This document shows, in pieces, positions 1 to 64,000 of a stretch of DNA of 64,000 bases. Origin of the DNA: Pseudeuparius sepicola (Eukaryota; Arthropoda; Insecta; Coleoptera; Anthribidae). The DNA lies in the NCBI GenBank assembly GCA_963920635.1, contig OY987307.1, forward strand, positions 3,472,001 through 3,536,000. Direction: 5' to 3'. The translations under genes were made by a program, and so were the position numbers. The notes below the pieces were generated by a model. The model was not told the origin of the DNA and did no database searches. It was given only the letters and a program-made list of their open reading frames with translations. How positions within the stretch are numbered: the first letter of the stretch is position 1; each line of letters begins with the position of its first letter.

Positions 1-524
1 AATCGCTAGTATTCCAATGTCTCCAACTCTGGGTACTACTTCAGTGATGCTAATCCCTCCTCATGAGGTTCGCCGACAGTTCCAAATGGCAAATTACTAA
101 TATCACTTCCACTTGTAAGCCACCAACACGATCTTTACGATTCAATCGCCGCCAACCGAATGCCTGGAATCGAATGTCCAGACGGTCTCCCCTCCCTTTT
201 CTGGATCCGGAAATGGAAAAATGACACCACAAAACATAAAAAACTGGGTCACAATTTCCCCACCTTTCTAAAGTCATATACTTACCTTGCCACTTTTATA
301 TAAAACTTTTTTTCTATGTGCAAAAATTAGAGAAATAATAGGGGCGTCAGAGTTTTCCCTTGAAGACCCTGTACATATAGAGGCATCGAAGGTCGTGGGC
401 CCCATTTTTATAGGAATTTTTTATTTTATTTTTCGTTTATCTACTTGGCAATAGAAACCTGTAAGTACATTTTTTTTAAACACCCTATATACTGTTTACT
501 GACCTACTGATTTCATTTTAGTTC
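1..524. other. No recognisable gene
   Basis: I see no convincing coding region, RNA gene or element end here. A short open frame on the minus strand in the first 280 bases has no recognisable domain. A splice-donor-like sequence on the minus strand near 285 is the only hint of an exon. Confidence 0.4.
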
Positions 525-850
525 CTCATCACCGCCAACGCGGGAATCGACAGAAGATGATTTTACGTTGAGTCAGTTGAGTGTATCTACGAGTATAATG
601 GAACCTACAGTAATTCTAGAAGAATCAAGACAAGAAATAGTTTTCTTCAAATACGCCATCAACTTCGACAGCAATCCAGTACAAGCCGAACATAGCAGCA
701 AAGCAAAAACAACCTAAAATAGATAACTTTCTGTTTTTAGCAAAAGTCAATCAGCAAGAATTGACAAAGCTTTGGCTTATTTCATTACTTAAAACATTGC
801 AACCTGGTTATGTACCACCTATTAGAACGTTAACACAAGTAAAAATTATA
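525..850 (+). pseudogene. Decayed hAT transposase N-terminal fragment
   Basis: The stretch can be read with one frame change near 650. It begins with a serine/threonine-rich acidic segment that follows an acceptor-like TTTTAG at about 521, and continues into a lysine/glutamine-rich segment reading QPKIDNFLF. About 40 residues later it reads LQPGYVPP, which resembles the conserved region after the BED finger in hAT transposases. No catalytic region follows before the tandem repeat at 1138, so this would be only a 5' fragment. The call rests on short motifs and a broken frame, and a fragment of another element is possible. Confidence 0.35.
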
Positions 851-1137
851 TACAGCTACAATCAACTTTTTAAAATTACATTTAAAAAATGCTACTTCAA
901 TTAATAAAAAGTATGTTAACAAATAAACAAAGTGAGAGTAGAGAGTTTTTTTTAGTATAGATATAGATTATTTATTCTGTAAGTGAAAGCTTTCGCAAAT
1001 ATTTATTCTTTCATCAGTCACAAAGTCACAACACAAGTCACAGGTCACAACAACTATAAAAATTAATGAAACCTGCAATAGTAATTGTACGAAAAGGTAA
1101 ATTACTTGGCGACAAATCACACATGGCGAGTTCCCCA

Positions 1138-1245
1138 ATATCGATATATCGCAATATCGATATATCGCAATATCGATATATCACAATATCGATATATCGC
1201 AATATCAATATATTACAATATCGATATATCGATATTTAAAAAAGA
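1138..1245. repeat. 16-bp tandem repeat rich in TATCGATA
   Basis: About six copies of a 16-bp unit (CAATATCGATATATCG) lie head to tail, with extra TATCGATA-like copies near 1255-1270 and 1388-1405. The palindrome TATCGATA is the known DRE motif bound by insect DREF, and CGATA is a BEAF-type site. An open frame across the repeat is an artefact of the repeat unit. Confidence 0.85.
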
Positions 1246-1299
1246 AAATATCGTTGTTCGATATATCGATAAAAATGGCAATGAAGACAAAATAATAGT

Positions 1300-1395
1300 A
1301 ATTGCCCCTCCCCCGTACAAGCAAGTGGTTGCTTCTGGGGTACTCCTAGTTTGGGGTATTGTGAGGGTGAGAATTATTATTATTATTATTAAATA
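1300..1395. repeat. Short interspersed repeat, copy 1
   Basis: A ~95-bp sequence with a C-rich run (CCCCTCCCCC), a central GGTATTGTGAGGGTGAGAAT-like segment and a terminal (ATT)n tract. Related copies lie at 13527-13615 (same strand) and 50147-50263 (opposite strand). It is probably a small non-autonomous element whose insertion leaves or uses an AT microsatellite. Confidence 0.7.
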
Positions 1396-1558
1396 TCGAT
1401 ATATCGAAAAAAATCGCAGCCCTAGTTGCAACTTGTCGGCAATACCCGCGATCTGTGCTGTGATCGCCCCTGTGGCTGCAGGCGATAGTATTGCGTCGGC
1501 GTTCAAATGCTGCAAGTTGAATTGATCGCCGATCGCGTGAAGTACATTTCTATAAATA

Positions 1559-1705
1559 TGGAAGATTTCACAGAGAAATTAATTGAAAACGTTAAACAAC
1601 ACAATGTGTTATTTGATCTATCACACCACAATTACAAAAATGTTCATATTAAAAATAAAATATGGGACAGCATTGCAAAAGATATGAAATTAGGAATCTC
1701 TGGAG
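1559..1705 (+). CDS. MADF-domain first exon (partial gene)
   Basis: From the ATG the exon encodes about 49 residues and ends at a good donor, GGAG|GTAAAT. The sequence (FTEKLIENVKQHNVLFD... NKIWDSIAKDM) has the charged N-terminal helices and the IWDSIAK pattern of MADF domains. These are Myb-like DNA-binding modules common in insect transcription factors and in the accessory protein of PIF/Harbinger transposons. No second half of the domain is recognisable downstream, where a hAT remnant starts instead. It is either the 5' exon of a decayed Harbinger accessory gene or a host-gene remnant. Confidence 0.5.
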
Positions 1706-1779
1706 GTAAATACAGGGTGATGATTTTAATACTTTTTATTACAAAATTCAACTAGTGAAATAATTATTATTTTCTTGTA

Positions 1780-3415
1780 AACCTGATGAAGATGTTGTGC
1801 AAAAAGCTATTCCGGAAGGTGAAGACACTGAGAGTTTACAAAATATTGAAAGCCCTGATGTACCGAGTGAAAACGAGAATGAGAGTGATTCCTTCTCACT
1901 TGAGGCAGTTGGTAATAAAAATTATACAGAAATGGATCCAAATATTATTATGAATATAGACAAGGCTAATTTCGGTGAGTCCCCCAATGCAAAGAAAAAT
2001 CTGTAATTATAAAAAATGGTCCGTGCCAACCCAAGTGACGTTTTAAAGCCGATAAAAATAACCAATCTTTTTCAAATAATTATTATATTGAAAAGACAAT
2101 GTCAGGAGTAATTTTGCCAAGACTGTGGATATCATATTCGTTGCAACTTGATGTAGCGTATTGTGATCCATGTGGGTTATTCGCAGATGATCGAATTGGT
2201 AATCCTTGGATATCTGGATTTTTGAATAACTGGTCTCATCTAAGCCAAGCAATAAAAAGGCATGGAAACTCGAAAAAGCACCAACGAGCGTGTATGGCGT
2301 ATAAACTTTGGAAATGCGACAATACTCTAGATATACAAAGTCGCATTCTTGCAAAACAACCTCTAGCACCGTATGTTCATTGTGCTGCACATAATTTGAA
2401 TTTGGTACCGAATGACAGTGTAAAATTAATCCCTGTTCTTGTAGATTTCTACAATATGGTGGAAGGGCTGTATATTTTTTTCTCTCAAAGCATTCATCGA
2501 TGGAATTTACTAATGTCTGAGTTTGAAAAAAAAAGAAACATATCCCTAAACGACTATGTCCTACTCGATGGTCTTTCAGACATGATGCTTTATTTTCCTT
2601 AAGGTACAATTTTTCCGAAATTCTAATAGTGCTATCCAAAATAATCCTTACTTCTTCAAAATTAAATGAAAGAGCTGAAGCCCAAGGATTTCAAAAACAA
2701 TTAACAAAGTTTGAAACAATACTTTTGTTTGTTATGGAATCTGAAAAATTAAACCGTTTGGATGTGATTTCTGAGTTACTACAGAACAAAAATTATAATA
2801 TTTCCAAAGCACCATCTTTATTAAAAAATAGTTTAAACGTAATTGCGAAATAATTTTAACCAAGTAAAGAAAATGGCTCTCAATTTATCGGAAAAATGGG
2901 GTATTGCACCTCTGTTTGAAAACAAACTAATTAGAAAAACTAAGCGATATTTTGACGAACTCGCCAATGACGAGGTTACTGAACCCTGAGATTAGCTTTA
3001 AAGTTAACGTCTTTAATGCATCTTTTGATATCGTTATTGCGCAGTTACGCCATAGGTTTTCCAGTCTACATAAAATATCTGAAATTTTTTTTATTTATTT
3101 GTTATTATTGACCCAGTTTTTTTAACTTCTTCCGATAATGAAATTCAAGCTGCCGCTGAACAATTGGCAATCAAATATAAAAATGATCTGACGGACAACT
3201 TTGCAATAGAAATTTAAAATTTAAATATACATTCAAGGAAAATTTTTCATAAATTAATGATCCAATAGAAATGCTAAAATTAATATTAATAGATTTTGAT
3301 ATTTTATCTACCTCATTTGAAGAAGTTTCTACGGCAATAATCTTATTTTTAGTTTTACCTGTTAACGGTGGCCTCGGCAGAAAGGTCGTTTTCAAAATTA
3401 AGCATAATAAAGAAC
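1780..3415 (+). pseudogene. Decayed hAT transposase, ZMYM1/TTF-finger type
   Basis: Several frames must be joined, so this is a relic. In order it shows an acidic N-terminal segment (1797-2006) and a TTF-type zinc finger at about 2100-2300 (CDPCGLFADD, then HLSQAIKRHGNSKKHQRAC). Next comes the hAT core signature VHCAAHNLNL near 2375, and last the C-terminal hAT dimerisation motif ASAERSFSKL near 3368-3400. The RNase H-like core between 2600 and 3300 is fragmentary with many stops. Gene order and motifs match ZMYM1-like hAT transposases. The 3' end is cut by the foldback element at 3419. No 8-bp TSD could be assigned. Confidence 0.7.
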
Positions 3416-3418
3416 TAT

Positions 3419-4228
3419 TTATCTCTGCTGAGAAATAAATCCGTTCTTATACAGGGTGTTCACAAAATATGAATAAAAATTACATTCAAAATGTGCTTAA
3501 ATCTCGAAATTTTCAAATGGAAGCCCCCATTTTTTTTAATGCGATCTTATTCACTACTAAAAATGATGACAACTTTGTGTAAGGTTTTCTATACCTAATT
3601 GCAGTAATTTTCGATTAATTTACGAAAAACCCATTTTTCGCCCATAAAATGCTGGGTTTGCTTAATGCTTGAAAAATCATATTAGCCGTGGACGTTGAAA
3701 AGACAATTGCGGCTGAGGAAATGTCACTTGGTTTATAAATTATTGTCAACAATAAAGCCGGCGCGCTTAAATTACAAAAATGAAGATTATGTATCGCACG
3801 TTCTTGATATTACTTTGTTGCATTCTCCGTAGATAATAAAACATTTAAATAATTCTTCGTTTGTGTAATTTAAGTGCGCCGGCATTATTGTTGACAATAA
3901 TTTATAAACCAAGTGACATTTCCTCGGCCGCGATTGTCTTTTCAACGTCCACGGCTAATATGATTTTCCAAGTCCAAGCGTTAAGCAAACCCCGCATTTT
4001 ATGGGTGAAAAATGGGTTTTTCGTAAATTAATCGAAAATTATTACTGCTTTTAGGTATAGGAAACCTTACACAAAGTTGTCATAATTTTTAGTGGTGAAT
4101 AGGATCGCATTAAAAAAAAGGGGGTTTCCATTTGAAAATTTCGAGATTTAAGCACATTTTGAATGTAATTTTTATTCATATTTTGTGAATACCCTGTATC
4201 AGAACGGATTTATTTCTCAACAGAGATC
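3419..4228. repeat. Foldback element (arms ~370 bp)
   Basis: Left arm 3419-3785 and right arm 3865-4228 are near-perfect reverse complements around a short centre. Each arm carries the TATACAGGGTG-type motif about 28 bases inside its outer edge. The outermost shared bases are AGAAATAAATCCGTTCT. There is no coding capacity. The element interrupts the 3' end of the preceding hAT relic. Confidence 0.9.
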
Positions 4229-5580
4229 ACTAGGTCAGGGCTTCTGTTACACGATGCCAAAAATTCGTTTTTAAATTTCGCGGTTCCTCGTATAAATTGC
4301 TAATTGACTTTAGGTCCGCACCTGTATTTTTTTTTTCGGAAAAATGCAAATATCTCAAAAACGGTTAGATTTAGACATAGGACATGTTGCATGTTTTTGT
4401 TCCAAAATGAGGCCTAGAATCCAAAAATGCAATAATATACGGGGTGTCCATTTGAGAAAAGAAATTTGATATTGACTTCCGGTATAACCGGAAGTGCCAG
4501 ATTCACCAAAATATTTTAGTCGAGCAGCGCCCATCAGCATTGGTGAGGTGCCAAATTTTCAGAATTTTACTACTTTTAGTTTTCAATATATAGATCGATG
4601 CAGTTCGTGGTGGGCCACCCTGTATAAACGTCGCTATACGCCTTGCGCTCCCATTGGTGGATTGAGTCACGTGACACATAACCTTATTTCTACCGTCCGA
4701 TGGATGATGAATCGGCTTGTTTACTAAGTCGATTGGATGATGTCGGAGATTATTCAGACCTATCTTGTCTCATATTTTATATTGCGTATGACCTCCTTTT
4801 TCGGCGATGGGCGCTGCGACATGAAAAACGAAGTGGTAATAATTATTTCCAATGGTGTAACCCACCCTCGATTTTCTTGAAATTTTGGCTACCCCCCCAA
4901 CATTAATTTTTTGGCTTTCACCTCCGCCGGCTTGAATAATTTTTGGCACGCCTATGCCCAATTTCATACTTCGCAGTCTTTGTTGACACTGTCTGGTGTT
5001 TTCCGCCCGATTCAGTTACTTTTCGAAAGTCACTGTCTTCATTTCCTTCCACACTGTACTACATGGCTATCGGCCATTCAATTTTAACACGATGAATTTT
5101 GTTTAAAATAATTTATATAACACGTGTTAAGTTTATGGCTGTGATGTTAATTTAACATTTTAATGTGTGACATGGGATTTCCATCGTCTTTTTACACCTG
5201 TATTAAACTCAGTTGCTCCAATTTTCTGTACACACCTGACATGTGAGTATCACATAACCAAAGAAATTTAATTCCTCTTTTTCATATGAAATTCGTTGAC
5301 TCTTCTCTAAGTTGTGTCATGCTCTCTTTTAGGTGGTACTGATGATGGATATGTACAGGGCCGTTCCTAACCCTTTTGGCGCCCCGGGCAAAATAAAATT
5401 TACCGCCCCCCCCCCCCATAAAAAATTAGTTTGTTCGTTCAAATATAGGAAAATAAATCAAAATATCGTGAAAATCCTTAGCATAATACAGAAGCACTTC
5501 ATTAAAGCCGTAAACTTACTTTGTAATTAGATACAAGCAGTGACTATAGAACTATAGTCACTGGTACAAGGAACATGCAT
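4229..5580. other. No gene; fragments of interspersed repeats
   Basis: A 4330-4630 segment starts with an A/T-rich block, contains GGGGTGTCC and ends with CCACCCTGTATA, like the ends of the foldback families seen elsewhere in the window. At 5355-5420 CAGGGCCGTTCC followed by GGCGCCCCGGGC and a poly-C tract resembles the end of a hAT-type element, but no partner end is visible. No coding region is supported. Confidence 0.5.
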
Positions 5581-6439
5581 ACATTATAGTAGGTACAGCG
5601 TGTCCCAAATAGTTTGTCCTACCCCCTGGATCTCAGGAACTGTAAGAGATACGAAAAAAACTTGAATACAAAAGTTGTAAGGTTGGCAGTGGACGTAACC
5701 TCTCTTTTATTTTCACATATACAGGGCGATTCTTATTTGCAGGACAAAAATAAAATATTTAGATTTTGACAATTGCATTAATCCTTTGGAATATTTGCAT
5801 TTTCCATGAAATTTGCTACAGAACCGTTTTTTAGTTTTGTATTTTGGATGCAGTGTTGCCAAGATATCGAATTTTTCTTGTAGTTTAGGGACTTCGTGGA
5901 GGTTATGGAAACTGAAGCTGTATCTTTATTTTAATAGATATCAAAGATATATTTTAGCCGAAGTATGACAGCACAACCGTGTGTGGTGTGGTATGTCTAA
6001 ATTGGTTTTTGCATATACAGTGTGTTCATAACAGGCTCTCAAATACAGATAATTTCAAACAGCAACAACTTATTTTTTTCAAATGGAATGACCCATATTT
6101 CTATAGTTTGTTGGATGCCGGCGTCCAAGCCCCACATAAAATAAAAAGAAGTATAATTGGCTATTATTGAATAAAATTATTTCTTGATTTAGAATCAGAG
6201 GAAATATAATATCAAATTTTAATTTTTGCCCATGAAATATAGGGCCTAATGTGCGTCTACACAACATACCACACCAGACGTGCATAGATTTGTGCCCTTG
6301 TTTTTTTTATTTATTTTATATTTCCTCTGAAAAAATAAGTTATTGCTGTTTGAAATTATCTGTATTTGAGAGCCTGTTATGAACACACTGTATATGCAAA
6401 AACCAATTTCGACATCACTCCACACACGGTTGTGCTGCC
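5581..6439. repeat. Large foldback element, left arm and loop
   Basis: Sequence 5581-6100 is the reverse complement of 6333-6447 joined to 12955-13340. The two outer arms are now 7 kb apart because a hAT transposon inserted in the right arm. The outer tip reads TACAGCGTGTCCC, a variant of the CAGGGTGTCC motif. The loop is about 6110-6330. Before the hAT insertion the element was about 1.25 kb. No coding region is seen. Confidence 0.9.
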
Positions 6440-6878
6440 ATACTACGCAGGGGCGACGGGTCGGGGAGGGGGGGGGGGTAATAGGGGTAATTACCCCCCC
6501 CCCAGGAATTATAATTACCCCAAAAATTATAATAATATAATTATTATTATTCGCAAATTAAAATCCGCACCCAGGGCCTAGATTTTTGGCCATTCGTTTG
6601 ACAAGGAAGATGCAAACGTTATACACTCACGACCTAACCTAACCTATATATTTTGTGCACTCACGTGTCACTGGTCACTGTTTCATTGTTTGCGTTTGTT
6701 TTCAATCAATTAGATACCAGAGACGGGCGAGGCGGCAGAGGCTGCCGCTGCGGTCAAACGTTTATTCCGGATTCCCTAAGTAATAAGTATAGGTAGTGGG
6801 AGACGTGGGAGTGTGGAGTTTGGCTTATTTGCAACAAAACGTAACAAAGACAAAGGTAAGGTAAATGCTCTTTGTCAG

Positions 6879-7006
6879 TATAGTCCGTGCACTCTAAGTT
6901 GACACGCGAGAACCTCAGTTAAGCGTCGCACAATAAGCTGCTTATGGAGCTCTGGCGCTTAGGCTGAGGTTTTCGCGTGTCAGATTAGAGTGCACGAACT
7001 GTATTA
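6879..7006. repeat. Miniature foldback (128 bp)
   Basis: Two ~45-base arms face each other: TCCGTGCACTCTAA...GACACGCGA with AACCTCAG on the left, and its reverse complement with a few changes on the right. It lies in the 5' leader of the hAT element. It looks like a MITE with TA-flanked ends (TATAGTCC / GTATTA). Confidence 0.8.
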
Positions 7007-7099
7007 GTCATTAGTCAGTCCTCCTATTATTAATAGGAGTGCTTTGAGGAGTGCTATTACTATGAATAAGTCGTTTTTACTTTTTAGAACGAAAATGAA

Positions 7100-7550
7100 A
7101 CGCGTTCAATCGAATCTAAATGCGTTTTTAAAAAACAAAAGAAAACCAATAATACTGAATCTACTGAAAGTAATGAAAGTATAGACTCTCCAAGTCAAGT
7201 CAGTCCCAGTCTCAGTATTCCCAGTACAAGTTTTTCTAAAATCAACGAGGATTTTAACCCACAACCGACGCAACTCGAGGTACCAATGCTTGAAAAACAA
7301 AAGATAGATGAAGATATTGAAAACGGCGAAGAACTAATCGGTAATTTTTTCTCAGAAATCGACATTGGTGCTTATATAAATAAAAATCAGCACCAAATTT
7401 CTGATTTAAAAATACGCAGCATTTTAAATAATGCATATGTCCCAAAAAAAGAATTTAAATTTCCGTATTCGCTACATCAAAAAAATAATAAAGAAGTAAA
7501 ATGTTATCTGTCAAAAAAACATTTTGATCTTTTTAATTGGTTGACTTATG
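7100..7550 (+). pseudogene. hAT transposase N-terminal part (upstream of Harbinger insertion)
   Basis: A serine-rich segment from about 7100 is followed by an open frame from 7286 that encodes MLEKQKIDEDIENGEEL and ends with KKHFDLFNWLTYE where the Harbinger element begins. The F-x-x-NWL pattern directly precedes the TTF-type finger in this hAT family. The finger resumes at about 10643 with YSKENGVFCKYC, but in a shifted frame, so the gene would still be broken without the insertion. Confidence 0.65.
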
Positions 7551-7852
7551 AAGTGGTTTCCAAAAGAGCGGTGACGCGCACCGTAACGTAATAAAGCGGT
7601 ACTGTCTTAAATGCTAGCGGTGGACGTGACGGCGCGAATAGTTCTTGCACGTTTTTCTACGGCGTCTGTTGTGTAGCGGCGAGTATCCGATGTGAATTAT
7701 TTTAGTATTGGTGAAAATAAGAAATTTGAAATAATATTATTCTTTATATGTTTAGGTAAGTTTCAATAATATATGCTCTAATAATAAAGAATAAAAGTTT
7801 TATTTTTTGTGCAATATCAGAATTCTAGGTTATACATACATAAATTCTAAAA

Positions 7853-9935
7853 ATGTGTTCTAATAAAGATCAGAGTATTGCCTGGTCATATGAACATGAT
7901 GAAGTGCTAATTGACTTTGTCAAAACACATGGATGCTTATACAATGTTCAACTGAAGGAATATCGCAATGCCCAATTAAAACAACGATTATGGAACGAGA
8001 TCGGAGACATTCTAAAAAAAAAGGTAAAAAATGTAATTTTTAAAGATCGAACATTTAGTTTTGTCTGTAATGTGTTTCTTGCCACTCCACAGCGCCTATA
8101 CCATTAAAATATGACTTAAATATTTCACGAATTTGCAAAGGTGCTTTCGCTGCACGTACGTTATTTTGAGTTAAAGATACAAAATTTTGGGTGGGTAGAA
8201 ATTGTTCATTTTCATTGTTAACCTGCGTGGGAGGCGGTATATTTGCGCCTCTTAATATATTATGTAATATACATGCGCAGGTAACTATTTTGTCAGTAAC
8301 TTCTGGTGTAGTTGCAATTGGCTGGAAAAATATTCTGAAATAAGAACACATAATACCAAAAGTGTTCTCTGTTGTCCTTCGTGCGCGAGAAAGTCGATAA
8401 TTGTAAATAGCCTTAGATTTATCAATTACTGATTGCCTTCTTGGATAAGGTTTCAGCAGGTGCTCATGCAAAGCAAAAGCCTCATCCCCCACCAGCACGT
8501 TAGGCACAGTTACATTCATACCAGGTAATGATCGTGGTGCTGAAAATTTAAACTCATTACTCAGTATTTGCTTGCCAAACTTGCTCTTCAAAAATATCCC
8601 TGTAAAATATTTCAATTTTATCAAATAGCTTTCAATTTTAACAAATAGCTTTACTAATCAATGCACTAATAAACATTTAAAATTACCTGCGTCCCCTTCT
8701 CTGCCATACGATCCTATGTCAACTGCCGTGAATTTGCAATCTGCGTCAACAATTGCTAACAGAACTATTGAGTAAAATTCTTTATAATTAAAGAATAATG
8801 ACCCGGTGTTTTTAGGCGCTTTCAAGCGTATGTGCTTGCCATCTATGGCTCCCACACAGTTTGGAAAATTCCATTGTGACATAAAATTGTTAGATATCTG
8901 TAGCAGTCGTTCCTGCGTTGGCTGTGGTAGCGCTATTTCAAGCATTTTATTAATAATACTAGTTGCAACGTGGTTTATTATGGAAGAAATCCACGAATGA
9001 GATATTCTGAATTGAAACGCTAAAGACCTGAAAGATTCTCCTGTAGCTAGGAACCTAAAACATAAAGAAATCAAGTTTGAATGCGCCTGAATCGTTACGT
9101 TATTTTTATATTTTATAATTAGTTTTTGTTGGTATTAGGTGTCGAATGTAGTAAACGATGGTCATACGTCCGCGACTACTACATACGACGAAGAGGAAAG
9201 CCACCAACTGGTTCTCCTGGCGAAGCAACCAAAAAACGGTCAGAACAATTATCATTTTTAGACAGTTGTTCTTCAGGGAAACGAAGGTTTTATTTTAAAG
9301 ATTACTCTTAACAAAAATTAATACAATGTAATGTTATTTGTAGTACTATTAGCAACATCAATGATGAAGGAAGTAGTATTAACGTCAGCGAAGACGAATT
9401 TCTGTCCGAAACTGTTATCAACGCAAATGAAGATGAAGAGGAATCAGGGCTATCGAATAACGATTTTCTTGATAGTGTACAAGAGCAAACTATTAAAACG
9501 CCTGAAAATATAAATTATGCACGAGGCGTGAAAAGAAAATATTCAACTCCGAAATCGAAAAATTCTGAGGAGAGAATAGCGCTGCTCCGAGAAATTGCTG
9601 GAAGAACGCGCGAACCAGCTGTTGAACAGGATGTCAACGATCTATTTTTTGCCTCAATGGCAAAATCTGTTAAGAAATTGCCAGAAGTGACTCAAGCCAA
9701 GTTAAGACTACAAATTGGCAGCATCGTTGGCACCGCTGAAATCGAGTTTATGTCGCGTACAACAAGTCGGCCTTCATCTGCATCAAGTTATGCAACCTCT
9801 GTTAGCTCTAATGACAACTCACAAAGATCGCATTTATTTCAACTTCCTTTGGACTCTTATCCAAATACACAGCCACCAAGAAATGAAGAGCTTGGTTATA
9901 ACGATTATAATGATTCATCATTCACTCAATTATAA
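7853..9935 (+). CDS. MADF-BESS accessory protein of Harbinger element
   Basis: Exon 1 (7853 to about 8022) encodes the first half of a MADF domain (LIDFVKTHGCLYNVQLKEYR, then QRLWNEIGDILKKK) and ends at AAAAAAG|GTAAAA. Exon 2 (about 9138-9282) encodes the second half (CSKRWSYVRDYYIRRR) and a basic tail. Exon 3 (about 9343-9935) is acidic, then carries a BESS motif (DVNDLFFASMAKSVKKLP) and a Ser/Asn/Gln-rich end. In Harbinger elements this protein is thought to bind DNA and bring the transposase into the nucleus. The best phase across the first junction is off by one at the obvious sites, so either a different splice site is used or an A-run has slipped. Intron 1 contains transposase exons 2 and 3 on the other strand. 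Confidence 0.75.
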
Positions 9936-10445
9936 ATAATACATTTTGTATAAAAACAATAAAAACATAAAAAGTTACAGGTATTTGTAGTTTAGTAATA
10001 AATATAACTTCTGCAAAATCTCTATATGCAAAGAAAGCATTAATATGTTTGTAACCCCGCATTCTAAATTATCATATAAATATACGTATGGTTCTCTTGT
10101 CTCGGTGAAACTTAAAACCAGTGAAAAATACGCAACTTACCTTAAGAAAACGCATAATTTCTGCTCGGGCGATATGGGTTTAGGGATTCGATTTGTTGGC
10201 ATCAAAGATATATCCTCTTTTATATAATTTAGGACATAATCGAAAAGTACGGGAGTCAAGCGAAAATATTCTCTAAATTTTTCACTATTATGATGTAGGT
10301 GTCGACACACTAACATTTGGTAAGCACCTTCTTCTTCACGTTTTTTAAATAATTGGGATTCAGATTCTCTTTGATGAATTTCCTCTTCTGATGACGAAGA
10401 TTCATCATCCAAAAAAACTATAAGTGCGATGTCGAGATCATCCAT
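8055..10445 (-). CDS. HARBI1-like Harbinger transposase, three exons
   Basis: The preferred start is the ATG at 10445 (reading MDDLDIALIVFLDDE), because upstream frame is GC-rich TIR sequence. Exon 1 is 10445-10141, exon 2 is 9054-8687 and exon 3 is 8599-8055. Splice sites are textbook (AG|GTAAGT, TTTTAG|G, G|GTAATT, TTACAG|G), with phases 2 then 1 that match exactly. The DDE nuclease residues are visible: Asp in CVGAIDGKHI (exon 2), Asp in LVGDEAF and Glu in TTENTFG (exon 3). A helix-turn-helix-like segment (GESFRSLAFQFRIS) comes before them. It would cut and join the element at its TIRs. The frame is fully open over about 400 residues, so it may be active. Exons 2-3 lie in MADF-gene intron 1, and MADF exons 2-3 lie in intron 1 of this gene. 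Confidence 0.9.
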
Positions 10446-10642
10446 ATCGACAATTTCAAAGTTTTGTGTTATTATCGTAGACAAGAGACGACAAACATTA
10501 TATGCGTTCCGTTGCGCGTTTTCTGACTTTACACAGCGGTCTACCGCTTTTAATCGCCGGCATATTATCCACCGTTTTGTGACGTCACCCACCGTAGTTT
10601 TACGCCCGCTATATTACGGCGCCGCTTCCGAGGAAACCAAAG

Positions 10643-12724
10643 CTTTACTCTAAAGAAAAAAACGGTGTTTTTTGCAAATATTGTGCACTTTTTGCAAAAA
10701 CTGGGGGTGTCAATAAATCATCTCCCCTGTTTAAGCTTGTTACAATACCACTCAACAAATACTCAAAATTATTAGGAAAGGATGGGGATCTAATAGGCCA
10801 TGAAAAAAATCATTATAAGAAATCTGTTAACAAAGCGAAAACATTTTTAGAAAATTATAACAACCCACAAAAACAAATTATTAATATGTTCGATTCAAAG
10901 AGACTTGAACAGATAGATGAAAATCGGAAAAAGCCTAAAAAAATCAATTATTTTTTTAGGACGACAAAATATTGCCTTACGAGGTCATCGTCATTCTGTC
11001 AAAATTACCGATGAGTCGGACATAAATGAAGGAAACTTTAGAGAACTATTACGCTTTCGAAAGAAAAGTGGGGACCAAATGTTGCAAGATCACTTGGAAA
11101 CAGCGACAACATTCACGCAATATATAAGCTGTACAGTGCAAAATGAAATAATCATTTGTTGAGGCGAAGAAATTTTAGATAATATTTTGGAAAAGATCAA
11201 AAAAGAAAGTCAGTTTTACAGTTTAATTTTTGACGAAACGACTGACATTAGTCACACTTCACAAATGTCAATTGTTATTCGATATATTGACCACGAGAGT
11301 AATAAGTATATTCGCGAAGATTTTGTACATTTTTTAGATTGCCACAAGGAAAACTATGACGATTTTACAAAAGAACCAGATTTGACAGGAAAAATATTAG
11401 CAGAGACGGTTTTAAATTTTTTAAGAAAGGTGGGACTTAATTTTGAGAACTGCGTGGGCATAGGTACGGATACGTGCAGTGTAATGATGTCTGAACAAAA
11501 AGGTGCCGTTATGGAATTGCAAAAACATTTAAAAAATGCGATAAAATGTCCTTGTGTTAGTCATTCTTTAAATTTATCCATATCAAAAAGTAACAACGTA
11601 CAGGACATTAGAAACTGCGTTGGAATCATGAAAGAAATAATTAGCTTTTTCACGGCCTCACCAAAACGAAACAAAGTTTTGCTTTACACCAACAACGAAC
11701 AACTAATCAAATTATGTGAGACCAGATGGGCAGAAAGGCATGAATCGGTGTTAAAATTTAAAATTTGTTATAAAAATATTCATGAATGTTTGGAGCTTAT
11801 ATCACAATGGAATGATAGAGGACTCTGCATCCAAAGTCCAAATCCTGTTAATTTCTTTAAGAACCACAAATTTTATAGTTTCTCTACACTGCTTATCTTT
11901 TGTTTTGTCAACCACTGTTGGCTTGAGTAAAGTTTTTCAAAAAGTAAATATCGACAAAGAAGAGGCCCAAACACTACTTAATGATATAAAATTAATATTT
12001 AAACAAAAAAGGGAAGACCCTGAAGAAGCATTTGGAGCTATTTTCGAAGAAATAAAAAATATTCATGACAGTTTTGAACTTCCAGTTTCCATTCCACGTA
12101 GGGTTTCTAATCAGAAAAATCGGTCGAATTTTGAAACGAACGATCCTGAAAAATATTTTCGCCTGAGTATATATATTCCTTTGCTAGACAACTTTATGCA
12201 AGACTTAGATTTTCGATTTAATTCTGAGTTGTTTAACGTTCTAGAATTGAACTCTTTGGTTCCAAACAACAGCACCAAAAAATCTGCAACTGGATATGTA
12301 ACTGCAAAAACGACAATTTCAAATTATTTACAAAAAATTACAGGTGAAAACCCTGATTTAATTTCCACAAGATTGAATGCAGAAATTGATTTATGGATGG
12401 AAAAATGGAAAGGCATTCCTATCGAAAGTGTCCCAAATTCAGCCATAAGCGCTTTGCAGCAGTGCGATAAACTTATAACTTATTTACCCTACAATTAATG
12501 TAGCTCTGTCTTTGTTGGTGGTATTGCCAGTAAGCGTTGCTAGTGCAGATCATAGTTTTTCTTATTTAAATAGACTAAAGACCTGGCTAAGGTCAACTAC
12601 TCACCAAGAAAGATTAGTTGGATTGGCGCTTATGTATATAAATAGAGATATTAAAATCGACCCCGAACAAGTTATCGATAGATTTTCAAAAATTAAAAAA
12701 AGAAGATTACCTTTTGTCTTGTAA
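10643..12724 (+). pseudogene. hAT transposase, main part (broken)
   Basis: This continues the hAT gene after the Harbinger insertion. In order it shows the rest of a TTF-type finger (GVFCKYCALFAKTGGV) and a DUF4371-like segment (11187 on: IFDETTDISHTSQMSIVIRY). Then come the RNase H-like core with GIGTDTCSVMM, the CVSHSLNLS motif and ETRWAERHESV, and finally the C-terminal dimerisation region SVASADHSFSYLNRLKTWL at about 12535-12600. Frame breaks or stops occur near 10915, 11160, 11830 and 12498. It is inactive as read and belongs to the ZMYM1/THAP0-like hAT group. Confidence 0.85.
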
Positions 12725-12954
12725 ATATTTAGCAAGTTTTTTTTTTCAAAAATGTTTGATATTAACAATAACAAATAGTTGCAGATTGTCTTGTGTGTAG
12801 ACTGTAGTCTTAAGTGTTTGAAAATGTTCAGAGTTTTGATTAAAAATGATTTTTTTTGTTTTAATCTTTTTTAATTTTTCTTATAGCTATAACTTAGCCC
12901 AACCCTTTATTACCCCTCCCAGAGTGATTTTCACGCGTCGCCACTGATGCTACG

Positions 12955-13340
12955 GCTAAAATATATCTTTGATCTCTATTAAAATAAAGAGACAGCATTC
13001 AGTTTCCTTAACCTCCATGTATGCCCTAAAGTCCAAGAAAAATTCGATATCTTGGCAACGCTGCATCCAAAATACAAAACAAAAAAACGGTTCTGTAGCA
13101 AATTTCATGGAGAATGCAATATTCCAAAGGATTAATGCAATTGTCAAAACCTAAATATTTTATTTTTGTCCTGCAAATACGAATCGCCCTGTATATGTGA
13201 AAATAAAAGAGAGGTTACGTCCACTGCCAACCTTACAACTTTTGTATTCAAGTTTTTTTCGTATCTCTTACGGTTCCTGAGATACAGGGGGTATAGGTCA
13301 AACTATTTGGGACACTCTGTATATACCTACAATAAGGCAA
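12955..13340. repeat. Large foldback element, outer right arm
   Basis: Reverse complement of 5581-5957 with few changes, ending GGGACACTCTGTATATACCTAC. It was separated from its inner part (6333-6447) by the hAT insertion. Confidence 0.9.
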
Positions 13341-13526
13341 AAAAATTCTCAGTTCTAATCATGTTACCCTTAGCTAAAAGAAACCGCGCTTTCATTGAAG
13401 CATAACTGAGACAGTATGGTTTTTTAAAGAGGGCAAATATTCAAGTGCACGTTCTGTCCCCCCGCTACCATGCTAATTTTACAAATATAATTTGCACGAA
13501 AATACACCTCTTTTTCGTTATTAAAA

Positions 13527-13615
13527 TAATAGTAATTGCCTCCCTCCCACTCAAAGCAATTAGTTGATTCTGGAGCATTGTGAGGGTGGGTGAGAATAAT
13601 TATTATTATTATTGT
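13527..13615. repeat. Short interspersed repeat, copy 2
   Basis: Shares the AATAGTAATTGCC start, CATTGTGAGGGTG core and terminal (ATT)n tract with the copies at 1300 and 50147. It ends a few bases before the pogo element at 13621. Confidence 0.7.
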
Positions 13616-13631
13616 TACTAGGGTAAAGGCA

Positions 13632-14211
13632 CCAGTGAATGAATAGTCACCAGTAAATGAACAATATCCTATTATTCTTTGAACATTAAGAAATCAGTTC
13701 GTTTGGCAAAATTAGCCTCTATGTAATCGGATATAACGTTCATTTTTCTATCAAGTTCATTCATTGGTTTGAATTGGTCACGCGACCTTTCATTGCGGTG
13801 ACTGCCATTTAGTGAAGCGAAGTGCGAGTGAGCTGTGCAGAGGAAATCGTAGTAAGGTAAGTACTGATGCATCATGTATGTTTCAATTACGTAGACTTTG
13901 CTACTTTGGCATTAAGTCACTAACTGTCGAATTTTATGGCGTATAAAGGTTTAAAAACCTTTTTTTAAAAGATAAAACACTAGAAAAGTTCACGCCTTAT
14001 ATTAAATTAAGCTGTTCATTTACTGGTTCACTGTTTGTATAAAAATCCAGTAAATGAACATTGTGTTCCTTCACTGGGTTTTCAGTATAAGTTGCATATT
14101 TCGCGGTTTTATGCTCTATAGGTTAGTATATAAGGTCTCGATTCAGAATCTAACCTCAAAACCATCATCTTACTTCTGGTACCAGTAGATGATCAGGTGT
14201 TCATTCACTGG
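13632..14211. promoter_or_regulatory. Repeated GTTCATTyACTGG motifs and 5'UTR intron of pogo 1
   Basis: Copies, either strand, start near 13633, 13649, 13756, 14013, 14047, 14064 and 14199. More lie at 17243, 17269 and about 17289/40559, and a variant is next to the right TIR at 40748. A 5'UTR exon appears to end at GTAAG|GTAAGTA (about 13856), and the intron ends TTTTGTTAG|ATG at 14257. Four of the copies are therefore intronic and directly upstream of the start codon. They are probably binding sites for the transposase's helix-turn-helix domains. Confidence 0.65.
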
Positions 14212-14257
14212 GCGAATCAAATGAACTCTACTGAACACTTTTTTTTTATTTTGTTAG

Positions 14258-16921
14258 ATGTCCACAAAAAGACCCTACATCAGATTTCGGTATTCCGAAG
14301 ATCAGCTGAAATTGGCTATAGAAGAAATTCGCACTGACAAATTAAGTTTGAATGCAGCTTCAATAAAATACAACATACCCAAGTCTACTCTCAGTTACAA
14401 AACAAGAAATGTTGTACCACTTGTGCGAAAAATGGGCCCACCATCCATTTTATCTAAAGAAGAGGAACAAAAACTGGAAGACTGGATCATAGCCAAAGCA
14501 AAACTAGGATTTCCTATGCACCACAATGAGGTCCAATTAGCTGTTCAAAATATAGTCAAAGCAACTGGCCGTGAAAATCCTTTCACAGAAGATAAACCAG
14601 GGAAAAAATGGTTCCAACTGTTTTTGAAAAGAAGACCACTCATAGTGAAAAGGAATACAGAAGTCATTTCGAAAGCTCGGGCAACGGTTACCGAGGAGAC
14701 AATCAGGAGCTGGTTTTCTGATTTGAATGATTTTCTCAGAGAGGAAGGAAAAGTAGATATTATGAGCGACCCGACCAGAATATTTAATGCTGATGAAACT
14801 GGAATGCAGTTTTGCCCAAAAACAGGAAAGCTTTTAGGGCCAAAAAGTTACAAAAACTTTTATACAGTGAGCAGTGGCCCAGAAAAAGAAAGTATGACGG
14901 TACTTTGCAATTTTTCGGCTTCTGGTTTAATAGTACCGCCAATGATTATTGTGCCTTATAAGCGAGTACCGCGTGATATAGCAATGTCAATCCCAGATAC
15001 CTATTTCCTTGGAAGATCTGATTCGGGTTGGATGGTCTCTGAAACCTTCTATGAGTATATTACAAATTGCTTTTACCCTTGGTTAAAAGAAAATAATATT
15101 CAGCTGCCAGTGATTCTATTCCTAGATGGCCATAAATCGCATATAAGCGTAGAGTTATATGAATTTTGTATTGAAAAGATGATATGCCTGTTTTGTCTAC
15201 CCCCAAATGCGACCCATATAATTCAGCCTTGTGACGTTGCAATATTTAAGCCCCTGAAGACAGCTTGGAAGCGTGTGGTCCATGAACATCAACAGACAAC
15301 TAGTAAGTACATAACGAAAGGTACATTTGCGCCTCTTTTTGAGAAAGCATTCACATCAATCAAGGCTGATGTCATTAGGAATGGCTTTCGATGTTGTGGG
15401 TTATATCCTCTAAATCCAAATGCAATAGACTACGAAAAAACAATAAGATTTAGAAGAAACGAAATGTTTCCAAACCAACAGAGTTCAAATTCTTCTCAGC
15501 CACCCAGCGTAGATGATCTAAAAGCCACAACAAAAGTTTTGCAATATTACTTTAAGGATAAGTGTAGTGATTCAACTTCAGATATTTATAGCGTTTATCA
15601 AAGATGTGCTGTTGAAGAGACACCAGGTACCTCGGTAGGTCCTACCGATGCACTCGAGGATGCCGTTAATGGTGAGCGTGATCTGGTATTGACAGAATTC
15701 TTGATAGACAATCTGCCTCTACAATTTGATGATGTGCTCTACGACCCAACGAACACAGCACTCAATGATGAATATATCGGCCAAGCAGAAAAAATGAATT
15801 TACACAACTCTGACGAAACAATTGTAACAGATTTAAACGAAGATTATTTACGAGACGAATCACCAACTACGAGTATGTTTGGCACTAACATAAATAGTGC
15901 AAATAGTGCCAAAGATATAAAACAAATAGAAGACAAAGTGAATCCACAGGTATATGAAGAAGCCGCTGACAATAATGAAATAAAAGAAGCCAGGAGAGTA
16001 GATTCTGACTTGAAAAAAACGGATGAGAGTAATATAACAGAGAAAAACAAGATTGAGGAATTGGATGAAAACCATAGAACAAAGAAAAACGAAGTTGATG
16101 AACCGGATGAAGGCAATATAACAGCGAAAAACGGAGTTGGGAAACGAGATACATGTATTACAGCAGAGAAGAACGAAGTTGGAGAAGTTTTAAACTTAAA
16201 TGAGAAAATACTTATTTTAAGCGAATTGGACAAAGATACAAACTTAAACGAAAGCAATAATGCAACAGAGACTGAAGAAAACGAGACCAAAGATACAAAT
16301 TTAGATAAAGGCGAAAAATTAGACGAAATAGCTGTGAAGGACATTCCTGAAATAAGAGGTCCTAATGAAAATGTTGCCTTTGAGGCAATAAGCGCCATAT
16401 TAGAACCAACGTTAGATCGCGAAGAAATTACTTTAGCTACAAATAGTACAAAAGAACGTCATAATAATGGCCCAGCTGAAAATGTTTCAACAAACTGTGA
16501 TCCTGATGCAATTACCTGTGATACTAAGACTGATAATAATTTCAGTAGCGATAATCCTAGTATATTAGAAAAAACAACAGACCAATGTAGTGATGTGCCA
16601 AATGTCATAATATTGAGTGATATTGTAATATCAGAGCCTAGTACAAGTTCTGCTGAAGATATTTGGAAAAAAGTTTTGCATTGGCCAAGAATCAATGAAA
16701 CTACAAAAAATAAAAAGGCAACAAAACCAATGCCATTTGCTTTGACTTCAAAGCAGTGGAAAAACTATTATGACGAAAAAGAGAAAATCAAAAATGAAAA
16801 ATTGATGTCCATTAAGCAGAAGGCGGACGACAGAAAGAGAAAAGCACTAGAGAAAAACGAGAGGAACTCTAAAAAAGTAAAAATCAAAAGAAGAATAACA
16901 AAGAAAATAACAATGAGGTAG
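14258..16921 (+). CDS. pogo/CENP-B-like transposase 1
   Basis: The ATG directly follows an acceptor (TTTTGTTAG). Residues ~8-50 form a psq-type helix-turn-helix (AASIKYNIPKSTLSYK), and residues ~60-140 a CENP-B-type second DNA-binding region. The DDE_1 catalytic domain has its acidic residues at D179 (FNADETG), D290 (LFLDGHKSH) and D326 (IIQPCDVAIF), the DDD pattern of pogo transposases. Residues ~480-780 are an acidic, low-complexity linker with degenerate 13-17-residue repeats (TEKNEVDE-like), followed by a basic tail. The frame ends at a stop at 16919, but a conserved C-terminal domain continues in another frame. The switch point is a run of six A at 16871-16876, so the full protein was probably ~990 residues. 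Confidence 0.9.
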   Translation: MSTKRPYIRFRYSEDQLKLAIEEIRTDKLSLNAASIKYNIPKSTLSYKTRNVVPLVRKMGPPSILSKEEEQKLEDWIIAKAKLGFPMHHNEVQLAVQNIVKATGRENPFTEDKPGKKWFQLFLKRRPLIVKRNTEVISKARATVTEETIRSWFSDLNDFLREEGKVDIMSDPTRIFNADETGMQFCPKTGKLLGPKSYKNFYTVSSGPEKESMTVLCNFSASGLIVPPMIIVPYKRVPRDIAMSIPDTYFLGRSDSGWMVSETFYEYITNCFYPWLKENNIQLPVILFLDGHKSHISVELYEFCIEKMICLFCLPPNATHIIQPCDVAIFKPLKTAWKRVVHEHQQTTSKYITKGTFAPLFEKAFTSIKADVIRNGFRCCGLYPLNPNAIDYEKTIRFRRNEMFPNQQSSNSSQPPSVDDLKATTKVLQYYFKDKCSDSTSDIYSVYQRCAVEETPGTSVGPTDALEDAVNGERDLVLTEFLIDNLPLQFDDVLYDPTNTALNDEYIGQAEKMNLHNSDETIVTDLNEDYLRDESPTTSMFGTNINSANSAKDIKQIEDKVNPQVYEEAADNNEIKEARRVDSDLKKTDESNITEKNKIEELDENHRTKKNEVDEPDEGNITAKNGVGKRDTCITAEKNEVGEVLNLNEKILILSELDKDTNLNESNNATETEENETKDTNLDKGEKLDEIAVKDIPEIRGPNENVAFEAISAILEPTLDREEITLATNSTKERHNNGPAENVSTNCDPDAITCDTKTDNNFSSDNPSILEKTTDQCSDVPNVIILSDIVISEPSTSSAEDIWKKVLHWPRINETTKNKKATKPMPFALTSKQWKNYYDEKEKIKNEKLMSIKQKADDRKRKALEKNERNSKKVKIKRRITKKITMR

Positions 16922-17229
16922 TTAGTAGAAAACATGATGTCCGGGAAAAGAATCAACCCGCCAAGAAAACGAAATATTTCAGCAAGGAAGAATACCAAAT
17001 AGATGATTTTGTTATTGTCCGATATGACAAAAGCTTATTTCCCGGGCAAATTACCGATAAGGATGAAGAATACGAGGTGTCTACGATGACAAAAGCACAA
17101 GAAGGTCTATGGAAATGGCCAAAGAAAACCGACAAAATTTGGTACAAAAAGGATGATGTCTTGAAACAAATCCCAGTTCCAGAAGTCAATGCAGAAGGCT
17201 TTTATGAAATAAATGAAATGGATGATTAG
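16922..17229 (+). pseudogene. Out-of-frame C-terminal domain of pogo transposase 1
   Basis: In the frame one base off from the main gene the protein continues (VVSRKHDVREKNQ) into a domain reading DDFVIVRYDKSLFPGQI, then GLWKWPKKTDKIWYKKDDVL, and stops at 17227-17229. The third pogo element has the same domain at 62299-62490 (YVIVKYEGELYPAKVL, then WKWPNLPDLLWYKEQDIV). The pattern of short strands with conserved aromatics looks like a small SH3/Tudor-like barrel. That fold is inferred. Confidence 0.75.
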
Positions 17230-17298
17230 ACTCCGAATAGGCATGTTCATTCATTGGAGGAACGGGTGTTCATTTGCTGGAATTTTCTGTTCATTTAC

Positions 17299-17485
17299 AT
17301 GTCCGTGAAGCTAGCTCCTAACTACGACCTGGCTCCTAGAATTTTACAGTGGACCAGTAAAGCAGTGCTTTTTAGGAGCTGACTTCCACCGTGAAGCTAG
17401 CTCCCAAATCATCATATTACAGGGGGGTATTTAAACAAAAAATGTAAAGCCAAAGCCGTCGGGCAAAATTGGGGGTGAAAAAACA
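17299..17485. repeat. Left terminal inverted repeat of giant element
   Basis: Matches 40390-40558 in reverse complement over almost all of its length. It carries an internal duplication of the tip (CCGTGAAGCTAGCTCC occurs at about 17303 and again near 17391). The second giant copy at 42050 has the same tip but lacks ~22 bases between the two duplicates. Confidence 0.92.
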
Positions 17486-20213
17486 GTGGCGGCGGTGGAA
17501 ATTGGGAAAGTACCCAAATGAACTCGGATCGGGAAAACTGTTGGTGATTGGACGGAGGGCATCCCGTGGTACAAGAAAAAATAAAGACAGTGGCGTGGCA
17601 AACGTCAGTGGCGGCGGTGGAAATGGGGAAAACGCTTAAATGAACTAGGATCGGGAAAACTATTGGGGGGTGTTTAGAGGACCCCTCGAGGTGCGGAAAA
17701 AAAATTAGACAGTGGCGTGGCAAACGTCAGTGGCGGCGGAGGAAATTGGGAAAGTGCCCAAATGAACTGGGATCGGGAAAACTTTTGGTGGGCGGGTAGA
17801 CGGCACCCTGGGGTGCACGAAAAAATAAAGACAGTGGCGTGGCAAACGTCAGTGGCGGCGGTGGAAATTGGGAAAACGCTTAAATGAACTAGGATCGGGA
17901 AAACTATTGGGGGGTGTTTAGAGGACCCCTCGAGGTGCGGAAAAAAATTAGACAGTGGCGTGGCAAACGTCAGTGGCGGCGGAGGAAATTGGGAAAGTGC
18001 CCAAATGAACTGGGATCGGGAAAACTTTTGGTGGGCGGGTAGACGGCACCCCGGGGTGCACGAAAAAATAAAGACAGTGGCGTGGCAAACGTCATTGGCG
18101 GCGGTGGAAATTGGGAAAACACTTAAATGAACTAGAATCGAGAAAACTATTGGGGGGTGTCTAGAGGACCCCTCGAGGTGCCGAAAAAAATTAGACAGTG
18201 GCGTGGCAAACGTCAGTGGCAGCGGTGGAAATTGGGAAAGTACCCAAATGAACTCGGATCGGGAAAACTTTTGGTGAGTGGGTAGACGGCACCCCGAGGT
18301 ACAAGAAAAAATAAATACAGTGGCGTGGCAAACGTCAGTGGCGGCGGTGGAAATTGGGAAAGTGCCCAAATGAACTGGGATCGGGAAAACTTTTGGTGGG
18401 TGGGTAGACGGCACCCCGAGGTACAAGAAAAAATAAATACAGTACCGTGGCAAACGTCAGTGGCGGCGGTGGAAATTGGGAAAGTATCCAAATGAGCTAG
18501 GATCGGGAAAACTTTTGGTGGGTGAGTAGAAGAAGGCACCCCGAGGTACAAGAAAAAATAAATACAGTGGCGTGGCAAACATCAGTGGCGGCGGTGGAAA
18601 TTGGGAAAACGCTTAAATGAACTAGGATCGGGAAAACTATTGGGGGATGTTTAGAGGATCCCTCGAGGTGCCGAAAAAAAATTAGACAGTAGCGTGGCAA
18701 ACGTCAGTGGCGGCGGTGGAAATTGGGAAAACGCTTAAATGAACTAGGATTGGGAAAACTATTGGTGGTGTTTGGAGGACCCCTCGAGGTGCCGAAAAAA
18801 AAATTAGACAGTGGCGTGGCAAACGTCAGTGGCGGCGGTGGAAATTGGGGAAACGCTTAAATGAACTAGGATCGGGAAAACTTTTGGGGGTGTTTAGAGG
18901 ACCCCTCGAGGTGCCGAAAAAAAATTAGACAGTGGCGTGGCAAACGTCAGTGGCGGCGGTGGAAATTGGGAAAACGCTTAAATGAACTAGGATCGGGAAA
19001 ACTATTAGGGGGTGTTCAGAGGACCCCTCGAGGTGCCGAAAAAAAATTAGACAGTGGCGTGGCAAACGTCAGTCGCAGCGGTGGAAATTGGGAAAAAGCT
19101 TAAATGAACTAGGATCGGGAAAACTATTGGGGGATGTTTAGAGGATCCCTCGAGGTGCCGAAAAAAAATTAGACAGTAGCGTGGCAAACGTCAGCGGCGG
19201 CGGTGGAAATTGGGAAAGTACTCAAATGAACTAGGATCGGGAAAACTATTAGGGGGTGTTCAGAGGACTCCTCGAGGTGCCGAAAAAAAATAGACAGTGG
19301 CGTGGCAAACGTCAGTGGCGGCGGTGGAAATTGGGAAAGTGCCCAAATGAACTGGGATCGGGAAAACTTTTGGTGGGTGGGTAGACGGCACCCCGAGGTA
19401 CAAGAAAAAATAAATACAGTGGCGTGGCAAACATCAGTGGCGGCGGTGGAAATTGGAAAATCCCTTAAATGAACTACGATCGGGAAAACTATTGGGTGTT
19501 TCGAGGACCCCTCGAGGTGCCGAAAAAAAATTAGACAGTGGCGTGGCAAACGTCAGTGGTGGCGGTGGAAATTGGGAAAACGCTTAAATGAACTAGGATT
19601 GGGAAAACTATTGGGGGGTGTTTAGAGGACCCCTCGAGGTGCGGAAAAAAATTAGACAGTAGCGTGGCAAACGTCAGTGGCGGCGGTGGAAATTGGGAAA
19701 ACGCTTAAATGAACTATGATCGGGAAAACTATTAAAGGGTGTTTATAGGACCCCTCGAGGTTCCGAAAAAAAATAGACAGTGGCGTGGCAAACGTCAGTG
19801 GCGGCGGTGGAAATTGGGAAAGTACCCAAATGAGCTAGGATCGGGAAAACTTTTGGTGGGTGGGTAGACGGCACCCCGAGGTACAATAAAAAATAAATAC
19901 AGTGCCGTGGCAAACGTCAGTGGCGGCGGTGGAAATTGGGAAAGTATCCAAATGAGCTGGGATGGGAAAAACTTTTGGTGGGTAGGAAGACAGCACCCCG
20001 GGGTGCAAGAAAAAATAAAGACAGTGGCGTGGCAAACGTCAGTGGCGGCGGTGGAAATTGGGAAAGTGCCCAAATGAACTGGGATCGGGAAAACTTACGG
20101 TGGGTGGGTAGACGGCTCCCCGGGGTGCACGAAAAAATAAAGATAGTTTCGTGGCAAACGTCAGTGGCGGCGGTAGAAATTGGGAAAGTACCCAAATGAA
20201 CTCGGATCGGGAA
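17486..20213. repeat. ~120-bp satellite array, about 23 units (left)
   Basis: Each unit contains CAGTGGCGTGGCAAACGTCA and GGCGGCGGTGGAAATTGGG. Two subtypes alternate irregularly. Type A has AACGCTTAAATGAACTAGG, CTATTGGGGGGTGTTTAGAGG and CCTCGAGGTGCCG. Type B has GTGCCCAAATGAACTGGG, CTTTTGGTGGGTGGGTAGACG and CACCCCGGGGTGCAAG. Long open frames on the minus strand (reading VCHATVFIFSCT repeatedly) are by-products of the repeat. The array stops abruptly at 20213. Confidence 0.95.
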
Positions 20214-20967
20214 AAATACATAATATTGCACACATTTTACATACATTTTGACAACAAAGTGATAGAAAACTAATTGGCAATAAGGTCACTCACAGCTTCT
20301 AAAAATTATATTTTTTCAAAGCAACAATATAAAAAGTTATTACCTACAAAATATTTTGTGTTTGCACTGGATTGATAAACCATGTTTAAATTTATTCGAC
20401 ATTTAACGATTTGTAGACTGTGGCAACAAGAGGAGTCAGGCGTTAAACACTAATAGGTACCTACTGAACATGGTTTAACAAACAACAATGCAAATGACCA
20501 TTAATGGGCTTAAAATATAATAAATGTGTAGTTTCAATTTGTCCAGTGTGGATACAAATTGTGGAATATTGCTTTTTTATTCCCTTTAATATTCGTCATA
20601 TCAAAAAAAAATAAAATGTTAAGGGAAATTATTTTCTGCTCGGTGATTTGGTAAGAAAAATTTAAAAGAAGAAAGAACAAAATCTTCTTTCGAATCTCAA
20701 ATACCTACCTATAAACCTATAACAACGAATACAACGAATGTTGGGTGCTACGTTGCAGCCGTAGTTTAAGCTAGGTTAGCGGAACGCTTGGGGACTGGTT
20801 GGGAATCGACAACCCTCAATTTCATTCGTTGATTTGAATTCTGGGATTTTTCCCACTTATCAAATTGGCAGTTGTCGATTCCAAACTAGTGTCCAAGTGT
20901 TCCGCGAACGTAGCTATTGACAGTTAGATACCTATGCATCTGTTATGCCTACTTCTATTCAAAATTA

Positions 20968-21477
20968 GTTTATAGGAAGGTTATTATATTCGAAGACTTT
21001 GAAGGGAAGGGGGGGGGTAAGAGAGGCAAGGAGGCAAAGTGGCGAATTTAAGTTAGTAGCATTTACATGTGAATTTGGCGATTTAGTAACTCCCTAAACA
21101 TTTGCCACTTCCAGCCATAGGCACACACAGGTGTTTTTGGCATATTCATTTGACTCTTGCAATCAAAGGCGTGTTTCTTGTTTATTTTGACTATTTTGTG
21201 GTGCATACTATGTTACTAAAAATGTGGCAATCCGTTGTTTATTATATTTTCCCTCGTGGAATGTGTTGGTATTTTTTGTTTCCGACCTTCGGTAACTGCG
21301 CCACTGGCATCAAATGAGACGAACAAGAGCAAGTGGTGGGGGCGGCATAGTCGCGCGACGTTGCCGCTGTGGGCGGTGTGGCCGCCACACCGCCCACACC
21401 GGCAACGTCGGCAACTGTGGCGGGACGACCTTTAGTTTTGTTTGAGAGTGGGGGAATGCCCTAACCTTCCTATAAAC
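20968..21477. repeat. MITE-like element with 16-bp perfect TIRs
   Basis: GTTTATAGGAAGGTTA at 20968-20983 is exactly inverted at 21462-21477. The inside has no coding potential. It includes a strong GC-rich hairpin at 21358-21406 (arms GTTGCCGCTGTGGGCGGTGT and its complement, nearly perfect). Confidence 0.7.
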
Positions 21478-22688
21478 GAACCTTGCTTCTATTGACATTT
21501 TGGTTGCTGGTTGCTTAATGTCGGATCTTCAGTACTTGCTTGGGTTTATTGCGGATTTGGACAAAATTTAGCGGGAAAAGTGAGAAAAAGCTGAATATTG
21601 GGGTATTCTAACCTGTGACTTTTACTGTTGTGCTGTCTTATTCAGAGAGTGTTTATTGAGCTATTCTAATTGAGTACCCAGTTGGATGGTTCATTATCGG
21701 TTCTGTTCTTATAGCATATACAAGTTACTGTGAATAAGTGAATTTGTTACAGGTAAGTGGGTATCCACCCAAGTCATCAATAGACCAATAATTTATCCCA
21801 CTGGGATATAGTTGATTATAAGTTGAAAATACCATGCTTTCTTGCAAATTGATTTAGAATAGGCCTTTTATATGCGCGCTTAAAAACATCTCCGACGTCA
21901 CTTAACCGTAAACATCGTAAATTTGCCAACATGGGAGGAAGGACATGTCAAAATTTCTCACTTTTGACATAACTCTCTCAATTTTTCGTGCTTTTGCCAG
22001 CGCGGAAAACTTTTCTCGGGTCTATGTTACGAATCGTAATCTGTGCAATATTACGATCATTTTGTCGTATGGCGGTTTACAAAATGGAAATAACTAAAAT
22101 ACCTAGTTGAATTCGTAATGTGACATCATTTTATCTTTCGTTGTTATTGGAAATAAGAAAACCAAAATTAATTTGTAATCTGTCATAATTTTTTTAGCTT
22201 TTCAAGCATTTGTTAGTGCGTGTTGTTGATGTTGCCATGGGAACTTTAAAAGCGCGTTTTTAAAAGTTGGCTTTAAACACGCTGAGGCGTACTTTAAATA
22301 AGCAAAATAGGGTAGGTACCAATAAAAAAATAGTTATTTTCTCCATAACTTCTCTAAAATACACCCGATTTTAAAACTCGAAGTAGGTAGGTATAGCTGT
22401 ACCTATTCTGTAGGTATATCAAACTAAGCTCTTTAATTAAAATGATACGTCACAATGAGGCTGCGGGGCGTTAGGGCGATGAATCTATCATCATGATTCT
22501 GCTTACCCCAAAAAAGTCCCCCTTACAACAAAAATTGGCGGGTGGTGAATTTAGAATTTTTTTCCAGTTTAAAAGATACTGGAGGTGGGGAATTTTAATT
22601 TTTTGACAGTTTTGACACGTGTGTACGTATAAAACAATCTGTAAAAATAAAGTTAATAAATTGGAAATTGGAAGCATATACTTACCTA

Positions 22689-23480
22689 CAGGGTGTCTAC
22701 TTTTAAGCACAAATCGATACAAATCGATAAAAAATGTATTTTGTGAGATATTTTCAAAAACTTTTTTTTGTTTGAAAAGCCTTCAAAAACCGCTTCTTTT
22801 GCCTCCCAAACGTGTAAAAAGACAAGGGTTTTAAGACATTTCATTCCGGGTGAAAATTTGTCAAACAACATTTAATTTGGGTTGAAAATTGGCCAGACGA
22901 GAGTTTACATATTTCTTGGAATAAAAAAAATCAGCTGGCTGTATATCGAGGAAAACTAGGTGTGGGTGCATTTTAGCCTGCAGTTGACCTATTAACTATT
23001 TCTGTTGCATTTTTTTCTAGGAATTTTATACCGAATAAATTTCATTTTTAGCGGTTGATTAATGTTCAATAATCAGCAAAATGAGCGTCAGTTGCCGCCC
23101 CTGCGGTGGGGCTAAAGGTGGCAGCATGTAAGTTGTAAAAAAAAGTGGTTTGAGTATATTCATACCGTACAAAAATTCATGAGATGGTTTTTCAGATGAT
23201 TTTGAACTGAAAAATAATAATCAGTTGTATTGAAGAGAGGGGATTACACATCAGTCACATACAGGGTGTCCAACTTTAAAACTGTACAAATCCGTAAAAT
23301 CTTCATTTTTGTAGATAATCGCCTAAACTTTTTTTTGCTTGAAAGGCCTTCAAAAACCGCTTCTTCTGACATTCCTGCCATTTTCAAAATGCAAATCCAG
23401 GGCCGGCTGAAATTTTTTTATACCCCCGATTTTCGCGAAAACCTTTTAGCGATTTTTTTATTTAAAATCTGACCCACAGC
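22689..23480. repeat. Two direct copies of a CAGGGTGTC repeat
   Basis: Segments from 22691 and from 23262 both begin CAGGGTGTC and, after ~95 bases, share TTTGAAAGGCCTTCAAAAACCGCTTCTT-like sequence (about 22778 and 23339). Each is an incomplete copy of the same family. No coding region is seen. Confidence 0.6.
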
Positions 23481-24170
23481 GTTAATCAGGACACCCCAAT
23501 ACCCCCATATACCGAATTTGAACAAAAAATATACAGGGAGTTCCATTATGCAGGGTGTCAAAGTTGAGCAAAATAGGAATTTTAAAGGCATCTGCCAAAT
23601 CAAGTGTGCCATGGAATCCCCTCAAAACAGTTGAATGGTCAACAGGACCACTCAAGTTGTTGGTGTGCAAAGGTCCAATACGAAATATACAGAGTGCTCT
23701 TATCTGTGCCATCTAAAATTACTGAATTTTTTGTAACTTTATACCTGTCAAAAATCGAGTATATCAAAACCACTCCACATACTAAAATGAACTAAATCTA
23801 AAAATAAAGAAGCTTGCCAGTCAGTAAGTCCATATCAGTTAAGGTGGCTGGTGTGTCACAACAGGAAAGGCGCAGAAAATGTATCATCTTAGACAGTGAC
23901 TTTGTTGAGAAAGGCCCAATAATTTAAATTGTTTTTATTTGTTGGTTGGCATTTTGTAAAGAAATAAATTACTTTTGTATTTATTAACATTTTTCCAATG
24001 ATTCCAGAGCACTCCTGATAAATATAAAGTTTAATAAAAATTCAGAATTTTGAGATGGCTCAGAGAAAAATACCCTGTATATTTACCTATCTACCTACCT
24101 AATATACTAACTTCCGATTTTTTAAAAATTGGTTTTCTCTCATATTTATTTTTGCCTATTTTAGGAAATA

Positions 24171-24961
24171 TGCCAAAGTCACTAAGCTTTAATGTGATTA
24201 ATCTGATCGACATATTAAGAAAAAAAGCGCCAAATGGCACTTACGAGTATTTTTCATCCCTTGACATTAATAACGATATCATCAAAGAAGTTTGTCAAAA
24301 AATATTTAGAAAAGACACCAAACCCCTGAGGTATATTATTCAAAAAAATTTGGCTAGAAATAAAAAAATATTCTTTGATGATCAAAAAATCATCGCAGAA
24401 ACTTCTACTTCACCTCTACCAAAACCATTTCATAACATGACGGAAAAAACATAACAACATCTACGCATATATAACACCACCTATAGAGTCTAGTAAAATA
24501 ATGCCTATAACTGAAGAAACCACCATCAGATTACATGACAATAAAATAGAAAATAATACAATACCATAGGCCAAATATTTGATTTGTCGGTCAGAACAAC
24601 TAACCACTACATAAATAACACCAATCAAGGGGCAAAATGTCACTATTGTTAAGAACCCAGCAGATACAAAAATTCAGCTTTACAATTAAATTCCAATAGG
24701 TCATATTTTACCTGAAGGTTCAAAAAATAATCCAAATATGACAAGACAAAAAATTCGTTTTGACAACTGCCTCATAAAAGTAGGCAGTTTTTTAATGTCC
24801 AAGAATGAATTTAATGAAATTTGTTGTTCGGGCATGCTTACAGACTATTATATTACAATCAAACGCAAATTTGAATTGGTTAATAATACGTGCGTTCTCA
24901 ATTTAAAAAAAAACTGAAAAACTCAGCCGAGACAATATTTACAATTTACGCATATTGCGCG
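24171..24961 (+). pseudogene. N-terminal part of giant-element transposase
   Basis: The ATG follows an acceptor by a few bases (TTTTAG|GAAATGCC). About 95 residues read MPKSLSFNVINLIDILRKK and on to a stop at 24452-24454. Further 5'-part sequence follows with stops and frame changes: a segment reading TRQKIRFDNCLIKVGSFLMS near 24740-24800, then KRKFELVNNTCVLNL near 24860-24905, then a cysteine-containing FTIYAYCA segment. The env-only provirus cuts it at 24962, and reading resumes at 27385. No family domain is recognised in this N-terminal part. The Cys-His spacing around the insertion suggests a zinc-binding region. Confidence 0.55.
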
Positions 24962-25137
24962 AATTACGATACGAGACCACGGCAATTGCTTTTTAAAAAC
25001 AATTTATTAGAGAACGGAGTACAAGACTGGTTACATCTGGGGTTTTTACATCTTTTATAACATTAGAGAAGTGTTGAGTATAAAAAATCATATTACACTT
25101 AATTTCTGGATTTGCTTCCTCTCGTGGGAACGTAACT
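24962..25137 (-). repeat. 3' LTR of env-only provirus
   Basis: 176 bp; minus-strand ends AGTTACG...TAATT. It is preceded on the minus strand by a purine-rich tract. Confidence 0.92.
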
Positions 25138-25202
25138 CCTCCATCCCTTAGAAACGAGCACAGGGTGCGAGGTGATTTTAAATTGTTAATTGTTAAAATA
25201 TT

Positions 25203-26914
25203 TCAAAAGATATCTTTGTTATTTTCTTTTTCCTTTTGTTTTTTTATAATATGTTTTTGATAGAAAAATTTAATTAAAAATGAGAGTAAGGTTATTATTA
25301 TTATGAGGTAAATCAATATAGTCCAGAAACTAAGTTTGTTAAAATGAATCGGTACTTCAGAAATATTTTCTAATTTTCCTTTTTGCAAATCTAAAGCATT
25401 TTTGATATTATTAAATTCATTTGTGTTTACAGAATTCAATTTAAAATTTCTAAAATTAACAATCAAATCAGAATGAACATTATTTTCGAAATTTAAACTA
25501 GGTAAAACAATATTTTTATAATTAATTTTTGAGCTTTGATAAATTCTAATATTAAAGTCATTTACTTGCACTTCACAGTTCACTTCCATTTCTAACACAA
25601 AGGTTCCGTTTAAGGGTAGTTTTTGTTCACTGGATCCGCAGAATAGGGTAGCTATAGTCTCTTTGGGGGCGATAATTAACCATTGATTGTTTTCCATCTT
25701 ATGTACTCGGAGTTCGGGAACTTCTACAGGAATTTGTTGACACGACGTGGAGTTTTTGATAAAATTTAAAAGACTGACTTCGCATGGAGCGTTAGTTTCT
25801 ATTTTGGCTGGACTATGTTCATGGCACAGGTATTCTTCGGTGGTAATTTCTTGGCATTGCTTGTCCGTTGAGATATAATATTGCTCATTAAGGAGAAGGT
25901 ATTTCTCTTGAGGAAGGATTAGTTTGAATTTATTGTTTTTCGAGGGAGTTGGTATAGGATAAAGTCGATAGTATCTGTAGTTTTCTTGAAGCACTAATGG
26001 AATTTCTATTATAAAGACTAATTGATTTCCTTTGCTGTAACTTTTTATGTTTACTATTTTTTCAAATAATAATATGTTTTCAGTTATAGTGTCAAAAGGT
26101 AATTTGAATTTGTACAAATGCTTCTTGATTGATTTTAATTCTATTAATAAATCTAGCGGCTCAATTATTGAATTGTGTAAGGTATTTAATTTTGAAAATG
26201 TTATTGCAACTTCAAGTTTTTCTAAAATGTCGTATATCGTCTGATATGCCAGTGATATCTGAGAGATTACCATATCTATTTCAAAATATCTGAAAACTTC
26301 TATAGTTTCTATACTGTTTGCTTTAATAACTTCTTCTACGTTTTTCAATCTAGCATCTAATACTTCCTCGTTATGGCTAAGTATATCTGTAGTATTCTTA
26401 AATTTGGTAATAGATCTTTCCAAAAGGGTTATTTGTTCTTTTACGAGAGTCTTCAATTTTTGTTCATTTTGTGAAAGTGTAAATAAAGCTGAATCATATT
26501 TTTGTGCGTCTGTTTGATCCAAGTTTCCAGTTTTGTTTTAATTAAAGTGCCCAAGGGATCAAGTATGCCTCTTTTCTTTCTTATTATTGGGTTTATTTGA
26601 TTAATTTGTGAAATAATTTTGTTTTCCAAAACATTAATTAAGTTGTAGGAGTTATGAAATTCTTTTTTATAAGTAGATGAGTAATTAAAGCTATTCTTGA
26701 GTTCTGAAAACTTGCCATGAATAGTGTAAAATTGTTCAACTATTTTTGTTACATCAAAAGTTTGAATAAATGACCATTTATCAGTGGTGACTTTTGCATT
26801 TCCTAATTTTAAAGGTAGAAGTCCTGGATTTTCATTAAGGTTGTGAAATTTTGGCGTTAAAGCTCCTGTTCCGATGACGAGCAAAATCAGTGTGATGAAG
26901 CTCGATGTTTTCAT
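25203..26914 (-). pseudogene. env: Errantivirus-type envelope gene, one frame break
   Basis: The gene starts at 26914 with a hydrophobic signal peptide (MKTSSFITLILLVIGTG) and encodes a class-I-like envelope protein of the insect errantivirus/baculovirus F group. Visible parts are a furin-type cleavage site (RKKRG) about 115 residues in, coiled-coil-rich sequence after it, several cysteines, and a C-terminal membrane anchor (FWTILIYLIIIITLLSFLI) with a basic cytoplasmic tail ending at 25203. The reading frame changes once near 26,530, just after the cleavage site, so the gene is broken as read. The neighbouring provirus env (33824-35440) is a clear relative. Confidence 0.88.
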
Positions 26915-27204
26915 TTGTTTCTTCTTATACCTAGTGCCTATAAGTCCCGGCGATGCTTGTCCAGGTACTCAGGACTTCGTATCCTAAGGTCCTAAGAGGA
27001 GAGTTGTCGAAGTTGGACTTCTCCCTAGGCGTTCTCTCCGTGGTTCGTCTCGGTTGTGGGTTTCTCGGTGTCCTGCAGGCGAAGCTGTCCTTGCTGGATC
27101 CGTGGGGCCCGGTGTTCGGATCGATACCAATTTAACCGTTGATACAGCGCGATCGAATCTGCAACAGACTAACGACCGATTGGCAGCGTCCTACCGACTG
27201 CGCC

Positions 27205-27380
27205 AATTACGATACGAGACCACGGCAATTGGTTTTTAAAAACAATTTATTAGAGAACGGAGTACAAGACTGGTTACATCTGGGGTTTTTACATCTTTTA
27301 TAACATTAGAGAAGTGTTGAGTATACAAAATCATATTACACTTAATTTCTGGATTTGCTTGCTCTCGTGGGAACGTAACT
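27205..27380 (-). repeat. 5' LTR of env-only provirus
   Basis: 176 bp, about 98% identical to the other LTR. The primer-binding site is at about 27188-27204 (minus strand). Confidence 0.92.
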
Positions 27381-27384
27381 CGCG

Positions 27385-28113
27385 CATGAAAACTGTAAAA
27401 CGTTTCAAATTAAATTTAAAAAAATGAATGGGGATGGTGACATAAGCGGTGACGTTTTTAGCTCATCCTATGACTTTTGTCACCACAACGAAAAAAAACC
27501 ACTTACGTCCGTCGCACTGAAAGGCAGCTTTTAGGAGAGAAACTAAAATGTTCAACGCCATTCGTCCAGCGTCAAAATGACATAATGGAAACTCCTAAAG
27601 CACACATCGAAAACGGCAATTTACGAAACATCAAGTCGACGGACGTCTATCGAAAAATCAAATCCGAAAAAATTGCAGATTTGGATCGCCATAAAGACGA
27701 GATCATTGACCTCATTCTAATGGCCCGCGAAAATTCATATATATATATATATAGGGTTTTCGAACCTTTTACGGTATATGTATTTAGCAAAGAGCAGCTA
27801 GATATTCTATCATCCCAAAATGAAAGTGGGATTATATATTTAGACGCTACAGGACAATTAGTGCACTTACCGCCACACTCCATCGAAAAAAAGCGAGTTC
27901 TGTATTACGTAGGGGTAATTCATATACCGGAAAAGGAAATTATATTTCCGATTTTACAACTGATTACAGTGAATCATGATGCGTTCTCTATCGGTGCTTG
28001 GTTGTATGCTTTTCAGTCTTTCTGTAGCAAGTCTAAAATTAAATGGCCTCCATTTTCAGTTATCGTCACAGATTTTAGTTTTGCTATAATAAATGCAGTA
28101 AATTACACATACA
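27385..28113 (+). pseudogene. Giant-element transposase, DDE core first part
   Basis: After the env-only provirus, the frame resumes and from about 27490 (one frame change near 27485) is open to the second provirus. It reads through a basic segment (TYVRRTERQLLGEKLKC) to the first catalytic Asp at 27843 (IIYLDATGQ). It continues through KRVLYYVGVIHI and PILQLITVNHDA to the second Asp at 28071 (VIVTDFSFAIINAV). These are the hallmarks of a DDE/RNase H-fold transposase of a MULE/KDZ-like group. The provirus at 28114 inserted in the codons after NAVNYTY. Skipping it and one copy of its TSD, the frame continues at 35652 without a shift. Confidence 0.78.
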
Positions 28114-28280
28114 AGTAACATCCCTGTATTTGTACGTGTAGCTAAAGATAACATTACGCTGAGTCTGCTTCTCTGAATTTATAAATATAACCCATGTAAT
28201 TTCAACAGACACTTCTTGTTCGCTGCTCGTCATTAAACATTGTTTTTAAAAACGGTTTCTTTCATTGACAGCCCTTAACT
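28114..28280 (+). repeat. 5' LTR
   Basis: Starts AGTAACATCC, ends CCCTTAACT; very short for this group. The TSD TACA is at 28110-28113. Confidence 0.94.
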
Positions 28281-28796
28281 GGCGCAGTCGTTCGGACTTT
28301 TAGCGAAACGAAAAACCAAAAATCGGTACCTTTCGGTCTCTTTCAAGAGTTCATTCGCAAAAGAACCAATCGGTCGGCGATTCGCGCGCGCGGAATCCAA
28401 AAATCGGCACTTTCGCCACGTGAACGTCGATACCAAGGGCCAACGGTCAGTGAAGCAGCCGTCGAGACGACAGGAGCAAGATAGTCAGCAAGGGTGGTCT
28501 AGCATCGATCCAACCCTCCTCTGCAGCAGAACAAGCATCGTCTGTGAGCAGAACCCTAGGTTAAGAAGCCTGGGAGGAGACACACATCGCTCGTCCTAGA
28601 GGCACCGTAGTTTAAGAAGAAAAAAGAAGAGTGAAAATGAGAATCATCGTTTTTCTACTAGTGTAAGTGTAAATTGTGCTTTTTGTTTTAACTTTTTGTG
28701 CGTGTTTTACCCAAACTGGAAGATTTAGAAAATTTAATATCCTCTGTAGAAAACTAAACTTTAAATTTAAATTCGGAACTTGGAAATCCAATAATC
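28281..28796 (+). promoter_or_regulatory. Primer-binding site, leader and splice-donor candidate
   Basis: The primer-binding site TGGCGCAGTCG begins at the LTR edge. The untranslated leader contains a small ATG frame at 28637 encoding a hydrophobic peptide and ending at a strong donor-like GTGTAAGTG (about 28661). That is suited to joining a signal peptide to the env exon. Confidence 0.6.
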
Positions 28797-30080
28797 ATGC
28801 CAAACGGTAATGCAATCAATTATAACCTTTTAAAATATCAAGCTGATAATATACCCCCTTTCGATGGTAACCCAAAACTCTTGCAAAGATTTGTAAACGC
28901 TTGTGAAAATTTTCTGAAAGCCTTCCAAAATGTCCAAAATGCAGCAGACCCGATTAATATATGTTTATTTGACACAATTTTGAGTAAATTAAGAGATAGA
29001 GCGGCAGACCTTATTGCATCACGTTCAGAATTAAATAATTGGATTTTAATAAAAAACGCACTAATAGCTACTTTTGCCGATCAACGAAGTATTGATTGTC
29101 TTATTCAGGACCTAATTTCGTTAAGACCATTTCGTAATGAACCACCCTTACAGTTCGGAATGCGAATCCAAGATACGCGTAGCCTCCTTTTTGCAAAACT
29201 TAATGGCACTAACGAGGACCGCAATATAAAAATTGTTAAAATTAATCATTATGAAGAATTTGCTCTCAAAACCTTCATTAACGGTTTACCTTACAATATG
29301 CAGCTTGTAGTTAGGCTTAAACAACCTGATTCTCTTGAACAGGCAATGTCGTTTGTGACAGAAGAAGAAAATTTTGTTTATTTCAAGACAGGCCAAAATC
29401 AAAATTTTAGACAACCAGTACATAATAGTATTCCATACAGACCAAAACCAACAAATTTACCGAGACCTAACAATCCTAATTTTAAACCACCACCATTTCC
29501 ACAACCAAACTTTAATTTTCCACAATATATTCCCCCAACATTTAACCAACCGCCTACATTTGGACGTTCTCCCACATTTGGAACACCTTTTAATCATTTT
29601 AATCAACCAAGACCAAGTTTCCCAAACTTTATGCAACAAAGACCGAATTTTCAAAATTTTACTCAACAAAGACCAACTTTCACACAAAACTTCCAAAGAC
29701 CTTTCCAACCCCAATTTAGACCAAACTTTCCCCAAAAAACTAATGTTACTAACATGTCTAGAACGAAACCAGAACCAATGGATACCTCAACAAGTACACT
29801 TGTAAAACAACCCCAACGTACATTTCAAAGTCAGGAACTTGTTAACCAAGACGTAATCGAAAATTTCCCCAAAACTGACTCAGTTCAATATCCGGAATAT
29901 ACTGATTATTCTCAGCCAAATTATTATCCCGATTATGACTATTATTACAATGACGCTTACGAAAACTATTGCTACCCTCAATACGGTATATGTGAATTCC
30001 CGAACCAAGAAGAAACCCAACCAGAAATTACTGAAAATCAGGATTTTCCAGATACTGGTCAGGATTCCAATACGAAATAA
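28797..30080 (+). CDS. gag: Gag polyprotein
   Basis: 427 residues, uninterrupted. The N-terminal ~200 residues are a capsid-like helical region ([20 protein letters not shown], with later [17 protein letters not shown] helices) like Gypsy/Ty3 Gag. Residues ~205-330 are a Pro/Phe/Asn/Gln-rich low-complexity stretch ([18 protein letters not shown]). The C-terminal part is tyrosine- and acid-rich. There is no CCHC zinc knuckle, which is usual for errantiviruses. It assembles the particle and binds RNA, presumably through the basic/aromatic repeats. Confidence 0.9.
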
Positions 30081-30094
30081 TACACCTAAATAAT

Positions 30095-32158
30095 TTGTCA
30101 ATAAAACTTACTTATATTTATATACCCGAATTAGACGCTAAATTTTTAATCGATTCTGGAAGCACACGTTCCTTTTTAAGCCCAAAATTAGCCTTTAAAT
30201 ATTTCCCAAATTATGTCAAAAGTGAACTTTTCTTAGTACAAACAGCGCACGCGACATCTTTCCATGACAAAATTGCTATTTTGCCACTATTTCCAATTTT
30301 CAATACAGAAGGTATACATAAATACTACATATTTGATTTTTCAGAAAAATTTGATGGACTTATAGGTTTAGATTTAATACTTCAATTAGGCGCAGATATT
30401 TGTTATAGTAATAACACTTTAGTTAGCCCAAATTCAATTATACCAATTTATAGGCAAAACGAAAATGATTTAGAACCACAAAATTCGACACAATTTGAAA
30501 CAATAACTGAAATAATTCCTCCGAGAATGGTACAAAAAATTAAAATACCTGTTAGTTTACGTAACGGCACAGGAATCTTAAATTACACAAAACTAGGAAA
30601 AGCTGAAATTCCCGAATGTTTAGTTAATGTTGAAAATAATTTTGCTCTTACCACTATTTTAAACCCAACGAAAAACCCCATTAAAATCGATATTTTTGAA
30701 CCATTTTCAATAGAATCAGTAAACCCAAGTGAACTGAATTTTTTCGAAAATGTTGAAGGACATGCCCTAGATAAATCTATCGATAATCAATTAAAAGCTA
30801 ATCTCAGAAATTTAAGACTAGAACATTGTAACAGCGAAGAACGCGAACAAATCAGAAAGCTTTGCTTAGAATTCAGAGATATCTTTCATTGTGAAGATAT
30901 TCCCTTGAGTTTTACCAATCAGGTCAAACACGAAATTAAATTAACTAATGAGTCCCCAATTTTCACTAAAAGCTACAGATATCCAAAAGTTCACCGACAA
31001 GAGGTAAAAGATCAAATTTCAAAATTACTATCACAAAATATAATTCAAAATTCCAATTCACCTTGGTCATCCCCGATATGGGTTGTCCCAAAAAAAATGG
31101 ACGCCTCTGGAAAACAAAAATGGCGCATGGTAATTGACTACAGGAAACTCAACGAACGAACAATAGATGACAAATACCCACTACCGAACATAACTGACAT
31201 TCTAGACAAATTAGGACGCAGTCAGTATTTCACTACATTAGACCTCGCGAACGGATTCCACCAAATTGAAATGCAACCAACCGATATCCCAAAAACAGCT
31301 TTCAGCACAGACACAGGGCATTACGAATTTTTGAGAATGCCCTTCGGCCTTAAGAACGCGCCAGCAACTTTTCAGCGAGTTATAAATAATATTTTACGTG
31401 GACTACAAAACGAAACCTGCTTTGTTTATTTGGACGATATCATTATATTTAGCACATCCCTTCAGGAACATATTCACCGACTAAAAGACATTTTTGTAAG
31501 ACTTCGTAATTCTAAATTAAAAATACAGCTCGATAAGTCAGAATTTCTCCGAAAGGAAGTACAGTATCTCGGACACATAGTAACACCTGATGGAATTAAA
31601 CCCGATCCTAGTAAAATCTCCGCAGTTAAGAATTTCCCAGTACCTACCACTTCTAAAGAAATTAAATCTTATCTAGGCTTATTAGGTTACTACCGTCGCT
31701 TCGTGAAGGATTTTGCAAAGATAACAAAACCTCTAACACAATGTCTTAAAAAAGACGCTAAAATCCAACATACTAAAGAATTTTTAAACGCATTTGAACA
31801 TAGCAAAAATTTATTAATTAATTATCCGATTTTAATTTATCCCGATTATTCCAAGCCATTTATATTAACTACGGATGCAAGTAACTTTGCTTTAGGAGCA
31901 GTTCTTTCACAGGGCCAAGTACCTAACGACAAACCCGTAGCATTCGCTTCGCGCACCCTAAATGAATCGGAAATAAAATACTCGACTATTGAGAAAGAAT
32001 TACTAGCAATCGTTTATGCCTGCAAGTACTTTCGGCCATATTTGTTTGGACGAAAATTTTATATTTACACGGATCATAGACCACTTGTTTGGTTATTTAA
32101 CTTAAAAGAGCCAAATTCAAAATTAGTCAGATGGAGATTACGTTTTAGAAGAGTTTGA
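30095..32158 (+). pseudogene. pol: Pol polyprotein, protease-RT-RNase H part
   Basis: Open for 687 residues in a frame different from gag. The retroviral-type aspartic protease motif is [11 protein letters not shown] (residues ~17-27). Reverse transcriptase carries the [20 protein letters not shown] region, [17 protein letters not shown] motif and the catalytic [11 protein letters not shown] near residue 445. RNase H starts with [16 protein letters not shown] near residue 590 and includes [13 protein letters not shown] and [10 protein letters not shown]. The frame breaks near 32140, the expected connection to integrase is in another frame, and a further stop lies near 32302. As read, it is not functional. 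Confidence 0.92.
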
Positions 32159-32366
32159 TTATCAAATTATTTATAAAAAAGGTTGTCAAAATAAAAATGC
32201 GGACGCACTATCACGAATTCAACTTAACATATACGAAAATCAATCTACTGTAAATAATCCCGGTGAAGTAGATAAAGACATTTTAGATTACCTTCAAAAT
32301 TTATGAGAAAACACTGAAACTTTCGAAGAGCCAACAACGAGCGAACAGGAACCCAAAATTAAAATA

Positions 32367-33794
32367 TTGTCGGATATACAAATTAAACCCCCACATGACA
32401 CAATTACTGACACGGTACATACTTCGAACACGGACACTAGAAATGACGGAATCAGCGTTCTTGACGAAATTATAAACAATAAATCCCATCAATATTTAAT
32501 AAAAAGAAATCTACACGACCAAATAAAAGTAACCTTTGAAATCCTCGACAAAAACGTCATTAACCATTGCCAAATTCCCAAAAACCCAGAAATAATAAAT
32601 AAATTCATAAAAGAATATATTTCAGGTGACAAAAACTCGTATTTATATTTTTTCGAAGAAGATCTATTTCCCCTTTTCAATAAAGTTTACATGAATAATT
32701 TTAAAGATTTAAAATTAATTCGTTGTACTAAACTAGTAAATAACGTTACAAATGAAGAAGACAGAAAAATATTTATTATGCATCAACATGAAAATAAAAC
32801 TAATCACAGAGGCATTTCTGAGACATATGAAAGATTAAAACAAAATTATTATTGGCAAAAAATGAAAGACGATGTTACCCAATTTATCAATGATTGTGTA
32901 AAATGCCAGACCCAAAAATATAGTCGACAAAAATCATACATCCCTTTAGTTAGAACTGAGACGCCAACAAAACCATTTCAAATTTTACATATGGACACAT
33001 TTATATTCGAAAATCAAAACTTTTTAACAATATTTGACAAATTCTCAAAATTCGGGCAAGCCTTTCCCTACGATAAAAATGCAAAGTCGGTATGCGACAA
33101 GTTAATAATATTTTTCTCATTTTTTGGATGCCCAGAAACAATTGTGTCTGATAGCGGAACAGAGTTTAAAAATGAACTTCTCAAAGAACTACTAAAAACT
33201 CAAAAAATTAACATTCATTTTACCACTCCGGGCCATCACGAGTCTAATTCCCCAGTAGAGCGCTTTCACTCAACTTTAATAGAGCACTTGAGATTATTAA
33301 GGCAAAAAGATAAGTCCAGAACAATTTCTGAGTTAATCCCCTACGCAATAATAGCATATAACAGTACCACCCATAGTACGACAAAATTCTCCCCTCATGA
33401 ACTCGTGCTAGGTCATACTAACTCTAGAGATCCTTTCGACCTTATATCAACCACTTTTTACACAGATTACGTCGACTCACATAACGAAAAATTAAGTACC
33501 CTATACGAAACAGCGTTCGAAAATACAGAAAAAGTAAAAACTAAAATGCTAGAAAGAACAAATGTTAAAGGCGAACAAACTGAATTTAAGTTGAACCAAA
33601 AAGTGTATAAAAAATCTTCCGCTCGAAATAAAAGTAAACAAAAATACATCGGCCCTTTTGAGATCATTGAAATTCTTGAAAACAACAAAGTCAAAATTAA
33701 AAACTTAAAAATTCCCCAAAAAACGGAAGTAATACACATAAAGGAATTAAAACGCCCACTTGTTACAGATGGTCCGCCCGCAGAATCTCAGTAG
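32367..33794 (+). CDS. pol: Pol integrase part
   Basis: 475 residues open. The H-H-C-C zinc-binding domain has C177 and C180 (FINDCVKCQ). The catalytic core has D210 (LHMDTF), D262 (VSDSGTEF) and E298 (NSPVERFHS), the integrase D,D-35-E triad. The C-terminal region is basic (QKVYKKSSARNKSKQKYIG), as in the GPY-type module. It is separated from the upstream pol by a frame change and a stop, so it is only the distal part of the polyprotein. The coordinates start at the first in-frame Met. Confidence 0.9.
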   Translation: MSDIQIKPPHDTITDTVHTSNTDTRNDGISVLDEIINNKSHQYLIKRNLHDQIKVTFEILDKNVINHCQIPKNPEIINKFIKEYISGDKNSYLYFFEEDLFPLFNKVYMNNFKDLKLIRCTKLVNNVTNEEDRKIFIMHQHENKTNHRGISETYERLKQNYYWQKMKDDVTQFINDCVKCQTQKYSRQKSYIPLVRTETPTKPFQILHMDTFIFENQNFLTIFDKFSKFGQAFPYDKNAKSVCDKLIIFFSFFGCPETIVSDSGTEFKNELLKELLKTQKINIHFTTPGHHESNSPVERFHSTLIEHLRLLRQKDKSRTISELIPYAIIAYNSTTHSTTKFSPHELVLGHTNSRDPFDLISTTFYTDYVDSHNEKLSTLYETAFENTEKVKTKMLERTNVKGEQTEFKLNQKVYKKSSARNKSKQKYIGPFEIIEILENNKVKIKNLKIPQKTEVIHIKELKRPLVTDGPPAESQ

Positions 33795-33823
33795 AATCAG
33801 CTGCCGGATCAAATTTCCACAAC

Positions 33824-35440
33824 ATGAACGATAGCCCAGGCATACTGCCTTATAAACTAGGTAACGCGCATAAAGTTATTAACCATTGGGCATTCATACA
33901 GATATTTAATATATCCAGTATCATTACTGAATTTAAGGCTTTATCATTAAAATATAATATGATTATATCTCACATAAAAAACAACACGGACTATGAAGGG
34001 AATTCTATAATTCGTACATACTTATCAACAATCTAGAAAATAAAATAGAGGAACAAATTTCACAAATAACTCCTTCCACGAACTTATCTAGGAAAAAACG
34101 CGGCTTAATTAACAGTTTAGGGAATATAATCAAGAGTTTAACAGGAAATTTAGATCAAGAAGATGCAGCTAAATACGATAGTGAAATCTCAGTTTTAAAA
34201 GAAAACCAAAATAATCTGAAATTATCAATGGATAAACAATTAACAATACTATCAAGCTCTATTATAACATTCCAAGAAATCGTAGCAAATGTATCTCACA
34301 ACCAACAAATTTTGGAATCAAAGATATCTGAAATGATAAGGGTAATCCATAACTATGAACTAGAAACTTTAGATATTTCTATCCAGACAAGGATGCAAAT
34401 GGTTTTAACACAAATTTTAATGATGTATCAGAACATTTATGATATTTTAGACAAAATTGAAGTCGCTGTATCTTTCGCAAAAATTAATAATTTCCATAAT
34501 GCAATAATACATCCTATTGAACTACTAAAACAAATAAAGTCTGTTGCCTCTTCTTTACAAAATGAAAAATTACCGTTTGACCCGGTTATGGAAAATATTT
34601 TAAACTTTGAAGAAATATTGGAAATAAAATGCTATTCTAAATTTGAAGAAATAATTTTTATTATAGAAATACCGTTAGTTGAAAATGAGTCTTACAATCT
34701 TTTTCACATGTTTCCACTACCAACCCCTAACCAAAATTTCTACAAGGTAATATTTCCCAGTTCAAATTATTTAATGTACAATCAAAAAAGATATGGATTT
34801 TCGGACAAACCCTGTAAGAAAATTATAAATGAATTTCTTTGTTTTGATAATATACACACAGAATATGTTAACGATGACTTACCCTGTGAGATCGGATTAT
34901 TAAAATATAAACATAAGAATAATTGTAACCAAATCGCCATCAATATATCTGAGATTCAAGTACAAAAAATTGACGAAAGTAAATGGATAGTCATTATTCC
35001 CAGTGAGACCTTAGCTGTCAAAAATTGTTACAATACTAAAGAAACTGTTCTGCTTAGCGGAACCTACTTAATAGAACTGGAATTCCCTTGTTCCCTAAAA
35101 ATCAACGAGACAATTATTAAATCTTATAAAAATGTACAAACAATGTTTAAAAAAATACCATTACCAAAAATGCAAATCAATGTATCAGATAATTATATTT
35201 TACAGAAGATGTCTCCAGTAAATTTAAATGTAATTCATACTGACAGACTAAATAACTTGTTGAATGAAATCAATACACAAAAGTTTATTATAACAAAATA
35301 AGTTTATGGACAATATTATTGTATGTGTTAATCATAATTGCAGTTTTATATTTTATATGCAAGTATCTAAGACCTAGTTTTTCAAAATTATCTATTTCCA
35401 AAAATAAAAATAATACAAAAGAAATTATTGTCTAGGTCAT
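33824..35440 (+). pseudogene. env: Errantivirus-type envelope gene, broken
   Basis: Related along its length to the minus-strand env at 25203-26914. It starts in an NDSPGILPYKLGNAHK region equivalent to the mature N-terminus of the other copy, with no signal peptide of its own; that probably comes from the leader exon near 28637. A furin-type site (RKKRG) is at about 34091-34105. Cysteine-containing ectodomain sequence follows to 35301, and the membrane anchor (LLYVLIIIAVLYFI) and tail are at about 35305-35435. Frame changes occur near 33990-34010 and near 35298, so it is inactive as read. Confidence 0.88.
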
Positions 35441-35480
35441 AGAAACTTATAAAGTTTATATGTCCCTCTAAGGGTGGAGG

Positions 35481-35647
35481 AGTAACATCCCTGTATTTGT
35501 ACGTGTAGCTAAAGATAACATTACGCTGAGTCTGCTTCTCTGAATTTATAAATATAACCCATGTAATTTCAACAGACACTTCTTGTTCGCTGCTCGTCAT
35601 TAAACATTGTTTTTAAAAACGGTTTCTTTCATTGACCGCCCTTAACT
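35481..35647 (+). repeat. 3' LTR
   Basis: Identical to the 5' LTR except for one base near its end. The TSD TACA is at 35648-35651. Confidence 0.94.
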
Positions 35648-35651
35648 TACA

Positions 35652-36524
35652 ATAAGTGTGAGGATATTAGCGACTACGTAAAAATAATATATTTGAATTT
35701 AAGTGAGGGAAGTCACAAAATTCCCAAAATTGTCTTGAAAATATGCGTCTGTCATTTTGTAAAATTTATAGTCAACGACATAAACAAAATATGCGGAAAA
35801 AATCAAGACCATAAATTATTTTTCAAAAAAACTACTTAATGCCATAGTTATGAATAACATAAAACAAGTGGAAAAATGGTTCTTGTTACTACAAAATATT
35901 TGCACTTCCGCAGATTACAGTAAAACTAAACAACTGATTGAGGCTTACTTAAAAAATAAAGATAATTTAGAATTATTAGTAGATGTGGATGTGGACATAA
36001 ATGACGAGTCTATTTATCCAACAAAGGATTTTGAAAATAATACTTTATTTTCAAAATCCCTATTTTATCAACACTTCAAATCACTTGAAAAAAAGGCTGG
36101 CAAAAATCAATCCAATGACAACAATAATTACTTCTATCCTGAAATTGTGGAGTTGGTATTGAAAAAATACATACCTTACTTACCGTTATGGACAAATATA
36201 TTTAATTCGGTTGGATCACCTAAGACTATATATAGCAACGCACCGGTAGAGAACCATTTTAAAAAATTGAAAAGTAATATATTACCTTCAAAAGGTTTAA
36301 GATGTAGTAGGTTTATAAGGTTCACTAGAGAATTTACATTATCCATGTATAAGGAGATTTCTTTAGATATTAGTAAAGTCAGGTGTGCTGTGGGCCAAAA
36401 AAAGATAATAAATAATGAAATGGAAATTGAAGAAGGTTGGCAAAAAAAAGAAAAACGGAGAAAAGCTCTTTATGAACCATCTTTATCCGAAAAGACAACA
36501 AACCTCGGAACTTTTTGGATATAA
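35652..36524 (+). pseudogene. Giant-element transposase, DDE core second part
   Basis: Continues the reading frame interrupted at 28113. The segment reads CVCHFVKFIVNDINKIC near 35745-35795, resembling the Cys-His motif that MULE-type transposases carry between the second and third catalytic residues. A one-base frame change falls at an A7 run (35825-35831), after which the frame is open from about 35832 to 36524. The third catalytic acidic residue is Glu at 36249-36251 (APVENHFKKLK). A charged C-terminal linker follows (QKKEKRRKALYEPS). The frame ends at a stop beside a T5 run (36512-36516) and continues one frame over into the protease domain. Confidence 0.75.
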
Positions 36525-37347
36525 AAGTGAGAGAAAATATAACAATGAAAGATTTTGAATATTATAAGGAAATTCCTCTTAATTACGTAGTTGGCTGGTA
36601 TGAAGGTGCTACACCTTTTGAATATTTGACAATATCAGATTTTTGTACCCTGAACGACAACCAATGGCTTTCAAATTTTTTAATAGACGTTGCACTGTTT
36701 TTATTCGCCCAAAACAAAATCCATGTGCAGTATATAAATACTCATATAACAACACAAATCTGCAATAATGTCGACACTAATTTAAAACTAAAAATAATAA
36801 ATATTTTTATAGTTCATCAAAATAAAAATCACTGGTGTTTAGTTGTTATAAATAATGAAAAAAAAAGTTTTTTTCTTTTATAGACCCCCTAGGAAGCTCC
36901 GAGCTAGAAACAAAGAAAAAATTAAAAATATTTTCAAAAGCTTTAAATTTAAATGAAGAATATAAAATCCAAATGTTTCTACACCCATTACAGAAAGATA
37001 CATATAATTGCGGCGCTTACGTTGTTGCATTCGCCGAAAAAATAATATATAACGATTTTAACTTGTTTGCAATAAGGGAACCAGAAAATTACAGATTATA
37101 CTTAAAAGAATTTCTTTTAACAAAATCGGATAATTTAGCCGATAGATGTATTATATGTGGGGAAATTCAATTAGATCTTACAGCAGAATGGGTCATGTGC
37201 GAAATATGCAAAAGGTGGGCCATGGTACAGTGTTTGTCTGGGCAATATGCATTAACTGAAAAACCAGCACTAATTAAATACTACCATTGGCCGCCCTGTA
37301 AAAATTATAAAGAGGAGAAAGCCAATATTAATAAGATAAGCACATAA
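36517..37347 (+). pseudogene. Ulp1-like protease and PHD-like finger of the giant-element transposase
   Basis: A C48/Ulp1-type cysteine-protease domain: the entry motif LNDNQWLSNFLIDVAL at about 36650-36695, catalytic His in KNHWCLVVI (36830), Asp in IDPLG (36883), oxyanion Gln in HPLQKDTYNCG (36991) and nucleophile Cys at 37009. All four key residues are present. A frame change lies in the A9/T7 run at 36858-36874. A C-terminal zinc finger follows (CIICGE, then CEICKRWAMVQC, then WPPC), like a PHD finger although one His position is not standard. Ulp1 enzymes remove SUMO; here the domain may act on host chromatin proteins or on the transposase itself. That role is inferred. Confidence 0.8.
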
Positions 37348-37499
37348 ATATACCTACATCACCGCCGGGGGGTGCGTGACATAAGCGTGAGCCACGTGTG
37401 CCTCAATATCAGAGAATAAAAAAAGGTATAGTTATAATTTGCATAGGTACCACGAAAAGTCAGTCAAAAACACATCATTCATTCGGTGAAAGAGCAGAT

Positions 37500-38106
37500 T
37501 TTGAAAAACTTTTTTGTTAGATACTTCTTGCAAAGTCTGATGTAGTATTTTCTAGACTTTGCTTCTAGGTCTTCTAAAAACGTAGGTACCTACCTACCTA
37601 AAGCGCAGTTTACATGACTTGCTTCGCTTCAGTTTAAGGTGAGAAAATTCATAAAACAGTAGGTAGGTATTAGCATAGCCGAACCAAACCATTCGACCAT
37701 GCGGTATTATAGCGATTTTTTTACGCGGATTTAACATCAGATTCTTGTTCAAGCAGCCTAACCCCTTGCTTAGTTCTATAGTTTTTGTTTTAGCAACAGA
37801 AATATTTTGCTTCTCTTGTAAAGTTCAACAATTTTATACGATGTTCTCCATAAAAGTTAAACGAAATATTATTGAAGCAAACAAAAACTAGTGTTAATTG
37901 GTTTTAAGTCAATAAGAATCTGATGTTAATTTACACGTAAAAAAACGCTATTATTATTGTTTCCTGAATTTTCGCACCTAAAACTTAAGCGCAGCATGCC
38001 CTAACTTTCATTCAGTATTTCAGCAATAAGTAATCTTCAAACGCTTTAGGTACCCACGTTTTTGGAAGTCTATCTAGCAAAAAAAAAAGTTTTTCAAGAT
38101 CGGTTA
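37500..38106. repeat. Foldback element, family F, copy 1
   Basis: Outer arms GAAAAACTTTTTTGTTAGA and its complement, inner arms around TTAACATCAGATTCTTG. It shares tip and inner sequence with the copy at 39143-39620. Confidence 0.75.
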
Positions 38107-39142
38107 ACAATAAAAAGTTTTAAAGGGTTGTCCGATATTATCAGTCTCTTTTTAAAATCTTCATGAGAATTCTCTGGGTAGTGACTGATTATGATCGGAG
38201 AGTTTTTCGGAGCCTTTGAAATACTTAGGTACGATTCATATTCCAATTCAAATTTGACGTTTTAGGCCAGTAAAGGCATATTTTAACGAAATTAACCAAG
38301 TGGCCATAGTTATTCACAATAACCTGACTTTATTTTCACTTTTATGCAATAAAAATTAAAAATGATCAAAGGACTATTTCTGGAGTCTGGTTAACGAAGC
38401 CTTTTAATTGAAATTGACAAAAAAAACAATACCTACCCGAATAAGGCTATTTCAAACTATTTTTCCTTCCTTTTGACAGGACTTTCACTGGCTTGGTTAT
38501 TTTTAAACAACTATGGTCATTTAGTTAATTCGCGAAAATACGGCTAAGTAAACAGGTAAAAACCGAGAAATTTAACAGTAAAGCCTTGTTTATGCATGTT
38601 AAATTAAGTTCATGCCGTTCGTGTAATATTCATGTAAGATCAACCAATGAAAATTTTTCGCAATGCTGCCAACCTCTGATCAAGTTTCAAAATCATTTCT
38701 AGTTAGGGCCGATTATTCACCTTTCAAAAAAGTGTTCTTGAAGAGATTGTTGTAAATGAACGTCTCTGTAAAGATTACCGAAAGAATAAATTTAGTCAAA
38801 TCAACTGGCAACTGGCAAGAAAGTGACAGAAATAGTATAAACGTTGGTACCACCATTTTTATGTGGTTGGTACAAGTGAATATACCCCAAATGTATACAT
38901 ATACCTGCCTTTAATGTTAAATTTTTCGCTTATACCTATTTACTGGCCAATGTATAGTTTAATTTATGCTTTTTATAATAATATAGTTTATTTTCTTAAT
39001 AATAGCAAATAAAAATATGTTTTTGTGTTTTTGTTTTACATGTTAAAAATATTTTGTTATTTTATTACGTTTCATTTGACTTCATTTACGCTTATATACA
39101 TACAGTGTGTGCGTGTGGGTGGGTGTTTGTGTGTGGGTGTGT

Positions 39143-39620
39143 GTTGGATAGGTCTTCCAAAAACGCACCTAAGGCGCATATCAGATGTTTGTTAAATGGA
39201 AGTCATGTCTTGCTACAGTTGCTAGCTTCACTTGTAGGTGCGAACATTCAAGAAACCACAACGATTTGTTTAGGCGGAAACTAATATCAGATTCTTGTTC
39301 AGAGTGGTCTAAAACCCATTAGAACTAGTTTTTTATTCGTCTCAAAAGTATTTTGTTTTACTCTTGTATCTGGAAAATTAGAATTTTTTCTCCATTTATA
39401 AGAGTAAAATAGAGTATTTTTGAGTGGAATAAAAACTAGTACAAAGGGGTTTTAGGCCCCTCTGCACAAGAATCTGATATTAGTTTCCACCTAAACAAAT
39501 CGCGGTTTCTTGAATTTTCGCACCTAAAAGTGAAGCAAGCAACTGTAGCAAGTCACGACTTCCATTTAACAAAAGTCTGATATGCGCCGTAGTGCGTTTT
39601 TGGAAGACCTGTCCAACAAA
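39143..39620. repeat. Foldback element, family F, copy 2
   Basis: Arms of ~170 bases face each other (GTCTTCCAAAAACGCAC... and its complement; CTAATATCAGATTCTTGTTC and its complement) around a centre near 39380. Confidence 0.82.
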
Positions 39621-39815
39621 AAAAAAGATTTTCAAAATCGGTGCACAAATACAAATTTTAGAGGGATCGCACATCCAATGGGACACACTATATCATATTT
39701 TTGTATAGTTATAATATTTCGTTTTTGCAAATGTTTTTATAGTATTTATTTTTGGTTTTATTGTTTGTTTTTTTATACTACCTAAAATTGTTTCCTTACA
39801 CGAATTTTGCCTTCA

Positions 39816-40389
39816 CTGTTTTCCCGATCCCAGCTCATTTGGGTGCTTTCCCAATTTCCACCGCAGCCACTGACGTTTGCCACGCCACTGTCTATTTTTT
39901 TTTCGGCGCCTCCAGGGGTCCTCTGAACACCCCCTAATAGTTTTCCCGATCCTAGTTCATTTAAGCGTTTTCCCTATTTCCACCGCCGCCACTGACGTTT
40001 GCCACGCCACTGTCTTTATTTTTTCGTGAACTCCGGGGTGCCGTCTACCCACCCACCAAAAGTTTTCCCGATCCCAGTTCATTTGGGCACTTTCCCAATT
40101 TCCACCGCCGCCACTGACGTTTGCCACGCCACTGTGTTTATTTTTTCTTGTACCTCGGGGTTCCGTCTACCCACCCACCAAAAGTTTTCCCGATCCCAGT
40201 TCATTTGGGCACTTTCCCAATTTCCACCGCTGCCACTGACGTTTGCCACGCCACTGTCTAATTTTTTTTCGGCACCTCGGGGGTCCTCTAAACACCCCCC
40301 AATAGTTTTCCCGATCCTAGTTCATTTAAGCGTTTTCCCAATTTCCACCGCCGCCACTGACGTTTGCCACGCCACTGTCTTTATTTTTT
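39816..40389. repeat. ~120-bp satellite array, about 5 units (right, inverted)
   Basis: The same A and B units as at 17486-20213 but in reverse orientation, ending next to the right TIR. The array is much shorter than the left one. Confidence 0.93.
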
Positions 40390-40558
40390 CACCCCCAATT
40401 TTGCCCGACGGCTTTGGCTTTACAATTTTTGTTCAAATACCCCCCTGTAATATGACGATTTGGGAGCTAGCTTCACGGCTCCTAAAAAGCACTGCTTTAC
40501 TGGTCCACTGTAAAATTCTAGGAGCCAGGTCGTAGTTAGGAGCTAGCTTCACGGACAT
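40390..40558. repeat. Right terminal inverted repeat of giant element
   Basis: Reverse complement of 17299-17485, ending GGAGCTAGCTTCACGGACAT. Confidence 0.92.
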
Positions 40559-40567
40559 TTCATTTAC

Positions 40568-40770
40568 TAGGGTTTTTGACATTTTTATTTTTATAATTTT
40601 ATTACAAAAATGTGGTATTTCTTGGAAATATATTGTTCACTTCCTTATATCTAATAAAGTAGTTACATTCAGCTTGAGTAGTCCCATACCTTTGACATGC
40701 ATAGACTTTTAGTATGACATGAATTTGTAAGATCAGGGGCTTAAATGTTCGTTTACTGGTGCCTTTACCC
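40568..40770. repeat. Right end of pogo 1
   Basis: Non-coding 3' end of the pogo element, with a motif variant (GTTCGTTTACTGG) next to the TIR that ends GGTGCCTTTACCC. Confidence 0.88.
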
Positions 40771-41146
40771 TATAACTAAACATAATCTACCAAAAAAATT
40801 ATTGTTTGTTCAACGCCCGTTCAATGTAACTCAGCAACGATACAGCTCTGTAAAATTTTGACAGATAGCGTTACCTGCTACCTGCATTATTGAACCCTTA
40901 AAATGAATAATTCTAACTTGAATTTGACCAATCAGAAGCTGTTTAGCTACATATTATTGCGGTAGGTTATGCGGTTCAGTTATGGTTACTTACGTCTTTA
41001 CAAATAAAGTAAGTATCTATTTCTGACTTGGTGTTTGAGTTTTTACGCATGTTTCTAAAAGCTTGTTAGAGGAAGTAAAGTCTAGTAATTTAGTTCAAAT
41101 TCTGCTTAAAGTGATCGCAACTGGTACCTCTGCCCTACCCACTCAC

Positions 41147-41286
41147 CTGTTTTCTTGGGTTCCCGTTGAAAGCTTCTCGATAACTTTATGTAATATGGGC
41201 ACGATCTGTTCGTCTTTTTTGAGGGCTTTGATAAACTTCTCCATTAAATCTAAATTCCTTGAATTTTTATCTATTAGTGAAGCCAT
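41147..41286 (-). CDS. Candidate first exon, unknown protein
   Basis: From an ATG at 41286 the exon encodes about 46 residues (MASLIDKNSRNLDLMEKF, then IVPILHKVIEKLSTGTQEN) and ends at a strong donor, AAAACAG|GTGAGT. The peptide is helical and charged, with no recognised domain. No second exon is identified downstream on the minus strand. It could be a host gene or the 5' exon of another element. Confidence 0.35.
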
Positions 41287-41618
41287 TTTCCGTTTATTTT
41301 GCCTAGAAAACGTAATATAAAATTAATTTGTAAGGTGCAACTTTTGTGAATCACATTGGACTGAATCCTTAAATCATGAACTGGCCACATTTACTTACTT
41401 ACAGATAAATAAGAACCTATGTAGGTGGATGTTATCTAAGAAGTATGTATATTTCCCGGTACTATTTAGAAAGGGATGAATTTATGTGCTACTCAGTTCA
41501 GCTAGCCGACAGTCGACGCAAAGTAATGATAAAAGATAAAACCTGCTGAGGCAACAGATCGCGATCGCAGTGTGCGTGGGATGTCGATGTTTATACTTTT
41601 ATTATAGCAATAATAATA

Positions 41619-41780
41619 ATGCGAAGCAAGCTGTGGGAATCACACAAACAAACGCCGCCGCTCGCCGACGGAAATGACCACGAAAATGACGAGATCGAGA
41701 TTTGTAAACGGCCAACGGCTGCGTTACCACAAAACATTAAAGCGCCAGAAAATAATTTCAGCATTCCAGCCACAGAACAA
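41619..41780 (+). CDS. Candidate first exon, unknown protein
   Basis: From an ATG at 41619 the frame encodes 54 residues (MRSKLWESHKQTPPLADG, ending FSIPATEQ) and stops at a donor, GAACAA|GTAGGT, in phase 0. It is polar and has no known domain. It lies ~330 bases from the divergent minus-strand exon, which suggests a bidirectional promoter between 41290 and 41615. The 3' continuation, if any, would have to splice over the large insertions that follow. Confidence 0.3.
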
Positions 41781-42214
41781 GTAGGTTAGTTAATAACAGA
41801 AAAGTTGATAGGGTAAGTATAGCAAAGAAGTACCCTTTGTGGCTTGTGGCATAGATAAGAAATATATAATGCTTGTGGCCACGTTTTTTTAGTAAGTAGT
41901 CGATCAAACGAACTTTACACCTGTGATGTTCGATCGCAATGGGGAACTTGCGCAAAAATTGAATTTGAAAAATATCACTCACAAACGTAATTTATTGCCA
42001 TAAAATGAACCACAGTTCACAAAAAGCTAATTTTTTATTTTGCAAAATTATGTCCGTGAAGCTAGCTCCCAACTACGACCTGGCTCCTAAATTTTACTGT
42101 GGACCAGTAAAGCAGTGCCGTGAAGCTAGCTCCCAAATCATTATATTACAGGGGGGGGTATTTGAACAAAAATTGTAGTGCCAAAGCCGTCTGGCAAAAT
42201 TGGGGGTGAAAAAA

Positions 42215-43118
42215 CAGTGGCGGCGGTGGAAATTGGGAAAGTACCCAAATGAACTCGGATCGGGAAAACTGTTGGTGGTTGGACGGAGGGCATCCCGGGG
42301 TGCAAGAAAAAATAAAGACAGTGGCGTGGCAAACGTCTGTGGCGGCGGTGGAAATTGGGAAAACGCTTAAATGAACTAGGATCGAGAAAACTATTGTGGG
42401 GTGTTTAGAGGACCCCTCGAGGTGCCGAAAAAAAATTAGACAGTGGTGTGGCAAACGTCAGTCGCGGCGGTGGAAATTGTAAAAACTCTTAAATGAACTA
42501 GGATCGAGAAAACTATTGGGGGGTGTTTAGAGGACCACTCGAGGTGCCGAAAAAAAAAATTAGACAGTGGTGTGGCAAACGTCAGTGGCGGCGGTGGAAA
42601 TTGAGAAAGTACCCAAATGAACTCGGATCGGGAAACCTGTTGGTGGTTGGACGGAGGGCATCCCGGGGTGCAAGAAAAAATAAAGACAGTGGCGTGGCAA
42701 ACGTCAGTGGCGGCGGTGGAAATTGGGAAAACGCTTAAATGAACTAGGATCGAGAAAACTATTGGGGGGGGGGGGGTGTTAAGAAGACCCCTCGAGGTGC
42801 CGAAAAAAAATTAGACAGTGTCGTGGCAAACGTCAGTGGCGGCGGTGGAAATTGGGAAAACGCTTAAATGAACTAGGATCGAGAAAACTATTGGGGGGTG
42901 TTTAGAGGACCACTCGAGGTGCCGAAAAAAAATTAGACAGTGGCGTGGCAAACGTCAGAGGCGGCGGTGTAAATTGGGAAAGTACCCAAATGAACTCGGA
43001 TCGGGAAAACTGTTGGTGGTTGGACGGAGGGCATCCCGGGGTGCAAGAAAAAATAAAGACAGTGGCGTGTCAAACGTCAGTGGCGGCGGTGGAAATTGGG
43101 AAAACGCTTAAATGAACT
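42215..43118. repeat. ~120-bp satellite array of second giant element, part 1
   Basis: About 7-8 units, with type B units repeated at ~360-bp spacing between type A units (42240, 42610, 42980). This is a higher-order pattern not obvious in the first copy. One unit has an expanded G tract near 42770. Confidence 0.9.
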
Positions 43119-43265
43119 CCCAGCCAGCACGATGTCGTCGAATCGACGTAGATATTTGGTGACTCTCGTCGAAGTTGAGTATTGGATAAAATTCGACGTT
43201 ACTGTGACGTCATTATAAGGCCTAATTTCAACTAAGAGATTATAATTCGTCATTATGACGTGAAT
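43119..43265. repeat. Left subterminal region with GACGT motifs
   Basis: Motifs such as TCGACGTAG, TTCGACGTT and GTGACGTCA recur and match those in the right subterminal region (55149-55363). They are probably transposase-binding sites. Confidence 0.7.
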
Positions 43266-43339
43266 TTTTCGTCTAATTATCTACCCCCTTCTATTGCGGA
43301 TGGAAATAATAAAATAAAAGTAAATAAATTATAATATTA

Positions 43340-43680
43340 TACGCAGTGCCGTAACGAGGGCGTGGCAAAAAAGGCGCCCGCCACGGGCGCAACTGGGTTT
43401 GGGGCGCAAAACAAAGGATACCGACCCGGTTGACGTTGAGTTGCACGTGGTTTTTAATTTATTTGACCATTCTACTCTACATGAATCAACACTGACTGTT
43501 TTTTTCTCCCGACCAATTAGACGTAGTCGTTGCGCCGGCGCCAGTACGCAGGCAGCGCACTGGCGCCGGCGCAACGACGACGACGACCGTGCCGCCATAT
43601 TTGCCATATTCATGTGTTGTTTGTGGTTGTGTTTGCTCGATCTGCGGCCTGCTGCGGCTTGATCCTGGGAATCCAAGTTC
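43340..43680. repeat. GC-rich element fragment with perfect 18-bp hairpin
   Basis: Begins CAGTGCCGTAACGAGGGCG, which looks like a hAT-type end. It contains an 18-base-arm hairpin at 43527-43576 (CGTTGCGCCGGCGCCAGT and its exact complement, 13-base loop). Open frames here are products of GC-rich sequence and show no domain. Confidence 0.55.
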
Positions 43681-44888
43681 ATCAGGTAGGTAAACAAATT
43701 TTCTGTTATTGTAAATTGTATATGTAGGCTGTATATGTATCCCACAAAAAGCGTATTTCTGCGAGCGAAACCCTACAAAATCTTTTTAGGTTTATCCCAA
43801 AACCTGTCGTTTTCGCGAGGCGGTTTTATCAGAGGGGAGGTCTCCTTTTGTTCTTTGCAGATTGTTTTGTAGCATTATTGTGGAAGGTTATTATAATGTA
43901 ATAAATATACGAGTTAGGACAGCTTTCCAAAAACATCTGTTTTCGTATATAAGAAAATTTACTCGGAGGGGAAATATTTTCGCGTCAGACGTAAATCAAA
44001 CATAACCTGCCCAAACATAAACCCAGTAAGTTTTCTCGACCATAAAAATCATTGATATCTATGATGTTATCCCCTTAAAAATAATAATATTGTCGTTTGT
44101 CATGAATCAAATGAGAGCTTTCTCGAACGAAAAGTTTAGGTAGGTACTCTATTTGCAATTAATGGCATTTCTCTAATCTACGAACACCTTAGCTACTATT
44201 ATTTTATTATTATTGTTAATTGACAGTGTTGTTCTACCACGGACCTTGTAATTATTTTACGTTCTGCGTTCTACACACATACAGATGACATGGCCGATCG
44301 GATTTGTTGCTAATGTCGACTCATTATTTCATATATATGTACTTAGTATTATAAAGCAACCTCGGCAAAAACTAAATGGAATACCTACTTAACAAAATTT
44401 TACTAGAGACAAAAAAGCTTCTGTGCTGTTTAATAGTATGCGGCCTACCGAACACTCACCGTTCTAGTATGCGGCATACCGAACATTCAACCTTATAGCG
44501 TATATACATAGACAAAGCTACATAGACTGGCAGAACCATTGTTGAAATTTCCGCGATGTACACCAAATGTTTTGCATAAAATTGTATACAAAAACGAATA
44601 ACTAAATTAAAATACCTAGATATACCTCAACTATCGTGTCCTAAGAATTGTAAAACATTAAAATTTATCTGTTTTAATTTGTTTTCGTTCCAAAATTAAA
44701 GTTTGAAAGTTGGTGTACAAGGGTTTTTTGCGGACGGTTTCAACAATGCTTCTGACTATCTATGCCTCCTTAATCTATGGTATATAGTAGGTAGTAGTAG
44801 TTTAGCACTTTCATCGCAACATAGGTATCTGTAAATTTTGACTTTCTTATCTCGTGAGTTTTTTAGATAATCTAAAATAGTTATTTGT

Positions 44889-45190
44889 GTAACTAGTGCA
44901 AAAAGTGTATTTTTGTTGCACGAGGCATGAAGTTTTCAGCTCGAGACGAAGTCGAGTGCTGAAAACATTATGCAACATTTTTTCTACGATCGAATTGAGG
45001 AGTACAACTCGACATTTTTCACAGCTTTACACAACAAAATATTAAGATTTCAAATTGACAACTTGAAATTAATTACGGGAATTATCACTGTCAGCGGCCA
45101 TCCATGGGTGGTTATTCACTTTTTGCACTAGTGCAAAATTAAACTTTTTGCACAGTAAACAGTGCAAAAATTAGTCACTTTTTGCACGTA
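44889..45190. repeat. Palindromic repeat around AAAAAGTGCAAC motifs
   Basis: ACTAGTGCAAAAAGTG and related blocks recur in both orientations. A short hairpin (TTCAGCTCGAGACGAAGTCG...CTGAAAAC) lies near 44933-44968. Non-coding. Confidence 0.55.
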
Positions 45191-45485
45191 GAAAAAACTA
45201 CTTTTTTTATCTTAATTTAAAGTGTCGTAACTTTTTAACCTTAGGTAAAATTATTTTTTTTATAGGAACCCGTCCCTAAAATACTCCAAGTAATACACCG
45301 TTCAATTTTTTTTACGTATCCGGAACTTCCTGTATATGTACCTATAGATCAGCTGTCATCTAATATGTAGGTACCTTCGGCTTATTATTGTCCTGTTGAT
45401 TTATGAGGTAATACAAATATTATATTTCTCTTTTCATAAACATAAAAGTTTCTCTTACAGTGCTTAGATGATATACATAATAGCC

Positions 45486-48400
45486 ATGTTTTTGGGTGTG
45501 CAGTTTGTAGAACAAAATGGTGGTGGCATAGCATTAGTAAGTAAAAAATGGTTAACCCCCAGAAAAACTGAGGTCTGGTGGCCACCTTACAAAATACAGG
45601 ATACATTTGATAAATCTCTTAAAAAAGGCGAATCACCCTTAGAAAACTGGACTTTGTATAAAATTGAAAAAACCATATTTGAGGAAGGTAATAATTTAAA
45701 ATGAAGTAGCTTCAGGTACAGGGCGTCCCTATTTGCAAGAAAATATCGGTTTTCTCGGTAATCTTCAAGATAAATTGATGGTTCAAAACTAAACTTGTGT
45801 AATATAATTTTCCGAGCAATTCAAATATGACGTCAAACTTTGGAAGTTGAATTTCAACCCGGAATACTAGTAACTAATGAATATACGGGGATTAACAAAA
45901 ATTGTCGGTTCTTATTTCTGACTTCAGTTTGATCGGCATCACTAAAAATAACCAAGCAGCGAATTTCCATTTTTTAATAAATTCCATCCATAAATATGAT
46001 AAATTCCCATTTTTACATGAAAGTCCAACATGAGAACCGACAATTTTTTGTTACTCCGCGTATATTCATAACGTTCATAACTAATATTCCGTGTTAAAAT
46101 TCAACTTCAAAATTTTTTGGAAAACGGTATTTCTTGAAATAACTTTTTGACTGTATAGGTATTAAGTTTGACGTCATATTCGAATTGGTCGGAAAATTAT
46201 ACACAAGTTTAGTTTTTGATTCATCAATTTATCTTGAAGATTACCGAGAAAATCGACATTTTCAAGCAAATAGGGACACATGGTACCTACATCTGTACAG
46301 GGTTTTCCAACGAAATGACTCACCCCTGTATCTTCTTTATTTTTGGCCCCACAAAAAAATGTTTTATATAAAAGTTTGATAACTTTTTGAGATCTTTTAA
46401 GGTGTGTATTCAAACGGCCAAAATGAGTTTGGCTTAAAAGAAATATGAACATATTTCCATTTTTTTTAAATAGAACACCCTATATATTTTCGTATTTTTG
46501 AAATCTGCTCGTCAAGGCAATCAAAATGATATAAAACTTTGTATCATTATCTTTTTCCGTTTTTGAAATATTCCGTTTTCAAATTTTCTACTGAATTTAT
46601 TTAACTTGAATTTGTGGATCCCGTGATAAAGATAGACCATCAATGTAATAACAAAAAATATTTGCTTTAAACAAGAGAGTAACATAGTGAAACTCCAAAA
46701 TGTTTAGGAGCTTTTACGATTTTTCTAAAATTATTATTTTATTTTGAGAATAGTATTATGTATCATCAGTAAAATTTGAAAAAGCTCCTAAACATTTGGG
46801 AGTTTCACTATGTTACTCTCTTGATTAAAACGAATATTTTTTGTTATTACATCGATGTTCTATCTTTATTACGAGATCCACAAATTCAAGTTAAATAAAT
46901 TTAGTATAAAATTTGAAAACGGAATATTTCAAAAACGGAAAAAGATAATGATACAAAGTTTTATATCATTTTGATTGCCTTGACGAGTAGATTTCAAAAA
47001 ACCAAAAATATAAAGGGTGTTCCATTTTAAAAAATTGAAAATACCTATGTTCATATTTCTTTTAAGCCACACTCATTTTGGTCGTTTGAATACACACCTC
47101 AAAAGATCGCAAAAAGTTATCAACATTTTATATAAAACATTTTTTTGTAGGGCCAAAAATAAGAACGATACAAGGGGTGAGTCATTTCGTTGGAAAACCC
47201 TGTACATCCAAGGTTTTCTTTTTGAGAAATAACTCTAGGTACAATAATTTCAAGTAGTTAGTTTTGAGCTGGTTTAAAACATTTCATTGAGGTCCGGTTT
47301 ATTAGTTAAAGTGCCAGTAATGAAACTGTTAGCTCAAGCGAACAATTAAATTATTCTGTATAGTGTCAATTGACAGTTTAAGTATTGGTTAAAATTGAAC
47401 TAGCAGCATTGAGTAAAAGAAAAATATAAAGGGGAACAATGACTGTCAAAGTCGACATTAAATTCGTATTGAAATAGCCTGTCGCCATCTATATTTAACC
47501 ACATTGTTGAATCAACAATAGTTTACCATTGTGTTTTGTTTGATGGCAACAGGCTATTTCAATTCGAATTTAACGTCAAATTTGACAACCGTTGTTCCAC
47601 TTTTTATTTTTAATTTACTCAATGCTTGCAGTTAACTACGTTAACTGAGCATTGATAAAACGGCCCTGAGTAACAATAAAAGTTATATTTGACAATATTT
47701 TGTTCATTTTCCAGGTGATTATAAAAAAGCAAAAGTTAAACTGCAAAAAGCCGAATTCACATCAGATATAACGAGTGGAGACGAAGAAAAAAGTTTACCT
47801 CCAAAAAGACCAATTTTCCGACCAAAAAAGTTATTCGATAGTAGTGATGATGATAGTGACATAATAGAAAGTCCCCCGAAAAAGATTGCAGGCCTTGATA
47901 ATGCACTAAAAGCAAAATGTAGAAGTATCCAAAACAGTAAGATCAAATTTCCAAATTATTATATTTTACGCATGCCTTGTATTTTAATGCTAAGAATAGA
48001 CATTTTACCTAAAAGAGTTCAAACATTTACATGACAAAAATAACAAATTTTTTACTGAACAAAAAATGTTGGGATTGGTGTCAGTGGCTATATATTTTAC
48101 TGTGCCAGTCTTTGACCAATCCCAACTGTGTAATCTTTATGCTGAGTTTGAGTTTTATGCTTTATGAAAACATAACACATAACAATAATTCAATGAGAGG
48201 TCATTAGATATTATGTTTTAAAACACAAATTCAATGTTTTGACATAATACATATTTTAGGCCAATCAAAAGTAACAAAGAAACATAGGGATGATCAAAAC
48301 CGAACGTCTGTCTTATCGATAAATGGTGAGTCTTATTAATACCTTTTACTGAGCCTCTTACTTTATTTTTATCATTTATTTAAATCTCAGTTTATAATCA

Positions 48401-50896
48401 AATGTGGAATCCATCATGCCAAAATTTTCTTCCGGCAACCAGCAATCAACATATCGTAATAGAAGCTTATGAGATATCTTCCGACTTCTATAAAATTCAT
48501 TGTTTCTCTTTTCTCAAAATAGGACTGCGAAGGATTTTCCCCTTCAGTTATGTGGGAGTTAAGACAGATAGCGACATTTGTCCGAATCTCATATTTTTTT
48601 GTTTTAAGGTGGTTTATTTTTGTAGAAGTGCGAGATGGTAGCATTGAAGACGATGTTCCGATTCCAACGATAATTTCCCAGGTTAATAATGGACTAACAC
48701 AATCTGATTGCCAGTTTTCTTGTGTTAATAATCTGTCATCTCAAGTTAAAAGGACATATCAAACACATATATCTCATTTACATGACAGTCAAAGATGTGA
48801 TAACGAAGTTATAGAATATAATACTCCATCGTCTCAGATTAGGACCAAAGTTAACAATTCATTTTCTAATGAATTGCGACACTCTGGGTCTCAACAGCTT
48901 CACCGAGAACGTCAAGAGGATGTAACACCTCGAAATAGAGGTGCGTATTATAAAATTTCTTCATAGAGTAGAGTAGTTATGTACGGCGATGGCCAAAATG
49001 AAGTTTCACAACAAAACAGTGTATATCTTGTTCTTGTACACATTATGTCAATGTTGGTTTTTACAGATTACGAAACGCAGGTGCTCAATCTCCTGGTCAC
49101 AATTAAAAACCAAAATCAAGAAATAAAAAATATTTTATTAGTAAATAATAACACCCTGCCGTCAGAATTGCCACCTGATTTCCCGGTAAGCCTCCCAGTT
49201 AATGAAATATCCGACGTTGATGTTCTCGAACAATATTTGATAGATGACGCAAAGTTGTTGGCTGTGGTAAGTTTGATTTATAAAAATGTATTTCAGTAGC
49301 ACAGAGGTAAACTGTTGTATCTTCATTTTAATGAATTTGGAGCAATTGGCCAAAAACAGTTTTATGTCCGGCTAAAACCCGACCTGACCCGAAATATTAT
49401 AATATTATAATATTTCATAATCTAACGTATTAACACTTACGATCTTTTACCATTCGAAAAAGAAAAGTTTTCTTTGCGGTAAAATGAAGTAAACTGAATT
49501 TTGTCCGAATGTGGAGATACGACAGTTTACCTCTGTGCTACTGATTTATGGTATATTAGACTTTGAAAGTTTCAATAATAATAACTGCCCAAAATTTAAC
49601 ATGGCGTGTGATCAAACCATTCTAAATGGTTTAAATTGTTGTCACATAATGTGGGGACTATTGATTTGTTTGTTCACACGTCAAGTTAAATTGAATTCCC
49701 TATATAAAGGCCTATACAGGGTACAGGGTGTTCCAAAAAATGCCGAATAACGCGTTGTAATAGTTTTAAATGAACATACAAAAAAAGTCATCTAATCTTT
49801 TGATTCTTTAAGAAGCTAATAATTTATCTATTTTCAGGCTTCATATTTTTCAAGGTGCGGTGGAAAAGACATTGTAAACAAAACAAATATAATATTAAGA
49901 AGGATAATATCAAATGCTGCAGCTGCCCATTTTAGCTTTTTAGGAACAAGAAATGAAAAGAAATCATTTAAAAACCTCAAACTTCGAAAAGTTATTTTAA
50001 GTAAGTATTATAAAAAATACTACAGGAGGTTTTCATGTATTCATGGTTGTTGTTCACAAGTTAAATAAAGAGATATGCTCTTTTAAGAAAAAATGATGAT
50101 GACAAAGCTTTCTGAAAAATGACTAAACAATTTTAAAACAGGGCTTAAGAAATATAATAATAATAATAATTCTCACCCTCACAATACTCCAAACTAGGAG
50201 TACCCCAGAAGCAACCAAATGCTTGTGCGGGGGGGGGGGGGAGTGGCAATTACTATTATTTTGTCTTCTTTGCCAGTTGCGGTTAGGGCCCCTTTTCCCG
50301 ATAGGACTAGGATAGCATTCGCTCAAGTACTAAGGAAAACCTTAGAAAACCGTAGTAACCCCACGCTCTAAAGATATAAATGCATGTGCTCCACTGCCGG
50401 CTCAAACCAAGGTTGATCGACGACAGAAAAACATGCAGTACAAATAGTTTGCAACGCTACGAACATCGCCACCGCGGCCTTAAATCTATAAATTGTCTAT
50501 CATAAGCGATTATTCAAAAAATAATTCTTCGGTTCTCTGTCCACTTTGTGCAGTACTTTACAAAAGCTCTGCGTAACAGGGTGTTTGGAAGGTTGATGTT
50601 GATGCAAAGTCTTGGAGACGAATAACTTGAAAACCGTCAGATTTTGTACTGAGATATGTTTGCCTTAATGCAGTCCATTGAACCTCTTATATCATCTCCC
50701 CAAGACTTTGCATCCACCTTCCAAACACCATGTATATTGCACCTTTTAAAAATAATTTAATAATTAATTTTTATTACACTTGTTTTCAGAAGCTGTCCTT
50801 TCCGATACAAACGGTACTGAGAATGAAGTTGAGAATGCAATCAAATGTTGGCTAAAACATGCCCCAAAACGACTTTCAGTAATGAAGAAAAAATAA
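45486..50896 (+). CDS. DUF4806-type accessory protein of EnSpm element, 7 exons
   Basis: Exons: 45486-45687, 47715-47936, 48260-48325, 48626-48940, 49067-49266, 49838-50000, 50790-50896. All junctions are GT-AG and every phase fits (1,1,1,1,0,1), giving one open protein of about 420 residues. The first exon reads FVEQNGGGIALVSKKWL with WWPP, a pattern typical of these insect proteins. Exon 2 opens with DYKKAKVKLQKAEFTSDI and a Ser/Asp-rich stretch. Exons 5-7 form the DUF4806 domain (LPPDFPVSLPVNEISDVDVL; RCGGKDIVNKTNIILRRIIS; KNLKLRKVIL). Its function is unknown; as the second gene of a CACTA-like element it may bind the subterminal repeats. The introns hold foldback elements. An upstream in-frame ATG at 45468 is an alternative start. 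Confidence 0.85.
45716..46281. repeat. Foldback element in intron 1 of the DUF4806 gene
   Basis: Arms TACAGGGCGTCCCTATTTGC and complement, ~250 bases each, around a centre near 46000. Confidence 0.88.
46294..47206. repeat. Large foldback element in intron 1 of the DUF4806 gene
   Basis: Arms of ~450 bases (GTACAGGGTTTTCCAACGAA and complement) around 46750. It abuts the previous foldback element. The arms are almost identical, so the RNA would form a long hairpin within the intron. Confidence 0.92.
47400..47631. repeat. Small foldback element in intron 1
   Basis: Outer arms GCATTGAGTAAA and complement, inner arms ATTCGTATTGAAATAGCCTG and near-complement. It ends ~80 bases before exon 2. Confidence 0.8.
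48069..48125. repeat. Short inverted repeat in intron 2
   Basis: TTGGGATTGGT and its exact complement, separated by 35 bases. No other feature. Confidence 0.55.
49294..49543. repeat. Foldback element in intron 5
   Basis: Arms CAGTAGCACAGAGGTAAACTGT and complement (22 bases, with TGTATCT continuing). The inner sequence is not complementary. Confidence 0.85.
50147..50263. repeat. Short interspersed repeat, copy 3 (inverted)
   Basis: Reverse-complement copy of the repeat at 1300 and 13527, with an expanded G tract (about 12 G) near 50230 and an (AAT)n tract at the other end. Confidence 0.75.
50574..50735. repeat. Foldback element in intron 6
   Basis: ACAGGGTGTTTGGAAGGTTG faces its near-complement ending CCAAACACCATGTA; 160 bases in all. 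Confidence 0.82.
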
Positions 50897-50970
50897 CTTA
50901 TTTTCTTGTATTTGTGCAATGTTAATTCTTGATAAATGTAAGTACCAATATACCTGTCCTTATTTTTAAG

Positions 50971-53097
50971 ATGCCTAAAGTTAAACTTAAAAAAATTGTT
51001 GGAGAACGACAGTCATTTAGACGAATTGCTGCAGAAGTTCAACAAATATGTAACGAAATCAAATTTTCTGAAAGTGTTTTAGTTTTAAATGATATTGAAG
51101 ATGTGCCGGAGCAACCCGAAAATACTCTAGAGTCTTCTGCGAGTTTCGAACTTTGCCATTTTGATGAAACTGAAAATGACATTATTTCCAATACAGGGCT
51201 AAATACTCAATTGAATGATGATAATATTATTTGTGATGAGATAGATAAAAGTTCGCACTTAGTTGATACTGTCAATAGGGAATCTGAAGAAATCTTAGGC
51301 GGAAATGACAGTTTTCATTCATCTTGTGAAAACAATGAAAACAAATTAAATCTTGAATTAAGAAATTGGGCCACTAGTTTTAAAATTTCTCAAACAGCCC
51401 TTAAAGGGTTATTACATATTTTGTCGCCATTCCATCCGGAACTTCCTCTTGATAGTCGTACACTCCTTGAGACTCCTAAGAATTTTAATATAAAAGTCCT
51501 TGAGAGTGGCGAATATATTCATTTAGGTTTAAAACGTAGCTTGGAGGTTTTTATTAGAAAATATAATACTATTAAAGAGAACAGCCTAGCATTGAACTTC
51601 AACATTGATGGTATTCCTTTATATAACAGTTCTAACATGCAAGCTTGGCCTATTTTAGGTTCAGTGCAAAGTGGTAACGAAAAACCGTATGTATTTGCAG
51701 TAGGCATTTTTTGTGGGGTAACAAAACCATCTCCATTGTCATCATATTTTGAAGATTTTATTGATGAATGTAGTTCCTTAATAAATGGATTTACCGTGAA
51801 TGACAAAAGATACTTCTTAAAGTTAAATAATTTTATTTGTGATGCACCAGCGAAAGCTTATATAAAATGCATTAAATCACCCAGTGGGTACTCTTGTTGT
51901 GACAAATGCCATGTAGTTGGTGAATACGTTGATGGGAGAGTAGTACTCCCAGATTTACATGTTATGAAAAGAACCGATAATTCCTTCAGAACAAAATTTG
52001 ACGAAGACCACCATATTGGCACATCTCCTTTAATTAATTTGGGTATTGATATGATTAATAACTTTCCAATTGATTATATGCATAACGTATGTTTAGGTGT
52101 TACAAGGAAGCTATTGCTTAGCTGGGTTAGTGGAAGCTTAAATGTTAGACAGCCCAGTAAAACACTAAATAAAATATCAGATACATTAGAAAAGTTGCGA
52201 AAACATGTTCCTATGGAAATAAACCGAAAGACAAGGTCGCTAAAAGATTTAAATCGTTATAAAGCTTCTGAATTCAGATCTTTCTTATTATATGCTGGTA
52301 TAGTTGTATTAAAGGGTACTGTCGATAAAAAAATTTATAACCATTTTGCGTTATTACATAGTGCGATATCCCTTTTAATATGTAAAATGGATACTACGAT
52401 CAGAGAAATCAATGCTAATATAGCTTCCAAACTGTTGGATACATTCATAATTGAAGGTGAGAAAATATATGGAGCAGAATTTTTAATTTACAATGTTCAC
52501 ATGTTGCATCATTTAAGTGATGATGTAAAACATCATGGGGCCTTAGATGAATTTTCTGCGTTCCCTTTTGAAAATTTTTTAGGGCATATAAAAAGCTTAG
52601 TAAAATCATCCACAAGGCCTTTGCAACAAATATGTCGAAGGATATGTGAAATCGATAACTCATTAATAGCATCTTTAACAAGATTTGATGATAATGTATA
52701 TGAAATGGAACACAATAATGGGCCGAATTTTGAAGTCGGATTTTACAAACAGTATAAAAAAGTTCGAATGAAGTATTATGTTCTCTGCACAAATTCATAT
52801 TCAGAGGCAGATTCATATTGTTTTATGGGCAATACTGTTATACAAATTGAAAATATTTTAGTTAATTCAAATGGAGATGGCTTTATAATTGGTAAAAAAT
52901 TTTCTTTGAGTGAATCTTTTTATGATTATCCATTTAATTCTGCTGAAATTCTTAATATTTGCTTGGTTTCTATTCTATCACAGGAACTTACAAAATGGCC
53001 TCTTTCAAATATACAAGGAAAGTCGTTACTTCTACCTTATAAAGAAAATTATAATTGGGTTTCAATACCCCTATTACATACTACTAGTGTGAACTAG
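50971..53097 (+). CDS. CACTA/EnSpm-like transposase
   Basis: The preferred start is the ATG at 50971 (MPKVKLKKIVGERQS), right after an acceptor-like TTTTTAAG; an in-frame ATG at 50929 would add 14 residues. The product is ~708 residues with no stop. Key motifs of the animal EnSpm group are present: LNFNIDGIPLYNSSN with AWPILG, the Cys pairs in YSCCDKCHVVG, FRTKFDEDHHIGTSPL, and IDYMHNVCLGVTRKLLLSW. Then come LYNVHMLHHLSDDV and AFPFENFLGHIKSLV in the C-terminal half. The Asp of NIDG and later acidic residues are likely catalytic. The N-terminal ~120 residues are acidic and unconserved. It should recognise the CCCAGCCAGCAC ends. Confidence 0.88.
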   Translation: MPKVKLKKIVGERQSFRRIAAEVQQICNEIKFSESVLVLNDIEDVPEQPENTLESSASFELCHFDETENDIISNTGLNTQLNDDNIICDEIDKSSHLVDTVNRESEEILGGNDSFHSSCENNENKLNLELRNWATSFKISQTALKGLLHILSPFHPELPLDSRTLLETPKNFNIKVLESGEYIHLGLKRSLEVFIRKYNTIKENSLALNFNIDGIPLYNSSNMQAWPILGSVQSGNEKPYVFAVGIFCGVTKPSPLSSYFEDFIDECSSLINGFTVNDKRYFLKLNNFICDAPAKAYIKCIKSPSGYSCCDKCHVVGEYVDGRVVLPDLHVMKRTDNSFRTKFDEDHHIGTSPLINLGIDMINNFPIDYMHNVCLGVTRKLLLSWVSGSLNVRQPSKTLNKISDTLEKLRKHVPMEINRKTRSLKDLNRYKASEFRSFLLYAGIVVLKGTVDKKIYNHFALLHSAISLLICKMDTTIREINANIASKLLDTFIIEGEKIYGAEFLIYNVHMLHHLSDDVKHHGALDEFSAFPFENFLGHIKSLVKSSTRPLQQICRRICEIDNSLIASLTRFDDNVYEMEHNNGPNFEVGFYKQYKKVRMKYYVLCTNSYSEADSYCFMGNTVIQIENILVNSNGDGFIIGKKFSLSESFYDYPFNSAEILNICLVSILSQELTKWPLSNIQGKSLLLPYKENYNWVSIPLLHTTSVN

Positions 53098-53188
53098 TTT
53101 CAGGCTTATTTTTTAAAGGACAGGTATATATAGGTACAATTTTAAATAAGTTAAGTATAAGAAGAGTTGATTGTTTATTTTTATATTA

Positions 53189-54273
53189 TATACAGGGTGT
53201 TTCAAAATCCACTACACATATTTTAAGGGCGTATTTTTGAGGTGAAAAAAACAAAGTTCTTTTTTTGAAATTGAATTATGGTTATATCTACCAATGTAAT
53301 CAAGCTGCTAAACTGAAATTTGGCACTGGTGTGTTTTTGGGGAATAAACTGAAAATGTCAATTTCTACGTATCTCACAGAGGGCGCCACTTGCACTATTG
53401 TTGGATCATGTTTTTACTCGTAACATTTTTGAGGTTATTTTTTTGGTCTTGCAGGTCGATCATTTTAGTGTATTTGCAACAAAAGTGTACTCTTGTTTCA
53501 TAACGATAAAATCAACCGTTTACGTTGAAATTGGCAAAACGTGCCCCAAAACACCTGTTAACTCCAACATTCGAAACATAAAATTTTCTCCTACCGCCTT
53601 CAAATGTCAAAGATCAACTGTAGATTCAAAATGAAGAAAAAAATACCAAATGGACATTGGTCAAAACACCATTGCTTTTCTTGAGAGAGTCAAAATTTTG
53701 TCAAATCCAATCCTTTCCATTTTGAAAGCTAATCATTTTTAGTACTTTGTTTATAGGGATATTTTTCTCACTTTAAATGGTACGGTCGATCTGTAACGTT
53801 TGAAAGCGGTAGGTGAAAATTTTATGTTTCGAATGTTGAAGTTAACAGGTGTTTTGGGGCACGTTTTGCCAATTTCAACGCAAACTGTTGATTTTATCGT
53901 TATTAAACTAGTACAATTTTGTTGCAAAATGAAAAGGTGCACTAAAATGACGGACCTGCAAGACCAAAAAGATAACCTCAAAAAAGTTACGAGTAAAAAC
54001 ATGATCCAAAAATAGTGCAAGTGTGAGATACCTAGAATTTTTCAGCTTATTCATCTTCATCCCCAAAAACACACTAGTGCCAAATTTCAGTTTAGCAGCC
54101 TGATTACTTATTTGGGAGATATAGCCATAATTCAATTTCAAAATAAGAACTTTAACGCCCTATATGTTGGAAACGAAGACCGATAGGGCATATATTTATA
54201 GGAAAAAAGTGTTCTTTTCACATGAAAAATACGCCCTTATAATATTTGTAGTGAATTTTGAAACACCCTGTAC
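53189..54273. repeat. Large foldback element
   Basis: Arms of ~500 bases (TATACAGGGTGTTTCAAAAT... and complement) around a centre near 53720. Open frames on both strands (53398-54141) come from the arms and are not genes. Confidence 0.9.
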
Positions 54274-54642
54274 AACTGGGCTAACCAATAACTACCTATG
54301 CATAGGTAACTAGATACACTTAATTGTTTATTTTACCATGTTTATCGAAAATAAAACTATATTTTATGTATACCTACACATTTTTTTCTTACGACAGTTA
54401 TTTAAAGAATAATAAAAGGGCAAAATACTGTTGGACAAACTTCACTTTCATGAAAAGGTTTAATATTTCTAATTTATTACATTATAATTTCCAGTTGTAT
54501 TGTTGATGTTTAACTTTTAAACTTAGTTTATAATAGACAACAACGATTGCATAATTAATGGTTGTCAAGTAGTTAAATGTGGTTTAACTATGTAAGTATA
54601 CATACAACGGTAAAACTGGCCCTAAGGCTTTTTTTGTGGTTC

Positions 54643-55112
54643 ATATACAGGGTGCGTCTGCCACTCGAGAATATCTTGACAAATATGCATTTTTCGGAGA
54701 ACATTATTTGAAAGAAAAAAATGATTTTTTTGATGAGTTAACTTTGTGTAAAAACACATTCAAGAATCATGGCCTACTATTCGATCTATTTTTGAAAAAC
54801 CCTAAATCTACCGAAACTTCTTCAGCTTGTAACTTTTTTGTTTCAGGAGTTTATTCAGAAATTTCAAATTTTATTAAGAAATTCATTCGGTAACTATTGA
54901 AACAAAAAAGTTACAAGCCGAAGAATTTTCGGCAGTTTTAGGGATTTCCAAAAATATTTCGGAAAGTGGGACATATGATTCTCGAATGCGTTTTGACACA
55001 AAATTAGCCCATCAAAAAAGCAATTTTTTTCCTTGAAATAAAGTTCTCTGAAAAATGCATATTTGTAAAGATATTCTCGAGTGACCCTCCTTAAATAGAC
55101 ACCCTGTATATT
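54643..55112. repeat. Foldback element
   Basis: Arms TATACAGGGTGCGTCTGCC... and near-complement ending ACACCCTGTATA, ~200 bases each. A frame across it is not supported as coding. Confidence 0.88.
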
Positions 55113-55148
55113 GCCCTTTTTTGGAAATCCAGTAGGTAATTTTAAGGC

Positions 55149-55363
55149 GATTGGAAACGCCGATCTAACGTCAATATTACGTCACTATTTCACGTTTTTA
55201 TTCGGTTTTAATATACGTCAATTCGACGTCTTTAAATGACGTAGATTCTATCTGACAAATTGACGTGATATTTTGGTACTTTTCTACGTCGAAAAATGTG
55301 GTGACTTCCACGTAACTGGTGACGTCTTTGTGACGTGAATTAAACGTGTCAGTGCTGGCTGGG
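55149..55363. repeat. Right subterminal region with ACGTC motifs
   Basis: At least ten ACGTC/GACGT-containing words occur in 215 bases, ending at the GTGCTGGCTGGG tip. Confidence 0.75.
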
Positions 55364-55722
55364 CTAGGATCGAGAAAACTATTGGGGGGTGTTTGGAGGA
55401 CCCCTCGAGGTGTCGAAAAAAATTAGACAGTGGCGTGGCAAACGTCAGTGGCGGCGGTGGAAATTGGCAAAGTACCTACCCAAATAAAAATAAAAAAAAT
55501 AAAAATAAAGACAGTGGCGTGACAAACGTCATTGGCGGCGGTGGAAATTGGGAAAACGCTTAAATGAACTAGGATCGAGAAAACTATTGGGGGGTGTTTA
55601 GAGGACCCCTCGAGATGCCGAAAAAAAGTAGACAGTGGCGTGGCAAACGACAGCGGCTGCGGGGGAAATTGGGAAAACGCTTAAATGAACTAGGATCGAG
55701 AAACCTATTGGGGGGTGTTTAT
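55364..55722. repeat. ~120-bp satellite array of second giant element, part 2
   Basis: About three units, one with an AAAAATAAAAA expansion near 55485. It ends where LINE sequence starts. Confidence 0.9.
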
Positions 55723-56209
55723 TTATTTGAAAATCAATAATTTTAAGAATTACTTAACTGATTTACGGCAGTAAATTATGGGTTGATCTGTAACCAAAAG
55801 TGTCAAGATTTGTAAATTTGGGTAGATGCCAAGGTAGTGGCCACCGCACCGTTTGTGGCTATCCACGAAATAAATCTAAATTATTGGTTCTGGGGCAGTT
55901 TCCTGTGGTGTACCTCAGGGAACGGTTCTGGGACCGCTGTTGTTTATAATATATATAAACAGTCTTTTCTCCGTAAATTCAGCAGGACGAATCATAACAT
56001 TTGCAGACGATACGACAATCACTTACACCGGGAATTCATGGCCAGAATTGAAACCAAAGGCAGAGAAAGATTTCGCTAAAACAAAGAAATGGTTAGAATG
56101 GAATAAGCTGACACTAAACTGTGAAAAAACGACATACTTACCATTTACCTGCTATGCTTCAAGTTTGCCAAATATGGGACCCCTGTGCATAGAAAATACT
56201 CGTAAGGTA
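55722..56209 (+). pseudogene. LINE reverse transcriptase, first fragment
   Basis: The start carries YLTDLRQ, then with stops the reading reaches SCGVPQGTVLGPLLFIIYIN and the catalytic FADDT (about 56005-56020). It then runs to NTRK where the pogo element inserted. The first 100 bases contain stops, so the copy is dead. Motif order (GVPQGTVLGPLLF then FADDTTI) is that of a CR1/Jockey-type RT. Confidence 0.8.
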
Positions 56210-56234
56210 CTGTCGGGTAATAAGGCCAGGCAGA

Positions 56235-56735
56235 TTATAAGGCCATACTGTTCAAAATACCATTAAAATAATGATATCATGCGCTTGGCGCCATCTACAT
56301 GTAGGATGACTTCAACTCACCCAAATGACATGTGGATTGAGCGCAGCCGCTCTTCAGTCCGACGTCAGCACGGCGTGAACAAGATCCGTGAAATTTCAAG
56401 TGCCGTATTATAAAATTGCCAGGATAAAAGGAATGTGATATTTTCATTAGTTCAATATATTTGTATCTATATTTGGAAGCATATGTTTATAGTGAGGTAA
56501 GCAACACATGCAAACTGTTAATTTGAGTTGTGTGTTTTTTGGTGAATTTACATAACCCCAAAAAGTATAAACGGGCGAGGCAGGTAATAAGGCCCGGGCC
56601 TTATTTCCTGCCTGGATGGATAATAAGGCCGTGGCCTTATTATCTGTCACAATGCGTTACAAATAGCATAACACCTAAAAATAAGGCACACCTCGAAATA
56701 TATATACATACTCAGTTCGGTTTTTTCATTTACAG
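56235..56735. promoter_or_regulatory. AATAAGGCC motif cluster and 5'UTR intron of pogo 2
   Basis: AATAAGGCC or its complement occurs near 56219, 56584, 56599, 56629 and 56640, plus single-mismatch copies near 56237 and 56683. A 5'UTR donor is TAGTGAG|GTAAGC (about 56497) and the acceptor is TTTACAG|ACATGG at 56735. Most copies are inside this intron. Confidence 0.65.
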
Positions 56736-58431
56736 ACATGGGGAAAAAAATCGTGGAATAAGGGCAAACTGGACAGACGATATGATGGAAGAAGCTCTGC
56801 AACTTTTGCAACTGGGTCATTCACAAGAATCTGTGTCACAGCGATGTGGAATCCCTCGTCGAACATTGAGAAACCACTTGAAATCCGGTTCAACCAAACG
56901 AGTACTGGGTGCAAAACCCATTTTAACTGAACAACAAGAAAACGATTTGGCACAAAAAATTATAAGGTTTGCACAAAGAGGATTTCCGCTTACCGCTAAG
57001 GTGCTTCGCCGTAGTGTTTACAAATTTTGTGAACGACTTAATATTCAGCATAAATTTAACAAAGAGAACCAATTAGCGGGAAAGGAATGGTACCGAGCAT
57101 TTTTGAGAAGACACCCAAATATTTCTCAGCGCAAAGCACAGCAGTTAAACCCAGCTCGTGCACAGAAATTGAATCATTTTATTGTTGATGATTATTTTGA
57201 CAAGTTGGAAAACCTCTTGGAGAGAACAGACCGAAAACACAGTCCTGCGAGCATTTACAATATGGACGAAAAGGGCTGCAGACTCATGCTACACCATCAG
57301 CAGAGGGTTCTAGCCGAGAAAGGATCTAGAAGAGTGCATTTGATAGGGTCAGAACATGGTGAGAATGTCACAATTGTGGCATGTGCAAATGCGCTCGGCC
57401 ATGTTATACCCCCGATGATTTTGTTCAAAGGGCAGAGGTTAAAACCTAATTTTTCTGATGGACTTCCAGCAGGGTCAGTTGTGCATATGACAGAAAAAGG
57501 CAGCATGACAACGGAGATATTTCTCAAATGGTTGGATCACTTCGCACAATTCATGTCTCCTACTCCAACAATTTTAATTTTTGATGGAGCATCCAGTCAC
57601 CTTGATGTGACTATCGCTGAGAAGGCAGAATTGTTGCAGATCGAGCTTTTATGTTTGCCTAGCAACACGACGCACGAGCTCCAGCCAATGGACAAGTCCG
57701 TCTTTCGCTCGTTTGAATCCCATTGGGATCAGGAACTTCTGGATTACTGGGACCAATATCCTGACAGGAGACTAAATAAAGAAAGGTTCTCAGATATCTT
57801 TACTCCTGTTTGGGGTAAGTGCATGAGTATCAGCAATATATGTAGTGGGTTTAGAGCAACTGGGATCTATCCCTTCAAAAGAAATGCGATGCCGGAGTAC
57901 GCATTTGCTCCCAGTCTTCCTACACAACGCTACCACGATCAAAACAATGTTGCAAATTTACCTGAGAATGAAATTCGTAATGATCTCAATTTGGAAGACT
58001 ACTGGGATCCAGATGATGAAATTCCATTGGCCCAGTTAATCGAAAGAGAAGCACAGAGCAACAATAACTCTTTTTCTGAAGTGCTTATTACTCCCGATAT
58101 GCAACCTGTTAAAAACACGACACGGAAAAAAGCATTCAATTATCGAGCTCAGGAAGTGAAGAGGGATGTATTTAAAGAGTACAGTTCTAAAAAAGTTACA
58201 ACCACTTCGTCAAGAAAGTCAAGTAAACCACCAACCACTTCGTCAAGAAAGTCAACTAAATTGCCGACCACCAGCAAAGCAGAAGAAATTTGGATATGCT
58301 CGATTTGCGATGTTGATTATGTCGCTGATATGCGATCCTGTGCATCATGTGGGACCTGGGTACATGAGGAATGTGTTGGCCTCACCGAAGATGACCAAGA
58401 CCAATTTATTTGCCCACAGTGCATGCCATAA
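56736..58431 (+). CDS. pogo/CENP-B-like transposase 2 with PHD finger
   Basis: The exon begins after TTTACAG at 56735. The frame is also open upstream to an ATG at 56530, but that part is TIR/intron sequence. The ATG at 56738 is in the wrong frame and would fit only with one more A in the following A-run. Visible: psq-type helix-turn-helix (VSQRCGIPRRTLRNHL), a second DNA-binding region (KEWYRAFLRRHPNIS), and DDE_1 catalytic Asp residues in YNMDEKG, LIFDGASSHL and LQPMDKSVF. A Ser/Thr/Lys-rich linker with a duplicated TTSSRKS block follows. A C-terminal PHD finger (CSICDVDY, CASCGTWVHEECVG, CPQC) ends at 58431. The core is fully open. Confidence 0.88.
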
Positions 58432-58674
58432 ATGTTTTTATCTCGTTTATTTTCATTTGGCCTTATTACCTGCCTAGGTTGGTAATAAGGCCAAAATGCA
58501 ATTTTTTTTGTTCAATTTTCTTAAAGTTAATATATATTTTCAAGTTCCTCTTGCTCAACCTTCTTAAAGAATAACCTGTTCATTTACCTTTTTTATATGA
58601 CAAATATTGAATATGCTTCCGCGTTCTTGATTAAAAAATAAATAACGTTAACTTGGCCTTATTACCCGACAGTA

Positions 58675-59288
58675 CCTTATTCTGGAATCAGCAGTACTTG
58701 GGAATTATCATGGATCGGCACCTACGGTGGGACCTACAAGTGAGGCATCTTACAAATAAGATTAGAACATTACTGTGGAGATTTAAATACTTAAGAGATT
58801 TTTTAGACATTCGAAGCCTAAAAATATTGTATTATGGGTTGATTCAGTCTCATTTAGCGTATGGTATCCTGGGTTGGGGAGCTGTAAACGACACAAACTT
58901 GGAAATGTTAAATGTTGTGCAAAAATGGATAATAAAAACTATCTATAGTAAAGACAGAACTTACCCTAGTGAACTCCTCTTTTCAGAGAGTGGTTTGTTT
59001 GATGTTCGTCAACTTTTCTTTTATAAGCTTGCACTTTTCACATTTAAGGGGAAAACACATCTGCAAGAAATAGAACATAAATATACAACAAGAATTAGAG
59101 AAAGTTGTTTTAAAGTACCAAAATGCCATAAATCCATTGGTCAAAAGAGCAACATTTTTATAGCTCCAAAAATATATAACTATTTGCCCGAAAACCTAAG
59201 AACAATTACTAACTATAAAAAATTTCGAAATAAACTAAAAATTTATATTCTGGGTTTAGAAAGAAATATAATAAAGCAGCTATGGTAA
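58675..59288 (+). pseudogene. LINE reverse transcriptase, C-terminal fragment
   Basis: Continues the LINE after the pogo element, from YLGIIMDRHLRWDLQVRHLT to a stop at 59288. It contains LKILYYGLIQSHLAYGILGW and the downstream thumb-like and C-terminal region typical of CR1/Jockey-type elements. The frame is open for about 200 residues. About 220 bases of 3' untranslated sequence and the (ATT)n tail follow. Confidence 0.8.
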
Positions 59289-59504
59289 TTTAAAGAAAAT
59301 AAATAAAAACGAAAAAATTTAACTCTCCTGAATGTGACTCTAAACCGACTTACTATGTAACTTACCTGATGTGAACTTACCTACCTGATTATGTACAATA
59401 ATAAATGTATGGTCAAGCCACATACAAGCAGCGGTATGGCTGCTTCGTGGTGTTTTTTGGTTTATTTACATTTTGCTTTCTTATACTATTATACCATACC
59501 TAAC

Positions 59505-59530
59505 ATTATTATTATTATTATTATTATTAA
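59505..59530. repeat. (ATT)n LINE tail
   Basis: Eight ATT units, marking the 3' end of the LINE. A matching target duplication was not found. Confidence 0.75.
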
Positions 59531-59842
59531 CCGCTATTTTCAAACTAGCCAATAAAATCATTTAAAATCCCACTCCTCTTTGTATTCTAGATCACGCCAG
59601 AACATTCCACTGAGTTTGTCTGTTACCGTGTTTTTTAAACAGTAGGCTGTTTAAGGCGTGGCGAGAATGTTGTGCTTTTCTTAGTGATTTTGTTAAGGAA
59701 CACGAGGTAAGTACATGCATGATTCTATGTAATAATGTAAATATTTTTACTCAAAGTGGATGATATTTGATTGATAAAGGAATTTTCCATGTTATTTTCA
59801 CAGTTTGAAATAGATATTTAACCCATAAATAATTAAAATAAT

Positions 59843-59938
59843 AGTGGCCACAACTGGAGCATCAATGGTGCCTTCTGCACCAGTTGTGGTCTTTTAGTGG
59901 CTACAAATGGGGCATGAAAACCAGTTGTGGCCACTCAG
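59843..59938. promoter_or_regulatory. GTGGCCACAACTGG motif cluster in intron 1 of pogo 3
   Basis: Four copies, in both orientations, at about 59844, 59878, 59896 and 59921. They lie between the donor at 59706 and the acceptor at 60042. Related copies are at 62662, 62689 and 62705. Confidence 0.6.
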
Positions 59939-60049
59939 TAGAATGAGATAGCCAAATTGATTACTAACAAGGTAGAAAAAGATAATATACCTACTGACAC
60001 TTTGTAGGTACCTACCTAACAAACTGAAATTTATTGTTTCAGAAAAGTT

Positions 60050-62538
60050 ATGGTTCCCCGAAAATTATTTCAATATTCCGAAAGTGCCATGCAAAATGCT
60101 CTTAATGCCATACGGCATCAGTCTATGCCCGTTTTGACAGCATGTAAGAAATTTAACGTCCCTAGAACATCTGTTCGAAATAGATTGGATGGTAAAACAA
60201 GCGATGATTGCCGAAAAGTGGGTCCAACGTGTTCCCTTGGCCCGGAAGTAGAACAAAAATTAGTTTCCTGGATCCTGGACTGTTCCGCAAGAGGTTTTCC
60301 TGCAAATAAAGAAGGTCTACTATATTCCGTGCAGAAAATACAAGAAGAGTGTGATATTCAGACGAAATTCTTTAAAGGAGTAGGACCAGGAAGAAAATGG
60401 TTTGATTCCTTTATATAGAGGCACCCGGAAGTAAGGCGGAATTTATAAACAAGGCAAGGGCTGCGGTTTCTGAAGAATCTATTAGACATTGGTTTAGTCA
60501 TGTTAGAGAGCTCCCGGGGACTGAGGGTGAAATTTTAAATTATCCGGACCGCATATTTAATATGGACGAGACGGCCATTTTTTATCGCCCAAAGGGTCTC
60601 TTGTACTAGGCCCCAAGGGGAAAAATGTGTATATGACATCGGCACATCCGATAAAGACAATGTAACTACATTAGTTGCTGTAAATGCTGAGGTTCCATCG
60701 CCCCGCCGTTAACAATCTACAAATTTAAACGTATACCCAAAAATTGGGGAATCGGAACTTCGGATTCTGGGTGGATGCAAAGCAAGCAGTTTCATGAATA
60801 CTTTGCAAATGTCTTCATAAAGTTTCTGGATTCTAAAAGTATTAATAAGCCAGTTATTGTCTTTGTTGATGGTCACTCCTCCCACTTGTCTTTAAATTTG
60901 AGCAACCTGTGTCGTGAAAATGGTATAATCCTAATCTGTCTTCCACCAAACACAACACATCTTCTGCAACCCCTCGATTTTGCCTTCTTTTATCCTTTAA
61001 AAGAAGCATGGAAGAAAGTTGCTAGGAAATGGTTGTACGAACATGAAGGTCAAAATATTCAGAAGAAGGACATTCCTGCTGCTTTAAATTCGATTTTGAC
61101 CGAAAAAGATTTTACAGGTGCCATTAAATCTGGATTTCGTGTTTGTGGTCTTTATCCATTTGACGAAAATGCTCTCCATTACGACAGATGTGTGCGCAAA
61201 AACCTGCCAAATTCTAATGAAGAATGGGGAAACCCTCAGGAAACCTTAAACGTAAATGACAAAATGTCTCATTTTAAATTTTTGGAGCAGCAAATGGACC
61301 CTGGGGTACTGCAAAATTTTAAAACTACATATCCATCTCACTATTTTTGGCAAGGAGAGGATCGTTATTTAGAACTATACAATTTTTGGCGTTCCATTAA
61401 AGTTGATATAGATCCAGAACCTGAATTAATGCCTGAAAAAATGGAAACAGATGAAACTCAAGAAGAAGTAACAACCTTTTATTTAGAAACTCAGACAAAA
61501 GCTACAGAAATTCCAATAGAATCTAGCTGTTCAAACGACTACGAAAATATTGAAGATAACTGTTTCACCTTTGACTTTCCTGAATTTAATACTGAATTTA
61601 ACAATGACATTGAAGAGACAATAATTAAAGATACTGAAGAGGAAATTATTAGCAACGAGGTAAATAATAAAGAAATAAATAATATTAAGAAGAACATTGA
61701 AGATACAATAATTGAAAGTACTGATGAGAAAATTATTAATAAAGACGTAAATAATAAAGGAATCAATATATTACAGAATGTTGTAATTAAAGGAGCATCG
61801 GAAAAAAGTAAAAAAGTGAAAACGACAAGGATGTAAAGTTAAAAAAAAGGACAGTTAGTGGGGTTCTTTAAGATGTCAAAACATGGCCCGATGATTCTTC
61901 AGGAAAACCAAAAAGGAAAAAGATCCCACTACCATCGGTGGTCACTTCGGATAAATGGATAGAAATTTTTGAAGCAAAAGAAAAATCTAAAGAAAATTTA
62001 GCTGCAGAAAAGGCTGAAAGAAGAGCCAGTAAGACTGACAAAATAAATAAAGGAAAAAATTTAACGAAAAAAAGGTTATTCATCAGGCTAACAAGGAAAA
62101 TATTGAAGTATTTTTAGACAATTCTACATCAAATAAAGAAGTAATTTCCTGCGAAAATAATGACAAAGAGTCTGAAAACCGAACCAGGGATAGTATTGAT
62201 GAAAACGATGAACAGCAACATGCTAAGAAGATTTAAATACAAACACTGTGGTAGAAGAGACTAAGACTGTTAGAGAGGAAAGTACTATTTTAGATGTAGG
62301 AAGCTATGTAATAGTCAAATACGAAGGTGAACTATATCCAGCAAAAGTTTTAAACAAAAAAAATGATGAACGGTATTGTTGTGCAATGCAAAAGAGTGGA
62401 CTAAACCGTTGGAAATGGCCTAATTTGCCGGATCTTTTATGGTACAAAGAACAAGATATAGTGTTAAAAATAAACGAACCTAAGACGATAAATAACAGAG
62501 GGGTTTATGTAGTCCCGGAAATGGAAGCTTTATTATAG
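60050..62538 (+). pseudogene. pogo/CENP-B-like transposase 3, broken
   Basis: Starts MVPRKLFQYSESAMQNAL with a psq-type helix-turn-helix (ACKKFNVPRTSVRNRL), then PGRKWFDSFI and a stop at 60416. Continuing in shifted frames it shows FINKARAAVSEESIRHWFS and the first catalytic segment FNMDETAIFY (about 60560). It is open again from 60775 with the second and third Asp (VFVDGHSSHL, LLQPLDFAFFYPLK). The acid-rich linker has KDTEEEII-like repeats. The C-terminal domain (YVIVKYEGELYPAKVL, WKWPNLPDLLWYKEQDIV) is open at 62248-62538. Breaks lie near 60416, 60610, 60665, 61836 and 62080-62240. It is related to transposase 1, including the C-terminal domain. Confidence 0.85.
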
Positions 62539-62730
62539 TTTCCTACTATTTTTTCATGCATTTTTATTTTTTGTTGTATTTTTATGTATTTTTTAAAAAA
62601 TAAAGTTTCTACCTATTTGTTCATTTTGATTCTTGTTCTTACTTTCTATGTACTTCAATAGGATGGCCATAATTGGTGAAGTCTCTGGCCACAAGTAGCA
62701 AATAAGTGGCCACAACTAGCGAAACTGTTT

Positions 62731-63210
62731 TTTTTTCTGCTATTTTTATAAATTTACCTTTGTCTGACCCATATAATTCAAATTGGATGATTGTTCTCAA
62801 GACAAAAATATCCAGTACCATTATCTATGTCATTCGAGGAAAGCAAACTAACTTAATAAATAAATTACAGTTAAATAAAGTTACCCTTCTGCAATTTTTA
62901 TTTATATTTTGTTTTTTCATGGCTGTCTAAATATTTATGCAGACTTTCAAATAATGCCAATTCAAGACTTCAATCTAAATTAGAATTAAAACGGTTGGTC
63001 CGAATATACAACCCATAATATGTATTTTCGGAATCAGAATAAAATTATTAATAAAAAAATATTTTTAAAAACAAGCTTTTATTTAAATGCTCTAAAAAGA
63101 AGAAAATAATCAAAAAATTGGCTTGAGGATTGGCAATCTAAGTAGTAATACAAAGAGAGTTCTAACCCACGACCTTGAAAAAAGCATGCAAAGTGGCTAC
63201 GTCATGCCCG
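62731..63210. other. No recognisable gene
   Basis: AT-rich sequence with no domain, repeat or element end that I can name. Confidence 0.5.
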
Positions 63211-63216
63211 AGGTCA

Positions 63217-63370
63217 CGTGACGTCACCGGATGACCCCAGTTGACCCCTAGATCCTGATAGGTTGACCTTTGACTTTTGGGCCACGTGTGACCCCCAGTT
63301 GACCCCCCCCCCCACTCCAACGACGGGGCAACCCCCACTCCAACGGCTTGGTGGGGTGAGGTCTATATAT
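63217..63370. promoter_or_regulatory. Repeated TGACCC/TTGACC half-sites and TATA box
   Basis: TGACCCC or TTGACC words occur at least six times between 63231 and 63310. Among them, TTGACCTTTGAC near 63262 has the form of a direct-repeat-1 nuclear-receptor site, and ACTCCAACG is repeated twice. A TATA box (TATATAT) is at 63364-63370, about 75 bases upstream of the next ATG. The region is much more GC-rich than its surroundings. Confidence 0.5.
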
Positions 63371-63440
63371 TCGTGCGCAAGAGCAGTTTTCCCGTTATAT
63401 ACACTTACAATTTCCTACAGTCTGATTTGCCGAGTTCAAA

Positions 63441-63746
63441 ATGCAGTCGTTCCTGAATCACCTGAACAAGAATTTGATCTTCAAGAAATTCGAAAGCGTT
63501 CAAAATATGGAGGTGGGTGAAAATTTTCAAATCACGAGCGTGGACAAAGTGAACACGCAATACGGAGAGAAGGTCTACGTCGAGTTCGAAGAATTTAAGA
63601 CGGTGCTGCCGCAACGATACACGGCCGAGTTTACGCCCCAACGGATCGAAGAAATTAATAGGGATATCGGTAACGGAAGGAGGTATTACATGAAGAGTCT
63701 TGGGCCCGTCGGCCGATCTACAAATATCGAATTTATTGTAGAATGA
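63441..63746 (+). CDS. Small intact protein, unknown; possibly OB-fold-like
   Basis: 101 residues, MQSFLNHLNKNLIFKKF and on, with codon use less AT-biased than the transposon genes. The middle reads GENFQITSVDKVNTQYGEKV, then VYVEFEEFKTVLPQRY: alternating strands followed by a basic LPxR-like motif, reminiscent of small single-stranded-DNA-binding or OB-fold proteins. That comparison is a guess. It has a TATA box upstream (63364) and an AATAAA signal at 63831. It sits directly before a second gene with a phospholipase-A2-like N-terminus and may be part of one viral-like or element-encoded cassette. Confidence 0.7.
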   Translation: MQSFLNHLNKNLIFKKFESVQNMEVGENFQITSVDKVNTQYGEKVYVEFEEFKTVLPQRYTAEFTPQRIEEINRDIGNGRRYYMKSLGPVGRSTNIEFIVE

Positions 63747-63830
63747 GAAAACTGGACATTTGAAAAATTTGAATGTGATATGCTGTAGTTAATAGGAAAA
63801 TATAACAAATATGTATAATAATTGATTTCT

Positions 63831-63836
63831 AATAAA
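63831..63836 (+). terminator. Poly(A) signal AATAAA
   Basis: AATAAA 85 bases after the stop codon of the 101-residue gene, in an A/T-rich context. Confidence 0.65.
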
Positions 63837-63880
63837 CGTTTAAAAGCCATTTGTTTGTTTTTTCAAATCTTGGAAAAAGG

Positions 63881-63916
63881 TATAAATAAAACTCATCGTT
63901 GTTCGTTCAGCTCAGT
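63881..63916 (+). promoter_or_regulatory. TATA box and Inr
   Basis: TATAAATA at 63881 and the insect initiator TCAGT at 63912-63916 are 31 bases apart, the canonical spacing. The ATG follows at 63920. Confidence 0.75.
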
Positions 63917-63919
63917 GTG

Positions 63920-64000
63920 ATGTCGTCTTTCGCTGGAAGTGGATTGGTTAATAGCGTCATCAATAGGTTGCCAGTCGAATTACACCTTCCCGGCTACCAG
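63920..64000 (+). CDS. Start of a phospholipase-A2-like protein (runs off window)
   Basis: 27 codons, open to the end of the window: MSSFAGSGLVN, then NRLPVELHLPGYQ. The LPVELHLPGYQ stretch is the known lead-in to the calcium-binding loop of the parvovirus-type phospholipase A2 domain (VP1 unique region), which is also found as many copies in insect genomes. In viruses this domain helps the particle leave endosomes. Only the lead-in is visible; the catalytic His-Asp pair would be beyond 64000. Its own TATA/Inr and the compact spacing to the previous gene suggest a viral-like or element-derived cassette. Confidence 0.6.
   Translation, partial: MSSFAGSGLVNSVINRLPVELHLPGYQ

What the first reader, a model, noticed from the sequence alone, without database searches (positions are those of the whole stretch)
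17299..40558. Giant transposon with a DDE-Ulp1-PHD transposase and satellite-built terminal repeats
Both ends and a perfect 9-bp TSD (TTCATTTAC) are visible. The single gene combines a MULE/KDZ-like DDE core (D27843, D28071, E36249), a complete Ulp1-type protease set (H36830, D36883, Q36991, C37009) and a PHD-like finger. TIRs built from kilobases of a two-subtype satellite are unusual for a cut-and-paste element. A second copy begins at 42050. A DDE enzyme joined to a SUMO-protease-like domain and a chromatin reader suggests interplay with host chromatin; that is inference.
Basis: partly seen in the sequence, partly recalled or inferred. Interest (0 to 1): 0.88.

Follow-up and report, generated by a model that had tools for sequence, protein, structure and literature searches.

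The report
Satellite-ended Rehavkus-type transposon, broken copy
This is a broken, retrotransposon-bloated copy of a known but little-studied kind of animal jumping gene (Rehavkus) whose ends are built of satellite DNA; some relatives in the same genome are near-perfect palindromes with a transposase gene in each arm.

Summary
In detail: ends at 17299 and 40558, a perfect 9-bp TSD, inverted 122-bp two-subtype satellite, all seven named residues. The reading needs correction. (1) The 23,260 bp include two nested LTR retroelements; without them about 13.3 kb remain. (2) The gene (24170-37335) is dead here: both retroelements and at least five frame changes split it. Another copy in this genome is intact (1075 aa, TSD TCGTTGGTG). 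(3) The kind is published as Rehavkus: 9-bp TSD, PHD finger, satellite in inverted termini. Two Tribolium proteins, 36-56% identical to the pieces, together give DDE-Ulp1-PHD, so the protease is native. Two further results. The broken element, with both retroelement junctions, also lies on another contig, 99.3-100% identical in sampled pieces but with other flanks, so it probably moved in trans after breaking. Some relatives are giant palindromes: 19 of 53 clusters of protein matches are outward-facing pairs, none inward; two read end to end are 99-100% mirror-paired with 9-bp TSDs.

The parts
17290..17298 (.). left target site duplication TTCATTTAC
   Evidence: identical to 40559-40567
17299..17483 (+). 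left terminal inverted repeat before the satellite; CCGTGAAGCTAGCTCC occurs twice
   Evidence: same ends at other loci
17484..20215 (+). left 122-bp satellite array, 22.4 copies, two subtypes
24170..37335 (+). transposase gene remnant (DDE-Ulp1-PHD-like) in at least eight pieces, split by two LTR retroelements and at least five frame changes
   Evidence: tblastn of the intact 1075-aa protein of C2:61298406-61301633
24962..27380 (-). nested, internally deleted LTR retroelement; LTRs 97.8% identical, env-like ORF; TSD CGCG at 24958-24961 and 27381-27384
27382..28112 (+). transposase segment with first two catalytic Asp (27843, 28071)
28114..35647 (+). nested Gypsy-like LTR retroelement with Baculo_F-type env ORF; LTRs 99.4% identical; TSD TACA at 28110-28113 and 35648-35651
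35645..36515 (+). transposase segment with CxxH motif and catalytic Glu (36249)
36443..37335 (+). Ulp1-type protease (H36830, D36883, Q36991, C37009) and PHD-like finger
39818..40390 (-). right 122-bp satellite array, 4.7 copies, inverted
40391..40558 (-). right terminal inverted repeat
40559..40567 (.). right target site duplication TTCATTTAC
42050..43118 (+). left end and satellite of a second copy
55361..55721 (+). continuation of the second copy's satellite after a nested transposon (43119-55360)

Best explanation
The region is a dead copy of a Rehavkus-type DNA transposon (sister to the MULEs or a basal branch of them). In an intact copy one intronless gene encodes a DDE transposase with a C-terminal Ulp1-type protease and a PHD-like finger. 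The transposase is inferred to recognise the short terminal motif and possibly repeated sites in the satellite, to cut both ends and to join the element to a 9-bp staggered target; the 9-bp duplications at several copies are that step's footprint. The satellites are part of the terminal inverted repeats and vary in copy number. The Ulp1 domain is inferred to remove SUMO-like marks from the transposase or repair factors, which is untested. This copy was inactivated by frame changes and two LTR retroelements and is nevertheless present at a second site, so an intact copy probably moved it in trans.
For: Perfect TSD and inverted satellite ends. Same ends elsewhere; 6 of 10 fully read pairs with 9/9 TSD. 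Intact copy C2:61292990-61307544 with a 1075-aa ORF; C48 above Pfam's cut-off in its 882-aa part. Tribolium P0010/P0011 at 36-56% identity over the same segments, 96% identical to each other where they overlap, P0011 with C48 and PHD above cut-off and a match to yeast Ulp1 1euv (E 2.1e-5). CxxH between D2 and E in 6 of 6 sequences that cover it (that this marks MULEs is recalled). Rehavkus described with 9-bp TSD, PHD finger, minisatellite and satellite in the inverted termini of Rehavkus-1_TC. The same broken element at C2:72360186-72385796: both retroelement junctions at 100%, 99.3-100% identity in the sampled pieces, different flanks.
Against: No Rehavkus reference sequence was available, so membership rests on anatomy and on Tribolium proteins not shown to be Rehavkus-1_TC. 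3 of 10 element pairs lack a TSD. The C2:72.36M copy has an 8/9 TSD, a 13.8-kb tandem duplication, and is 2.35 kb longer than the window's copy for reasons not read. The PHD His is Met in the window's family and in P0011; the PHD hit of the intact copy is below Pfam's cut-off, as were C48 and PHD for the window pieces. The Ulp1 Asp is Asn in P0011. Structure models were unusable (pLDDT 49.5 and 32.8); the fold search with the first gave nothing at E <= 0.001.
Confidence: 0.87

Rival explanations
1. A true MULE of another clade (Phantom-like, or an Ulp1-bearing Mutator as in hydra or lancelet) that gained satellite ends independently, as foldback-like elements did, and not Rehavkus.
For: Ulp1 is in print for hydra and lancelet Mutators; Mutator/Foldback Tm1 has composite TIRs and 9-bp TSDs (abstract); Rehavkus is placed beside MULEs as outgroup or member.
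Against: PHD finger, 9-bp TSD, satellite in both termini and matches in Tribolium are jointly the Rehavkus description. A survey of arthropod MULEs (1.4-10.0 kb) keeps Rehavkus as outgroup.
Confidence: 0.1
2. A KDZ (Kyakuja-Dileera-Zisupton) element.
For: A large DDE element; not supported by any hit here.
Against: No KDZ or Zisupton model was among the Pfam hits; a Tribolium match is labelled as a MULE transposase domain protein.
Confidence: 0.02
3. The two near-identical broken copies arose by segmental duplication and not by transposition.
For: The C2 copy adjoins a tandem duplication, so that locus is rearranged.
Against: Similarity starts exactly at the first element base at both ends and each site has its own 9-bp repeat (9/9 and 8/9).
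Confidence: 0.12

Closest known systems
Rehavkus-1_TC (Tribolium castaneum; Kapitonov, Gentles & Jurka 2006, as cited in PMC10218199)
   Same: Insect DNA transposon with short satellite arrays in inverted termini (passages); 9-bp TSD, PHD finger, one ORF for the group (passages). Tribolium encodes two overlapping DDE and DDE-Ulp1-PHD proteins 36-56% identical to this one.
   Different: 164-bp monomer, mostly five and eight copies, 9.5 kb; here a 122-bp two-subtype monomer, 4.7 and 22.4 copies, about 13.3 kb without the LTR retroelements. Whether P0010/P0011 are Rehavkus-1_TC was not tested.
Ulp1-bearing Mutator and Ulp1/PHD-bearing Ginger1 transposases (PMC2836005)
   Same: C-terminal Ulp1, with PHD in Ginger1-9_HM, on a DDE transposase (passages).
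   Different: Ginger1 is integrase-like; satellite termini are not mentioned in the passages seen.
Foldback-like elements: Galileo (PMC3688188), Tetris (PMC4079207), Tm1 (PMC3169594)
   Same: Long TIRs, with internal tandem repeats in Galileo and Tetris; the Galileo transposase binds many sites in them; Tetris gave rise to satellite DNA (abstracts).
   Different: Different transposases (P superfamily for Galileo, Phantom-like for Tm1, apparently none of its own for Tetris); no Ulp1 named in those abstracts.

Membership tests
Rehavkus | 9-bp TSD | tested here: met
   window 9/9; of 10 fully read copies 6 have 9/9, 1 has 8/9, 3 none
Rehavkus | satellite/minisatellite inside the inverted termini | tested here: met
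   also the C7, C8 and C1 relatives
Rehavkus | single ORF | tested here: met
   intact copy has one 1075-aa ORF; the window copy is broken
Rehavkus | PHD finger in the transposase | tested here: met
   P0011 above Pfam cut-off; window piece 0.0025 and intact copy 0.011, both below cut-off; PDB PHD match E 0.0073; one ligand His is Met
Rehavkus | TIR 26-400 bp | tested here: met
   168-185 bp before the satellite
Rehavkus | transposase sequence groups with Repbase Rehavkus | not testable with these tools
   no reference sequence held; Tribolium homologues are only indirect
MULE superfamily | DDE core with CxxH between second D and E | tested here: met
   6 of 6 covering sequences; the motif's meaning is recalled
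Ulp1 (C48) protease | H-D-Q-C set and family profile | tested here: met
   residues; P0011 1.1e-10 and intact copy 1.6e-8, both above cut-off; window piece alone 0.0023, below; the D is N in P0011
KDZ/Zisupton | KDZ transposase similarity | tested here: inconclusive
   no transposase model of any kind hit these pieces in Pfam; no KDZ reference sequence available

The most novel reading that the evidence does not exclude
Rehavkus-type elements of this genome include a structural class in which the whole element is an inverted repeat: in each arm the end, a satellite array and a full transposase gene reading outward, mobile as one 18-22 kb palindrome with a 9-bp TSD. The element in the window would be a relative without the second gene. 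Some encode DDE-YqaJ-Ulp1-PHD; the exonuclease could take part in making or homogenising the palindrome by resection and fold-back annealing (inference).
Probability: 0.6. Interest if true: 0.72.

Novelty: new member of a known kind. Interest (0 to 1): 0.52.

Why it matters
It gives a little-described transposon kind a genome with an intact protein, defined ends and evidence that a broken 23-kb copy was moved after breaking. It links satellite DNA, SUMO-protease-like domains and palindrome formation in one system whose parts can be tested, and offers a route by which satellite arrays are carried to new sites.

Tried and rejected
No relative of the DD segment or of the E-segment alignment was confirmed in viral contigs. 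The DDE alignment's only PDB sequence match has E 0.73 and is not a transposase. KDZ was considered and dropped for lack of any support. Homopolymer sequencing error as the cause of the frame changes was considered: one break lies in an A/T run, but two of the broken frames recur with the same lengths in the second genomic copy, which argues against random error. Assembly artefact for the palindromes was considered: unequal satellite numbers in the arms, direct 9-bp repeats outside, flanks that stop pairing at the ends and one broken arm gene in C1 argue against it. No tree was built, for lack of MULE/KDZ/Rehavkus references. The host species was not identified.
Full report
WHAT IS THERE. The ends, the perfect 9-bp TSD, the inverted two-subtype satellite and all seven named residues are confirmed. 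Their target duplications are TACA and CGCG. Both carry an ORF with the Baculo_F envelope domain; the first also has reverse transcriptase and integrase ORFs. They were only described. Taking their lengths off leaves 13,299 bp (arithmetic). Some of that is palindromic, MITE-like sequence at 37497-38101, 39142-39618 and 20769-20915 (the name is inference).

THE GENE. Pfam on the window pieces gave only sub-threshold C48 and PHD hits. Searching the E-containing piece and then alignments built on it listed 2, 9 and 7 proteins at E <= 0.001, 13 different ones in all. Two come from Tribolium castaneum and one from the leaf beetle Gonioctena. P0010 (455 aa) is 56% identical over 156 aa to the DD segment. 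P0011 (487 aa) is 42% identical over 183 aa to the E segment and 36% and 42% to the two Ulp1/PHD segments, with C48 and PHD above Pfam cut-offs. P0010 and P0011 are 96% identical where they overlap. The window's own genome (769 Mb, 16 contigs, unnamed) holds an intact copy at C2:61292990-61307544 (TSD TCGTTGGTG) with one ORF of 1075 aa. One search showed an 882-aa version because its locus was cut. Against that protein the window gene runs from 24170 to 37335 in at least eight pieces, with at least five frame changes besides the two insertions. So the domain set is real and in one gene; this copy is dead.

WHAT KIND. A 2019 MULE survey lists Rehavkus as: arthropods and annelids, 9-bp TSD, TIR 26-400 bp, one ORF, PHD finger, minisatellite (passages). 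[quoted passage not shown] A 2026 arthropod MULE survey uses Rehavkus as outgroup and reports MULEs of 1.4-10.0 kb (abstract and passages). A 2010 paper reports Ulp1 in Mutators, Ulp1 with PHD in one Ginger1, and a figure aligning these domains of both groups (passages). So the combination and the satellite ends are both in print; this is a new member. Eight held papers mention Rehavkus; I saw passages of four and the listing of the others. The main text of the 2019 survey does not contain Ulp1. Rehavkus itself is described in Repbase reports, which are not held.

COPIES. The 411-bp left end has 339 matches; of those listed most cover the satellite part only, and not all were listed. I picked element pairs from the listing. 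Where both ends were read (10 pairs, the window's included), TSDs are 9/9 in six (window, C2:61.29M, C8:20.31M, C2:55.37M, C7:33.68M, C2:73.45M), 8/9 in one (C2:72.36M) and absent in three (C9:11.10M, C7:23.24M, C2:79.69M). C2:55.37M was read by eye, its left end being altered. C7:23.24M, C2:79.69M and C2:73.45M sit in copies of one host repeat, so they are not independent. Seven further ends (C1:33.85M, C3:40.91M, C2:76.04M, C9:21.61M, C1:109.23M, C10:4.92M, and the window's second copy) had no partner fetched, and at C4:23.99M no terminus was found.

MOVEMENT AFTER BREAKAGE. The locus C2:72360186-72385796 holds the same broken element: 497/497 and 514/515 bases at the two ends, 99.3% over 1.9 kb of the left side (satellite), 99.7-99.9% over the transposase and LTR pieces compared (matches over 97% and 250 bp listed), and 100% across both retroelement junctions. 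The intact copy lacks those junctions. Similarity stops exactly at the element ends and the flanks are TGTCCATGT/TGTCTATGT. Two of the broken frames have the same lengths in both copies. The C2 copy is 2.35 kb longer and was not read whole. The simplest account is transposition of a 23-kb non-autonomous element in trans; direction and helper are inferred.

PALINDROMES. P0011 has 101 matches in the genome (best candidates only, so a lower bound) in 53 clusters at 12-kb linkage; 19 clusters are outward-facing pairs, 34 lie on one strand, none faces inward or is mixed. The two arms are about 99% identical in the 4 of 4 pairs compared. Two elements were read end to end. C8:20523636-20541644: 18,009 bp, TSD AAATATAGA (both ends then begin ATGAGCG), 146-bp satellite 22.8 and 15.8 copies, two 1019-aa ORFs with no difference in 3060 bases. 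C1:32286411-32308832: 22,422 bp, TSD GGCGATGGG, 163-bp satellite 40.5 and 30.5 copies, a 1303-aa ORF in one arm and a broken one in the other. Mirror-paired bases (inverted self-matches over 85% identity within 4 kb of the mirror place, a lenient measure in satellite) are 100% in C8, 99% in C1, 73% in C7:33679497-33694381 (whose ends are 71% like the window's), 30% in the intact C2 copy and 16% in the window element. The C8 protein has YqaJ and Ulp1 above Pfam cut-offs; its PHD is read by eye and was not called by Pfam. In the C1 protein Pfam called only C48. YqaJ is otherwise reported beside ISL2EU transposases (passages). Two literature searches for palindromic transposons or paired transposase genes showed none: 0 occurrences of 'two transposase genes' in the 16 papers, and 0 of the three palindrome or inverted-gene phrases in the 20 of 36 papers listed. 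Most subscription papers and Repbase are not held, so this is weak evidence of novelty.

HOW IT WORKS. Shown: ends, TSD length, one-gene coding in an intact copy, a broken copy at two sites. Inferred: cut-and-paste by the DDE core, binding to repeated sites in the satellite (precedent: Galileo, abstract), deSUMOylation by the Ulp1 domain, chromatin reading by a finger whose His is Met in this family. Palindromes could arise by fold-back repair and be kept identical by gene conversion; nothing here tests this.

Noticed in passing
window 43119-55360: A roughly 12-kb DNA transposon with ends CCCAGCCAGCAC/GTGCTGGCTGGG and a 2-bp repeat (CT) is inserted in the satellite of the second copy; it spans a 723-aa ORF (50926-53097) with a DUF4218 hit below Pfam's cut-off.
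   Followed up: partly
L061-L065, C1:32286411-32308832; L049, L050, L069-L071, C8:20523636-20541644: Fully palindromic Rehavkus-like elements with one outward-facing transposase gene per arm (one of the two broken in C1) and 9-bp TSDs; 19 outward pairs among 53 clusters of P0011 matches, none inward.
   Followed up: yes
L050:1-2418: Transposase with YqaJ exonuclease, Ulp1 and a PHD-like finger in one ORF; Gonioctena P0008 and P0004 show the same WxxER..R.T.SNF stretch, and P0008 a PHD-like finger.
   Followed up: partly
window 56527-58431: A pogo/Tigger-type transposase (DDE_1) with its own C-terminal PHD finger above Pfam cut-off, lying between two stretches with reverse-transcriptase-type ORFs.
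   Followed up: no
window 24962-27380 and 28114-35647: Two LTR retroelements with Baculo_F-type envelope ORFs, short LTRs and different target duplications (CGCG, TACA).
   Followed up: partly
L017, L018, L019: Three short copies lie in the same host repeat; in two of them the 26-27 bp next to both ends are inverted repeats of each other instead of a TSD.
   Followed up: partly
C2:72346423-72360186: A 13.8-kb tandem duplication at the right side of the second broken copy.
   Followed up: no
window 8055-9134 (-), 14258-16921, 60020-61836: PIF/Harbinger-type (DDE_Tnp_4) and two further pogo-type (DDE_1) transposase genes or remnants; the window is rich in transposons.
   Followed up: no
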